From: Absidia repens
Taxonomy: Eukaryota > Mucoromycota > Mucoromycetes > Mucorales > Cunninghamellaceae
Assembly (NCBI GenBank): GCA_002105175.1
Contig: MCGE01000021.1
Coordinates: 604,871-668,870 of the forward strand
DNA length: 64,000 bases
Reading direction: 5' to 3'
The position numbers and the translations under genes are program-made. This document shows positions 1 to 64,000 of the stretch, piece by piece (the first letter of the stretch is position 1; the number at the start of each line of letters is the position of its first letter). The notes under the pieces are model-generated. The model saw only the letters and a list, made by a program, of their open reading frames with translations. It ran no database searches and was not told the DNA's origin.

Positions 1-1373
1 ACGAAACCAGCCCAGAAGTCACCGAACCAACCAAAAATTCTGAAGAGGATATGTCGTCTCAGTATAGAACAGTTCAAACGCCGACGGAGGATGACGCTAC
101 TGCCGACGACGTTCTAACAAAAGTAAAACAATTACATCAATGCAAAAAGCCAAATTGTCCTTTAGATTTATCAGTTGTTGTTGATGAGCAGCCGCCATAC
201 GAAGAAAACAGGTTCCAACGAAGAAATATCGCGCTTCATCATCGTGAATGGAACCAAAAGATCGATGAAAGAAGCACATGCATCCGTCAATCAATGCATC
301 TTATGATAGATCTTATTGTGGATTGGTCTTCACGTGTTTGGGTAATCAGTGAATTCAACATTGCCAAAAAGAAAAACAATCTCAAATATTGGTTTCACCA
401 ACTTTCACATCGTACTCTACGCAGCCCTCAAGGGTACAATGTTAGTAGATATCGACAAGACACAGAAATCTCCTTTTTCAAATTCGATTTTAATCATCCG
501 TCCTTCTCCACTATCAAAACTGCCAAAGTCAATGACAGGGGACAATGGGCTACGTCCGATCCAGTGTACCTAAAATTTCATCAAACCATGATCAATCAGC
601 TCAATGACCAAACATTTTTGGAGATGATACTGAACTCGAAAGCCAGCAAAATGGAGGACCGATTTTATGCCATCTTGCCGCTTTCGCAAGACTATAAACA
701 TTTGATTGGAAGCAAGCATTTGGAGGATAGTTGGAAAATGAATACCTTGCTTGCGGTGAAATTGAAACTCTACGAATGGATGAATGTCAAGGACAAACTC
801 AACCTTTTATTTTTCTCTGGACGGTGGGGGACCGAACAGAAAGGCACCATCTTACCGACCTTTGCCACATCAACTATCGCTTGGTATAGATCTGAGAAAC
901 CTGAGGCGACAGTGGGCGGTCTTGAGCCATCTAATTTTGAATTAAGCGACCCATCCACTATCACATTGAAGCAGTCTGCTACCACTAATCAGCTCTTTCT
1001 TCATTTGAAACCAAAGTCATATTACGTGTGGTCTCATGCTAAAGAAAAAATTATAAATGAGCTTCATGAACAAAACAAAAGAATATACGGACATCTCAAG
1101 TGCTTTCACCAAGCGCTAATTCTTGATATCATATCTATTCCTACTTGGTACACCACAACCATGGAGGCACATCAGCAGGATAAAATCTCTATGACATTTT
1201 TGGATGCCGGGTATATTCATTTAGTCGGAAGTTTAGAAAGTAACGTATGGGTCTTGGGATCATTTCCTTTCTTCGACAATAATGAATTGTATGTACTGAA
1301 GAAAAAGCTTAAACATGATTATTGGACTCATCATAATGGTGATGACTATCCTTCTGGATTTCATATTTATTGA
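1..1373 (+). CDS. C-terminal part of a HET-associated protein, 5' end outside the window
   Basis: The frame is open from base 3 with no stop before the first ATG at 51, so the gene very probably begins upstream of the window. The product aligns over most of its length with the C-terminal half of the HET-domain gene at 8803-10849. Shared blocks are D-W-S-S-R-(V/A)-W-V-I-S-E, K-K-N-N-L-K-Y-W-F, L-N-S-K-A-S-K and E-D-R-F-Y-A-I-L-P. The HET domain itself is not visible here and would lie upstream. The intron present in the paralogue just before E-D-R-F-Y is absent. AATAAA-like signals follow the stop at about 1390-1405. The HET family is linked to non-self recognition in filamentous ascomycetes; in a mucoromycete-like fungus the role is unknown. 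Family relationship is secure, function is not. Confidence 0.8.
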   Translation, partial: ETSPEVTEPTKNSEEDMSSQYRTVQTPTEDDATADDVLTKVKQLHQCKKPNCPLDLSVVVDEQPPYEENRFQRRNIALHHREWNQKIDERSTCIRQSMHLMIDLIVDWSSRVWVISEFNIAKKKNNLKYWFHQLSHRTLRSPQGYNVSRYRQDTEISFFKFDFNHPSFSTIKTAKVNDRGQWATSDPVYLKFHQTMINQLNDQTFLEMILNSKASKMEDRFYAILPLSQDYKHLIGSKHLEDSWKMNTLLAVKLKLYEWMNVKDKLNLLFFSGRWGTEQKGTILPTFATSTIAWYRSEKPEATVGGLEPSNFELSDPSTITLKQSATTNQLFLHLKPKSYYVWSHAKEKIINELHEQNKRIYGHLKCFHQALILDIISIPTWYTTTMEAHQQDKISMTFLDAGYIHLVGSLESNVWVLGSFPFFDNNELYVLKKKLKHDYWTHHNGDDYPSGFHIY

Positions 1374-1916
1374 AATATCATCAGCATTACAATAAATCAA
1401 TAAATAAAGCTATAATTTTTTAATACATATATCATACACAAATGAACTTGTTTCTCAAGAATGGCTGGGGGGTTTTTTTTTATTCAAAAGCTAAAGGAAA
1501 CATTCTAAATTATAGAAATATGGTGTGACCATCTAAACTAGAGAGTAAATACAATATATAAAGACAAACGGTATATAAGAGAGCCCAGGACATACTTTAT
1601 TCAGATATTGGCATGAATTATATATAATACGACAGCTAACTCTGCTAGTAAGAAGGCTAAAACTAAAGGAATGGGATTTGATAACAGTCATTCCAAGTTC
1701 ATATGTTACCGGATCCCACGATATCTAAATTAAATGGGCTTCCCCATGCATCTTTAATCTGCACTTTTTCAAATGCCCCTAATTCCAAATCTAATACTAA
1801 TCCATAATGACCTTTACAATGGTCGCAATGATGTAGAAAAAAAAGGGGGATTTCTCCAGACCCGATAAATCAGATTTTTTTTTCAGATATTTCAGACAAG
1901 GCTAAATGATAAAAAG
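1374..1916. other. AT-rich intergenic DNA, no gene seen
   Basis: Downstream flank of the first HET-related gene. It holds poly(A) signals and short homopolymers. Around 1845-1900 is a stretch resembling one end of the TIR element found at 5962-6772, too short to call. Confidence 0.4.
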
Positions 1917-1984
1917 AGACGTGAGTCCAAGTCTTTATTCAATAAACGACACATTACAAAAAAAAAAAAAAAAAAAAAAAAAAA
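1917..1984 (+). repeat. LINE-like 3' end with poly(A) tail, severely 5'-truncated
   Basis: About 40 bp (gacgtgagtccaagtctttatt then caataaacgacacattaca) match the end of the LINE-like fragment at 12256-12814. A run of roughly 28 A follows. A short 3' end plus a poly(A) tail is the usual product of target-primed reverse transcription. No clear TSD was found. Confidence 0.6.
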
Positions 1985-1989
1985 GATTT

Positions 1990-2620
1990 CACATCCCGCC
2001 CACATGATTTTTGTTTATTTTCTCGCACTGTTTATTTTTTCCCCTTTCTTCCTTTCCTTTCTTTTTTTTTTCCCTGCTTTTTTCTTCATCATTACAGTCT
2101 CATCAAGGTTATTGTGACCTTAGATTAGTGTCAGGACTAGTTTAGAAGGGTTTGCAAATCAGGGATGACAACATGCATGGAGAAACCCTTTCATTTTGGA
2201 TCTAGGATCTTGAGGACACCATTAGTTGGCTTCATTCATTTAGTGTAGTGTTAGCTTTCCATATTTTATATCTGTATTTAAATAAAACATGTTTCTTTTT
2301 ACACGCTTCAATGAAAAAAAATGTCCCATTAGTTTCGCTCATGTCTATTAAAAAAAGATCCCTGTTTACCATCGCCTCATTAGATTAGCATTGACACCTA
2401 TTATGCTTCAATAAAAGATATTCTTTAGACTTTTTCTTGCCTTCAACATTAGAGTACAGTATATAAAATTCCTTTTCACAAATGTACCATTAAATTAGTG
2501 TTGACCAGTCTCCAGAACTCCTAGTAACCTCACTCTTGATAATTTCAATAGATCGCTTGTTACATTGACCTCTGCCTTCTTAGTTTAGAGTATATCATAT
2601 TGCTTCAATAAAGTATGTCC
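1990..2620 (+). repeat. Divergent copy of the R repeat family (subfamily R')
   Basis: It contains the family core seen in many copies: ggactagtttagaagggttt, then atgcatgg.gaaaccctttc and attttggatctaggatctt. Several 'ttcaataaa' stretches follow. Inverted copies of the same subfamily lie at about 11870-12250 and 16980-17590. No coding potential is visible. Confidence 0.65.
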
Positions 2621-4059
2621 TATTTATTGCTCCACCTGTGATTCATTATAAAACAAATACTGTCATTATTATAGCTGTTTTGTGCGTGTCCTGTCATATA
2701 CGTGCTTTCTGTCTAGGACACATTTATATCACCCTGACGACTATTTTCCCTACCGCTTTAACATACTTTATAGAACCAAAGCGCGAAACGGCAGAGGCGA
2801 CGGAAACAAAAATACTCTCCAGCGGTTTTTTGTTTTTCCATACACACATGCCTGTTTATTTTTTTCTACCCTCATATATACACAGTATACATTAAGTGAG
2901 GTATTGACCCAACAGCACAGTAAAAGATCATTTCTTTTTCACGGACACATACCCTCTTTTTTTCAAAACACAGAAACAAAAAAAAAAAAAAAACACATAC
3001 GCACGCACACACACATATATATATATATATATATGTCACACCCATTTGATAAGATATTTCTACGTATGAGAGAGATTACTGGTAACAATGGTAAATAGAT
3101 AAGACAAATTTTTATTTCAGATGCAGATATAAACTATGACAACGAATACTCAACCAAGTCATTAAAAGTTTCATAACAATCATTCAAGGTGAAGGACTCA
3201 TCTTATGGTGGGTCACAAAATCACGAATTCAAAATGAGAGAATTTTCTAACGATATTTGTATTGCGTTTAAAACGGTGCCCATTGATTCAAGTCTTGACA
3301 CCAAACCCAAGTCCACGAGTACATCATTGAGGTAGTATTAATGATGAGAAAAGAAAAAAAAAAAAAAAAACAAGAAAGAAAGAAATCAATGTGGGGCGGT
3401 GGCGTTGCAGTGTGTTGATAGTTTGATATATCAGTCGAAATTCATTCATAGATTGCTGAATATGGAAAATTGTCGACAGGAAGGTTTGCATAATGAAAAA
3501 AAGCCAGGATATTCTGTGTGACAAGTATGAGAGGTTGGAATGCCGATGGTTGTCCTTTTTTGGTTTAGCATGATTTGAAGGCAATGTCATTGTATCCCGC
3601 AAAGCTAGATTTCATGCCTATATAAAACTTGCCATGATGATCACAAGCTTTATAATAGGTGAACACTGCCACTACAAACTACAAGTACTATGTCAACTTT
3701 CCTGCGGTGGATAGAAAAAAAGATTTTAAATGATGAGCAATTATAAGATAAAATGATATGTAGACTTACTAAATATAATCATAACGGAGAAGTGTGAATG
3801 ATGTAAAATAGATGTAGAGAATAAAGGTAACTGTGTGTTTTGTATTGAAGACAAATATGAAGATTGTATATATTTGCTGCTTTGTGGGAAAGGAACTAAA
3901 ATCAATAGTGGGGATTCGATTTAGTAGGCGTCCGGCGGTGATTGAAAAGGTAGAGAGAAGGTAAATGCTCCAAAATTTTTTGATACTCCTTTTATTTTTT
4001 CTTTTTTATTTTTTCTTTATATACCTATGTCAATCTCAAAACGTAAAGATAGCAGTACG
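2621..4059. other. Intergenic region with simple repeats, no supportable gene
   Basis: It contains an A run at about 2979-2993, a (CA)/(TA) microsatellite at about 3001-3033 and an A run at about 3355-3370. Short open frames here are low-complexity and show no domain. Confidence 0.4.
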
Positions 4060-4545
4060 CTAGGCCTTCATCGAACGAGTATTCTCGGCCAAGTCCATAC
4101 ATTCCAATCTTGGGTAAAGATCCAGTCCTGTGATGATATTTTGAAAAAGAGAAGCGAATTCATCTAGTCGTCCTCCACTTACACGAAGTCTTGTATCAAT
4201 ATCTCCCAAAGCCATTTGAAATGTCTGATTGGTGTGGAACTTCATCTGGAATGCGAAGATTTGGAAAATTCGGTGGAGGTAAAATATACAAAAGGACTAA
4301 CAAATCAGCGATTTTGACGTCTTGTTCCTCAACTTTATGTGTTACTTAAACATAGGAATTAACACGACAAAAGAACCAAGTATGGCGCTCACCACGAAAT
4401 ACCAAAACTTCAAGAAAAGAAATATAAGGTAGGAAAATATAACGCGAACATTGTTTACCTTGTTGCATTGACTTTTTTTTTTTTTTGTCTTTTTAGGCCA
4501 ATGATTCCTTGTGTATTGGTGGATTGACTGGAACCCTTGGCTCAA
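4060..4545 (-). pseudogene. Possible remnant or exons of an unrecognised gene
   Basis: The minus strand carries a normally composed 61-residue terminal stretch (4245-4060) rich in charged and hydrophobic residues (M-A-L-G-D-I-D-T-R-L-R...), ending in a stop. Upstream, a second plausible stretch (E-E-Q-D-V-K-I-A-D-L-L) is in another frame with no convincing splice that joins them. It could be a real small multi-exon gene whose introns I could not place, or a relic. No family recognised. Confidence 0.3.
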
Positions 4546-4744
4546 ATGTGGTCAATTGGGGCAAGCAATAGAAGTAAAAAACTAATAAAGAACTGTACTT
4601 TTTGATGTAAGTTTATTAAAATAGCTATATACACTACTGTGTAACAATGCACTGATTTTCCTTTTTATTTGAGCCACCTTTACTATAGGCTAAGCTGGAA
4701 CGGGATCATGGACTTTTCAGACAGCTCCAATGACTTACAATTGC

Positions 4745-4910
4745 ATTTATTGAACAACGGGGAATGATTCATCTTTGATATTGATTGTAGACCAAGTGAA
4801 ACATAGCCAGTGTAAAGGTGTGCTGGTGAGTGACAAGGTACAATTGTTGGGTTGTGATGGATAACCGCGTACCTGGTATATGTGGATGATGCCAAATGGC
4901 AAATACGACA
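4745..4910 (-). mobile_element. Fragment of LTR family A
   Basis: It matches the outer half of LTR A (gattgtagaccaagtgaaac, tagccagtgt, gtacaattgttggg) and ends in AATACGACA like the complete copies at 23586-23951 and 51850-52209. The inner half is missing. Confidence 0.7.
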
Positions 4911-5075
4911 ACATGTACGACACACGCAATAATGATCAAGTAGAAAGGAAGTAACGCTCATGTATTGCGACTGATCCATGGGCTCACTGTAATCGAGGTA
5001 ATTTTTTGCATGGACCACATAGTCATACTCTAATCACTTTTGTTTTTGACACTTTTTTTTTTTTTTTTAATGTAG

Positions 5076-5237
5076 ATGATGTTAACCAGGTTGGAAGACA
5101 ATGTAGTGGAATATTCCAGGAATACCAGCAACAAGATGCGGACAATCATAGGCTCAAGTAAATCACAATCTCCTATCAACTTGGAAAACTGGATCTCAGA
5201 AGTACGATGGTTGCAAGGCTGGGTTATCTGGAAATGA
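5076..5237 (+). CDS. Short ORF, possible exon of an unknown gene
   Basis: An ATG-initiated frame of 53 residues with normal composition (N-W-I-S-E-V-R-W-L-Q-G-W) ends at 5237. A 12-bp-periodic gacgacgaaaac array follows at about 5238-5305; in another frame it would encode an acidic N-D-D-E repeat ending E-D-E-L. A second frame over 5074-5160 is also open. It may be one gene with an unseen intron. No family is recognised. Confidence 0.25.
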   Translation: MMLTRLEDNVVEYSRNTSNKMRTIIGSSKSQSPINLENWISEVRWLQGWVIWK

Positions 5238-5319
5238 AGAAAACGACGACGAAAACGACGACGAAAACGACGACGAAGATGACGACGAAAACGACGATGA
5301 AGATGAATTATGATTATAT

Positions 5320-5961
5320 TTGTAGTTAGCGGCTCAAATGATACACTGGAAATGAAATTGATTGATTGAAATATATGTTGTTGTTGTTTTTTTATCGTCT
5401 TACCTCAAATAAAATAAATACTAATACTCTTATTATGCAAATCACATATTTATCGTCTCAAAGGGAAAAAATAGCTGCATGTGTTGTACGGGGTTAGGTG
5501 GTGTGATATGGGCGCTGATTGTGCTGTGGAAGGTGAATGGTGTGTTTTTTACATGAATTAGGGGAAAGGTGTCTGATTATAGATAGTAATTAGATTGTTT
5601 AGTATGTGGGTGATAAAATGATCGTGGGTTGCTTGGTGTTTTATAATAGCCGAATGAATGAAGTGGTGATTATGGTGTAGTTCTATGATATGATATGTGT
5701 TGGCATTATAGAGGAATTTTGAAATGGTGTAGCAATCACCAACAAAGGATCGTATATAAATTGAAAAGAAGTTGCACACTCTCCTCGATGAACAAAAAAA
5801 AAAAAAAAAAAAAAAAAGAGCGGTACTAGTTGGAACATGCTGAATTATACTTTTAATACTCCTAAGCGAAGACTCGATTTACTTTTGCCGTATACTTTAC
5901 TGCAGTTGCTGCTGCCCTTTTGAAGAACTTTGTTTTTGACAAAATAAATAAATTTTATTTA
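5320..5961. other. AT-rich spacer, nothing supportable
   Basis: It contains a long A run at about 5790-5817. No coding frame with recognisable content and no repeat seen elsewhere in the window. Confidence 0.35.
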
Positions 5962-6772
5962 GGGGATTGCCCCATACCGATAAATCCGATACTTTCTTTT
6001 AGATAAACATTTCAAGGCTCGACTGTACCACAGGTACGACATTCATTGTATCGCCGATGACTATCAATTTATGCACTCTGTTGCACTTGACAGTATTTTT
6101 TTCTTTTTTATTGACATTTACATCTTTGCTCCTTTACGTTATTATTCCAAACATCTATTATTTTTACTCATTATGATCAGTCAAATGCTCGGCGAAAAAA
6201 CCTATCCTGACAAAAATAGTATGGTGAATGATGCCAAGATGTTTGCAAGAAAAAATGGGGTTTCCACTGTCACCATCAAAAGATTTATCTGAACTTACGC
6301 CACCGTCATCACCATCATGACCTTTATTACAAGCACCAAAAATATTGCCTGCATTAACAGCAGCAGAAATATCAACACCAACACTAACGGCAACAGCAAC
6401 CCATTCCCACCACACCTATTCTAACCCCATCCGAATCAAAACCAGTACCATTCACTACCACCAAAAAACCCACCAGAAAACCCACTAGAAGAAGACGACT
6501 TAGTGAACGAGTTTCAACACAAAACATAGTCGTGGAACTCAACGACATTTATTTTTATTTTACTATCTTTATTATTCTAAAAGGCTACCCTATAGAATAA
6601 ACAATGTCTTTTTTTTTTTTTTTTTTTTTGGTAATGCCTAGTAGATTGCATAAACTGATAATTATCGGCGATACAATGAAGGTGGTACCTGTGGTACAGT
6701 CAATTCTTTTGGAATTTTTCACCTCAAAAAAAAATATTGCATTTACAGTATCGGATATGGAGCGATTCCCCC
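5962..6772. mobile_element. TIR DNA transposon remnant, family T1 (copy a)
   Basis: Left end ggggattgccccat and right end ggagcgattccccc are inverted. The arms also share a block near 6045-6075 and 6645-6690 (attgtatcgccgat..ctatcaatttatgca against its complement). A short frame inside (6176-6292) reads G-E-K-T-Y-P-D-K-N-S-M-V-N-D-A-K, which could be a transposase N-terminus. A Thr/Pro-rich segment follows. The related element at 45478-46617 has the same plan. The superfamily is not assigned; MULE-like is one possibility. Confidence 0.6.
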
Positions 6773-7317
6773 GCAAAAAAGAAGATAGTATGTTATCATT
6801 CAAAAACAAACATGAATTTGAACTTCAGTAATAAAATAAATTGAATAACTTGTGCCTGTTGAAGGCATTAGTACCTTTATTGATCAAAATTAATAAAAGA
6901 CTAAAGAATATAAATATACCAATACAATATATATATTGACAGAATAATAATTGAGTAATAAAGAATAGCCTAATGTCGGGAAGAAAGTGGAGTGAAGGTA
7001 AAAAGTAAAAAAAAAAAACAGGTATGAGGAAAAGAAGGAAGTTGTTGAAAAAGATAAAGTAAATGCTGAAATTAAATGTTAGACACATTCATGCGATTTA
7101 TGCTGTTAATTTAACGCCCCGCTGAATAGCCAAACTCCCCCCGTTTTTTTTAACCGCACACCAGTTGCCGTTAACACACATTGAGTGTTTGTATATTAGC
7201 CAGGACAGTGATCAGTGAAATCGACTAATATTCAACCCAGTTTTTTTCTTTTTTTTCTACATGTATATGCATCTTGCATGAAAGTGATTAATGGTAAAAA
7301 AAAAAAAAAAATACGGA
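6773..7317. other. AT-rich spacer, no gene seen
   Basis: Low-complexity A/T-rich sequence with short homopolymers. Only low-complexity open frames are present. Confidence 0.35.
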
Positions 7318-7930
7318 GGATAACATCAAATATGTATCTGAAAGCTGAAAGAAATTACAAAAAGAAAAAAGAATAAAAGAGAATAACAAAATTAAGGTGA
7401 TCAATGTTGTTTATCTGGTATTTTTGTTTTGGGTGCAAGCTTGTGTAATAAGTCTTTTCCTTGTCAACTATTGTTTTGGTTTGGATTCTTTAAATGATGG
7501 TAATGGTGATAATAATGACGATGGTATTAACCAGGACTGCCTTATGAATAATGAGACGGAGGACGGCCAACGTTTCTGATAAAAAGCATACTGTGTCGAT
7601 ATTTTTTCCATACGCCATCTTAATTTTCAGGGGAAGTTCGTACAATACCATCGTCGTCATTATTCGAGCCAAATTCATAACATCACCAATACCATTACGT
7701 TCGCCAACGTCGCTCTTGCTACCATTATCACCTCTCCCAGCGGCATCACCGTCACCATCACCCAAAGCACTTAAAACCAAAACAATAATAGAAGGAAAAA
7801 GTGTGTAGTACACAAACTTGCACCCAAAACAAAAATACCTGATAACCCTGATCACACTGACTTTGTCAGTCTTTTTTGCTCTTTTTCCTTTTGTAATTTT
7901 TTTCAGCTTTCAGATACATATTAGACGTTA
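7318..7930. repeat. Foldback (long imperfect inverted repeat) element
   Basis: The left arm (about 7318-7517: atatgtatctgaaagctgaa, then tatttttgttttgggtgcaa) is the imperfect complement of the right arm (about 7742-7930), with roughly 200 bp between. Both arms could start a hydrophobic peptide, so the ancestral unit may have been coding. A (TA)n tract adjoins the right arm. Confidence 0.65.
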
Positions 7931-7934
7931 TCCC

Positions 7935-7938
<4 letters not shown>

Positions 7939-7970
<32 letters not shown>
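7939..7970. repeat. (TA)n microsatellite
   Basis: About 15 uninterrupted TA units at the outer edge of the foldback element. Confidence 0.9.
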
Positions 7971-7974
<4 letters not shown>

Positions 7975-8170
7975 CATCATTGATTTTTCTTACTGCACGA
8001 TAATTTATCATGCTGAACGGTATTTTTATCGCGGCTGGTGCAATCCCGAAACAAAAATAGCTGAAACAGTTAAACGGTGCTATACCGACCATACATCTGA
8101 TAATTCACATTTTTATTTTCCAAGAACGTCAACGATCCGGGCTAGGCAAGCCGCCCCGAGTGCGATGGGA

Positions 8171-8452
8171 TAAACACACGTCATTATTAACAAGATTCAA
8201 TGACAGAATAAAAGAGATAAGAGTGAGTGATCCATATATCATGATTGATTACCAGTTTATCAGTTGATATATTGGCTGTATTGCGCCTTTTTCCAGCTTT
8301 ACTTAATTTTAAGTTTCATTTTTTTCAATTTACAACATTAACTATGTGAGTGAGAGTGATGAAGCTTTTTGCTTTTAAAAAGTTAATTTATTGTCAGCAT
8401 ATCAGTTCCCACACCTTGAGATATAAGGTTGCGGGGATTCAAAGGTAGCGAA

Positions 8453-8497
<45 letters not shown>

Positions 8498-8802
8498 AGG
8501 TACCAAAATTTTATCAAAAAAAAAGTCAGAGACCTACCGGAAATGTTAAAAAAACCGGCTTATAGTATTGTAAAAAAATGATATCCATTGACTATTGTAG
8601 GTTTTGACATGTCTCTCTATTCAACAACACAACACTAAAAAAAAAAAGAACAAGAAAAGACAAATGTTTGTGTAAACTTCGATGGCGCAAACTTTGATAT
8701 ATATGCACTCCGCAAACTCTTCAATGTGTTAGAAAGGTACTTTTCCTTATTCTTCCTTTTTCACAGTTTCTCTTTTGCTCTTCACCCTCTATCTGAATCA
8801 AT
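8171..8802. other. Upstream region of the HET gene
   Basis: It contains a run of about 43 A (8454-8496). From 8745 the DNA becomes pyrimidine-rich (tcttcctttttcacagtttc) just upstream of the ATG at 8803, as in many fungal leaders. No defined promoter element could be assigned. Confidence 0.35.
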
Positions 8803-10849
8803 ATGACTAAAGAAGATCCAGTGGAACATCGCTTTCAAGGTATGTGATGGGCTCATAGGAAGAAAAATAAAATCAACAACAATGAATAACTCGACTTTAT
8901 TTTTTTTCGCAGAACTAACCTGTGACGCCACTCAACAGCAACAACAACAGCAAAAAAAATCATTTCAGGTTGTGCTTGTCGACATTGAAAAGGCTGGCAA
9001 AGATAGTATCATCCATTGTGTTGAAAAGCCACTGGACGAAGACACCGAGTTTGTTGCTTTATCTTATCGTTGGGGGGAATTACCTGAACATATAGTTGAC
9101 ACAAAATGCGGCTACATTGCATCTATCACGTCATTTGCCTTGGATGATTTTTATGAACTTTGTTCCTTCATGATGGAGGAACCCGACCTCAAATCGATCA
9201 AGTATGTTTGGGTGGATGCGATCTGTGTGGATCAAATCAACCACGAACGACGTAAAGCCACTATTCATCAAATGAGCAACATTTACGAAAAAGCTACGTA
9301 TATTGTGGCAGTCCCTGATCTTCACAGCCAATATTTGAGGAATGTATCGCAAGTAAATCAAAGAATCAGAAACAAACACAGAACATATTCCGATTATATT
9401 TATCACCTCCTTTACGGAAATATGGATAAGCTCGTTCAACTGGACAATGAATTTTTCGACAGCATCGACGTGCCAAAAGATCAGGTGCTAAGACAATTGC
9501 TGTCAAAATATAGCCATTGTGTTATGGCTGACCACCCAAGCAGTTATAATTTTGGCTTTGTTCCCCGTGCTGAGGCAATAGTTGAAGCATTATACGACGC
9601 CAGTCAAACCGATTCTCCGACCAATCATCATTCTTACGAAGACGCCACTACTGGGAAAATTCAAACACAGGCGGATCGCTACGCCTCTTTTGAGGATTTG
9701 TTTGATGGAATGGAACTCAAAATAGATTGGAAATCTTGCATAGTATGGCACGGCAAGAGAGATGACTTTGGACCAATATTGTCATGGAAGGACTTCCTCT
9801 CTAAAAGAAACGAAGATATCGCATATGTCATGGCTCATTTGGCAGATCTCATCATTGATTGGTCCTCTCGTGCTTGGGTGATCAGCGAATACCATATTGC
9901 AATGAAGAAAAACAACCTAAAGTATTGGTTTACTGAATTCCGAAGACGTCATGTCAAGGGTTTGCCATTTTTCAAATTTGATTTTAGAGCCTCCATCTCG
10001 TCATACGAAACGGAACCAGGAGGTGTTCGTGGGTATGTTATCGGATCTATGTTAATGGGATTGACGACAGAAAGCTTTCTTGAAGATATCCTGAACTCCA
10101 AGGCTAGTAAAAATGGTAGGTCAACTTTTTTTTTTGGGGGGGGGAGGGAGAGGGAACTGGCAGTAAATTTTATATTTTTTTATGAATATCTATGTGTAGA
10201 GGATCGATTTTACGCCATCTTGCCCCATTCAAAGTATGATGACAAAATCAACCAAGTGGCTGATTGGAAGATTAATACTATGACTTCTGTCAAGTTGAAG
10301 CTGTTCGAGATCATGAATGCCGAAGACAAGTTGAAGCTTTTGTTTTCAGTTGGGCAAAGCATAAATGTCATGTCTCAGCTAATACCAACATTTGCAACAC
10401 CGACAGTACACGTTTCCGATGCTTTTTTATTCTCTGGCGAGGTCGATTTGCCTAACTTGTTCAACAAATCCGCCATCTCAATTCATCATCGCGCTCATGA
10501 ATCGCAACTGTATCATTGTCTTCAGTTGACACCCAAAGGATATCGCGTGCAATCTAAACCCTATAATGAAGAGCTTCTTCAATATGCGAATACAAGAAAA
10601 GAAATACTATGCAGTCATCTTCAACTCGATGAGGACAGCTTGGAGATTGACTTTGTAAAACTCAGTTTCTTTGACCGACCACCATCATATTATCAAAGTG
10701 GGTACGGGTACCTTGACGTTGATATATATCTCACTGGAAGTTTTTTAAAAAACAAATGGATACTCGACTCTAGAGATATGCCAAAACGGTTGGACAAATG
10801 GGACTATTATGATAACAATAATACTGCCACCGTTTTTGATATCTATTGA
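8803..10849 (+). CDS. HET-domain (heterokaryon-incompatibility-like) protein, three exons
   Basis: Exons are 8803-8839, 8913-10115 and 10200-10849. Introns of 73 and 84 nt have donors GTATGT and GTAGGT and acceptors CGCAG and GTAG, giving 629 residues. The 84-nt intron is a multiple of three and open, so an unspliced reading gives a false insertion ending in a Gly-rich stretch. The N-terminal region (about residues 59-155) shows the HET motifs: F-V-A-L-S-Y-R-W-G, then Y-V-W-V-D-A-I-C-V-D-Q and M-S-N-I-Y-E-K-A. A short poly-Gln tract lies near residue 20. The C-terminal half is shared with the gene ending at 1373, so the two are paralogues on one strand. HET domains trigger incompatibility in ascomycetes; the role here is unknown. 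The start at 8803 is preferred because exon 1 splices in phase into the conserved frame. Confidence 0.88.
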
Positions 10850-11189
10850 TAGAAATGGCCTATAACGGAGACGTCAATAATTAAATAAAAATAAAATCAG
10901 TTTGTTTGTTTTTCCTTTGAAATTCATGCGAGACTGTGTCTTGAATGATATGTAAAGTGCGGTACCCGCACTGTTGATGTTTTGTCAGTTCAGAAGTCCT
11001 TTTTTATCAGCAATAAATTCAATACATTACCCCTTGATTTAAAAAATTCAGGTTAGCAAGAGTATTGCAAGTACATTCCATGTGAATCTCTACATTTATC
11101 ACCACAGGCTTTATGCATTATTTAGCAGCGCTTTGAAGGATTTCGATTTGTCGAAATACGCTCTCTAATATAAGGATTCATTTCCCGCA

Positions 11190-11698
11190 GTGTAATTATG
11201 TGTCGTGGGATAATGACTGGCACAGTGCTTTTGCTAGTAAGAAGATGGGAAGGTACGCGACTTATGTATGTTTTGATCTTAATGCTACTTTTTTATTATC
11301 ATTATCAGTCATAGAATAGGAAGAACTAGCGACGTCCAGTGCGTTCCTGATACTATTGACAAGGATACTAATATTTTACATGTATGAAAAAAAAAGAAGG
11401 GCTGTTACCAAACTTATTAGCTGACAAGAATGAACTGACCCTTTGTACTGTATTGAATTTTTTAGACGGTGACATCAAACAAATGAATCGCTATGTCAAG
11501 GAAATTCTTCAAAATGAATGAAGTATCATTCAAGCGAAACCTGATGGCCCAATGATTATCACACCACTTCCTCGACAACGTTTAAATGAAATCCAGATAT
11601 GCATTATCGGTCATGATGATCATGCACCACAAGATTATCCTTCACATATGATATACGATAACCTAATCGACGACAAGATCTTTATAGGTGTACATTAG
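11190..11698 (+). pseudogene. Decayed multi-exon gene, family unknown
   Basis: Three coding-looking segments lie in order on the plus strand: about 11197-11251 (W-D-N-D-W-H-S-A-F-A-S), about 11309-11383 (T-S-D-V-Q-C-V-P-D-T-I-D) and 11471-11698. GT..AG-like borders separate them. The last segment reads as 75 residues ending in TAG, but has an in-frame TGA at 11519-11521. Splice phases do not join cleanly, which also argues for decay. A TACTGTA heptamer (11446-11452) lies in the last intron. No family recognised. Confidence 0.45.
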
Positions 11699-11869
11699 TC
11701 AGCAAACAATTTCATTCGATAGCATAAGGCAGACACTTAGAGGTATAAAGAATGATCAACAGTAATTTAAAAGGACGTGTACCAAAAGGAATTTATTATA
11801 TATAAAGTATTGTACATGGCAGAAGGAAGACTGACGAGATATCTTTTACATAGCATACCAAGTCAACGC

Positions 11870-12250
11870 TAATCTAATGAGGTGATGGTAAAAATGGATC
11901 TTTTGTAATAGGCAAGAGTAAAACTAATGGAACATATTTTTTATTGAAGCAAGTAAAACGAGCCATGTTTTATTCAAATACAGATATAAAATATGGAAAA
12001 CTAACTCTACACTAAACTAATGAAGCCAACTAATGGCGGTTCTAAATCCTGAATACAAAATGAAAGGGTTTCGCCATGCATGTTGAAATCTCTGATCTGA
12101 AAACCCATCTAAACTAGTCCTGACGCTAATCTGAGATCCCCATGACCTCAAAGAGGTTGATAAAAAAAGAGGGCAAAAAAAAAGAAAAGAAGAAAGACAA
12201 AGTGAAAAAAAGCAAAGGGAGAAAAAATATTAAGAAATCATGAGACGCGG
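11870..12250 (-). repeat. R' repeat family copy, inverted
   Basis: It carries the complement of the R core (aaagggtttcgccatgcatg, then ctaaactagtcctgac) and the same flanking blocks as 1990-2620. Purine-rich DNA at 12160-12235 corresponds to the pyrimidine tract of the plus-oriented copy. Confidence 0.65.
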
Positions 12251-12255
12251 CGTTT

Positions 12256-12783
12256 AAATGTTATTGTCCCCCGCCATCTCGCCATTATTTGTTCATCTCG
12301 ATTGCAAGTCTGGCAAGCCATCTGGTCTCTCCTTCTACCAACTCACCCTTTTGATCCGGATATAATCTGGTATAGTCTCCTTTTCTTTCGCAACTCCCCC
12401 GACATCACCTCCATATCCCACCACCACTGGCATCAATTCCTGGGTCTGACGCTCCATGCAATCTGGACGGCACACTGGGCAAATATTTTCGACAACGTTC
12501 CTTTCTCTCCTTCATATATCATCAAAGCCGTCTCCGCCTCTCTCTCTTCCCAAGCCCTTCTGCCCCCAGCACTTTGTAAACCACTATGATGATCTGCTAT
12601 TGTCTCCTGAGTTTACCCGACCCCTTAGTATAGTTTCCCCATCTTCTATATCCACCTGTCAGTGTCCACCGTACTAATCCTTTCTTACATCTTCCTTCTT
12701 CTTTCTACTTATTAATATCCTTTAACTGGACACCTCTTACCACGACGTGTTTCCAGGTCTTTATTTTAATAAATGACATTTTA

Positions 12784-12814
<31 letters not shown>
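12256..12814 (+). mobile_element. 5'-truncated LINE-like retrotransposon end with poly(A) tail
   Basis: The frame at 12302-12589 reads W-Q-A-I-W-S-L-L-L, later H-W-H-Q-F-L-G-L-T-L-H-A-I-W and A-H-W-A-N-I-F. It resembles the C-terminal tail that follows reverse transcriptase in non-LTR elements. It ends in A-L-C-K-P-L and a stop. The 3' UTR ends in aataaatgacattttaca plus about 30 A. Shorter copies of the same 3' end occur at 1917-1984 and 50353-50487; the last has a clear 13-bp TSD, which supports the retroposon reading. RT and endonuclease regions are missing. Confidence 0.7.
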
Positions 12815-12820
<6 letters not shown>

Positions 12821-13643
12821 AGGTAGAAATAGAAGAGTTGCGTATAATGTATCTGTTTTAATTGGTATGAGGGTGAGCGATTGTAGGCGTAGATTCCGTA
12901 GAGCAAAAGTAGTCGTGGCTATAAGAAAACTCGAGCTTATAAGACAGTAGTAGATACGAAAGTCGTAATTGGGGCAGAAATTCTCGTGTCCGAGATAATT
13001 CCGTTTTTTTTTTTTTTTTCCGGGAGTTGCTCCATTTCAGAGGCTGTGGATAGTTGAGGCTGCATGTGGAATATGATGTGTGTGAAATGACAAATGTGAG
13101 AATAGGAAAAGATTCAGGGGTAAATAATATAAAATGATAAGTTGAACACACAAATGATGACATTTTGGTATATATATATTTATATTGCTTGCTTATCAGG
13201 AACCAGGAATACGACAATTATCAAAATTTTCTTTAATTCATATTATAATTTCACTTGGCAAAACTGAAGAAGAGTAAGTACCATATAGCATTTTAAATAT
13301 CATTATGCTATGGTATAGAGGATAAGTCAACAGATATTGCGGTATCTGGCACTCTTTCCATTGCGGGAATGATGACCAGATTCCAAGACACATTATTAGT
13401 ACAGGAAAAAAAAAAAGCAAAACTTTTTCGATATGGAAAAGCCCATCATGTTCTATCATGCCCCCTTCTCAAACTATTTGGCCAAGAACGTGTCAACTAT
13501 CTGTATTATTTGCCATTGTTCACAGCAGTAGTTTAGTTCATTATTTACTGCCATGCCTTTTATTAGTAAAGGTCATATTTGACTACCCCATGAGTACAGT
13601 ACTATTATAAGGAAGTGAAACCTGGAAATACTATGGGCACATT

Positions 13644-13696
<53 letters not shown>

Positions 13697-13831
13697 GTTT
13701 CTAGGGCAAGATATCAAATGTCCATTTAAAGCCGAGTTTTATTTCATCCAACAAGAAGAACATATGAAAAAAAAAAGATATATTCATATATCATAGAGAC
13801 TATACTGATGGTCGACACAATGATTTGCCTC
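12815..13831. other. Spacer with a 51-nt A tract, no supportable gene
   Basis: The only striking feature is an uninterrupted A run at 13645-13695. Open frames on the minus strand (for example 13459-13238) have no recognisable motif. A TACAGTA lies at 13595-13601. Confidence 0.35.
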
Positions 13832-15309
13832 CTAATCGATGATACTTGTGCGGCGTCCTTGGCGATAATTTTCAAGCGCTTCTCGATCCAGTTCAAGTTT
13901 CATCAATGCAATGCCACTACAATAATCCAGAGTGAGAGATGTCAACTGGCGACACTTTCCTATTAGTTTGAAGATACCATCTTCCGAAATGTATTGACTA
14001 TGATGCAGATACAAAGTAGTGAGGTAGGATAGAGTAGATCCAATCGCAAGTAGAGAATTATCTGTAATGCTAGAGACCATCATAAGACGGAGCTCCGTAA
14101 GAAGAGGATGAGAATTGACAAATGGAATAAGATCACTATCGGAAGTGTCATGGCAGGAGTGAATGTGAAGTAAAGTTAAGCGAGGCCAAGGTGGAGGGAT
14201 ATTGCTCTTTTGCTGAATAAGGAGTTTTCCGGCACGATCGTTACAATTGTTGATTTTCAAGTGCGTTAACAGAGTAAGCTGCCTTATATCACGTACAATA
14301 TGATCTTCATTTCTATCTTTGCGGTAGAGCTGAAAATTTAATGTAAGTTTTTGCAAAGGACAAGAGACAAGACTTCCAAGAGAAAAAGAATAGAGATAGT
14401 CAATAGAATTTAATGTTAACTGACGAAGGTGAAGGCAATGCTGTCCCAATTCGGTATATGCTGTGCTTGAAATGCTGCCACAATCAAGTTCTACACTTGT
14501 GAGATTTGGACAATGACATGGGAGATGGCGGAAACTGTCATATTTGATAGATGCATCTCTGTTAATATTCAGTTCTTCTAAATGGCGTAGGTATGGTATC
14601 AAAAGGGAAAATCTAATGTCGCCCCACTGAACACGCGAAAATTCCATTTTCCGAATAAAAAACCCCGTTGGCGACTGGCACTTGGCAATGGAGGCAAGGA
14701 ATTTTCCACGGTGATACCATCTTGGATTTTGGGTGCATACCAAAGTAAAGGATTGGCTATTGCGTAGAATTGCTTGTTAACAAGTGATAACGCACAAAGA
14801 TCTTGTTGTTCAAAACAGTCACGGACGATCAATGACACCAGTTCAGAAGGGAATTGACGGAAACGGGGTGTAATCAAGATGGCGCCATTATGTTTGATTT
14901 CAATCCCACTAGCCGTATAGTCAATAATTTCATGAGCATAACGTTTGAGATGATTCTTATCTTTGTATAGACTATGAGTTAGTACTTTTATTTGGAAAAC
15001 TCATAATAATGTGCCTCTCCCCCACTTTTTTTTTTCTTTACCTGCAAAATCCAATTGGAAATTATTACAATTGATTTCAGTAGACTCGGATTCAAGGCTA
15101 CTATAGATGATCTCTTTTTCGTCCTGACCCTGATTGCCATGGGAAAAAAAAAAAAGGTACTAGTGTAAAAATCACGCAGTAGTGGCTCTACAGTACTTCT
15201 ATCACTAAATCCAACTTACGTGATCAGCCATATCAAGGTTGGCCAAATCATCTTCAATATCATGAGATAAATTTAATCGCTCAGAAGTAGTAGTTGTAGT
15301 GGGGTTCAT
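13832..15309 (-). CDS. F-box/leucine-rich-repeat protein, three exons, one-base frameshift
   Basis: Exons on the minus strand are 15309-15220, 15129-15042 and 14960-13832. Introns of 90 and 81 nt have GTAAGT/GTAAAG donors and CAG/AAG acceptors in matching phase. Exon 3 contains an F-box (F-P-S-E-L-V-S-L-I-V-R-D-C, later A-L-S-L-V-N-K-Q-F-Y) and then about eight degenerate leucine-rich repeats (T-S-L-T-L-D-Y-C, L-T-S-V-E-L-D-C). F-box/LRR proteins are usually substrate receptors of SCF ubiquitin ligases, with the F-box binding Skp1. The F-box frame and LRR frame differ by one base near 14702-14705. One extra A in that run would join them, giving about 435 residues. It is either a sequencing error in a homopolymer or a recent inactivating deletion. 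A TACAGTA lies harmlessly in intron 1. Confidence 0.82.
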
Positions 15310-15349
15310 AAGCTTTAAACTTTGTTTTTTGAAACGGATCATAGTATGT

Positions 15350-15386
<37 letters not shown>

Positions 15387-16979
15387 TAATGGAAAGATAA
15401 CGTGCTTTCTTGATGACTGTTTTTTCAAAGAAAATATAAGGAGACTGAGCAATTTTGTCAGTGCATGAATATGAAACATTATTATTGTAGGAAAAAAAAA
15501 ATACAACAAGTTATTTAAAGATGGGAAACATCTCATAATGATATCACTGGAATCATCGGCGTTACCATTAAAGTACTCGCTATTGTTTACAAAAACGCCT
15601 TTCAATTTCGTCCAATTTCGTCCTACAAAAAAAAAAAAAAAAAAAAAGCTCAGTGAAACCTAGGTGACACTATGCTTTTTTTTTTTTTTTTTTTTTTTAG
15701 TTGTCAGTTACAATTGTGTCAATATTTGCAAATGGCTACAATAAACAACAACAGGAATAAATTGAGATCAGATCTATCAATGTGTATATGTATGCAGTAA
15801 AGAGAAAGGCCTCACTATCCAAGAACATTACTAATCTTTTTATTTAGTATCACCTTCTTATTGTCATGTAAATGAAGCCTGTCAGCCCGTCTAGAGTCAA
15901 CCCACCCTTTTTTTATTTTTTTTATTTTTTTTTTTTTGCTAGGTACGCTAGGTTTTAAATGTAAATGGATGGCTCTGACGGGATACCAGCTTCTTTAACG
16001 AAATTTCATCAATGTCATGAATATTGCAACAACATCCACACGATGGCGAAGGGTTGGTTTTTTTTTTTTTTTTTTTTTTACTCACTAGGCAACGACATTG
16101 GATTTGGATACATTAGAAATTCGCTTTTTTATTTTTCAAAAAAAAAAAAAAAGGAAAATACAGCAAGTCACCAATATCTTCACTGCGGCAAGTGTGAAGG
16201 CAAAAACGATGACTGTCTGACTGTATCATGCATTGCTGTTACAGTGTCATCCATCCTATCCATTTCTTCTATGGTTAGTTTCTCCCCCTTTCTCCCCGCC
16301 CTCCTCCCTGTTACATAGTATCCCCATTCGTCTACATACATCAGTATAGTCCTGCCTTCTTGTTTATTTCTATTCTAACAGTAGTGTTTTAATGTTATTC
16401 AATAAAGAAAATGAATTAATATCTTCAAATTCATCCAAGAAACCTATCTCGGGTACATAGTGCTGTACGTGAAAGAAGCAAATGTTTTCTACTTTTCGTG
16501 CTGGTTTGAAGATTTTACTAGGGATGTCTCTGTATCACCTTTTATTGTGGTGATAAAACTGGAATGAGCATCACCAATTGAAACTTGATCTGACTCTGAC
16601 AGTTAGTAGACTCTCTTTTTGACTAATTCATCTATGATAAAAACATGGAAAATGGCTGAATAAGACAGTAGGTTTAGCAAGTAGTCATCGGTACAGTAAG
16701 CTAAAAAGTAATAGTGCAAACTATTCTATAGTGGCGGCTATGACGACTTTGATCCATTTACATGATTTGGTCGGACAGAAGTAATTGCTAGTTTTGTTAG
16801 CAAATGATGATCAATGTCAACCAACAAGTACATTAATTTATCTTTATGGGGGAGTAGTCCTAGTGAGTGAAATAGTAACTAATATTCTGTATGCTAGGAC
16901 ACTCACAAAACTGCAGCAATAGCGATATTTTTTTATTATGTGGCAACCCGCTGGATGGATAATAAAAATATATTTATTT
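15310..16979. other. AT-rich spacer with homopolymers
   Basis: A runs at about 15354-15380, 15625-15647 and 16138-16152 and T runs at about 15675-15698 and 16056-16079 break up the region. One weak plus-strand frame is listed separately. TACAGTA occurs at 16692-16698. Confidence 0.35.
15965..16318 (+). CDS. Weak candidate small gene, possibly two exons
   Basis: Two cysteine-containing segments (H-Q-C-H-E-Y-C-N-N and H-C-G-K-C-E-G-K-N-D-D-C) are separated by a T-rich, intron-like stretch with a long T run. An AATAAA-like signal follows at about 16400. No family recognised. The frame crosses homopolymers, so this could be chance. Confidence 0.2.
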   Translation: MDGSDGIPASLTKFHQCHEYCNNIHTMAKGWFFFFFFFYSLGNDIGFGYIRNSLFYFSKKKKKENTASHQYLHCGKCEGKNDDCLTVSCIAVTVSSILSISSMVSFSPFLPALLPVT

Positions 16980-17590
16980 GAAGCATATCAGTAGACTAAA
17001 GGCGAGAGGCCTAATGTAACAAGTGATTGAGTGGAGGGATCTAATGGAGGATGACTAAGTGAGACTAATGTGGAATCTGGAGAATGACTAACACTAATCT
17101 AAAGGGAAGATTGTAAAAATAGATCTAATATATTCTACTGGAAAGACTGTAAATCGAATGGTTTTCTCTTTTCATTGAAAATTTAACACCGGTCAACACA
17201 AGTGTAAAGGGGAGGATGTACAAAGGCGTCTCATGTACAAGACATGAGAATGACTAATGGGACACATTTCATTGAAGCGTGTAGAAAAAGAGATATATTT
17301 TATTCAGATATAGATTTAAACTATGGGCAAAACTAACACTAAAATAAGCTAATGAAGACTTCAAAAGGCCAACAATTGGTAGTTGTAGATCCTAGATCCT
17401 CAATGAAAGGGTTTCTCCATGCATGTTGTAATCTCTGAGTTGAAAACCCTTCTAAACTAGTCCTGACGCAAATCTAAGATCACTATAACCTTGAAAAAGT
17501 TGAATGATGAAGAAAAATGTAATGAAAAAAGAAAGAGAAGACGAATTTGGGATTTTTATTTTTTTTATTTTTTTGCACTGACGCTGTTAA
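16980..17590 (-). repeat. R' repeat family copy, inverted
   Basis: It shares the core complement (aaagggtttctccatgcatg, cttctaaactagtcctgacg) and the preceding ttattcagatatagatttaa block with the copy at 11870-12250. Confidence 0.65.
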
Positions 17591-17723
17591 ATCATAATTT
17601 GCCCAGCTGGGTTCAAAAATAGAAATGTGATGGACTAAAAACTAGGGGTAAGGAATAAAAAAGGATGGAGATATGTATAAAGAAGCAGGTACAATGGGTA
17701 AAAAATAAAGTGATAAATAGTGT

Positions 17724-17785
17724 CGTATTTGTCATACTCTATATTTTATTATAAATCAATCCATCAAATATACTGTAGCTGTGAT
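17724..17785 (+). mobile_element. 5' fragment of LTR family B
   Basis: It begins tgtcgtatttgtcatactct and continues into attataaatcaatcc, as in the fuller copy at 54927-55244. It is cut off after about 60 bp, where LTR A sequence begins. Confidence 0.6.
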
Positions 17786-17890
17786 ATTTGATATAAATAA
17801 GAAATAAGTGATATAACAGATATGGTTTTTATTGAATAGAATGACAGTGGGCTTTTATAGTAAAGTAGAGGAAGTGGATGTTGGAATAAT

Positions 17891-18042
17891 GTTATGTGAT
17901 GGTCCACATGAAATGTAGGACATCATTCATTACATTAGTAACTGGGATCTGGGTTGTTGTTATCAATTCTTTTATTAAGTTCGAATTCCGATGCAATATA
18001 TATAATTAAAATTAAACTACTATCTTATATCCTTATCTTCTT
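17891..18042. repeat. DIRS left terminus: outer 66 bp plus inverted terminal repeat
   Basis: Bases 17891-17956 are the exact complement of 18089-18154 as far as I can check by eye. From 17942 to 18042 the sequence is the complement of 21928-22029, the terminal repeat at the other end. Confidence 0.9.
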
Positions 18043-18088
18043 AAGAATTTTGTATATCTAAATAACTATAGTGGAGGGAGGGAGGGTC

Positions 18089-18184
18089 CAACCCAGATCC
18101 CAGTTACTAATGTAATGAATGATGTCCTACATTTCATGTGGACCATCACATAACATTACATAGACCAGACTGGGATCTGGGTTG
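18089..18184. repeat. DIRS internal complementary region (ICR)
   Basis: It consists of the complement of the left outer terminus (18089-18154) joined directly to the complement of the right outer terminus (18155-18184, attacatagaccagactggg). In DIRS-1 this region is thought to template joining of the two ends into a circle. The junction cacataac/attacatag marks the element's two ends. Confidence 0.9.
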
Positions 18185-19177
18185 TTGATCCAGAGTACTA
18201 TTTGTAAAATCCGTATGCGTTTCCGATGATTGACGATAGAAGAGGAGAAAGGTATCTTGAGAGGCCCAGCCACCATGTGCCACAATGTCATCGACGGAGA
18301 GGCCAGCAGTAGCAGCTAACGTAGAACCGAGATGTCGAGGGTCAGGAATAGGAGCATCAGGGGCACGGCCAATATGCTGCATAATGTCAGACATGTAGCG
18401 ACTGATGGTAGTGGAAGTAACTTGAGATCCCAATTGATGGGTATTGCGGAAAAAATAGTTGATGGTAGTAGCGGGAGCAATAGGATGAGGGGCACGAAGT
18501 GGATCAACTGCCAAGCGTTGACGATAAGAGATGAAAGCTTGAACCGGGCAAAAAACAGGATCACGATGTGGGTGAATGGTGACAGACTTGATGCGGCGAG
18601 AACCTTTGCGTTTATCTTTAGGAGCGACAATGTGGAGAACCAAGTGACCAGAGCGATTGACTTCCGAGAGATCTAAATCCATACGATGCAAGTCCGAGGG
18701 ACGTAGGAAACCACACATAGCCAATAACCAAGCCGTTTTCCGAGATAAACTGAGACGAGACATGGTGTCGTTGGAGCCCAAAGAACGGATATGATCGAAG
18801 ACTGGTGTTAAATCGTAGTCAAAGGTACGCCTCGTGGGGATCTTGGAATCCTTGAGTGCCTTAATATAGATAACGTAGGTTGAGTCGCTGCGTATGTTCT
18901 GTTGTTCAATGATCGAGTAGAGGTCTAAAATCGCTGATTTTGCATTCAAAGTGGTGCTGACAGCCCAATTTTTGGCTTCCCGGGTGTCGGCCAGGAAGGA
19001 GATAATAGTGGGGGCGTGTGGGATGTTTGGATCGATGGTGCGTTGACGACACCATGCGACGAATAACCGTTGGTAAGTTTGATAGTTTCGAGTTCGTGAG
19101 TGTTGTGTGGCTTGAATGGTATTGATTGCTGAATGTGATAATTGAGCGGCGCGAAAGCGTTTGTTCAAATGTTCCAT
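18146..19177 (-). CDS. DIRS tyrosine recombinase
   Basis: The ATG at 19177 overlaps the end of the RT frame by 13 bp and gives 343 residues. Recombinase landmarks are box I C-G-F-L-R-P-S-D-L (R159), the H-G-G-W at 301-304 and the presumed nucleophile in F-Y-R (Y314). Where most family members have H-x-L-R, this copy reads R281-H-L-G284, so two catalytic residues may be changed. The role would be insertion of the circular DNA copy. The frame stays open upstream through the RT gene as far as 21187, which I treat as overlap and not as extra coding sequence. Confidence 0.88.
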   Translation of the reverse strand: MEHLNKRFRAAQLSHSAINTIQATQHSRTRNYQTYQRLFVAWCRQRTIDPNIPHAPTIISFLADTREAKNWAVSTTLNAKSAILDLYSIIEQQNIRSDSTYVIYIKALKDSKIPTRRTFDYDLTPVFDHIRSLGSNDTMSRLSLSRKTAWLLAMCGFLRPSDLHRMDLDLSEVNRSGHLVLHIVAPKDKRKGSRRIKSVTIHPHRDPVFCPVQAFISYRQRLAVDPLRAPHPIAPATTINYFFRNTHQLGSQVTSTTISRYMSDIMQHIGRAPDAPIPDPRHLGSTLAATAGLSVDDIVAHGGWASQDTFLLFYRQSSETHTDFTNSTLDQQPRSQSGLCNVM

Positions 19178-21048
19178 GCGATCAAATTCCACTTCAGGTG
19201 AGGGTGACCGTCGTCGTCGTCGAGATGTTGTGTCGATAGTGCTGATGGTGGTAGGTGATGAGGGCGAGAGCGGGTCATTTGCTGGAGGGTTGGCCACCAC
19301 GGTGCTGAGGGCCAATTCGGTGTGATCAGTGTGGCCTGTTGTGGTTGTTGGTCGAGGCGAAGCAGGATACGTTGAATGAGATTCCAAGGTGGACACAGGT
19401 AAAGACGGCCTGGTATTGTCGTCCAATCCCGAGAGAAGGCGTTGATCCATGCTGCTGTTGGGTGATAATTCCAGGAGACGAAGTTGTGTGGAATCTTGGC
19501 GTTCGTTGGCGATGCAAAGAGGTCGATGTGGTGGGGGCCCCATAGGTGGTCTAGAAGTTGATATGCTTGGGGTGAGAGAGCCCAATCGTTCTGGATGGTC
19601 ATTTGGCGAGAAGGTGCATCCGCTGGATTGCAAAGTGATGGGACGTAAAGTGTTGAGAGATGGATGTTGTTGGCGAAGCAGTAGGTCCATATGCGCATGG
19701 CGAGTTTGTTCAGCGAAGAGGAGCGTGTTCCACCAAACTTGTTGATGTACGATATGGCTGAGGTGTTGTCCATGCACAGTTGAATATGCTGATGTGGTTG
19801 GAAGTGAAGATGGTTGAACAATTTCCAAATTACGAGGAGTTCTTTGTAATTGATATGTTGCGCTTGTTCCTTCCGTGTCCATCGTCCCTGGTACTGTTGG
19901 TCGCCTTGTACAATCCCCCAACCCTGATTCGAAGCATCCGTGAAGATCTGGTGCGTCGGTCTGTGTGGCAGCATCTGCCGTCCGTTCCATTGTCGAAGTT
20001 GAGTGATCCACCAGAGAAGATCCTGGCGCATGTGTTGAGTGATCTTGCAGGTCTGTGTCCATTGGTGTGGATTGTTGGAGCGAGCGCGATTTAGGTTGCT
20101 GACCAGGTGTCGAGTCCGGAACCGGGCTTGTTGATTTCCCAATTGGGTAGCCATTGCCGCGCCGATGAAGGCTGCTAGTTGCTTGACCTTTACTTCTGCT
20201 TGATACAGGAGATGATATGCTTGTCGACGGATGGAGCGGATCTTTTTTCCCGGTATCGAAATGGACATGTTTCGGGTGTCGAGAGTCATGCCCAGATGAT
20301 CCAGGGATTGAGATGGTCGAAGTTGAGACTTGGAAAGGTTGACTAACCAGCCTAATTGGAGCATTTTTTCTTTCACCATTTGAGTGTGTTGAAGGGAGAT
20401 GGTGCGAGAAGGGGCCATGATTAGAAAGTCGTCGAGGTAAGCGGTGAGGCGTATGCCTTGTTGCCGGGCCCATTGCAGGAGCGGTTTTGTTACTTTCGTA
20501 AAGACCCACGGTGACAGGCTTAGCCCGAAGGCGAGGCATTTGTATTGGTAGGTCTGCTGTCGCCATTGGAATCGTAGAAGATGACGTGATTCTGGATGGA
20601 TGGCGACGTGGTGGAAGGCGTCCTTCAGATCGAGGGAGGTCAGATAATCGTTGGGACGGAGGAGGTTGATGATGGTAGTCATTGTTTCCATTTTGAATGG
20701 CTTTATTGGAAGATAATGATTCAATGATTTTAGGTTGAGAACCGGACGAACTCCGCCATCCTTCTTTGGGATAATGAAAAGATGGGAATGAAAGCCGGGT
20801 GAGAGGGGAGCTAATTCTATGGCCTGCTTGGAGAGGAGGGATTCTATTTCTAGGGAAATTGTGGAGCAGGCTTGGGGTGTGAGAGGGGAAGGTGGTCGGG
20901 GGTAGGGGAGTGTGAGAGGGGGTGGATGAGTGAGAGGAAGGCGGTAACCCTGTGTGATCACGTTCTGCAGCCATGATGATATCGTAAAGGAGAGATGATA
21001 AGACCAAGAAGAAGCAAAAAGGGAGAGGCGACCGCCGACCTTGTTCAC
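19165..21048 (-). CDS. DIRS reverse transcriptase / RNase H
   Basis: 627 residues. RT motifs: K-K-D-G-G-V-R-P-V-L-N-L (about 95-106), L-D-L-K-D-A-F (139-145) and catalytic Y-L-D-D (204-207). RNase H follows with I-F-T-D-A-S-N (D371), Y-K-E-L-L (E403) and M-D-N-T-S-A (D427). The C-terminal H-I-D-L-F-A-S block is typical of DIRS and Ngaro-type proteins. The start codon overlaps the gag stop in an ATGA arrangement (21045-21048), suggesting translational coupling or reinitiation. All key residues are intact. Confidence 0.93.
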   Translation of the reverse strand: MNKVGGRLSLFASSWSYHLSFTISSWLQNVITQGYRLPLTHPPPLTLPYPRPPSPLTPQACSTISLEIESLLSKQAIELAPLSPGFHSHLFIIPKKDGGVRPVLNLKSLNHYLPIKPFKMETMTTIINLLRPNDYLTSLDLKDAFHHVAIHPESRHLLRFQWRQQTYQYKCLAFGLSLSPWVFTKVTKPLLQWARQQGIRLTAYLDDFLIMAPSRTISLQHTQMVKEKMLQLGWLVNLSKSQLRPSQSLDHLGMTLDTRNMSISIPGKKIRSIRRQAYHLLYQAEVKVKQLAAFIGAAMATQLGNQQARFRTRHLVSNLNRARSNNPHQWTQTCKITQHMRQDLLWWITQLRQWNGRQMLPHRPTHQIFTDASNQGWGIVQGDQQYQGRWTRKEQAQHINYKELLVIWKLFNHLHFQPHQHIQLCMDNTSAISYINKFGGTRSSSLNKLAMRIWTYCFANNIHLSTLYVPSLCNPADAPSRQMTIQNDWALSPQAYQLLDHLWGPHHIDLFASPTNAKIPHNFVSWNYHPTAAWINAFSRDWTTIPGRLYLCPPWNLIQRILLRLDQQPQQATLITPNWPSAPWWPTLQQMTRSRPHHLPPSALSTQHLDDDDGHPHLKWNLIAWNI

Positions 21049-21887
21049 GTTCTGGGTTTCGATGAGCGTGGTTGAAAACCCGAAGATGTTGAGGGCTGAG
21101 GTGCTCTTTGACCTCGCGTAAAATCCGAGCTCTTGTATTGGTCCGTTGGTGGGGCATGGTGGGACGAATTACCTGCGGTGGAACCATGTGGTGCTCGGTG
21201 AGGCTTCTTGGTGGAGTAGTGTTGGCGAGGGCGAGATCTGGCTGTCACTTGTTGTACGCTCTTTGCCATGTTGATATGATCCACAAAAGATTTAGGGTCA
21301 ACCAAAAGGTTTGAGGAGCCCGACAAAGAGGGTGGTTTGGTAATAGCATTGGAGGATTTGTATAGGTTGGCGGTCCGTACTTCAGTGACATGGGATGCCA
21401 AATCCGACAACAACTCGTGTATCGCAATTGCGAAATCGAGGGAGCGGTGGAAGTTTGCTTCCGGGTCCTCATGCAACGGCTGTTTGATCAGTTGGTAAAT
21501 GTACCAGTCGATCGGTCTAGTAATACCAGACAACCGATACTGGATTTCGTGTAATTGGTTGTCGGTGGCCTTGGCCTCATTCGAAGTATGAATTTTTAAA
21601 GCTTCAGGAGGTGTATACTGACGTAGCGTGTTTTTGGGGCAGTTGAGGAGAAAGCGGCGGCGGTCTATATCATCCAACGTACGTTTGAAGAAGTCCTCAG
21701 TCATCTGAGGAAAGTGGTCTAGCACTTCCTCAGGGGGTGTAAAATCTGACCCTGGTGTGCGTAGGATCACGTTGGGGTCGGTAGGAGGAGAAGAGGGTTG
21801 TTGGGCGATCGTGGCCTCAAGGGACGAGATGCGTTCCATGAGTTGTTGAGCCCAGGCTGGTGGTTGATCATCAGTGTGTTCGGTCAT
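21045..21887 (-). CDS. DIRS gag-like protein (ORF1)
   Basis: 280 residues and first ORF of the element. It starts about 150 bp inside the right end. It has an N-terminal coiled-coil-like stretch (L-M-E-R-I-S-S-L-E-A-T-I), a middle conserved enough to be recognised in the fragment at 40330-40793, and a basic Ser/Pro/His-rich tail likely to bind nucleic acid. No zinc knuckle is present, as usual for DIRS. Confidence 0.85.
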   Translation of the reverse strand: MTEHTDDQPPAWAQQLMERISSLEATIAQQPSSPPTDPNVILRTPGSDFTPPEEVLDHFPQMTEDFFKRTLDDIDRRRFLLNCPKNTLRQYTPPEALKIHTSNEAKATDNQLHEIQYRLSGITRPIDWYIYQLIKQPLHEDPEANFHRSLDFAIAIHELLSDLASHVTEVRTANLYKSSNAITKPPSLSGSSNLLVDPKSFVDHINMAKSVQQVTARSRPRQHYSTKKPHRAPHGSTAGNSSHHAPPTDQYKSSDFTRGQRAPQPSTSSGFQPRSSKPRT

Positions 21888-22269
21888 TTAAGTCGGTATA
21901 ATCCAGGAGCAACAAAATTCGAATAAAAAGAAGATAAGGATATAAGATAGTAGTTTAATTTTAATTATATATATTGCATCGGAATTCGAACTTAATAAAA
22001 GAATTGATAACAACAACCCAGATCCCAGTCTGGTCTATGTAATAAATATATATGATGATAGATGATTATTGGTAGAGTTCGAGATGAGGGAACAAAATAG
22101 TGTATTTTGGAATAGATGGATGATTAATCTTTGATATTGATTGTAGACCAAGTCAAACATAGCCAGTGTGAGGTTATGCTGGAGAGTGACGCGGTACAAT
22201 TGTTGGGTCGTGATGGATAACCGCGTGTCTGATATGTGTGGATGCTGACAAGTGATAAATACGACAATT

Positions 22270-22335
22270 GCAATATGTTTTTTTTTTTTATTATTAAAAA
22301 ACAATATATATCCAGACACATATAGTACACACTTG

Positions 22336-22380
<45 letters not shown>

Positions 22381-22899
22381 ATTCATGATGTTCCAGGGAG
22401 TCGAAGACCTTAAAAAGCTCCAGCGAAGTGACAGAGCATTTATTTTAAACAATGAAAATAATTGGGATAAGAATACAGGAATAAAAGAGGGTATTGAAAT
22501 AAAAAACTAAAGAATTGATATATATATATATATGTATACTATGTATACAAAAGCACTAGGAACTAAAAGAAAAGACGATAATAAAGGATAATGGGGCAGG
22601 GCGGAAATGATGATAGGAAGAAAAGGAAGGTATTCTATGAGCGATGGCAAAAGCCATGCCTGCTCTTGAACTTGTTGCGGATTTCTTGGTCGTGGAGGAG
22701 GGCGTGTCTGGAGAGCACTTCGATGTTTCCATCAACATCGACAACTACTTCCTTGATTCTTTTATACAACCTATTTAGAGATTCAGAATAAAGAATAAAG
22801 TGGTATTTGTTAATACAAAACAACAATATTGGTGATGGATGACCCATTATCGTTTACTTACTTGAGGACTTTTTTTTACATCCTCAGGTTCGTTTGTTA
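22270..22899. other. Spacer with a 44-nt A tract; unexplained coding-like patch
   Basis: The A run is at 22336-22379. On the minus strand 22847-22635 reads D-V-D-G-N-I-E-V-L-S-R-H-A-L-L-H-D-Q-E with normal composition, preceded by intron-like borders near 22780-22870. It may be the far end of the Tc1 relic next to it or an unrelated exon. Frames do not join, so no gene is called. Confidence 0.3.
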
Positions 22900-23520
22900 G
22901 GCCGGCATAGCTTATAACACATAGTCGTATATTTTTTGGGCAGGTTGAGATATACGAAAACATGTCTAAAAAAAAACGCCAGTGAGTATCACGTTGAGCA
23001 CTCGTTTGAAATAAAACAATAGTTTACCTTGTGTGTTCCCGTCCATGCCGGCTTTGATCTTCGCCAAGTACCCAGGACCATCCCACATAAAACAACCCCA
23101 CACAATAATGCTACCACCGCCATGCTTGTACGCCCAGTTGACATTATGGTCGCGCAACAATTCACCCTTCTGGATCCATGTCCACTGCTTTCCGTCCGAA
23201 CCAAAACGGTTTATCTTCATGTCGTCGCTAAAAACCACGAATCGTGTGTGCGGAAACGTGTTCACCTTCAGCTCGTAGACCTTCTTGCGCTTCGACTGCT
23301 GTCTTGTATTTGCCGGAAAAAAACGCCCTTATCACGTTTCCACCCATAGATGTATTGATGATAGTTGGTCTGCCGGCATGATTGGGAGATGAGATGGACA
23401 ATTCTTTCGTAATCTTGCTAGCTGTACTCAACGAAACGTTCACGGACTCTGAGATGTCGGTATAAGGCGTACCTGAACGAAGATTGGCTTCGATATCGCG
23501 TTTTTTTTTTTGAATGATAT
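22900..23520 (-). pseudogene. Tc1-like transposase relic
   Basis: An N-terminal helix-turn-helix part (23443-23228: S-T-A-S-K-I-T-K-E-L, later H-V-S-A-H-T-I-R) is followed in another frame by a DDE-region part (23265-22966). That part reads F-S-D-D-M-K-I-N-R-F-G, H-G-G-G-S-I-I-V-W-G-C-F and G-P-G-Y-L-A-K-I. The frameshift and the missing final catalytic segment mark it as dead. The family is Tc1/mariner; no terminal repeats were found. Confidence 0.72.
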
Positions 23521-23585
23521 AGCACGCATGATGTCAATGAGTTATTACTGGTAAAGAAGTGTAATGATGTAAGAAGATGGGAAAT

Positions 23586-23951
23586 TGTAATATTTGATAA
23601 AATAATAAGAAGACGTTATAAAAATAAGTGATATAACAGATATGGTTTTTATTAAATAAAATGATAGTGGGTTTTTATAGTAAAAGTATGGGAAGCGGAT
23701 GTTGGAATAATAAATTTCTATGATGATAGATGATTGTAGATGATAATGGATTATTGGTAGAGTTCGAGATGAGTGAATAAAATAGTGTATTATGGAAGAG
23801 ATGGATGATTAATCTTTGATATTGATTGTAGACCAAGTGAAACATAGCCAGTGTGAGGTTATGCTGGAGAGTGACAAGGTACAATTGTTGGGTCGTGATG
23901 GATAACCGCGTATCTGATATGTGTGGATGATGACAAATGACAAATACGACA
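23586..23951 (-). mobile_element. Solo LTR, family A, with 5-bp TSD
   Basis: Ends are TGTAATATTTG and TACGACA, that is TG..CA. Flanks are gaaat at 23581-23585 and gaaat at 23952-23956. It contains tataaaa and aataaa signals in the opposite (sense) orientation. This copy defines the family boundaries. Confidence 0.9.
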
Positions 23952-24242
23952 GAAATGAGTCTTTTTTTTTAATTTTTTTTTTTTTTTTTTTTTTGTTTAC
24001 GGTTCCTGGCTGAATAAATTTCCGTATACTCCGTCCAAAAAAAAAAAAAAAATGCTCATCCAAACGGCAAAATCCTTCGAATGCATAATTTTTTTCAGAT
24101 CCCCATCATGATGACATGATGAAAGCAAATCACCAAATACAATATGTCATTCAAAAGCTTATATAAAGCACTTTAATATAATATTAAAAAAAATAGATTT
24201 TATTATCGCAGTTACTGTGGTATAGATTGAAATTGCATGCCT

Positions 24243-24288
<46 letters not shown>

Positions 24289-24332
24289 CTCCTTTAACAC
24301 ATATATCGTGACAATAGTATGCCATGTTTATA
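23952..24332. other. Spacer with long T tracts
   Basis: T-rich runs at about 23961-23994 and 24246-24286 and an A run at about 24037-24051. The second T run lies just downstream of the three-exon gene on the minus strand. No gene seen. Confidence 0.4.
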
Positions 24333-24770
24333 CTATTCTGGGACAAATTCTTTCAAGACCCATAGGTTTCGACCTTGTAAATTTTTTTCTTCTGTTCTTC
24401 TTCTTTTAGTTGCCCCAAAATGATCCTTGTTTTCATTAAGCCACAGTGAGAATTGATGTTCAGTATATTTTTGAGGAAGCTTTGGGATACGGGAAGCCAT
24501 TGTCTGGAAGATTTCCTTGTTTGTCATAAAACGATAATCCCACACAGCTGGATTTTCAGGATCTTTGTTAACGAAAGTGGTTTTGGCGAGATCCATTATA
24601 TCGCTTTTCGTGTAGTTGGCTAAAATCAGAAAAGTGAAAACAATAAAATCAGTCAGCCAGTCATTGGGCGTACAGTATACACTATGGAGCGATTTACAAC
24701 TTTCTTTACCTGTTACGTCGTCGCTGCTATCAGAGGAGTCAGATTCATTATCACTAACGTCTGGTGCAGT

Positions 24771-24833
<63 letters not shown>

Positions 24834-25136
24834 GAGATGGAGTTAGTTTTGTCCCTGGTCTTGTGAAGTTATTACAAAACCCTTACCAGAGCATTCAACT
24901 TGTTGTGTTGGTGTTAATACTGGGCTGACGGGAGGAGTATCGGGATAGGTTTTGTAAACAAAAGGATTCTTCAACATTACCGCTTTACCCATCGCCATAG
25001 GTCTTAGTGGGTCACTTCCTGCTAGATATGTCACATCAAAAGGACCATCACGAAGAATTTCTTTGGCTTTTGCCCTATTTTCAATGCTTGGTATCAAATC
25101 CAATACGAGACATCCAGCTTGGCCTTTGGTAATCAT
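24333..25136 (-). CDS. Three-exon gene of unknown function
   Basis: Exons on the minus strand are 25136-24887, 24760-24710 and 24619-24333. Introns are 126 and 90 nt, both phase 1, with donors GTAAGG and GTAAAG and acceptors CACCAG and TTTTAG. Spliced length is 588 nt, 195 residues. The first part reads G-C-L-V-L-D-L-I-P-S-I and R-D-G-P-F-D-V-T-Y-L-A-G. Exon 2 is wholly acidic/Ser-rich (D-V-S-D-N-E-S-D-S-S-D-S-S-D-D). Exon 3 holds a charged helical region ending K-R-R-R-T-E-E-K-N-L-Q-G-R. An in-frame ATG at 25184 would add a Lys/Gln-rich leader. Intron 1 contains a 60-nt A tract (T on the coding strand) and intron 2 a TACAGTA scar. The consistent splicing argues for a real gene; I recognise no family. 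Confidence 0.7.
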
Positions 25137-25399
25137 TTTCGTTTGTTTTTTTTTTTCGTAAAACAATAAAGAGAAATGATTCACACATTATTTGGCTTTT
25201 TTTTATTTTATTTTCTTATCAAGTAGTCAAGTGACTTATGTTATGAATCAACAATGAATCTTCCCATCGCTCCTTTTGAATGATACTATTTTGTCGTGTA
25301 CAACCGTACATTTTATCCTCCTTGCTCTCTTCAAATGATAGTAGCTTTTTGTGTGTAACCATCTCTTGACATTTGACTAAAGGTCTTGTCCTTCCTTCT

Positions 25400-25716
25400 T
25401 GTAATGATTGTAGTAGAGAATAAAGTCAAAGTCAAAATAAGTGACACAAAGTTATATTTTTATTTTAGTAAAATGATGGAAGGCTTTTATAGTAAAATCG
25501 GGGAAGCGGTTATTGGAATAATAAATTTCTACTACTATTAAGGTATTATTGGATGAGATAGAAATGATGGAATACTGTGATTAGATGATTGAATGATTAT
25601 TGGTGTACTGGCAGATCGGGATTGAATATGACAGTTAGTGCCTGATCTGAGTGTGACATTTGCTATCTTTGAGAGATTGATTTATAATGTAAATATAGAG
25701 GATGACAAATACGACA
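25400..25716 (-). mobile_element. Solo LTR, family B, with 5-bp TSD
   Basis: Ends TGTAATGATTG..TACGACA, flanked by cttct at 25395-25399 and cttct at 25717-25721. It is inserted in DNA resembling the promoter region of the gag element at 42622-43098. Confidence 0.9.
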
Positions 25717-25870
25717 CTTCTCAGTTCCCACATCTCTTGTCTTCTTGTCTCACCTCTTGGCGTGCTCAGCACCTTCTTAGTTTGGTAAAAATAGCCCCAT
25801 CTTCCCCACTCTAGTTTAGTTTTATCTTTATTCGTTACCCTGTCCCCTATCTGTCAAGGTTTTACAGATC
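25717..25870 (+). mobile_element. LTR/leader fragment related to the gag element at 42.6 kb
   Basis: It shares cagttcccacatctcttg, cttggcgtgctcagcacctt and ccccactctagttta with 42655-42790, including the AT-rich promoter-like stretch. It lies in the opposite orientation to the neighbouring gag relic, so the two are probably not one element. Confidence 0.5.
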
Positions 25871-26019
25871 AATCATCAAAGGCTCGGTTGTTTCTGGATC
25901 ATGTTGTTTTGTTGATACTGCACCAAGACACACCTTTTTTGATTTCCCTATGGTTACATTGGAGCGAATATTAACTGTTGATGCTCTGACCGTGGTGCTG
26001 TTGGGGCAGTTTTGGACTA

Positions 26020-26026
26020 TACAGTA
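26020..26026. other. Putative Tc1/mariner excision footprint in gag
   Basis: TACAGTA inside the zinc-knuckle codons of the gag relic. With TA alone at this spot the CX2CX4HX4C pattern is complete; with the extra 5 bp the frame is lost. Confidence 0.8.
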
Positions 26027-26735
26027 TGTCGTGATTCACCACAGTATGCGCAAAGGTTTAAGCGATGTCGACTATCCTTTTCCTCCCTGGATAGTGGTGT
26101 GTATTTCCTTTTTATTGTGTCCACCTCCATTGGCTGTGCCTCGCTACTTTCTTGGTTATGGTTGTGTATGGGTGGTGGAGGCGCTGTGTACGTATTGTGG
26201 TGGGGAAACGATCTGGGAGGTCGTTGGTGATTCATGGCTGGTTGTGCGATTTTTTTTTTTGTATTCCTGGTCATACGTCGTTCCCTCAGTCGATTGTCGA
26301 GCTTGATGACCTTTTGCACGTATTCCTGGAAATCGTCGGGAAGATCACGGTTGTTAGTTCGTCCTGCAGGCTATCGTTCCACCCACAATAGGCGGACAGC
26401 CTTTTGGAAGTGCGCAGCGACATCAGACGCACTTGAATTTCCCTGACTTAGATTGGACAATTCTCATTGTGCTGTTTGGGCCATGTCTGGATCACCAAAA
26501 GCACCACGAAGACGTTGTAAGAAGGTAGGATAGCTGCTGATAAACGTTTCCTCTTCGTCGGTATCCAGATTTTCAAGGTATGGCTGTATCCATGCGAAAG
26601 CGGCACCGCGCATGAATAACACCTTGGACTTATCGTTCGGGAATTGACTTGGTGGAGTCGACACACACATACGACATTGGGTAATGAAGTTTGTCAAGTC
26701 CTTTCGACTTCCACTAACTGGCTGTGGATCCGAAA

Positions 26736-26742
26736 TACTGTA
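26736..26742. other. Putative Tc1/mariner excision footprint in gag
   Basis: TACTGTA between the N-terminal gag frame and the capsid frame. Reducing it to TA joins the two frames. Confidence 0.8.
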
Positions 26743-26879
26743 TGTGGTTCCCGATACTTTTCCTGCTCATTCACCGTAAGTCGGCGTACGAGGGATCTTA
26801 ATTCTTCAAGGTCGGTTGGTAATTCTTGGTCCATATCTGGTGACGTTTATTTTGATTCAATTCAGGTTTTAAAACACTA

Positions 26880-27513
26880 GAAGAAGGGAATGTGTACTTG
26901 CACCTATAGTGATAGGTGTGCACGCCAGGGAATATGGGTAGAAAAGGAAGGTGATTAGAACAATGTAGATTAGCATGACTATTCTTGAATGGGGCGTACA
27001 ATAATAAAGAACAGTAGAAGTGTGTATATATAGTAATGGAGAGGACTAGGCGTGACTAGATATATAGAATACTAAAATATACAATTAGGCAAATGTGTTA
27101 TGCAATAGGCATACAGTAATGCCGAAGGACACAGCGGAGATCAAATTACATTTTAGGAGCGAGACAATTAGGTTCAACAATGGATGACGAGACAACCAAA
27201 AATAATGTCTGATGAGGACAAGGAATTATATAGCGTGATATATAAAAAGAGACACTGGAAAAGATAAGTGGATCTTTGATAGTAGTGTTTAATTTACTGT
27301 ATGTTTATGAAAATAAAACAGTGATATTTGAACGTTGGTAATTGAATGTCTTCATCTTTTTATATTAAATCGGTGGAATATTCCGATTGGGAAAGATGGT
27401 AGTAAAAAGATGAATAGGAAGTAAAATGTTAATAGTGATAAGGGTTGGAGTAGTAGAGGATGTTAGGGGATTTATAAAGCAGTGGAGGAAGGAATGTGGT
27501 TGGAAGTATGAAA
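26880..27513. other. AT-rich spacer, no gene seen
   Basis: Two TACAGTA/TACTGTA heptamers (27112-27118, 27295-27301). No recognisable coding sequence or repeat. Confidence 0.35.
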
Positions 27514-27875
27514 TGTTTGTATATAAGGACAAGAGTAAATAAGTGATACAATTGATATGGTTTTTTTTATTGAATAAAATGACAGTGGGTTTTTATAGTA
27601 AAAGCTAGGGGAAGCGGGTGTTGTAATAATAAATTTCTATGATGATAGATGATTGTAGATGATAATGGATTATTGGTAGAGTTCGAGATGAGGGAATAAA
27701 ATAGTATATTATGGAATAGATAGATGATTAACCTTTGATCTTGATTGTAGACCAAGTGAAACATAGCCAGTGTAAGGATATGCTGGTGAGTGACAAGGTA
27801 CAATTGTTGGGACACGATGGGTAATCGCGTACCTGATATACAGTATGTGGATGATGACAAATGACAAATACGACA
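27514..27875 (-). mobile_element. LTR family A copy
   Basis: It matches the family throughout and ends in TACGACA at 27875, exactly at the outer edge of the left arm of the 27.9-34.4 kb inverted repeat. No TSD found. It carries TACAGTA at 27839-27845 where other copies have TA. Confidence 0.8.
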
Positions 27876-28459
27876 ATCATAAGGGAAAGAAATGGAGAGA
27901 AGACAATATATAATTTTTCTTTTTCGAGATATATTGTATTTATTGTATACAGCATGGAACTAAATGCTGTTAGAAGGGTAATAGTAAAATAATAATGAAT
28001 ACGATATAAGCAGTATGGAACTAAATACTGGTAAAATTCTATAGGGATAATAATAATACTAAGGATAACGTAAGAGGATGTCGGAGTATATACAGGATGG
28101 CTGATGATGGAATAAGAAGATATATACAATAAAGAGGTCTAGGCCAATAAACAAATATATACAAGGGATAAGATATATGGTACTGAAATGTTGATTTTTT
28201 TTGGTGGATTTTGTTGTGTTTTTTCTGTTTTTGTATTTTTTTGGTTTTTTTGGGGTACTGAAGGGTGGGGTAAGACATAGAAGTTGGGTATATAGTATAT
28301 ATTGTTGGATATTGGTGTTCGGGTTCATTAGTGAGTTTAATAGGCGGGAAGTGGTAGTATTTGGTGTGGGTATATATGTCGAGGGTATCTACACAAAAGT
28401 GGGTCTAACAGTTCAGACAAACATAAAATACTGTACATATCCATGCGTTTTTTCAATAC

Positions 28460-30026
28460 TTTACTTACCTTTTTCGTCAGGGTATCGATCATGGCCAAGG
28501 GTATATCATCATCATTAGGCCGCCGTTGCCTTGTTCCGTCCCGGTACCACTCCACGTCCACCTACCTTACTTATGGACCAAGACATCCATAATGAATGTA
28601 GTCGCCCTGTCACCTCCTCCTACCACCCTCCCTCACTCCTTGCCATCTTGACCCCGTCCTCCCTCGATCCACATCACCACAACCACTTCCCTCCTCCACA
28701 CCTTTTTTTATTCTGCCACCACATATGAAAACATCCATAGATGTCTTACCTTTTCAATCCTTCCGTCATTCAGACTAAGTGACACATCATCCACCACCAA
28801 AGCCACAAACCAGTTGTCCAAGTATCTCTTTTTTTTCAAACAAGTTCGTCAAGAGGTCCATTCCATTGCGTGTTTCCAGTGGGGCCATGATAGGATGTCA
28901 AGGTAAATCAATGGGTCGGTCACAAAGAAAATAAAGTGATTAGTATACGGTTCTATAATACCAAGTTTCATCTTTTGAATCTTACCCTTGTATTCTACCA
29001 AGTCATAGTGTTTCACCAGCCTGACGACGGTAATCCTATATGAGTCATAGCTCTCGGTATCAAACAAACTATGTGATTAGCATTGTTCTTTCTATTCAAT
29101 ACTTTCTTTTCCTTCTATTGATCTTACCATTACAAGATTATCAAGCAGCCAAGCAAGGAACTTGCGAATAAAAACACCGGTCTCGATAAAGATAAAAATT
29201 GATTACCATTGTTTTGGTAATTCTGTACATTGAATATATTATTATTTTGATTTTACCTTTGTTGGACCCAACTGTCATGTCACCACCAATGACCTATAGA
29301 CAGCAATACAAAAAGAATATCATTAGAAATCTATCGTTGCTTTTCTATCATGCACTGTAGTTCCTGTACATTACCTTCTATAATCTCATGGAACTATTTG
29401 ATTGATCACCATCACTCGGAAAAAAGGGGTGTCAGTAATGAATTTAGAGACACAGATGATTGTTGGCTTTAACTTACCGTCCAGATGCAAACATTTGCAG
29501 GGTTGTCTTGTCAAGGGAGCGATGATTGATCACAATCACTCGGAAAAAAGGGTTGTCAGTAATGAATTCAGAGACACACATGATTCTTGGCTTTAACTTA
29601 CCGTCCAGATGCAAACATTTGCAGGGTTGTCTTGACAAGGGAGGGAGACCCAAGGGGAGAACGTGCCTGAAAAAGAAAGGAAATAAAGCGCAACTAATGT
29701 ATGGTCCGGAAATAGAAGAGAGCCAATCAACCCTGCAGAAAGAAGAAAAGAAAAAGGAATACAGCCACAAATGTGTCCATACATGATGGCAAAAAAAAAA
29801 AAAAGGATATGGGCTAAGAAAGCCATTGCGACGAAGCTTCACTCAGGAATCAAAGGACCAAGACAACAAGGAGCACTCAGAGAATGATAGAAAGGAGACA
29901 ACAGGGCTGGGATAGAACTACATACACTATGGACGTCCCGAAGCAAGGCAAAGTTTCAGCGGAGCGCCCGGACACGGAACATTCAACTTCCTCGGCCCCT
30001 TCCACCTACAACTTCAGAGTAGCCAT
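28460..30026 (-). pseudogene. Left-arm downstream multi-exon gene, probably broken
   Basis: It follows the membrane ORF on the same strand after an acceptor (attgttag). Coding-looking exons share GTAAG-type donors with the right arm. One has V-D-W-L-S-S-like content, one F-D-T-E-S-Y-D-S-Y-R-I-T-V-V-R, one F-M-A-L-V-V-D-D-V-S-L-S-L-N-D-G, and one D-V-E-W-Y-R-D-G-T-R-Q-R-R. The first short ORF has an early stop (C-T-L-K-L-stop pattern) that the right arm lacks, and one exon is duplicated in tandem (29402-29526 and 29527-29650). Family not recognised. Confidence 0.45.
29402..29650. repeat. Tandem duplication of about 125 bp in the left arm
   Basis: Two adjacent copies share atcactcggaaaaaagg, gtcagtaatgaatt and taccgtccagatgcaaac. 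The right arm has a single copy at about 32760-32880, so the duplication post-dates the arms. Confidence 0.85.
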
Positions 30027-30111
30027 GATCTAACAATAAAAAAAAGGATAAGTCCCATCTAATCTAAAGAATGCAATTTTTTTGAAAGGGAGGGATTGAA
30101 TGGTATACCGT

Positions 30112-30804
30112 TCATTGGATGGACATGGACGAAAACATGTCCAAGAATTCGTCGTCCAAGTCACCACTTGGGGAGGGGGCAGCATCGAAGACACCAGGAA
30201 GGTCCAACTCATTGATCATGCCAACAAAGGCATCCACCCGGTCTTGCCAAACACAGGCAAAAGGAATTCCACCGCTTACGATCCAGCGGTTAGGGATCCA
30301 CAAAAAAAAGCGGAGCACCACCACAACCACCAGCCACAAGAAACACCAGGGAAGCGCTGCGAGTTGTTTCCATCGAAGGGATACGAAGTATCTACACTCC
30401 GCACCCAACAAAACCAGCCACAACCAATACCACACCGCGTAGTTCAGTGGCCACGAAGGTTCAGGAGCCAAGCACGCGACGGCCGTCCACAAGCAGGCCA
30501 AAGAAGCCACCGTCGCCACAAGATAAATGTACACTAACTGGATTCGTGACTTGGAAATCCAGCACACAACAGGACCCACCAACACCACCAAAAAAAAGTA
30601 ATTGGATACCCCGAAGGACAAAAGGGCAAACACCAAAAGAAGAGCGGAAGAAACAGAAGCAGGAGAAGAAAGCATTGCAGTAATGTAGAAATGTAGATCG
30701 TAGAAGACGAAAAAAAAAAGTAAATCGCAGTAAGAAAATAATAGATCGCTGAAGAAAGAAACGTAACGCAGTAAAAAAAAGACAAGAAAAGAAACTATAA
30801 ACAC
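30112..30804 (-). CDS. Multi-pass membrane protein, left-arm paralogue
   Basis: 230 residues from the first ATG. An internal ATG at 30675 gives 187 residues and lines up better with the paralogue. It has about four or five hydrophobic helices, separated by short basic loops (F-V-S-L-R-W-K-Q-L), then a hydrophilic C-tail ending D-D-E-F-L-D-M-F-S-S-M-S-I-Q. The right-arm protein shares the C-R-(Y/H)-F-(V/M)-S block, the L-D-(L/C)-P-G-V-F block and the D-D-x-x-L-D-x-F-x-S-x-S-I end, but is otherwise different, perhaps a third identical by eye. No known family recognised. The stop and the donor just after it (tgaacg/gtata) are conserved in both arms. Confidence 0.65.
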   Translation of the reverse strand: MFIVSFLVFFLLRYVSFFSDLLFSYCDLLFFFVFYDLHFYITAMLSSPASVSSALLLVFALLSFGVSNYFFLVVLVGPVVCWISKSRIQLVYIYLVATVASLACLWTAVACLAPEPSWPLNYAVWYWLWLVLLGAECRYFVSLRWKQLAALPWCFLWLVVVVVLRFFLWIPNRWIVSGGIPFACVWQDRVDAFVGMINELDLPGVFDAAPSPSGDLDDEFLDMFSSMSIQ

Positions 30805-31491
30805 CTAAAGAGAAAAAGAAATAGAAAATAGGTTTTTTTTTGTTTTTGTTTTTCTCAGGCCGGGGAAGACATTTCGCAATAAGGTTCCCGAACGGGATTT
30901 CAAATCAATTCAAAATTGCTTGCACAGTGCTTATGCACCTCAAGATTCATTAGGGCTGTTAACAGCATCTAATAGTGGACTTTGCAATACCACTCCCTTA
31001 CTACCTGTTCGTTACCCCTACTATTGACCTCCTCCCTTTTCACATAGTGTTGACTGTTATATAATTCAATAAAAAGTTTTTATTTTATTTCATTTTGCAA
31101 TATGTAACTAATGGGTGACAAAGCAATCCTACTGTGTCATAGGCTATTCTACAAACTATGCTATTGTGGTAGTACACTGTTCTGATAATGTGGGTCATAA
31201 AAAGAAGAGAGATTCAAAGCTGAATGGTGAGACCTGCATCCACGAATCTATAGATCGGAAGCTGCAGGGTTGGCATTAGAAGAATGAGGAGGGTGATTCA
31301 GGTGGCTGGTGAGTTGAGGAGAACGACTGTAAGATAAAAGAGAGGGTAAGCATTCATTTTGAATCCCGACATGACAACCCCGGTCCAGAATTTTTTGCGG
31401 ACTGTCATTTCACCCCTGCAGGGGGCTGGAAAAACAAAACAAAACAAAACCGAATTTTTTTTTCTCTTTCTCTTTCTCTTTTTCTCTCCAG
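30805..31491. other. Spacer between the two arms; shared upstream region
   Basis: Both membrane genes are transcribed away from this spacer, so it would hold both promoters. It contains a partial R repeat (about 30950-31200: tattcaataaaaagtttttattttatttca shortened, then gggtgacaaagcaatcctac). It also has pyrimidine-rich leader-like DNA at 31450-31500. Confidence 0.55.
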
Positions 31492-32280
31492 GTGTTTTTT
31501 TCAGTTTCTTCTTTTTTTATTCCAGCGATATTCCAGCGATCTTCCTTTATTCTCCCAGCGATTTTTTTATTTTTCTATTTACGTGCTTCTTCTCTTACTA
31601 CGATGCTTCTTTACGCATACGCGCTTGCTTTCTTTTCCGTTTGGTTTTTGTCCTTGTCCGGGACCTATTATTTGTCTGCCCTGCTCTCCTCATTCCCGAT
31701 GGTAGCGGCTATTTCCTCTTGCCGCCATCTTTGGTACTGTTTTATTTTGGTGACCATGGCATTTCTGTCATGTTTCATGATGACTTCTGCGTGTGCCATT
31801 GATGACACACAAGGATATTGGTTTGCGCTCTTTTTGGCCACTTTGACGCTGGCGATGATTGTGCCTTGCCGGCACTTCATGTCGGTCCATTGGAAACGTT
31901 TGCTGGGTCTCCCTTTGGACCTATTGGAATTCGTGCTTGCTGTCCTGTTCCGTTTGGTGTTGTGGGCACCATATTGCATGGTGTCCTTGCAATTGGTTAG
32001 TCTCCTTGACTACATCTTGGACGCTCCCTTTGACGACCTGAGCGCCAAGATCAAGCAATTGGATTGCCCAGGTGTGTTTTACCTGCCCCCCTCCCTAGCA
32101 ACAATGCGCTCCTGGGATGCCGCCGCCACCGCCACCGCCACCAACACCACCACCAGCCCCCACTACGGCTACGTTGAAGGACACGTAGACCGTTGGGCCA
32201 TTGACCATCACACCAATGGCCCATCCGATGACATGGACATGGACCTTCTGGACAGCTTTGCGTCCTTGTCCATTGCTTGA
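31492..32280 (+). CDS. Multi-pass membrane protein, right-arm paralogue
   Basis: 262 residues from 31492; an ATG at 31603 (M-L-L-Y-A-Y-A-L-A-F-F) gives 225 and fits the left paralogue. About five hydrophobic segments lie in the first 170 residues. They are followed by the shared block C-R-H-F-M-S-V-H-W-K-R-L, by L-D-C-P-G-V-F, a low-complexity A-T-A-T-A-T-N-T-T-T stretch and the conserved end D-L-L-D-S-F-A-S-L-S-I-A. Codon third positions are more GC-rich than in the flanks. The function is unknown; a membrane-located, fast-diverging paired protein would fit a recognition or transport role, but that is speculation. Confidence 0.65.
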   Translation: MFFSVSSFFIPAIFQRSSFILPAIFLFFYLRASSLTTMLLYAYALAFFSVWFLSLSGTYYLSALLSSFPMVAAISSCRHLWYCFILVTMAFLSCFMMTSACAIDDTQGYWFALFLATLTLAMIVPCRHFMSVHWKRLLGLPLDLLEFVLAVLFRLVLWAPYCMVSLQLVSLLDYILDAPFDDLSAKIKQLDCPGVFYLPPSLATMRSWDAAATATATNTTTSPHYGYVEGHVDRWAIDHHTNGPSDDMDMDLLDSFASLSIA

Positions 32281-32361
32281 ACGGTATAGTATTTGAAAAG
32301 AAGATATAACAGTAACATTCTCGAACGCAGGTTGACTTATATTTTTTTTTATTGTTAGATC

Positions 32362-33830
32362 ATGGCTACTCTGATGAAGTTGTTGGTGGAAGGGGCCGAG
32401 GAAGTTGAATGTTCCGTGTCCGGGCGCTCCGCTGAAACTTTGCCTTGCTTCGGGATATCCATGGTGAATGTAGTTCTATACCAGTCCTGTTGTCTCCTTT
32501 CTATCATTCTCTGAGTGCTCCTTGTTGTCTTGGTCCTTTGATTCCTGAGTGAAGCATCATCACAATGGCTTCTTGAATCCATATCCTTTTTTTATTTTGG
32601 CATCATGTATGGAAACGTTTGTGGATGTATTACTTTTTCTCTTCTTCTTTCTGCAGGGTTGATTGGCTCTCTTCTATTTCCGGACCATACATCAGTTGCA
32701 CTTTATTTCCTTTCTTTTTCAAGCAAGTTCTCCCCTTGGATCTCCCTCCCTTGACAAGACAACCCTGCAAATGTTTGCATCTGGACGGTAAGTTAAAGCC
32801 AACAATCATGTGTGTCTCTGAATTCATTACTGACGACCTTTTTTTTCCGAGTGATTGTGATCAATCAAATAGTTCCATGAGATTAAACAAGGTAATGTAC
32901 AAGAATTGCAGTGCATGATAGAAAAGCAACGATAGATTTCTAATGACATTCTTTTTGTATTGTTGTCTATAGGTTACTGGTAGTGGCGTGACAGTTGGGT
33001 CCAGCAAAGGTAAAATCAAAATAATAATATATTCAATGTACAGAAATACCGAAACAATGCTAATCACTTTTTATCTTTATCGAGACCGGTGTTTTTATTT
33101 GCGAGTTCCTTGCTTGGCTGCTTGATAATCTTATAATGGTAAGATCAATAGAAGGAAAAGAAAGAAAAGAAAGTATTGACTAGAAAGAACAATGCTAATC
33201 ACATAGTTTGTTTGATACCGAGAGCTACGACTCATATAGGATTACCGTCGTCAGGTTGTTGAAACACTTTGACTTGGAAGAATACAAGGGTAAGATTCAA
33301 AAGATGAAACTTAGTATTATAGAACCGTATACTAATCACTTTATTTTCTTTGTGACCGAGCCCATTGATTTATCTTGACATCCTATTATGGCCCCACTGG
33401 AAACACGCGATGAAATGGACCTCTTGACGGACTTGTTTGAAAAAAAAGAGATACTTGGACAACTGGTTTATGGCTTTGGTGGTGGATGATGTGTCACTTA
33501 GTCTGAATGACGGAAGGATTGAAAAGGTAAGACATCTATGGATGTTTTCATATGTGGTGGCAGAATAAAAAAAGGTGTGGAGGAGGGAAGTGGTTGTGAT
33601 GATGTGGATCGAGGGAGGACGGGGTCAAGGTGGCAAGGAGTGAGGGAGGGTGGTAGGAGGAGGTGACAGGGCGACTGCATTCATTATGGATGTCTTGGTC
33701 CATAAGTAAGGTAGGTGGATGTGGAGTGGTACCGGGACGGAACAAGGCAACGGCGGCCCAATGATGATGATATACCCTTTGGCCATGATCAACGATACCC
33801 CGTGATGATGGTAAGTATACTATATTGATG
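32362..33830 (+). pseudogene. Right-arm downstream multi-exon gene, family unknown
   Basis: It starts at ATG 32362 after an acceptor. The first short frame is open here (M-A-T-L-M-K-L-L-V-E-G-A-E-E-V), unlike the left arm. A long exon at about 32658-32887 reads V-D-W-L-S-S-I-S-G-P-Y-I-S-C and continues to S-S-M-R-L-N-K before GTAATG. Later exons read V-T-G-S-G-V-T-V-G-S-S-K, F-L-A-W-L-L-D-N-L, D-S-Y-R-I-T-V-V-R-L and L-V-V-D-D-V-S-L-S-L-N. The D-V-E-W-Y-R exon has an extra T relative to the left arm, shifting its frame. Each arm thus carries a different lesion. Confidence 0.45.
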
Positions 33831-34198
33831 CAAAAAAAGAAATCATGAATACGTACAGTATAGTATGTCCCTATGACTGTTACTGACCCTCACCTTCGTG
33901 TAATATGATTTTTTTTAGAATACCCACCCTCATATATACCCATAAGAAACACACACTTCGACCACCACCAATACCACCTGTTGCACCCATCCAAGATACC
34001 CACTATCAGTATACTTCTATCTCTCTCAGTACAAAAGCCACAGTGCACGAAAAAAAACAAAAACAACAAAAATCAACAAAACCATCAAAAAAATCACCAT
34101 CAGTACCGTATATTTTATCCCCTGTACATATTATTTTATTCCTCTGCACACCCTTTTGTATATACCCCTTCATTCCATCATCCACTTCCGCTATCTTT

Positions 34199-34332
34199 AC
34201 TATTTTACAGTCTCACCAGTATTTAGTTCCATACTGCGTATATCATATTTTATATTATCCTATCTTTATTATTTTACAGTCTCACCAGTATTTAGTTCCA
34301 TACTGCGTATATCATATTTTATATTATTCTTA
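34199..34332. repeat. Tandem duplication of about 66 bp in the right arm
   Basis: Two copies of a block holding attttacagtctcaccagta and ttagttccatactgcgtata lie end to end. The left arm has one diverged equivalent near 28000-28045. Confidence 0.8.
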
Positions 34333-34440
34333 TCATTATCTTTTAAAAAGCATTTAGTTCCATGCTATATACATTATATCTTGAAAAATAAAGAAATTCT
34401 TTTATATTTGTAATACTGTAGTTTGTTTATGTAGAGTCAA

Positions 34441-34707
34441 TGTCGTACAGTATTTGTCACTTGTCACTAATCATTTGCCACACTATCACACTTGTCATTC
34501 CTATATAGGTATAACACACAGCCTCAAGTATCCACTACTTAGGCATACACACTTATATCTACAGACAACCCGCTTCTCATGGCCTCAAATTACCACAGCC
34601 ACAACTAGCATAGCCTTCCTTTTCCCATTTTATTCAATAAAAATTATATCTGTTACAGTATATCACTTATTTTTATAACGTCTTCTTGTTTTTTTATCAA
34701 TATTACA
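34441..34707 (+). mobile_element. Solo LTR of the A superfamily with 5-bp TSD
   Basis: TGTCGTACAG..AATATTACA flanked by gtcaa at 34436-34440 and gtcaa at 34708-34712. The middle differs from standard LTR A, while the last 60 bp (ataaaaattatatctgtt) match it. It carries TACAGTA at 34446-34452 where other copies read TA. Confidence 0.85.
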
Positions 34708-34717
34708 GTCAATCAAG

Positions 34718-35056
34718 TGTAATAATTTGAGTATAGGTAGAGTCAATCAAGTAAGTGATATAACAGATATCATATAATTTTTATTAAATAAAATGACAGT
34801 GGGCTTTTATAGTAAAAGTATGGGAAGCGGATGATGGAATAATAAATTTCTATGATGATAGATGATTGTAGATGCTAATGGATTATTGGTAGAGTTCGAG
34901 CTGAGGGAATAAAATAGCTTATTATGGAATAGATGGATGATTAATCTTTGATCTTGTTTGTAGACCAAGTGAAACATAGCCAATGTGCGGTTATGCTGGA
35001 GAGTGACAAGGTACAATTGTTGGATCATGATGGACAACCGCTTATCTGATACAGTA
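34718..35056 (-). mobile_element. LTR family A copy, truncated
   Basis: It starts TGTAATAATTTGAG and matches the family to about 35056. The outer end is replaced by the T run of the following R repeat. TACAGTA at 35050-35056 replaces TA. Confidence 0.8.
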
Positions 35057-35069
35057 TGTGTGAGTCTAC

Positions 35070-35960
35070 TTTTTTTTTTTTTTTTTTGCTCATCGTAGTA
35101 TGTCCCGCCCCTGAAAAAAGTCTGGTTTGGTTTGAACCAAAACCAGAATCAGTTGGTATCAGATAAACCAGAAGGCCTGAAGAAGTAATGATGTATAAAA
35201 AAGGGATCTCTAAGAGGGATCTTTAAGAGGGATCTCTAAGAGGGATCTCTACAAGGGTCTCTAAGAGGGATCTCTACAAGGGTCTCTAAGAGGGATCTCT
35301 ACAAGGGATCTCCAAACTTCTAATCAAATTTAAACACACATTATTGAAGCAAATATGCATTTTTTCAAGCAAAGACATGTTGTTTCTCAAGCAAAGACAA
35401 GTTTTATTGAAGTAAACATACGTTTTATTGAAGAAAAAAAGACAAACTAAGCTAATCACGGCACCCCCAAAATCCTGGAATCAAAATGAAAGGGCTTCCC
35501 CATGCATCTTGTAATCCCTTTTCTGAAACCCTTCTAAACTAGTCCTAACAGAAGGCCAAGACCACCAGGTCCACAACGGGCCAAAAACCGTGACGAAAAA
35601 ATAATTTTTCATTAAAAAAAAGGAAAGAAAGAAAAAAAAGAGAGAGAAAATGGGAGATGCCGTTAGAAAAATAATTCAGGCGGAGCGGGCTTTGATTTTG
35701 AATCTCGTCACAAGAAATCTGAAGGCCCGTCAACAAACAAAAACAAATGCGGGAAAGCCTACAGCCGTAATAACAAGACTCTATGTTTCAGTATTGCTTA
35801 CAACATTATAGCATGTACAGTAGAAGCATTTACCGTACGAAATTGGTTTGGAAAATAGATCACCACACTATAGGGATACACTACCGAATGTGATGAATAC
35901 GAGACTGAATAAAGTAACTTTATTATAAAAAATAATAATGAGGAAGAAGCCGGAAAAACC
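35070..35960 (-). repeat. R repeat family copy with poly(A) end
   Basis: Read on the minus strand it ends in the family tail and a run of A (T16-18 at 35071-35087). Inside, a block of 'agagggatctct' units is repeated about eight times (35205-35315). It contains the core complement (aaagggcttccccatgcatc) and, further in, ccgctccgcctgaattat on the minus strand. Confidence 0.75.
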
Positions 35961-36586
35961 CAGTGGGTAAAAAAAACCTTGCTCTTAAAAAAAAGAGAAT
36001 AAAAAAATCATAGTCCAGTAATTAGATTTTACAAAGTCTAATTTCAGTACTAATAAAAAAAATCTAAATACTAGCTATCAATGTTGTGAAATTGGAATCC
36101 CGTTCAGGTACAAAAATAAAATTACATTTTATGTGTCAAATGTGGGAGTGTTGTATTTTGCATATGAATGTAGCAATAAAATAAAATAAAGTGCGACATT
36201 GATGTACAGTCGAGAAAGGTAGTTAAAAATGGGTCAACTAGCTTTCATTCTTTTTTTGGATAACTACTAAACCATCATCTTTTCTATATCAATTCCACTG
36301 TTTAAATCATGATTGACGATGCCCCTCAATGAGCAATACTCATTCAAACTCACATGGATTGGGAAGGTCCCGCAGCTGCAACCGCAAAACAAAAAAACTG
36401 CAAACCAGGTAAAGGAACTGGTGATGTTCTTCAAGACGGATCAAAGGATTCAGCAACGACTTCACAACGTGGCAAGTACCAAACACGAAACGATGAAAAG
36501 GTTGTAAAACTAATCAATCTTCTTACCGAATTTGGGCATCTTTCCATCAGGGACGGTGCAAAAATGGTTGGGCTACCTAAATCAAC

Positions 36587-37018
36587 TGTCGTATCATGAA
36601 TAAAAATGTTCTGCCTGAATAATCAGCAGAGCGGCATTTGAATAAATTCAGGTACCAATGAATCATTTATCCATTTCAAAACCAAACCAATGATCTCTAC
36701 ATAAGATATGAACATACACTTACAGTATCATGATTCTTTTTATTTGTAATCATTATGATATGATTTATAATCCTTATAAGAAAACCAATGAAAAAGTTTT
36801 CTTACTAGTTCCAATTGTATTAACACCATAATGATCAAATAACCAATATCATAGATTACCCGGTCTTAAACGTTATTTTATTTTTTATTTGTATAAATAG
36901 TCTCTAGTATTTTATTTTTATTTTTATCAACATTAATCTAAAATAAAGATAACAAAGAATCTCACTTATTTTCTTACGTCTTTATTTTTTTTTTTTTTTT
37001 ATTATCACAAACACTACA
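36587..37018 (+). mobile_element. Solo LTR, family C, inside the transposase
   Basis: TGTCGTATCATGAAT..AACACTACA, 432 bp. The left flank is atcaac and the right flank ttcaac, an approximate TSD (tcaac). Copies occur at 44980-45406 and 50606-51033. Confidence 0.85.
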
Positions 37019-37208
37019 TTCAACATCAACAGCTATCCGAAGAATCAAACAATGGAACGAATTGACCAGCAATGGGGAAGAAATGTATGTCATCACGAAC
37101 GAACATAAAGGCCGCCAATCCAAGCTTCTCGAGGAACATACGATATACATCTTTGAACAATTGAAACAAGACCCATCATTGACGACCCAGGAAGTGAAAG
37201 ATCGCCTA

Positions 37209-37215
37209 TACTGTA
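37209..37215. other. Putative excision footprint in the transposase
   Basis: TACTGTA where TA restores a continuous Tc1 reading frame for more than 45 codons downstream (to the TGA near 37367). Confidence 0.85.
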
Positions 37216-38242
37216 TGAAATGTATCCTGACATAAATATCACTCCTCAAGCAATCGGCAATCACATGCGCACACAATGGCATCTCACCTTCAAGCGTGTT
37301 ATACCCCATTATTTTGCTCGTGACAACAAAGAAACGATTTTGAAACGGCGTCAATCGGTAGAGTCATGACTGGAAGCTGGAATCGACTTCTTCAACGACT
37401 GTGTTTTTATCGACGAATCTGGATTTAATCGCAACATGCACCGATCGTATGGATGGAGCGAAGCTGGCAAGCCATGTAAACTCAAGGTTGAAACTAAAGG
37501 TCCAAATCTCAGCATTCTGGGCGCCATAACAAAGGACGGACTTCTTACGTTGTCGAAACGTGAAATTTGTGCGGCGACCTCGAAAAAAAGCGAAAGGCGA
37601 AGACACCAACACCTACTCCGAGCAAAGGGACATCCAGCGTTGATTTTTTGGAATTCGTCGAACAAACTAACTCTCACGGCAATCCGCGTTGCGGATTTCA
37701 AATACAAGTATCTAGTACTGGATAATGCGGCTATTCACAAGACACTGACGGTGCAAGACTGGATTCGCAAGCGTGGATACGAAATCATCTTTTTGCCACC
37801 GTTTTTGAATCCGATCGAAGAATTTTGGGCAAAGCTGAAGAATGTTTTCAACAAGGATTCAGCATCGATGGAAAAGAACACGCTTCATAGTGATCGTATT
37901 TGTAAGGCATCCGAATATATATCAAAGGAAGACTGTCAGGCTTGGATTAAACACTCGTTGACATTTTGGGATAGATATTTAAATTCTGGAGAAGGATTGT
38001 AGCTGTTATATTTTTTTTTTTAGTTATAGGATTGTAGTTTGTCTCATTTTTTTATAAAATAAAATAATGATTTTTGTCACATTTGTCTCATTTGTCATGT
38101 ATATTATTTTTATTTATTTAAAATGCTATGTCATAGTCAAAACCAAAATAATGTTAACAGCTATCTCAAAATTGGTTGATCTCTTTTCACCAACCTGGCT
38201 CACTTTTGCGGAGTTTGACCCAACCTAACTTTCTCGACTGTA

Positions 38243-39275
38243 AGTCATCCACGGAAGTAACAACAGTAGGAGTAAGAGAGAGAGGGACTTCAGCAGCAAC
38301 ACAATCTTCGCGAAACCAATGGAGAAACCGTCAACATCATCATCATGAGTGACTGAAGTAGTATGTTGACAAACAAAGAGTCGTATCATGAATAAGATAT
38401 GTTCTTCCAGAATAATAAGAGGAGCGGCATTCAAATAAATGCAGGTACCAATCAACCATTTACCCATTTCAAAACCAATATCATACATACTTTAAACAAC
38501 CCAGCAAGTCGTCATCCTAGTTCGCTTTCAATACTTACCATTTTCGGTAAGTAGAACACATTATCAGCAATAGCTCTGCTGCAAATAAAGATACAAACTT
38601 GAAAATACCACCATTCGAAAGAGCAACAAAAATCACATTTGGTGTAACATTTAATTAAAATCAAAGTTTTGTAAAACAAAATATAAAAAATGACAACTTC
38701 AATTTCATAATATATTTTTACACAAACTTTGATATTCTTGTATACCAACACATACGTACACTTATTCCTACAGTATACCTTAGTTCATGCATGCACATGC
38801 GATCATTCCATAAAACATAATTCAGACCTCGAATCACCCACTACACAAATTCCTATCATATTCATCACCCCAATTTTTACAGGCCCACATACCATCACAT
38901 CAGTATAAATAAGACAATACATTTGAATAGAAATAAAGAATTATCCAAGAGTTTCACAATACTTGATAACAAGTCCCATTTTATTTAATAATACAACAGA
39001 TATGATAAATTAAATTTAAGTTGTCATTACGTTCCATAACTCACAGGAATTAACACCTGTATGTACAGTATATAAGCTTAGGGAACTCAACAGATTGCCC
39101 AAAACATCGATAATTGCAGTATAAATAGCAATATAAGTTTTCCATAAAAGGTCGGCAAGTCAACTTGTGATTCATTCTGAGCCGATCAATGTTATTTCGG
39201 GCTCAAATAAACCTAGTTTTGGCATAGTACTGTAAATCAAACTTGAAGTTTGGCATGAGTGTCTATCTTGACCTT
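38243..39275 (-). mobile_element. D/E composite repeat, copy 1
   Basis: On the minus strand this copies the arrangement at 53028-54200. It has a short C-terminal coding end L-K-V-K-I-D-T-H-A-K-L-Q (39275-39240), an AT-rich LTR-like body ending in TCATGATACGA (38384), then the start of a frame with D-T-T-S-V and an Asp-Asp-Asp run. It abuts the right end of the Tc1 element. Confidence 0.6.
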
Positions 39276-39295
39276 CAACCTATTACCGTACAATA

Positions 39296-39800
39296 TCTGC
39301 ATGAATGGTTAATTTTTTTTTTTTAGGTGCCGTTGATATCGCAAACAATCGCCGTGACAACCTCGACAACTTTCATGATGTTATGAAGAGTTGAGAGGTC
39401 CGGAACCCTTGCTTTCTTCTTCGGAATTGCCGAATCAAATGCGTTTAGTGCATACAAGGTGTTCCATCAACATGGAGCAAGCATGAAGCATAATTCATTC
39501 AAGTCGAAGCTTGCGGATTCCATTTTGGCCTTTGTAGTCGACCAAGAATCTCTCCAGGAGCAAAATGAGTGCCTCTAGAATGAAGACAAGGGGGAATGGA
39601 CTACCATCGAAGTGTCCCATTGGGAAAAAACTGAGGCTGGAAAGGACATTCGCCGAATTTGCAGAGATTGCAAAAAAAAAAAAAAAGTAAAGGCGATTCT
39701 GCGTTGTTCGTGCGACCCGTTAAGCCCGCTATGTCATGATTGTTGGCATGCTTGGGTCGAACAAACCGGTTATCCAACAAACCAATTCGTATTAATATAG
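39296..39800 (+). pseudogene. piggyBac-like transposase C-terminus
   Basis: Segments in shifted frames read N-N-R-R-D-N-L-D-N-F-H-D-V, then F-G-I-A-E-S-N-A-F-S-A-Y-K-V-F-H and F-K-S-K-L-A-D-S-I. The final part is C-R-D-C, C-S-C-D-P-L-S-P-L-C-H-D-C-W, a cysteine-rich tail typical of piggyBac-derived (DDE_Tnp_1_7) proteins. Stops at about 39380 and 39577 show it is dead. The N-terminus is missing. Confidence 0.65.
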
Positions 39801-40029
39801 AAGGTCGATACTTTTTTTAAAAAAAAATAAAATATATTTTTATTTTGATTTGCAACCTCCACAGCATGTTTTATCATCGGACGGTTCTGTCCGCTTTCCA
39901 AATAAGGATAATGGCCCTATTAAAATATCATTTTTTTTTTTTGCTAATATAAACAAGCTCTGAAATTAATTCCACGTAATATACTACACTATAACAATTG
40001 ATTCATAAAATTTCGTAAATGGATGTTGC

Positions 40030-40842
40030 TGTAATGTTGGTGTAGTAGAGTCAAAGTCAAATAAGTGAGACAAAGTTCTATTTTTATTTTAGTAAAATGA
40101 TGGAAGGCTTTTATAATAAAATCGGGGAAGCGGTTATTGGAATAATAAATTTCTACTACTAATGTATTATTGGATAAGATAGAGATGAGGGATTAAATCA
40201 TTGGACTGTGAGTAGATGACTGAATGATTATTAGCGTGCTGACAGTTAGGTCCTGATATGAGTCTGACATTTGCTATATTTGATAGATTGATTTATAATG
40301 TAAATATAGAGGATGACAAATACGAAAATGAGCCCGACAAAGAGGGTGATTTGGTGATGGCGTTTGCGGATTTGTACAAGTTGGTGGTCCGTACCTCGGT
40401 GACATGTGATGCTTAGTCCGACAGTAGTTCATGTATGACTATTGCGAAATCGAGAGATCGCCGGAAGTTTGCTTCGGGTCCTCATGTAATGGCTGCTTGA
40501 TCAGCTGGTAGATGTACCAGTCGATAGGTCTAGTAATACCAGACAAGCGATACTGGATTTCATGTAACTGGTTGTCGGTGGCCTTGGCTTCATTTGATGT
40601 ATGAATCTTTAAAGCTTCAGGTGGGGTGTACTGACGGAGCGTGTTCTTTGGACAGTTGAGCAGGAAGCGGCGGCGGTCTATTTCGTCTAACGTGCGCTTG
40701 AAGAAGTCCTCGGTCATTTGAGGAAAGTGGTCGAGCACTTCCTCGGGAGGTATGAAATCTGACCCTGGTGTGCGTAGGATAACGTTTGGGTCGTGATAGA
40801 TAATCGCGTATCTGATATGTGTGGATGATGACAAATACGATA
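40030..40842 (-). mobile_element. Chimeric LTR: family B + DIRS gag piece + family A end
   Basis: Bases 40030-40329 match LTR B up to gacaaatacga. Bases 40330-40793 are a DIRS gag fragment. From gggtcg at 40788 the sequence becomes the outer end of LTR A (atgtgtggatgatgacaaat) to 40842. Short overlaps at the joints (gggtcg at the right) suggest template switching or microhomology-mediated joining. Confidence 0.8.
40330..40793 (-). pseudogene. Fragment of a DIRS gag gene
   Basis: It aligns with 21317-21780 in the intact DIRS element and is closely similar at the protein level (T-P-G-S-D-F-(I/T)-P-P-E-E-V-L-D-H-F-P). A one-base deletion near 40471 shifts the last part. Because of the chimera, one frame runs from LTR sequence into gag (40858-40439). 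Confidence 0.9.
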
Positions 40843-40877
40843 GTGCGGAAAATGGCAATTTTGTGTGTGTCGAAAAT

Positions 40878-41172
40878 AGGAACTATTTGTGATACCCAAA
40901 CCTATTTCCCATCTTCCACATCTTTATTTATTTATACCCGCTCCGCATTTCTTCATTTTGACATTTGACAGGTACTACCCTATACCTTACTTTATTCATA
41001 CTTTGTCACCCGCTAAATTATTCCCCCAACTTCATTTCAGATTATTCCAATTTGTAACCATTTCATTATGACTCACTTAGCTATAGGAAAAGATATAAAT
41101 ATGACATGTTTGAATATTAAATAAAAAGAGTAACCAATTGTATCACTTACTTACCTTTGTGTTTATTTCAGT
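40878..41172 (+). mobile_element. LTR family H, copy 1
   Basis: It shares gtgatacccaaacc, ttatttataccc and gtatcacttac with the copy at 48765-49055. It contains a tataaatatgac box and an AATAAA signal near the end. It reads cacttagct where copy 2 has a 5-bp insertion. Confidence 0.75.
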
Positions 41173-41399
41173 GTCCAAACTTCCAGTTTTGTTTGAGTGG
41201 CGAAAATAGTAAGTTTGCAGTGCGGAAAATAGCCAATTAACAGCGGTTCTGCAAAGCAGACATATTGTATGTTTGGTTTAAAAAATGAGACTTTGGTTCA
41301 AAGATAAGATGTGTTTTAAGTTGATTAGCAGTTAAATGGGTGTGTTTCAAGGTCATTAGAAGTTTGCTTCAATGATTTGTGTTTAAAAGGTCAATAGAA

Positions 41400-42322
41400 G
41401 TTTGCAGATCCCCTTTGGAGATCCATTTTGCTTGTAGACTAGCTTTTAGATTTTCTTTCCTTTAGTATAATATTGATTATGATGATTCAATAAAAGTTTT
41501 TTATTTTGCAATGAACAATGGGTGACAAATCTATTCTACTGTGTTAGACTAATCTGCATACTAATGTACATGCTATTACTGTATACAGTACTGTGGTAGT
41601 CTATTATATATACTACAGTATTCTTGTTTGGTAGTGTATCCCTATTGTGTGGTGATCTATTTTCCAAACCAATTTAGTACGGTAAATGCGTCTACATCCT
41701 ATAATGTTGTAAGCAATACTGAAGCATAGGGGTTTGTTATTATGGATGTAGGCTTTCCCGACTTTGTTTTTGTTTGTAAACGAGCCTCCAGATTTTTCTG
41801 TGACAGGATTGAAAATCAAAGCCCGCTCCGCCTGAATTATTTTTCAAGCGGCATCTCCCATTTTCTCTCTCTCTTTTTTCTTTCTTTCCTTTTTTTTTTA
41901 ATGAAAAATTATTTTTTCGTCACGGTTTTTGGCCCGTTGTGGACCTGGTGGACTTGGCTTTCTGGTAGGACTAGTTTAGAAGGGTTTCAGAAAAGGGATT
42001 ACAAGATGCATGGGGAAACCCTTTCATTTTGATTCTAGGATTTTGGGGGTTATAGTGATTAGCTTAGTATGTCTCTTTTCTTCAATAAAACATGTCTCTG
42101 CTTCAATAAAATTTGTCTTTAATAAAACCTGTCTTTACTTCAATGATGCGTGTTTAAACGTCATTAATAGTTTGCAGATCCCTCTTAGAGATCCCTCTTA
42201 GAAATCCCTCTCAGTGTGCCATCGTAGAGATCCCTTTTTAATACATCATTCCTTCTTCAGGTTTTTTGGTTTTGGCTCAAATAAACCAGACTTTTTTGGG
42301 CGGTTGTTTTTTTTGGGGGGAG
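41400..42322 (+). repeat. R repeat family copy (long)
   Basis: One of the longest copies: upstream block (caataaaagttttttatttt, ctgtgttagactaatctgca), then gcccgctccgcctgaatta, the core (ggactagtttagaagggttt, gcatggggaaaccctttcat), and 'gatccctctta' units at 42175-42240. It ends near accagacttttttgggc. No coding frame is conserved among copies. Confidence 0.8.
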
Positions 42323-42545
42323 TGTCGTATTTGTTATTTGTCATCATCCACATATATCAGATATGCGATTACCCATCGCGTCCCAACAATTGTACCTTGT
42401 CACTACCCAGCATAATCTCACACAGGCTATGTTTCACTTGGTCTACAATCAATATCAAAGATTAATCATCCATCTATTCAATAAAAACCATATCTGTTAT
42501 ATCACTTATTCCTTATAACGTTTTCTCATCCTAGCAAATATTACA
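42323..42545 (+). mobile_element. LTR family A copy with internal deletion
   Basis: TGTCGTATTTG..AATATTACA, 223 bp. It lacks the middle third of the family, and no TSD is visible. Confidence 0.75.
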
Positions 42546-42621
42546 CTCACAATTGTCATTTTGCACATCAGATTACACATAGCCTCAAATTTACTATTAC
42601 AGTATCAAGCTGACATACACT

Positions 42622-43098
42622 GTCATGAATAACATTTTGTGTTACCCTTGTCCTCTCAGTTCCCACATCTTTGGTCTTCTCAATTCCCACATCTCTTGTG
42701 TTCTCAGTTCCCGCACCTCTTGAAGTGCTCAGCACTTATTAGTTTCAGTATAAATAACCCCATCTCCCCACTCTAGTTTATTATCTTTATCTGATATCCT
42801 GTTATATTTTATCAATAAACTATCTCTGCTCTTTTCTCCAACTACTTTCTACTTTTGATCTTCTTGAATTGAAAACTCAATCTAGGTAAGATTTTTATTA
42901 TACTATATCATATATTCTCTGTGAAGTATAACTCATCTCCGTCCTGTCTGGTTCCTGATATCATATCAGATCAAACAAACTTGTTATTACTTCTATCTGT
43001 CTGTTACGTTCGAACTCTCTGTCTTGTATACTACAGTACTTCGACTCCATATTCACTGTATTATACTGTACTTCCGTTCTCAGTTATTCTGGGTCACC
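42622..43098 (+). mobile_element. LTR and leader of the gag-protease element
   Basis: It contains a promoter-like agtataaataacccc (about 42750), then caataaactatctctgctc, and a leader to the gag ATG at 43099. A related stretch lies at 25717-25870. The exact LTR limits are not defined because no second copy is complete. Confidence 0.5.
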
Positions 43099-44181
43099 AT
43101 GTCGTTATCTACAGAACAAGCCAATGTTCTCGATGATCTCCTGAATCGATTTAATGTCTTACACTCATCCCTTCCAAGCCAATTGGACGAAATTAAAGAT
43201 ATCCTTGCAAAACAAGAACATCGTCTGGCGACAGCCGAAGGTGGTGTCGATCATGTCATACAAAGGTTGTCTGAAGGTCTCACGAATATTGAAAACTCCA
43301 CTGCTGCTTTAATCCAAACCATGTGTCAACAAACTACGCCAAAAAAAGTACCTTACCATCTTTGGGAGATCTCCCCTCTATCCAACCGGATCCCCTCCCT
43401 TCCTCGGAAAATGTATCTCCCATCTTTAAAATCCGTCCTCCTGAACCATTTAGTGGCAAGGCAAGCGCCTGTAGTGCATTCTTCTCGCAACTCGCGATGT
43501 CGTTCGCCGCAAACGAGGATCGTTTTGATAATGATGATAAAAACATTTTGTTTGCCATCTCTCACCTTTCTGGTACTGCTTTTGCGTACATGGAACCATA
43601 CTTGTTGAAACTTGAACTACCTGTCCATCTTCGTCCTGCGGTGTTGACTAAGTTTACAATCTTCAAAGACACGATCGTGAATGCTTTTGGTGATTCAAAC
43701 CCGGTGATTAATGCTGAAGCCGCTATTCGTAACCTCAAACAATCAGGTTCTGCCTCGGTATACTCCACCGAATTCCGTCGTCTCAGCATGTTGGTATCTT
43801 GGAATGACGCTGCCCTTTGCTCACAATATCTTCTCAACCTAAAAGATACCGTTCAGGATGAATTAGCTCGAAGGGACCCCATTGATGATTTGGATAAATT
43901 GATTACCGCCTCCATCGACATCGATAATCGTCTTTACAATCGCCTACGACAGCGTAAACAACTGCTACCCAATAATGCGCATCGCCCGTCCTCTCGTCCT
44001 CATCAGGTTCATACCAATCCTAGTCAGCTACGTGTCAATCAGTCACCCCCCTCGGCTTCGCGGCCTAATGGTCCTGCCCAAGTCTCTTCCGGTGCCCAGC
44101 CCATGGACTTAAGCATGATAGATACTTCTAAGCCCCAATCTTTGTCAAACTCCCAGAAGGAGTATCACCGGGACAACGACC

Positions 44182-44188
44182 TACAGTA
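44182..44188. other. Putative excision footprint in gag
   Basis: TACAGTA. Reducing it to TA places the capsid frame directly in frame with the CX2CX4HX4C knuckle. Confidence 0.85.
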
Positions 44189-44292
44189 TGTATGTATTGT
44201 GGTGAAAAGGGTCACTACTCCAATAAGTGTCCCAAGAAGAATCGAAAACAAACTGCAGTCCTGTCTTCCGTGATCTCCAAGAATGACATACC

Positions 44293-44754
44293 TGTCGCAT
44301 CATGAAAAATGATGGCATAAAAATAAAAGCTGTTCCTGAAGAAATTGAAATTCCGATTAGGAACACTGCATGATAAAAATAAATAATCACGCAACATTGT
44401 GATAGAAGAAAAGAAAATAATGATTCACTTCATGAAATCATTAGGTCCCATAAAATAGAATAAAAGAAAATAAAATACCCTTGCAATAACATCAATCATA
44501 TCACCATACACCTAATATCAGAACATCATACGATCATAATAAAAATAATGATCATGATAAAAAATAATAATAACAATAAACCCATGTAATATCTATTTCT
44601 AATGAAACATAAGATATAGTATATAAAGAGTGACATTTTTATTAATAAAAACCATATACAAGAATCTCACTTAATTCTAACTGTCCCACTTTTTATTTTC
44701 TACTTTTTATTTTTTTTATTTTTTTATTTTTTTCTTTATATACACCATTTTACA
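44293..44754 (+). mobile_element. Solo LTR, family G, inside the gag-protease gene
   Basis: TGTCGCATCATGAAAA..CATTTTACA, 462 bp. Flanks atacc and atatc are a near-perfect 5-bp TSD. The host frame continues across it. Confidence 0.85.
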
Positions 44755-44979
44755 ATATCGAATGATTCTCCCCTGTCTGGCTCTGTGGTTCACCTGTCCA
44801 CTATGAATGCTTCGATTGAAAGAAACTCTCTTTGGATATCCGTTATCCTTCGTTACAATCGCCAGGCAATTCAGGCCAAGGCTTTAGTGGATTCAAGGGC
44901 TACTGTTTCTTTCATAGATTCATTATTGGTCAAACAATTCGGCCTACCGTCATTCTCTGGTAAACTCCCCATTGTTGAT

Positions 44980-45406
44980 TGTAGGGTTTGTAATAATAGA
45001 AAAATAAAGACGTAAGAAAATAAGTGAGATTCTTTGTTATCTTTATTTTAGATTAATGTTGATAATAAAAATAAAAATAAAATACTAGAGACTATTTATA
45101 CAAAATAAAAATAAAATAATGTTTGAGACCGGATAATCTATGATGTTGGTTATTTGATCATGATTGGTGTTAATACAATTGGAACTAGTAAGAAAACTTT
45201 TTCATTGGTTTTCTTATAAGGATTATAAATCATATCATAATGATTACAAATAAAAAGAATCATGATACTGTAAGTGTATGTTCATATCTTATGTAGAGAT
45301 CATTGGTTTGGTTTTGAAATGGATAAATGATTCATTGGTACCTGAATTTATTCAAATGCCGCTCTGTTTATTATTCAGGCAGAACATTTTTATTCATGAT
45401 ACGACA
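44980..45406 (-). mobile_element. Solo LTR, family C
   Basis: TGTAGGGTTTG..TACGACA, 427 bp, close to the copy at 36587-37018. The flanks do not match, so recombination or deletion followed insertion. Confidence 0.8.
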
Positions 45407-47250
45407 CTCGGTATTGTGGTAGTGCAGTATAATTGTAGTTGGGTATCGCTATGGAATGGTCTTGATTGAAAAAAAGAGGGGATTGCTCCATTTCAGAGGA
45501 TTTTCAGAGGCTTCAGAGGATTTTCAGAGGATTTTCAGAGGAATTTCAGAGGATTTTTCAGAGACCGTCCCGTACCACCTTTATTGTATCACCGGTAATT
45601 AGCAATTTAAACAAGCTTTGTGACATTAGCAATAACAAAGAAATTGACACTTACTTCTTTACCTCTTTTCACCATATTGTTTGGCGCGCTATTGTTTCTA
45701 TTTGTTATGACTAGTCATCTTCCAATTGGAGAAATCTATACTTATCAAAGAGTATGGTCGAGGATGTCAAGCATTGACCCTCTCGTTGCAGATTTATTCT
45801 ACCGAATAAACGTATTGCAATACAACACTACTTCTGAGTGTATCCGATAATATAAACAGCAACGACAACAATGATTAACGCAATTATTTTCTAGAAATTA
45901 TAACTAAGGACAGTATCATAGAACAAGATTACATGATTTATGGTCGGATCATGGCTATGGAACCTACTAGTTGGCATTCTTAAACGATCATGTAAATTGG
46001 CGACAAAATTTACAAAGTAGATGATAGGCATAAAAGGATGGTTGACTTGTAATTTTTCAGTTTGGATAGGAAAATGACAAACAGCATATATACTTCCATT
46101 TTTTCAGCAGATTGACTCACCTGAGCAGTACTAATTATCAGGACTCTCAAAAAACGTCTATTGAAAGATCTGTCAAAAAACCCATTATAGTCACCACCGT
46201 CTACAATGGAATCACCAATTGAAACATAAACTTTGCCATCGGTTCCACCGCCTCCTCCTTCAGTATCGAATTTAGCACTATCACCAACTACACCTTTACT
46301 AGTAACCCATCTTTATCAAAAGGCAACACCACCACTAACAACCACCAAGGCAAAAACGATCATCAAGCACTATTACCAAAAAGTCCGTCATGAGGAAAAT
46401 ATATGCCAAACAAATTTCATTCCAAAACAAAAATGATAATCATGATTTTTATTTTTATTTTTTTAAAGCATTACTGTATCGAATAGACAATGCCAATTTT
46501 TTATATCGCTAATGTCACAAAGCTTGTTTATCTGATAGTTATCGGAGATACAATAAAGGTGGTACGGGACGGTCTCTGAAAAATCCTCTGAAAATCCTCT
46601 GAAATGGAGCAATTCCCTTTTTTTTTAAAGAAAAAAGATTGGACCATTTGTTCCTAGAAAATCGGTGATAGTATGGTAGTGGATGAATAAATAAGATAAT
46701 GCGTGTTTATTTCATAATTATATAGTCAAAAAGAAGATCATAATTGATTCTTGTATAAAAAATGAAGACGCGACCTGTTTTTGGGATTGCTGGCGGATCT
46801 GGAAATAGGATTTAAGTAAGGTCTAACGGATTTTTTATGAAATGGGCCCACCAATGATATCATTGACTTCAGAGGATATAATGAATGTAGACTTCCCGGT
46901 ACGAACCCTGTTTTTTTTATAGACAGCAGAAAACTTTTTTTTTGAAAGATAGCAGGAAACCCCTTTATTTTGAAAGAGAGCAGCAACCTTTTTTTTGATG
47001 GATACTGTAGAAGGACCAACTTTTTGTTTGATAGATAACAGGAACCTCCTTTTTTTTGAAAGATAGCTGGAGCTTCTTTTTTTTAAAAAATAGCTGGAGC
47101 TTTTTTTTTTTGAAAGATAGCAGGAACGTTTTTTTTATAGACATCAGGAATCCTTTTTTTTGACAGGCAGCTGGAACACCTTTTTTTGGATCTCCCTCTT
47201 CTTTTTCTTTTCACGGAATGCCTTCATCAGATCTCCAAGGATTCAGGCGA
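45407..47250 (+). repeat. S repeat family, copy 1, split by a T1 element
   Basis: 45407-45477 and 46618-47250 together match the S copies at 59161 and 60779 (ggtatcgctatggaatg..cttgatt, then gaaaaaagattg.acc and gatcat.attgattcttg). The 3' part is a run of 'ttttttttgaaagatagcag' units (46915-47175). Confidence 0.7.
45478..46617. mobile_element. TIR DNA transposon remnant, family T1 (copy b)
   Basis: Inverted ends gggattgctccatttcagag and the complement at 46600-46617. The TIRs extend about 140 bp through gaccgtcccgtaccaccttt and the attgtatc..cgg block to aacaagctttgtgacatta. Inside, short frames and a Thr/Pro-rich segment mirror copy a (5962-6772). Short 'ttttcagagga' units repeat near the left end. 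No intact transposase. Confidence 0.75.
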
Positions 47251-47289
47251 TGGCTTTAGCTTAGAGATGCTCAAGTGTAGTGATGTTCA

Positions 47290-48240
47290 ATGTTTATTCA
47301 TGAATGAAGAATGAAGAAACCTTTTTTTTTTTTTTACGGGGGGAGGTGGTTTTTTTTTTAAATACCAAGAACCGAATAGCTTTGTTACCCATTGTTCATT
47401 GCAAAATAAAAAAAACTTCCATTGAATCATCAGAGTCAATACTATAGTAAATGAAAGAAATCTAAGAGCTAGTCTACAAGAAAAACGGATCTCTAAAGGG
47501 GATCTGCAAACTTCTAATGACCTTTTAAACACGCATCATTGAATCAAACGTAGGGATCCGCAAACTTCTAATGACATTGAAGCACACATCATTGAAGCAA
47601 AGACAAATTTTATTGAAGCAAAGTCGAGTTCTATTGAAGCAGATATGTTTTTTTGAGGAAAAGAGATGTACTAAGCTAATCAAGACATTCCCCGAGATTC
47701 TAGAATCAAAATGAAAGGGTTTCCCCATGCATCTTGTAATCCCTTTTCTAAAACCCTTCTAAACTAGTCCTAACAGAAAGCCAAGGCCAGCAGGTCTACA
47801 ACGAGCCTAAAACCGTGACGAAAAAATGATTTTTTTGTTAAAAAAAAAGAAAAGAGAGAGAAAGAAAGAGAGAAAATGGGGGAAGCCGCTTGAAAAATAA
47901 TTCAGGCGGAGCGGCGTTTGATTTTCAGTCCCGTCACGAAAAAACCTGGAGGCCTGTCAACAAACAAAAACAAAATCTGGAAAGCCTACAGCTATAATAA
48001 CAAGCCTCTATGCTTCAGTATAGCTTACAACAGTATAGCATGTAGAATAATTTACAGTACTCGAATGGTTTACCATTATGGAAAATAGACTACCAAAATA
48101 TAGGAATAGACTACCAAAGTAGAATAGTATGTAGATCAGATTACTACAGTATAATAGTATGTTCATTAGTATGCAGATTAGTCTATCACAGTAGAATAGC
48201 TTTGTCACCCATTGTTCATTGCAAAATAAAAAACTTTTAT
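47290..48240 (-). repeat. R repeat family copy, inverted
   Basis: It contains the core complement (aaagggtttccccatgcatc, ccttctaaactagtccta), ggcggagcggcgtttgattt and the upstream block ending in tgttcattgcaaaataaaaa. Confidence 0.75.
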
Positions 48241-48530
48241 TGGATCATCAGAGTCAAGACTATACAGTACTAAATGAAATAAAATCTAAGAGCTAGTGTA
48301 TATGAAAAAGGGATCTCCAAAAGGGATCTGCGAACTTCTAATGACCCTTGAAACATACATCATTGAAGCAAACATAGGGACCTGCAAACTTCTAAAGACC
48401 TTGAAACACACATCATTGAAGTAAAGACAAACTTTATTGAAGAAAAGAGACAAACTAAGCTAATCACGACAACCCCCAAGGTCCTAGAATCAAAATTAAA
48501 GTGTTTCCCCATGCGGACAGCTGACGCCCC
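48241..48530 (-). repeat. Second, truncated R copy in tandem
   Basis: It repeats the sequence of 47410-47720 (atcatcagagtcaa.actat, ctgc.aacttctaa) and breaks off inside the core at tgtttccccatgcgg. Confidence 0.7.
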
Positions 48531-48764
48531 CGGAGTTAAAGATGGCATTGTGTCGTCGAAGGTATGAAATTGCTCAGTCGTCCGAGATTATGGTACCTAC
48601 TACCGATCACTCGTTGAGGTTATGAAAAATTTCCAAATCATAATAATACAGTAGACAGTAGTTATTCCTACTTGTTAATGCATCAAAGTATTGTGAGAAC
48701 CATTGATATACTGTATGTACAGGTATATTTATTAATGATATTAAAAAAAGGGATGAGGAGAGCT

Positions 48765-49055
48765 TGTTGTATTTGTGATACCCAAACCAATTTCCCATCT
48801 TCCACATCTTTATTTATTTATACCCCGCTCCGCATTTCTTCACTTTGACATTTTGACAGATACTACCCTATACCTTACTTTATTCATACTTCATCACCCG
48901 CTAAAATACTTCCCTAACGTCACTTCAGATTATCCCAATCTGTAACCATTTCATTATGACTCACTTACTGTAGCTATAGTAAAAGATATAAATATGACAT
49001 GTTTGAATATCAAATAAAAAGAGTAACCAATTGTATCACTTACTGACCTTTGTGT
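48765..49055 (+). mobile_element. LTR family H, copy 2
   Basis: TGTTGTATTTGTGATACCC at the start. It closely matches 40878-41172 but has TACTGTA at 48966-48972 in place of TA at 41078. Confidence 0.75.
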
Positions 49056-49812
49056 TTATTTAAGAGCTATGTACGATAAAAAATTACTGGAAGTGGGGTG
49101 TCTATAGAATAATAATAAAAATGAAGAGACGAAGTATCAGATTGCGACGGCATTTATTGAGGTGAATTCATATAAAAAGGAGGAGGAGGAAATTTTTGAA
49201 TGTACATACTATATAGTAGAAGTGCGCCGGCGTGAATAAATATTTCATAAAAACAAGAAAAGTTTTTATGAAACCAATTGTCAAAGGCATCGGACTCGGT
49301 GGGGTCGTTAGCGGTACTAAATCGTTTATCAATGTAGAGCGCCTGAATACTGGGATTCACGCAATGAAGAATGTCCTTGTCGAAGATTTGTTGCAGAGAG
49401 ATTTTGATACAGTATGAAGAGAGTTGATCGCTGCGGTTATGATATGATAAATAAACGTTTTGTAGTTCAGGTTTTTTATAAAATAAAATAAAAGTAAAAT
49501 AAAAAAATAAATAAGATGAGAATGTTGATAACCTTTATTTGATATAAATCAAGCATCTTTTTATAATGATGTGATTATGGTATGAAACAGTATAACTACT
49601 ACTACGGTTTGATATAATAAATGGGTTTTTTTTTCAAAGACATGAAAAAGTGAAATCAGATCATGACACCCATATATGACCTGAGCCCTTGCATTGTACT
49701 GTAGCGCTGTATTTAAATTTATTTTTATTTCATTTACATTGTGCATGATTTACATCAATGTCACACTTTATTTTATTTCATTGCTACATTCATATGCAAA
49801 ATACAACACAAT
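49056..49812. other. Spacer with weak coding traces
   Basis: A minus-strand frame (49360-49154) reads I-Q-A-L-Y-I-D-K-R-F-S-T-A-N-D-P-T-E-S with normal composition, but has no family match. A plus-strand frame also covers it. The rest is AT-rich. Confidence 0.25.
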
Positions 49813-49959
49813 CTATCAAATATAGCAAATATCAGACTCAGATCAGGCACTAACTGTCATATTTAATCCCGATCTGTCAGTAAACCAATAATCATTCAAT
49901 CATCTAATCAAAGTCCAATGATTTAATCCCTCATCTCTATCTTATCCAATAATACAACA

Positions 49960-50320
49960 TGTCGTATTTGTCATTTGTCATCATCCATATATATCAGATA
50001 CGCGATTACCCATCGCGTCCCAACAATTGTACCTTGTCACTACCCAGCATATCCTCACACTGGCTATGTTTCACTTGGTCTATAATTAATGTCACAGATC
50101 AATCATCCATCCATTCCATAATACACTATTTTATTCCCTCATCTCGAACTCTACCAATAATCCATTATCATCTACAATCATCTATCATCATAGAAATTTA
50201 TTATTCCAACATCCGCTTCCCATAGTTTTACTATAAAAACCCACTGTCATTTTATTTAATAAAAACCATATCTGTTATATCACTTATTTGATTGACTTTA
50301 CACCTTTACAAATTATTACA
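49960..50320 (+). mobile_element. Solo LTR, family A, with 5-bp TSD
   Basis: TGTCGTATTTG..AAATTATTACA, 361 bp, flanked by caaca (49955-49959) and caaca (50321-50325). Reference-quality copy in plus orientation. Confidence 0.92.
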
Positions 50321-50352
50321 CAACAGTAGTAGAAATTTATTATTCCAATAAC

Positions 50353-50487
50353 TTTCCACCGTACTCATCCTTTCTTGCATCTTCCTTCTTACTTCTACTA
50401 TTCATATCCTTAAACTGGGCACCTCTCACCACGACGTGTTTCCAGGTCTTTATTTTAATAAATGACATTCTACACAAAAAAAAAAAA
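50353..50487 (+). mobile_element. 5'-truncated LINE-like insertion with 13-bp TSD
   Basis: The body matches 12666-12784 (ccaccgtactcatcctttct, accacgacgtgtttccaggt) and ends in a short A run. The target ttattccaataac is present before (50340-50352) and after (50488-50500). Confidence 0.92.
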
Positions 50488-50605
50488 TTATTCCAATAAC
50501 TGCTTCCCCGATTTTATTATAAAAGCCTTCCATCATTTTACTAAAATAAAAAGATAACTTTGTCTCACTTATTTTGACTGTATTCTCTACTACCAACTAT
50601 TACAG

Positions 50606-51033
50606 TGTTTTTGTATGATAAAAGATACAGTAAAGACGTAAGAAATAAGTGAGATTCTTTGTTATCTTTATTTTAATGTTGATATTGATAATAAAAAAAT
50701 AAAAATAAAAATACTAGAGACTATCTATACAAATAAAAATAAAATAACGTTTAAGATCGGGTAATCCATGATGTTGGTTATTTGATCATAATTGGTGTCA
50801 ATACAATTGGAACTAGTAAGAAAACTTTTTCATTGGTTTTCTTATAAGGAATATAAGTCATATCATAATGATTACAAATAAAATAATCATGATAAGTGTA
50901 CTGTATGTTCATATCTTACGTAGTGATCATTGGTTTGGTTTTGAAATGGATAAATGATTCATTGATACCTGAATTTATTCAAATGACGCTCTGCTTATTA
51001 TTCAGGCAGAACATTTTCATTCATGATACGACA
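50606..51033 (-). mobile_element. Solo LTR, family C
   Basis: TGTTTTTGTATG..TACGACA. It differs from the other two copies by reciprocal presence/absence of the TACTGTA heptamer (see findings). It begins directly after the end of LTR B. Confidence 0.85.
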
Positions 51034-51362
51034 GGTGTCCAATAGTCTTCACCAGCCACAGGTTGACACAAACGCCAAAATACTTCGGTTACCATCAACA
51101 AGGTGCGCATGTTCTTCAAATTCACAAAGGCTGCCAGTTCTTCTAAGAAACGAGGAAACGTGATCTGACCAATTTCTTGCATGAGATACGTTCCATCGTG
51201 ACGTAAGCGTGTCAAAAAAAAGGTAATGTGAAAGCCATGGATTTGGAAAATCAACGCATCTTGGAGCTTGTTCTTATCAACCGCATCCTTGGCAAAGATT
51301 GCTAAGCGCAGAAGATCGTGGCATAGAGCATGATGATCGATGGAGGGACGGGCCAACTTCAC
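51021..51362 (-). CDS. ORF fragment, unknown, probably transposon-derived
   Basis: About 113 residues of normal composition (C-H-D-L-L-R-L-A-I-F-A-K-D-A-V-D-K-N, F-L-E-E-L-A-A-F-V-N-L-K-N-M-R). The frame runs a few residues into LTR C at its C-terminal end, so the original gene was cut there by the LTR. Upstream it ends near 51362 without a clear start context. No family recognised. Confidence 0.4.
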   Translation of the reverse strand: MKLARPSIDHHALCHDLLRLAIFAKDAVDKNKLQDALIFQIHGFHITFFLTRLRHDGTYLMQEIGQITFPRFLEELAAFVNLKNMRTLLMVTEVFWRLCQPVAGEDYWTPVVS

Positions 51363-51446
51363 TTCACCAAATCCAAGACTTGTGCCAACATCACTCTAGA
51401 ATACCTTTGATATAGTGGTATCGGGGCGCTGTTGTATCTGGGGTTT

Positions 51447-52217
51447 TGTAAAAATAAGATGAGAATGTTGTTACTGTACTTTTTATTTAATTAATTAATA
51501 AAAATGTCACTCTTTACTGTATATACTATATCTTATGTTTCATTGGAAATAGATATTACATGGGTTTATTGTTATTATTATTTTTTATCATCATCATCAT
51601 CTTTATTATAATCGTATGATGTTCTGATATTAGGTGTATGATGATACGATTGATGTTATTGCAAGGGTATTTCATTTTATTTTCTTCTATTTTATGAGAC
51701 CTAATGATTTCATGAAGTGAATCATTGTTTTCTTTTCTTCCACCACAATGTTGCGTGATTATTTATTTTTATCATGCAGTGTTCCTAGTCGGAATTTCAA
51801 TTTCTTCAGGAACAGATTTTATTTTTATGCCATCATTTTTCATGATGCGTGTAATAATTTGAGTATGGTAAAGTAATTCAAGTATGTGATATAACAGATA
51901 TGGTTTTTATTAAATAAAATGACAGTGGGTTTTTATAGTAAAACTATGGGAAGCGGATGTTGGAATAATAAATTTCTATGATGATAGATGATTGTAGATG
52001 ATAATGGATTATTGGTAGAGTTCAATATGAGGGAATAAAATAGTGTATTATGGAAGAGATGGATGATTAATCTTTGATATTGATTGTAGACCAAGTGAAA
52101 CATAGCCAGTGTGAGGTTATGCCTGAGAGTAACAAGGTACAATTGTTGGGTCATAATGGATAACCGCGTAAATGATATGTGTGGATGATGACAAATGACA
52201 AATACGACAATGCGACA
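51447..52217 (-). mobile_element. LTR family G copy split by an LTR A
   Basis: 51447-51849 plus 52215-52217 match the copy at 53657-54065. It has TACTGTA at 51514-51520, where the copy at 44293 reads plain TA. Confidence 0.8.
51850..52209 (-). mobile_element. Solo LTR, family A, with 5-bp TSD, inside LTR G
   Basis: TGTAATAATTTG..TACGACA, flanked by atgcg at 51845-51849 and at 52210-52214. Confidence 0.92.
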
Positions 52218-52690
52218 CAGTATCCATAACTAAAGAAAGACAAATACAAAAAAAGCAATGAACGGTTACTGTAACGATATCAATAAGATTGTAAAACTGT
52301 AATAAGATACCCAATAATATTACAATAGTGAAAAAAGGCATAGCCAAAGAAGGAAATTATTAAGATAATTGTGGCAAAAACCGTCAAAATAAACACAAAA
52401 CTGCGAGAATTGGTCAGAATTTATTTATACTTTACTGGAATAGATGGATAAGGTTTATAACTCTATGATATCACTTAATTGATCTGTTTATATGATCATA
52501 CAGTGCATACATTACAGTATACTGTATATCTTCATCCGATTACTGTACGCGTTCAGAAAAAGTAAGCTAAGCCGAAAAAAATCAATGAAAGTTTTTTATA
52601 TGTGACAAAACTAATGCTTACACCAATCTCGTCTTGTACTGTATATAGAAATTAATTAACCTCATCGTGAAACAATTCACCTAGTGTAAA
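52218..52690. other. AT-rich spacer
   Basis: No gene seen. Five TACAGTA/TACTGTA heptamers lie between 52267 and 52643, the densest cluster in the window. Confidence 0.4.
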
Positions 52691-52844
52691 TATTCATTTT
52701 GATTTACCTCGTTTTCTTTTTTCCACATAAAAATTTTGATCTTACTAAAGATAGAAAGAAACTCACGAAACTACTGTCTTCATATCTTTTATTTTTATCA
52801 ACTAACATTGAAAAATCAAAAGGTCGTTCGATGATTACCGCAAG

Positions 52845-53070
52845 TATCGTAACAACTGTGATGAAGATACTCTCTTTTGTTTTCATATATTGGTATTTGA
52901 GGATCTTCCAACATTCAACACGTTATGTGACAAGTCTGATGTTCGTGGTCGAATCCAAATGGTTCTCTGTGGTATTGGTCCTGGACATGGATATGATTTT
53001 GGCGTCTCACTTCTTTGTGCGTTGAGGTTGAAGGTCAAGATAGACACTCATGCCAAACTTCAAATTTGAT
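52845..53070 (+). pseudogene. Coding fragment ending in the shared L-K-V-K-I-D-T motif
   Basis: A frame reads F-E-D-L-P-T-F-N-T-L-C-D-K-S and G-I-G-P-G-H-G-Y-D-F-G-V-S, then A-L-R-L-K-V-K-I-D-T-H-A-K and a stop. The same end occurs at 39275-39240 (minus) and, as L-K-V-R-I-D-T, at 54482-54510. It is probably the C-terminus of an unidentified transposon protein. Confidence 0.4.
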
Positions 53071-53656
53071 TTACTATGTCAAAATTAAGTTTATTTGAGT
53101 CGGAAATAACACAGTTTATGCTCCGCACAATTTAAAGTTGATTTGCCGACCTTTTTTAAACAACTCATATTGCTATTATGTTGCAGTTATCGATGCTTTC
53201 GACAATCTGTTGAGCTCCTCGAGCATACTGTATATACACACAGTAATTGGTTCCTAATAGTTAGAGAACGTTATGACAACTTTAATTTAATTTAAAACAT
53301 CAAAATTTGTGTAAAAATATACCATGAAATTGAAGTTGTCATTTTTTATATTTTATTTTATAAAACTTTCGATTTAGCTTTGATTTTAATTAAACTGTAA
53401 CACATAATGTGGTTTTTGTTGCTCTTTCGAATAGTGGATTTTCAAGTTTGTATCTTTATTTGCAGTAGAGTTATTGCTGATATTACTGAAAATGGTAAGT
53501 ATTGAAAGCGAACCGGGGTTACGCCTTGCTGGGTTGTAGAGGTATGTATGTATGATATTGGTTTTGAAATGGGTAAATGATTGATTGGTACCTGAATTTA
53601 TTTGATTGCCGCTCCGCTTGTTATTCTGGAAGAACGTTTTTTATTCATGATACGAC
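53071..53656 (-). mobile_element. LTR-like body of D/E composite repeat, copy 2
   Basis: Inverted relative to 38384-39240 (gcaaatcaac.., aatacttaccattttc complement). It ends in TCATGATACGAC, where LTR G has inserted. Confidence 0.6.
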
Positions 53657-54065
53657 TGTAAAATAGCCGATGAAATAAAAAAAAATAGAAAATAAGACAA
53701 CTAGAATTAAGTGAGATTCTTATATATGGTTTTTATTAATAAAACTGTCACTCTTTATACAATATACTATATCTTATGTTTCATTGGAAATAGATATTAC
53801 ATGGGTTTGTTGTTATTTTTTTATCATCATCATCATTGTCATAATCGTATGATGATACGATTGATATTATTGCAAGGGTATTTTATTTTATTTTCTTCTA
53901 TTTTATGAAACCTAATGATTTCATGAAGTGAATCATTGTTTTCTTTTCTTTCGTCACAATGTTGCGTGATTATTTATTTTTATCATGCATTGTTCCTAAT
54001 CGGAATCTCAATTTCTTCAGGAACAGATTCTATTTTTTTATGCCATCATTTTTCATGATGCGACA
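53657..54065 (-). mobile_element. Solo LTR, family G, with 5-bp TSD
   Basis: TGTAAAATAGCC..GATGCGACA, flanked by acgac (53652-53656) and acgac (54066-54070). Copy 1 of the host repeat has the corresponding uninterrupted junction at about 38380. Confidence 0.9.
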
Positions 54066-54513
54066 ACGACACTTTGCTTGTCAAGATACTACTTCAGTTG
54101 CTAATGATGATGATGTTGACGGTTCGCTCTTTGGTGTTGTCGAAGACTGTGTTATTGCTGATGTCCCTCCTTCAACTCCTACTGTTGGTACTTCTCCTAA
54201 TGACTTGATTCCACCAAACGTTGGCCAGCTTGTTGTTCCCTGGATCCAGGGTGTAAACAACTCGAAGATCACTTCTGGCAACTTTGCTCATGTGTTTAAC
54301 TCGTTTCGAAAAAATGGTGTGTCTCTGGAATTTGTGAAAGACCTAGTATTCATCTGGATGTACGAAGGTATTTTTGATACCAAGCAAACTAGATTTTTTG
54401 AATCTACGTTTACTTTGGACAATTTCCACATACGTGCATTCACTGGTGAAGATGAATTCAAATCACATTTCGAGGCAACCGGTTGAAGGTCAGGATAGAC
54501 ACTCCATACTATA
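54066..54513 (+). pseudogene. ORF of the D/E repeat, unknown transposon protein
   Basis: The frame reads D-T-T-S-V-A-N-D-D-D-V-D-G, P-P-N-V-G-Q-L-V-V-P-W-I-Q-G-V-N and F-V-K-D-L-V-F-I-W-M-Y-E-G. A stop at 54484 precedes L-K-V-R-I-D-T in a neighbouring frame. Its first 120 bp are repeated at 38384-38243. No family identified. Confidence 0.45.
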
Positions 54514-54926
54514 TTAATTTCCAAATTAGTTGACGCATAATGGATCTATCCGGCCGAGAGTGGTACCGATCGACGTGCAATTGTTTATAGTATGTTACAC
54601 ATAAGTTTAAGATTCATCGGCCGATATTTTTGGTAAATCGAAAAATGGATTTAAATGTCAATTTCAGACCCTGATGACAATCTATTTGTATTCCCTGTGT
54701 TTGTCTGCGCACGGACGTTCGTTCCTAAATTTTGGGACCCGTTCCGGCAACTTTCAGAAATAAAATCCTAAATTTGTTAATTCAAGTCCAATAACTCTGA
54801 AACTGTATCAGAATATGTAGTTTTACATGCGCTTTTGATTGGTGTAATGTACGTCGTTGTACCTAAACTATGTGTAAAGTTAAAGTCGAAAAAGATCCAA
54901 AACATACATTTTCTAAATTTGGAAGG
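54514..54926. other. Spacer, nothing recognised
   Basis: Mixed composition (gatctatccggccgagagtg and similar), not matching other parts of the window. No convincing coding frame. Confidence 0.35.
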
Positions 54927-55244
54927 TGTCGTATTTGCCATCCTCTATATTTCATTATAAATCAATGGATCAAATATAGCAAATTCCAGACTCAGATCAG
55001 GCACTAACTGTCATACTCAATCCCGATCTGTCAGTACACCAATAATCATTCAATCATCTAATCACAGTCCAATGATTTAATACCTCTTCTCTATCATATC
55101 CACTATTACTTTAGTAGTAGAAATTTATTATTCCAATAACCGCTTCCCCACTTTTATTATAAAAGCCTTCCATCATTTTACTAAAATAAAAATATAACTT
55201 GGTCTCACTTATTTGACTTTGACTATCTACTACCAAACATTACA
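54927..55244 (+). mobile_element. Full-length solo LTR, family B
   Basis: TGTCGTATTTGCCATCCTC..CAAACATTACA, 318 bp. It defines the family, with tataaaa and aataaa near the 3' end. Flanks (gaagg, atggg) do not match, so there is no TSD. Confidence 0.85.
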
Positions 55245-55679
55245 ATGGGGATATTGGAGGGAAAAAAAAGAAAGGTATGAGTAGAAGGAGCAAGTCACAA
55301 GAAAGCGGATCCAAGCAAACGTGGGTGTCCAAGTATGTGAGTGGTTGCATGGTGGGCGATAGCGTACAGGCGGCTATTATGGCTGTAGGCTTTAGCTGTG
55401 AGCTTATAGGCGTAAACTTTAGAGCACTCTATAATTAATTGTATGAGAGATGTATGGTTTGTTTGGTGACAAAAAATGATTGTATAATATCTCTAAAGAT
55501 GTATGGAAAATTTGAAGTTGAACGGTTTCGTAGTTCGTTTTATATAAAGCGAAGAAGAGTATATTGCAGGTTAATTGGATTTTGCAGGCTGTAAAGCCAC
55601 ATGGGTGTGAATTCAACCGCCGCCACCGCCAGTCTGGATTGTTGATCGAGAAAAAAAAATGGGAGCGCACATCCAAAAA

Positions 55680-57310
55680 AAAAGACAAGTCAACGGGAAT
55701 GAGCCAACATCTATTCACTGTTTTTGGCTCATTGTGGACCTGGTGACCTCGGCTTTCTGTTAGAAATAGTTTAGAAGGCTTTTAGAAAAGGGATTGCAAG
55801 AGACATGGGGAAACCCTTTCATTTTGATTCTAGAATCTTGGGGAAATGTCTTGATTAGCTTAGTACATGTAGATGTCTCTTTTCTTCAATAAAACATATC
55901 TCTGCTTCATTAAACCTTGTCTTTGTTTGAAATAAATGTTTGTTTAAGCTTCATTAGAAGTTTGGAGATCCCCTTTTATAGAGATCCCTTTTAGAAATCC
56001 CTTTTTTATTGTACATCGTTCCCTCTTCTACACTATTCACTCTCTCAACTACTATTAGCGGCCCCCCTATTTTTACATCTTCTTTCCTTTTAGTATAGTA
56101 TTGACTACGTATCATTATTCAATAAAAGCTCTTTTATTTTGCAATGAAACAATGGAATGGCAAAGCTATCCTACTGTGACAGACTATTGTACATACTATT
56201 CTATTGCAGTGGACTATTCTGCATACTAATGAACATACTATTATACTGTGGTAATCTATTCTACGGACTATTCATGTTTGGTACTATATCTCTATAGTAT
56301 GGTGATCTATTTTCCAAACCAATTTTGTATGGTAAATGCCTCTACATGCTATAATGTTGTAAACAATACTGAGCCATAGGCCTTGTTATTATGGCTGTAG
56401 GCTTTCCCGCCTTTGTTTTTGTTTGTTGACGGGGCTCCCGAATTTTTGTGACGAAGTTGAAAATCTAAGCCCCCTCCTGCTGAATTATTTTTCTCTCACT
56501 TTCCCTTTCTTTCCTTTTTTTTTAAACGAAAAATTATTTTTTGGTTACTGTTTTTGGCTCATCGTGGACCTGGTGGCCTCGGCTTTCTGTTAGGACTAGT
56601 TTAGAAGGGTTTTGAGAATAGCGATTACAAGATACAAGGAGAAACCCTTTCTTTTTGCATCTAGGATCTTGGGGCTCATGATTAGCTTAGTTTGACTCTT
56701 TTCTTCAATAAACTTTGAGTTTTCTCCAATAAACTTTGTCTTTGCTCCAATAAAACCTGTCTTTACTTCAATGATGTGTGTTTAAACGTCAGTAAAAGTT
56801 TGCAGATCCCTCCTAGAGATCCCTCTTAGAGATCCCCCATAGAAATCGTTTTTAAAAATTGCTCTTAGAAATTGCTTTTAGAAATCACGCTTACAGATCC
56901 CTCTTACAGATCCGTCTTACGGATCCCTCTTAGAAATCCCTATTAGTGATACATCGTAGTGATCTTTTTTTATTCATTATTCCTTCTTCAGGCCATTAGG
57001 TTGAAGAGAAAGCAACTGGTTTTGCTTTTGACTCAAACTGAACCAGACTTATTTTTTAGCGTATCTCTGCTTCAATAAACCTTGTCTTTGTTTGAATAAA
57101 ATGTGTATTTGTTTCAATGATGTGCGTTTAAGCTTCATTAGAAGTTTGAAGATCCCTTTTATAGAGATCCCTTTTAGAAATCCCTCTGTTTGTTCACGGG
57201 CCTCCCGATTTTTTGTGACGGGATTGGAAATCGAAGCCCGCTCCTTCTGAATTGTTTTCTCTCGCCTTTTTGCTTCCTTCCTCATCACAGCAATCCTCAC
57301 CATTCAACTT
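55680..57310 (+). repeat. Cluster of two or three R repeat copies
   Basis: Cores at 55760-55850 and 56590-56690 (ggactagtttagaagggttt, gaaaccctttc). 'gatccctctta' units occur at 55960-56005, 56805-56960 and 57145-57185. A short third piece is at 57050-57310 (gcccgctccttctgaattg). Order suggests tandem or nested insertion. Confidence 0.7.
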
Positions 57311-57479
57311 TGGATCTGTAGAATAGTATACATTAGAATACCTCATTCTTCATTCATGAATAAAACCTTTTTTATTGAAACATCGCTAAACTTAAGTCAC
57401 TAAACTAAAGGGAGGGGAGTGAAAGGATCTCGGGAGCAGTCGAGGGATCTTGAGGGATGTCGTGAAAAAAAGAGAGAGA

Positions 57480-57875
57480 TAGTTCCTTTTCCAAAAAATA
57501 CCTGCCCACAACCCCCGCCCACAAAAAAATACCCCGCAGAACCCGCCCTAAAAAAATACCCCGCACAACCCGCCCTAAAAAAATACCTCCCTCAACAACT
57601 CCCAAAAATAAAACCTCCCCCCACAACCCCCCAAAAAAGACCTCCCCCACAACCCCCCAAAAAAGACCTCCCCCCACATCCCCCCAAAATAAAGTCTCCC
57701 CCCATACACCCCCAAAAAGAGGCCTCCCCCCATACCCCCTAATATAATGTCTCCCCCCATACACCCCCAAAATAATGTCTCCCCCCATACACCCCCAAAA
57801 TAATGTCTCCCCCCACATCCCCCCAAAATAATGTCTCCCCCCATACACCCCCCATATAAACTCACAAAAAAAACA
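57480..57875. repeat. C-rich minisatellite, about 28-bp unit
   Basis: Units such as aataatgtctccccccatac plus acccccaa recur, grading leftwards into caacccgccctaaaaaaata units. On the minus strand the array encodes a Gly-rich repeat (G-G-D-I-I-L-G). That strand begins with M-I-R-T-I-F-Y-R-T-V-G-R, also found at 63529-63495. Confidence 0.85.
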
Positions 57876-58269
57876 AACGAAGTGGCGCTTGCGGGATAGG
57901 CTACGGGGAGAATCTCTGCCTACGGTTCTATAGAATATTGTTCGAATCACGATGTAGAATTTTATTTTGTATTTATTTTGTTAAATTTGAATATGAGTAT
58001 GAATAAGATTTTATTATTACCAATTATAGTAATTTAAGGCAATTTCCTTTTAATATTATATCGACTGAAAGGAGATTTAATATTAAAAGTAACCAGACGA
58101 ACTAATAATAGAATTTTAACATTAGATATTATAGACTCTCTTTTTTTTTTTTTTTTTTTTTATTCGACTGAAAGGAGAATAAATAAAAAAAAAAAAAAAA
58201 ACGAAAAAAAATATAAATATAGAATTTATTATATGAGAATTTAAGATTTACTATTATAATTTCAGATTT

Positions 58270-58302
<33 letters not shown>

Positions 58303-58520
58303 CTTTTTTTTTATTCTAGTATTCTGTACTTGAATTTTAAGTTTAGGCTTAGGAAATTAGGTTTTATGTTATGTGTTAGGGGTATGGATTTAGAGTTTTA
58401 CATTTAGGCTTTTTGGTTTAGGGTTTCTGTTTTCGATTTTGAATTTAGGGTTTTTGGTTTTTTTTTTTTTTTTTTTAGGGTTTTAGGTTTGGGTTTTGGG
58501 TTTTGGGTCTTGGGCACTTC
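57876..58520 (+). repeat. Subtelomere-like module, copy 1
   Basis: It starts with cccatataaactcacaaaaa and cgcttgcgggataggctacg. It continues through AT-rich DNA with cgactgaaaggaga, long T and A runs, and ends in degenerate ttagggtttt / ttttgggttttggg units (58370-58515). Copy 2 begins at 63425. Confidence 0.8.
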
Positions 58521-59160
58521 AAACTGGAGACTCACTAGAAATAATTAAGCTAGAGACATGAAATAAAGTGCATTGGATTCGTAGAGAGGAGTAGTACAGG
58601 AACCCAGTTTAAAGTTACTCAAAACCTTAACCAGAAAAGGAGATATGACCGATTTAAGTTTGAAATTTTTTTTTTGCAGTTCTGGGGAAATTGGTTAAAT
58701 CTAAGAATATAGTGTCAAAAAAAGTTCAAGTAAAGTTGAAACTCCGACGGAGATCGAATATGTCACTGCCATTACTGTCAGATTTACTGAGATTGCATGA
58801 TTGTAGGAATATGCTTTGTGTTCACATTCATGCATATCGGGCATTGAATTTAGCCCGAGCACTACGTTTCAGGAACGGTTTTTAATTTATTTTTTTCAAA
58901 GTGCAATGAATTATTCTGCAATATAAGCCACAGTAGGATGGAAGATCTTACTTGGGTATAGTGTAGACCAATGCCAGGAAGTCAGATTGGATGTTGAATG
59001 ATGTTTTGGGATCAACTGAGAAATCAAAACGAAGACGAAGAAAAAGTTGCAGATGAATTGAGCAATGAAGAGAATGATGTATTTGTTGTTGACTAAAGGA
59101 ATGTCAAGGCGTGGAAAACAGGGAGGGAAATAATATTTATTTATTGAGTAAAACAAAAAG
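58521..59160. other. Spacer after the subtelomere-like module
   Basis: A short plus-strand frame (58691-58885: L-P-L-L-S-D-L-L-R-L-H-D-C, H-A-Y-R-A-L-N-L-A-R-A-L) follows an acceptor-like tttttgcag at 58679. It has no recognised family and may be an exon relic. Confidence 0.25.
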
Positions 59161-59750
59161 TGCCGATTCATGCTAAAAATTCACTCCCAGCTTTCATGCT
59201 CTGCCGATAATATTTTCCTTTTTGAGTAAAAAAAAAAGATGTCTATGTCAATGATATTAATAAAGGACGGTCATATTGAATATAATTGTGGACTGGGTAT
59301 TGTGATATTACTGTATAATTATGGTCAGATATCGCTATGAAATGATCTTGATTTAAAAAAAAAGAAGCACTTTCGAATTAAAAGCAGGAAAGATAATGAA
59401 GCAATTTCAGAACATAAGACTTGCATTTTCTTTTTTGAAGGAAAAAAGATTGAACCATTAGTTCTTAGAAAATAGGTGATAGTATGGTAATGAATGAATA
59501 AATAAGATCATCCGTTTTTATTTAATGATTATATAGACATAAAGAAGATCATCATTGATTATTGGGTAAAAAAAAAAAAAAAGGGCACCTGGTTCTGGGG
59601 TTTCTGGTGGATCTGACGATCTGAAGATGAATAGTTCCACCAATGATATTATTGACTTTGAGGATATAGTGAATGTAGACTTCCCAGTATAAACGTCTTT
59701 TTTGATAGGCAGAAGGAACTTTTTTTTTTTTTTTTTGAGTGACCTCCAAT
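59161..59750 (+). repeat. S repeat family, copy 2
   Basis: It matches 60779-61325 (gattcatgc.aaaa.attcac, tattttcctttttgagta, gatatcgctat.gaatgat). It is followed directly by an R copy, as in copy 3. Confidence 0.75.
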
Positions 59751-59754
59751 GGAT

Positions 59755-60377
59755 ATTTTTTCTGAATTATTTTTAAAGCGGCATACCCCATTTCTCTCTC
59801 TCTTTCTCTTTCCTTCCCTTTTTTTTTTGACAAAAAATCATTTTTTCTTCATCGTTTCTTGCTCGTTGTGGACCTGGTGGTCATGGCTTTCTGTTAGGAC
59901 TAGTTTAGAAAGGTTTCAGAAAAGCGATTACAAGATGCATGGGGAAACCCTTTCATTTTGATTCTAGGATTTGGGGGATGTCGTGATTAGATTATTTTGT
60001 CTCTTTTTTTTCAATACAATTTGCCTTTGCTTCAATAAACTTGTCTTTGCTTCAATAAAACTTGCCTTTACTTCAATGATGTGTGTTGAAGTGTCAGTAA
60101 AAGTTTGCAGATCCCTCCTAGAGATCCCTCTTAGAAATCCCTTTTAGTGATACCTCTTAGAGATCCCCCTTAGAGATCCCTCTTAGAAATCACGCTTACA
60201 GATCCCTCTTACAGATCCCTCTTAGAAATCCCTCTTAGTGATACATCGTAGTTTTTTTTTTTTTTTTTTTTTTATTCATCATTCCTTCTTCAGGCCATTA
60301 GGTCGAACAGAAACCAACTGATTTTGGTTTTGGCTCAAACCGAACCAGACTTAATTTTTCAGAGGCACGCTACAATG

Positions 60378-60420
<43 letters not shown>
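59755..60420 (+). repeat. R repeat family copy with poly(A) tail
   Basis: Core at 59895-59970, a run of 'gatccctctta' units at 60105-60240, then the 3' end tttcagaggcacgctacaat and gagc plus about 40 A. Confidence 0.8.
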
Positions 60421-60424
<4 letters not shown>

Positions 60425-60778
60425 TTGCGAGAGAGGTACAGTATCGAGATGATGAGGAAAAATGAGTTGCATTTTTCCATTTCAAGTTATCCGAACAGCA
60501 GGAGTTTTTTTTTACTGGTATTTAAAGATGCGGGTACATTTACAATATGTAAATTAACTGTGATGCAACTAGTGTCCAATAAACAAATGATTCATGATAT
60601 TGATACTACGTACTGTAAACAAATGATTCATCATGTTGGTACTACGTACTGTAAACAAATAACAATGATGATACTGAAGGGAAATAGGAACGACAGGTTA
60701 GTAAAGTGATGCAATTGGAACGACTGCAAAAAAATAATGTAATCACTAATGGTTATCCGGCTAAATATTGTTAAAAAA
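60421..60778. other. Spacer with a 36-bp tandem duplication
   Basis: tactacgtactgtaaacaaa and tgattcat recur around 60604 and 60640. Otherwise nothing is recognised. Confidence 0.4.
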
Positions 60779-61325
60779 GTGCTGATTCATGCAAAAAGAT
60801 TCACTCCCAGCTTCCATGCTTTGTCAATGATATTTTCCTTTTTGAGTAAAAAAATGATGTTTATGAAAATGATATTAATAAAGCACCATTATATTAAATA
60901 TAATGGTCGACTGCGTATTGTGATAGTATAATTATAATCGGATATCGCTATGGAATGATATTGATTAAAAAAAAAGATGGACTTTTGAGAATTAAAAGAA
61001 GGAAAGATGATGAAGCAATTTCAGAAGATAAGACTTGGATTTTTTTTTTCGAAAGAAAAAAGATTGAACCATTAGTTCCTAGAAAATAGGTTATAGTATT
61101 GTAGTAGATAAATAAAAAAGATCATCCGTGTTTATTTTATGATTATATAGTTAAAAAGAAGATCATCATTGATTCTTGGATAAAAAAAAAAAAGGGTAGA
61201 CCCGGTTTTGGGCTGTCTGATGGATCTGACGGGAGTTAGATGAGGTGCACTGCATTTTTTATGAATAGGCGCACCAATGATATTAATGACTTTGAGGATA
61301 TAGTGAATGTAGACTACCCGGTATG
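60779..61325 (+). repeat. S repeat family, copy 3
   Basis: Full-length relative of copies 1 and 2 (see 45407 and 59161). It passes directly into the T-rich minisatellite. Confidence 0.75.
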
Positions 61326-62050
61326 AACGCTACTTTTTTTTTTGATAGACAGAAGGAACCTTTTTTTTTTTGTTGAAAGATAGCAGGAAATCCCTTTTTT
61401 ATAATAGACAGCAGGAATATCCTTGTTTTTTTTTATAGATGGCTATAAGGAATACCTTTTTTTTTTTTATAGCTAACTATAAGGAACACCTTTTTTTTTT
61501 TTTTGAAAGATAGCAGGAATCACTTTTTTTTTTTTGTTGGAAGATAGCAGGAAATCCCTTTTTTATAATAGACAGCAGGAATATCCTTGTTTTTTTTATA
61601 GATAGCTATAAGGAACACCTTTTTTTTTTTTTTGAAAGATAGCAGGAATCACTTTTTTTTGGATAGACAGCAGGAATATCTTTTTTTTTTTGACAGACCA
61701 CCGGAACCCGGCTTTTTTTTTTTTGATAAAGAGAAGGAATCCTTTTGTATTTAGATAGATAGAAGGAACCCCCTTTTTTTTAAAAAAAAAGTTAGCAGGA
61801 AACCTTTTTTTTTTTTTTGATAGACAGAACGAACTTTTTTTTTGGATAGACTGCAGGAACCTTTTTTTTTGATAGGTAGAAGGAACCCTTTTTTTATTTT
61901 GATAGACTGCAGAAACCCTTCTTTTTTTTTTGATAGATAGAAGGAACCTTTTTTTTTTTTGATAGATAGAAGGAACCCTTTTTTTATTTTTTTTGATAGA
62001 CAGAAGGAATCCTTTTTTTTTTTGACAGACCACAGGAACCTTTTTTTTTT
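61326..62050. repeat. T-rich minisatellite, units of about 25-35 bp
   Basis: About 25 units of the form (T)8-12 followed by gatagacagaaggaaccc or gaaagatagcaggaa. The minus strand is open for about 145 codons as a Lys-rich repeat, which follows from the unit and is not evidence of a gene. Shorter arrays follow S copies 1 and 2. Confidence 0.85.
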
Positions 62051-62720
62051 TGTATGGGCCTCCCCTATATTTTTTTTGTGACGAGATTGAAAATAAAACC
62101 CCGTTCAGCCTGAATTATTTTTCAAAGGGCATCTCCCATTTTCTCTCTCTCTTTCTCTTTTTTTTTTTTTTTTAATGACAAATTATTTTTTCGTCACGGT
62201 TTTTGGCTCGTTGTGCATCTGGTGGCGTTGGCTTTCCGTTAGGACTAGTATAGAAGGGATTTGAGATCAGCGATTACAAGATGCATGGGGAAACCCTTTC
62301 ATTTTGGATCTAGGATCTTGTAGCTCATGATTAGCTTAGTTTGTCTCTTTTCTTCAATAAAACTTGTCTTTGCTTCAATAAAACTTGTCTTTACTTCAAT
62401 GATGTGTGCTGAAGCGTCAATAAAAGTTTGCAGATCCCTCCTAGAGATGCCTCTTAGAAATCCCTTTTAGTGATACCTCTTAGAGATCCCCCTTAGAGAT
62501 ACCCCTTAGCGATCCCTCTTACAGATCCCTCTTAGAAATCCTCTTAGTGATACATCGTATTTTTTTTTTTTTTTATTCATCATTCCTTCTTCAAGCCTTT
62601 AGGTTGAAAAGAAACCAACTGATTTTGGTTTTGGCTCAAACTAAACCAGACTTTTTTTTTTCAGAGGCACATTACATTGAGGAAAAAAATAAAATAAAAA
62701 TAAAAAAATAAAAAAAAAAG
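62050..62720 (+). repeat. R repeat family copy with A-rich tail
   Basis: Core at 62235-62325, 'gatccctctta'-type units at 62430-62550, 3' end cagaggcacattacattgag followed by an A-rich stretch. Confidence 0.8.
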
Positions 62721-62871
62721 TCATAGTTGCTGTATAGCTCATACATTTACAATACATTTATCAATATGATACAATATAATTTATAGGACTACTTTTCTTT
62801 TATTTTTGGAATTAGAAAATGAAACATAAAACTTTGATTTTTATTCGAGTGGCATGATAAACATATAGATA

Positions 62872-63030
62872 TAAAAAAACATAGTAAAAGAATGAAGGAA
62901 GAAAAATAAAAAGCATAATAAAAGAATGAAGGAAGAAAACTAAAAAAGCATAGTAAAGGAATGAAGGAAAAAAAATAAAAAGCATAATGAAGGAATGGAG
63001 AGAGAAAATAAACAACGTAACAAAGGAATG
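62872..63030. repeat. A-rich minisatellite, about 35-bp unit
   Basis: Around five units of aaagaatgaaggaagaaaa plus taaaaagcataata. Confidence 0.8.
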
Positions 63031-63261
63031 GAGGGAGCTAAAGATCCAAAGTTAGTTGCTTGGAGTAAATATGGATCATTGATCCACGGCGAGTTACCAG
63101 AGCTTCAAGGCGTTCGGGACGGAGCTTCGGCAAAAATTCATAAGAATTTAAATGCACTTTCAGGATATCTTGCAGAACACCAACTAGAGGAGACCGAGCA
63201 CTATCTTCACGCAGCTACGTCACAATACACCGATAAGCACGCAAGGAGGGAGTTTGCATAA
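62995..63261 (+). CDS. Small ORF, unknown
   Basis: 88 residues. The first 15 overlap the minisatellite; from 63034 the composition is normal (V-A-W-S-K-Y-G-S-L-I-H-G-E-L-P-E-L, H-Q-L-E-E-T-E-H-Y-L-H-A-A-T). The GC content and codon pattern look more gene-like than the surroundings. It may be a gene fragment lying between subtelomeric repeats. No family recognised. Confidence 0.35.
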   Translation: MERENKQRNKGMEGAKDPKLVAWSKYGSLIHGELPELQGVRDGASAKIHKNLNALSGYLAEHQLEETEHYLHAATSQYTDKHARREFA

Positions 63262-63424
63262 AGTACCGAGTGGAAAGGACGGACTGCAGAGTATCAAGTC
63301 GAGACCCAACATCATTAGCATGGAAGAAATGCTTCATATGGCTTGATGATATTGTGCCCCGGTTCTTGACATCATACCTCCATATCAACTCACCTTTTTT
63401 TTTTTTTCCTTCACCAACACTTTC

Positions 63425-63861
63425 ACCTCCCCCATATAAACTCACAAAAAAACAAACGAAGTTGCGCTTGCGGGATAGGCTACGGGGAGAATCTCTGCCT
63501 ACGGTTCTATAGAACATTGTTCGAATCACGATATAGAATTTTATTTTATTTTATTTTGTTAATTATGAATTTTATTATTACCAATTATAGCAATTTTAGG
63601 CAATTTATTTTTAATATTATATCGACTGAAAGGAGATTTAATATTAAAAATTAACCCAGACGAACTAATAATATAATTTTAATATTAGATATTATAGACT
63701 CTCTTTTTTTTTTTTTTTTTTTTTATTCGACTGAAAGGAGAATAAAAAAAAAAAAAAAAAAAAAAAAAAACGAATAATTTTAATTTGATTCAGGATTTGG
63801 ATTTAGGATCAGTTATTTCGATTAGGGTTTTGGTATTTTGGTTATAGGTTATGGGTTTAGG
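63425..63861 (+). repeat. Subtelomere-like module, copy 2
   Basis: It repeats copy 1 closely (ggctacggggagaatctctg, cgactgaaaggagatttaat, T run then A run) and leads into the G-rich array. Confidence 0.85.
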
Positions 63862-64000
63862 GTTTTGGTTTGGGTTTTGGGTTTTGGGTTTTGGGTTTTG
63901 GGTTTGGGTTTTGGGTTTTGGTTTGGGTTTTGGGTTTTGGGTTTTGGGTTTTGGGTTTTGGGTTTTGGGTTTTGGGTTTTGGGTTTTGGGTTTGGTTTTG
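63862..64000 (+). repeat. (TTTTGGG)n telomere-like array, open at window end
   Basis: About 19 units of gggtttt, with a few TTTGGG variants, run to the last base. The G-rich strand reads 5' to 3' towards the window end, the polarity of a telomere. It is preceded by degenerate ttagggtttt units. Confidence 0.75.

Follow-up and report, generated by a model that had tools for sequence, protein, structure and literature searches.

Dispersed TACAGTA and TACTGTA words in Absidia repens as probable excision scars of CAG-tipped Tc1/mariner transposons, and a possible origin of their tandem ladders

A stretch of 64,000 nucleotides of the Absidia repens genome (the window; coordinates below are positions in it, with all features on the plus strand unless said otherwise) is strewn with the heptamers TACAGTA and TACTGTA, here jointly TACWGTA, which raises the question of what has dispersed them. 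An earlier note on this DNA had taken them for excision scars of Tc1/mariner transposons. This reading was supported by the excess of the word, by 5-bp gains of CWGTA at TA in aligned repeats, by the polarity of that change in an LTR family, by resident CAG-tipped elements and by an excess that is larger outside long frames; at a probability of about 0.92, most of the excess words would be such scars.

The exact count in the window was 57 (30 TACAGTA and 27 TACTGTA on the plus strand), spread over 2455–60653 without strand assignment and equal to the count of about 57 made earlier by eye. In 100 dinucleotide shuffles of the window the mean was 6.71 (sd 2.47), none of the 100 reached 57, and the maximum was 15; chance thus lies below the earlier guess of about 15. 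The order-2 Markov expectation was 8.1, likewise far below the observed count. The G/C-centred control TACSGTA stood at chance (4 observed, 3.2 expected), and together with the shuffles this rules out a random motif as the source of the heptamers. Comparison of the 57 by their flanks gave no common sequence beyond a leaning to A/T, indicating that they are not the ends of one repeat. A minority of the heptamers are products of chance or substitution and not scars.

The excess is genome-wide and not limited to the window: a count over the genome, proposed earlier as a check, gave 14,011 TACWGTA against 3,556 TACSGTA. In a 200-kb genome sample (20 pieces of 10 kb from 11 contigs, placed at round coordinates rather than at random), the order-2 expectations lay much closer together, at 21.9 for TACWGTA and 13.2 for TACSGTA; here the heptamer was 2.4-fold enriched without being the top word (TAAACTA, 3.5-fold). 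Frames of at least 150 codons in this sample held 5 heptamers against 6.3 expected, with no excess, and 47 lay outside them against 15.8 expected; at the laxer limit of at least 100 codons, 19 fell inside frames against 10.3 expected, so that coding frames are not wholly avoided. The claim that the heptamers are absent from exons was not fully borne out in the window, where 5 of the 57 (24671, 26020, 43032, 43064 and 44182) lie in stop-free frames of at least 150 codons, which are frames and not gene models, against 1.0 expected, and 16 in frames of at least 100 codons against 2.6. The frame that holds 44182 matches a Ty3 capsid weakly, at a score slightly under the curated threshold.

In Sleeping Beauty, a TA target and a CAG footprint yield the scar TAC(A/T)GTA (PMC3432063, PMC4378557, PMC8151067). 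By analogy, a CAG-tipped Tc1/mariner element would insert at TA with duplication of the TA; on excision the transposase would cut one strand three bases inside each end, each flank would be left with a CAG overhang, and the host would join both overhangs and repair the central A/A mismatch to CAG or CTG, the net result being a change from TA to TA-CWG-TA. This Sleeping Beauty-type scar was found as a sequence pattern in paralogues: when repeat copies were aligned and 5-bp gaps scored, clean gains of CWGTA at TA were seen at 13 sites. Only 25 heptamers had a paralogue across the site, the other 32 being uninformative for want of one; among the 25, the alignments were too poor to judge at 46472, 47003, 49697 and 50626 and ambiguous at 2455, 39064, 48263 and 53226, the heptamer was present in both aligned copies at 28429 and 33854, and two (48053 and 48145) look like substitutions (TACCGTA/TACCATA and CACAGTA) with no 5-bp gain. 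Within the window self-alignments there were 20 gaps of 5 bp against 5 of 4 bp and 3 of 6 bp, the scar accounting for 8 of the 20 (48263 and 59309 included) and not for the other 12.

The scar was the derived state in LTR family A, since plain TA was retained in 26 of its 28 copies; TACAGTA at 27839–27845 was private to a single copy, with plain TA in the paralogues, and that at 35050–35056 belonged, by the family alignment, to another copy at a TA 2 bp away from the former. In the LTR A pair named earlier, 34446 reads TGTCG-TACAGTA-TTTGTC and 49960 TGTCG-TA-TTTGTC by eye, the paralogue search having given no alignment there. An exact 5-bp difference was also found in two other pairs named earlier: TACAGTA at 35816–35822 faces plain TA in the copies at 41.7 kb and 56.4 kb, and TACTGTA at 48966–48972 faces plain TA in the LTR H copy at 40959–41171 (site near 41078). 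For LTR G, the proposed difference stands as an exact 5-bp gap at TACTGTA 51515–51521, with the partner corrected from 44293 to 44505–44649, which has plain TA. Further scars are TACAGTA at 34654–34660 (plain TA in four paralogues), TACTGTA at 39228–39234 (plain TA in 53025–53192), TACAGTA at 41614–41620 (two paralogues with plain TA) and two neighbouring units, TACTGTA-TACAGTA, at 41577–41590, both of which are missing from the 48.0–48.3 kb paralogue and, in one of two alignments, from that at 56.1–56.4 kb. TACTGTA at 59309–59315 is a probable scar, differing from 60809–61049 by a 5-bp gap plus one substitution.

A resident of the expected type lies at 36207–38240. This defunct Tc1/mariner-type element has the CAG-type termini that the earlier note had described, CAGTCGAG...CTCGACTG (ends CAGTCGAGAAAG / CTTTCTCGACTG), flanked by TA on both sides and with 16 of 18 terminal bases matching. 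DDE_3 was its only transposase domain (frame 37370–37999), and a DD34E spacing was not seen in it, the spacings being 31 and 40. The copy is broken and has at least one further, partial copy (C46:69855-71441; counts are lower bounds), which makes it an unlikely main source of the scars. Its transposase coding region itself carries a scar, TACTGTA at 37209–37215 (paralogue L117 CCTATATGAAA, window CCTATACTGTATGAAA), so that the excision of one transposon can contribute to the inactivation of another. Nested in the element is an LTR-type repeat of about 440 bp (36587–37025), multi-copy and mostly 89–97% identical, with TACAGTA at 36721–36727. Paralogue alignments of 23 copies gave this scar in 16, including the copy at 45266–45272, a point-mutated form in 4, a scar at the neighbouring TA in 2 and none in 1; the scar at the neighbouring TA (50899–50905), common only to L046 among the 23, is independent. 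Judged from these aligned copies, one scar is shown to have been spread by the copying of the repeat.

Elsewhere in the genome, three identical Tc1 elements of 1366 bp have an open frame of 351 aa and 18 of 18 matching terminal bases; their 0 differences over the full length suggest recent movement. TA was present on both sides of the 12 tabulated elements in an end search that required it, the terminal repeats of L053, L074, L075, L101, L102 and L103 being found without the TA condition as well. DDE_3 together with HTH_Tnp_Tc3_2 was detected in L049, L053, L075 and L101, and DDE_3 alone in L052; an aspartate 34 residues before the glutamate (DD34E) was found in L049, L075, L101, L052, L053 and L102. 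Residents of one DD34E clade, whose tips CAGTAACC/CAGTAGGC create TACAGTA at each end, had C next to the target TA (+1) on 14 of 14 sides, CWG on 7 of 14 and the complete CWGTA on 4, with four of six directly adjoining a complete scar; L076, L097, L099 and L100, which have no two-ended terminal repeat by the criteria used, stand outside this count, as does L098, which lies inside a ladder with its left tip deleted and whose right flank would also read C. Targeting of an ATATATAT-like AT palindrome was not found in this clade, given its C on 14 of 14 sides, and in the other families C occupied +1 on 2 of 12 sides. At the 13 proven window scars it did so on 4 of 26 sides (by eye), so that at least two element groups were involved. 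No usable paralogue with the flanks of L049–L052 joined without the element was found among the sequences compared. For the CAC-tipped elements (L053/L074), the words TACACTA and TAGTGTA occurred 18 times in the window against an order-2 expectation of 7.7, and a CAC-type gap was absent from the 20 five-base gaps of the window self-alignments.

The scars also form tandem ladders with shared TA, of which 855 doubles, 233 triples and 64 quadruples were counted genome-wide against 26, 1 and 0 for a reversed-pattern control. In 31 ladders, C stood at +1 on 36 of 62 sides and G at +3 on 25 of 62.

Were the heptamer a functional motif under selection (a binding site, or a splicing or promoter signal) rather than a scar, the palindromic form of TACTGTACAGTA and TACAGTACTGTA and the enrichment outside long frames of the genome sample would fit, but the exact 5-bp gains in some repeat copies, one in a transposase region, and ladders with CAG and CTG mixed as if at random would not; the gains refute this very improbable reading for the aligned repeat copies. 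Scarcely credible at all is that the heptamers represent termini of degenerate elements whose tips read CAGTA, and not scars: the clade tips do yield the word, but the flank comparison, with no common tip sequence among the 57, refutes this source for the window, where a search for paired CAG ends gave only the element at 36207–38240, whose tips are CAGTC.

The ladders might instead be microsatellites, a single scar having been multiplied by replication slippage. Homogeneous quadruples speak for this (11 of 50 listed against 6.25 expected, p 0.05) and make some slippage within ladders possible, but doubles were mixed in 24 of 50 listed (by eye) and triples homogeneous in 13 of 50 (25% expected; by eye, then tested), matching independent units, in listings that count overlapping units of one ladder more than once; resident elements, moreover, adjoin scars. 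The mixture of CAG and CTG is roughly what separate events would produce and rules out slippage as the main ladder origin, the reading as a whole being improbable. Less remote, but still doubtful, is that ladders mark TA sites made intrinsically hot by chromatin or DNA shape, with no transposase preference for scars. Among the matches listed, copies of one dispersed repeat had, by eye, 0, 1, 2 or 3 units at the same TA, and chains of at least two units reached three in 169 of 622 cases, the ratio of successive pattern counts then staying near 0.27, as a hot subset would give; against it stand the C and CWG beside the clade residents despite differing surroundings, and the 855 shared-TA doubles, which far exceed the roughly 370 found over 11 other close spacings (233 triples subtracted).

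We consider it somewhat probable that one DD34E clade, preferring a G-TA-C core and often CWG-TA-CWG, revisits its own scars and builds the ladders. With its C following the first TA and its G preceding the second, a scar would recreate the G-TA-C core, so that the clade may return to it, each visit adding one unit to a (CWGTA)n ladder. The odds appear even that this fungal Tc1 clade homes to its scars through a transposase that prefers the CWG-TA-CWG left by its own excision.

Single scars are textbook knowledge. Scars of the TA-CWG-TA kind are left by impala of Fusarium oxysporum, which belongs to a fungal phylum other than that of the present host, and we know of no ladders of impala. This element is described as an active Tc1-type transposon in a fungus (PMC2874221). 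Sleeping Beauty resembles the CAG-tipped elements in target, footprint and scar, and the available parts of the accounts cited here make no mention of tandem scars (PMC3432063, PMC4378557, PMC8151067, PMC7913693); Sleeping Beauty, ZB and Bari are there said to favour an ATATATAT-like target (PMC7913693), in contrast to the G-TA-C with CWG of the present clade. In rice, excision products were likewise read from genome sequence, and exactly the two target copies were left in 8 of 94 DNA transposon excisions, the others coming with deletions or filler (PMC4423477). Unlike that survey, the present search started from the canonical word, so irregular excisions fall outside its counts.

A genome with thousands of canonical scars and ladders makes past excisions and re-insertions countable without living elements and offers a test of whether a transposon is able to direct its own insertion to harmless sites of its making. 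If homing is true, scars would be safe landing sites, the chain ratio would put the loci visited by the clade at roughly 2,300 (622/0.27), and n in (CWGTA)n would record the number of visits, a natural transposition odometer that a single assembly suffices to read.

Counting of the heptamer TACWGTA on the plus strand of the window gave 30 TACAGTA and 27 TACTGTA, which matches the 57 or so copies claimed in an earlier note, while the chance level of about 15 guessed there was too high: dinucleotide-preserving shuffles of the window (n = 100) gave a mean of 6.71 and reached 15 only as the maximum, and the second-order Markov expectation was 8.1. The effect was gone when the central A/T was replaced by G/C (TACSGTA, 4 observed against 3.2 expected). 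With complements pooled, TACWGTA ranked third by z-score among the 7-letter words of the window, after two A-rich words. A comparison of 30 bases on each side revealed no common flank beyond an A/T leaning, indicating that the heptamer is not the edge of a single repeat.

The search was extended to the genome assembly (47.4 Mb, 79 contigs, the window being the end of contig C14), where TACWGTA occurred 14,011 times, the reversed word ATGWCAT 10,593 times and TACSGTA 3,556 times; the density in the window was about threefold the genome mean. A transcription-factor-like protein of this genome shares 88% identity over 87% of its length with a counterpart in Absidia cylindrospora, which places the host among the Mucorales near Absidia. 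A genome sample of 20 stretches of 10 kb contained 52 copies against 21.9 expected. When divided by reading frames of at least 150 codons, the sample had 5 copies inside (6.3 expected) and 47 outside (15.8 expected), and the window 5 inside (1.0 expected) and 52 outside (7.3 expected); with frames of at least 100 codons the sample gave 19 inside (10.3 expected) and 33 outside (11.4 expected). The excess was thus strongest outside long frames, yet not restricted to those regions. TACWGTA was not the most enriched word of the sample: TAAACTA was found 87 times against 25 expected (3.5-fold), and CTAAACTA 33 times against 4.3 under an order-4 model, both possibly belonging to a dispersed short repeat.

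The proposal that the heptamers are Tc1/mariner excision scars, each a 5-bp gain (CWGTA) at a TA, was examined by aligning every heptamer with 120 bp per side to the window and to a set of genome loci. A paralogue spanning the site was available for 25 of the 57, and the proposal was supported at 13 clean sites, where a paralogue had plain TA in place of the window's TACWGTA. Nine of these had at least one paralogue with plain TA at the exact position (27839, 34654, 35816, 39228, 41577, 41584, 41614, 48966 and 51515), 41577 and 41584 together forming a 10-bp double gain, and four came from alignments of repeat copies (35050 in LTR family A, 36721 and 50899 in an LTR-type repeat of about 440 bp, and 37209 in the window's own Tc1 element). 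Site 59309 showed the same difference plus one substitution. Positions 48053 and 48145 differed from their paralogues by substitution and are probably not scars; the remaining alignments were poor or ambiguous. Among 225 distinct gaps in window self-alignments, 20 were of 5 bp, 5 of 4 bp and 3 of 6 bp; the scar accounted for 8 of the 20 five-bp gaps, the other 12 being non-scar.

The repeat families also bear on the direction of change. Among 31 aligned copies of LTR family A, the scars at 27839 and 35050 were each private to one copy and occupied two TAs 2 bp apart, with plain TA kept in 26 of the 28 alignable copies; a diverged copy in locus L053 had a private scar at another place. In the ~440-bp repeat, which is nested in the window's Tc1 element (36207-38240), 23 aligned copies carried CAGTA after one TA in 16 cases, a point-mutated form of it in 4, CAGTA following another TA within a few bases in 2, and neither in 1. 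Our interpretation, with gain as the presumed direction here, is that CAGTA arose twice independently and that the repeat spread one of these scars. The Tc1 element itself has a scar at 37209 in its transposase region: it reads CCTATACTGTATGAAA, against CCTATATGAAA in the single further copy that was found.

DDE_3 matches were present in 41 stretches of the genome. Three copies (contigs C38, C40 and C67) were identical over 1366 bp with an open 351-aa frame, their end bases matching 18/18 (CAGTAACCTACT...). Relatives with transposases 58–63% identical had the tips CAGTAGGCTACC (L075) and CAGTGCCCTAAC (L101), and more distant CAG-tipped families included L052, L102/L103 and the window element. 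The six frames tested besides that of the window element all had a 34-residue D-E spacing. The CAG-tipped transposon of locus L052 (C79:1463200-1467200) is 1975 bp long with an 18/18 end match and occupies the exact midpoint of a palindrome, the two arms of which match without a difference for at least 819 bp. A further Tc1-type family, L053/L074 (two copies 99% identical, 1650 bp, terminal repeats of ~215 bp), has CAC tips (CACTGG) and should leave TACACTA/TAGTGTA scars. A HET (heterokaryon incompatibility) domain, generally rare outside Ascomycota but here in a Mucorales genome, is encoded by a 680-aa frame at 8807-10846 of the window, and at 61414-62050 the window has a T-rich irregular tandem repeat with AGGAA-type spacers (family D3).

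Tc1-type joining proceeds through three-base overhangs with an A/A mismatch. Published reports give the Sleeping Beauty scar as TAC(A/T)GTA (PMC3432063, PMC4378557), its footprint as CAG (PMC8151067), a ATATATAT-like target preferred by Sleeping Beauty, ZB and Bari (PMC7913693), and 8 perfect excisions out of 94 in rice (PMC4423477). No report of tandem Tc1 scars or of scar-targeting was found among the open-access titles and abstract openings listed, which is weak evidence of absence.

Tandem scars sharing a TA (TACWGTACWGTA for pairs) formed 855 doubles, 233 triples and 64 quadruples genome-wide against 26, 1 and 0 for the reversed-pattern controls; from the chance of CWGTA after a TA in the sample (0.0038), about 53 doubles are expected by our own arithmetic. 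Scars with 0–10 bases between them gave 603 matches, 233 of them triples, so that other close spacings (~370 left over 11 spacings) were rarer than shared-TA doubles. Unit types were counted by eye in the first 50 sites listed per ladder size, the listed doubles all being on contig C1 and units of one ladder overlapping among the listed matches, which are therefore not fully independent: 24 doubles were mixed and 26 homogeneous, while homogeneous triples numbered 13/50 (12.5 expected) and homogeneous quadruples 11/50 (6.25 expected, p 0.05), the latter hinting at some slippage within ladders. The window is preceded, at a distance of about 2.3 kb, by a four-unit ladder (C14:602512-602533).

The flanks of a clade of DD34E Tc1 elements were compared using six two-ended elements (L049, L050, L051, L075, L101, L106) and two single ends (L104, L105). 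C stood directly outward of the target TA on 14/14 sides, CWG on 7 and the full CWGTA unit on 4, and a scar directly adjoined the element in four of the six; this +1 position was C on 2/12 sides of six elements from other families. The 31 ladders had C at +1 on 36/62 sides and G at +3 on 25/62, and L098, a defective relative, was flanked by a ladder on each side. A scar has C as its first base and G as its last, so that a G-TA-C core is restored, and no additional assumption would be needed to account for the ladders. The transposase may also prefer scars over and above this core, or ladder sites may be hot from another cause. The 13 proven window scars had C at +1 on only 4/26 sides (by eye), and the window contained no shared-TA double (smallest spacing 7; ~1.2 expected at the genome mean), so that its scars probably derive mainly from CAG-tipped families other than this clade.

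Inspection of the 31 ladders at 30 loci showed no relation between their flanks, apart from a poly-A stretch (L088, L092) and one pair of copies of a dispersed repeat, L078 and L116, in which the same TA bears 2 and 3 units, respectively. A further copy, at window position 2455, has one unit and a near-unit (by eye). Across copies of this repeat (window 2380-2640 and 11740-11950; L009, L014, L019, L078 and L116, L078 being situated within L009) the number of scar units at one TA ranges from 0 to 3, which offers a natural series of stages in ladder growth.
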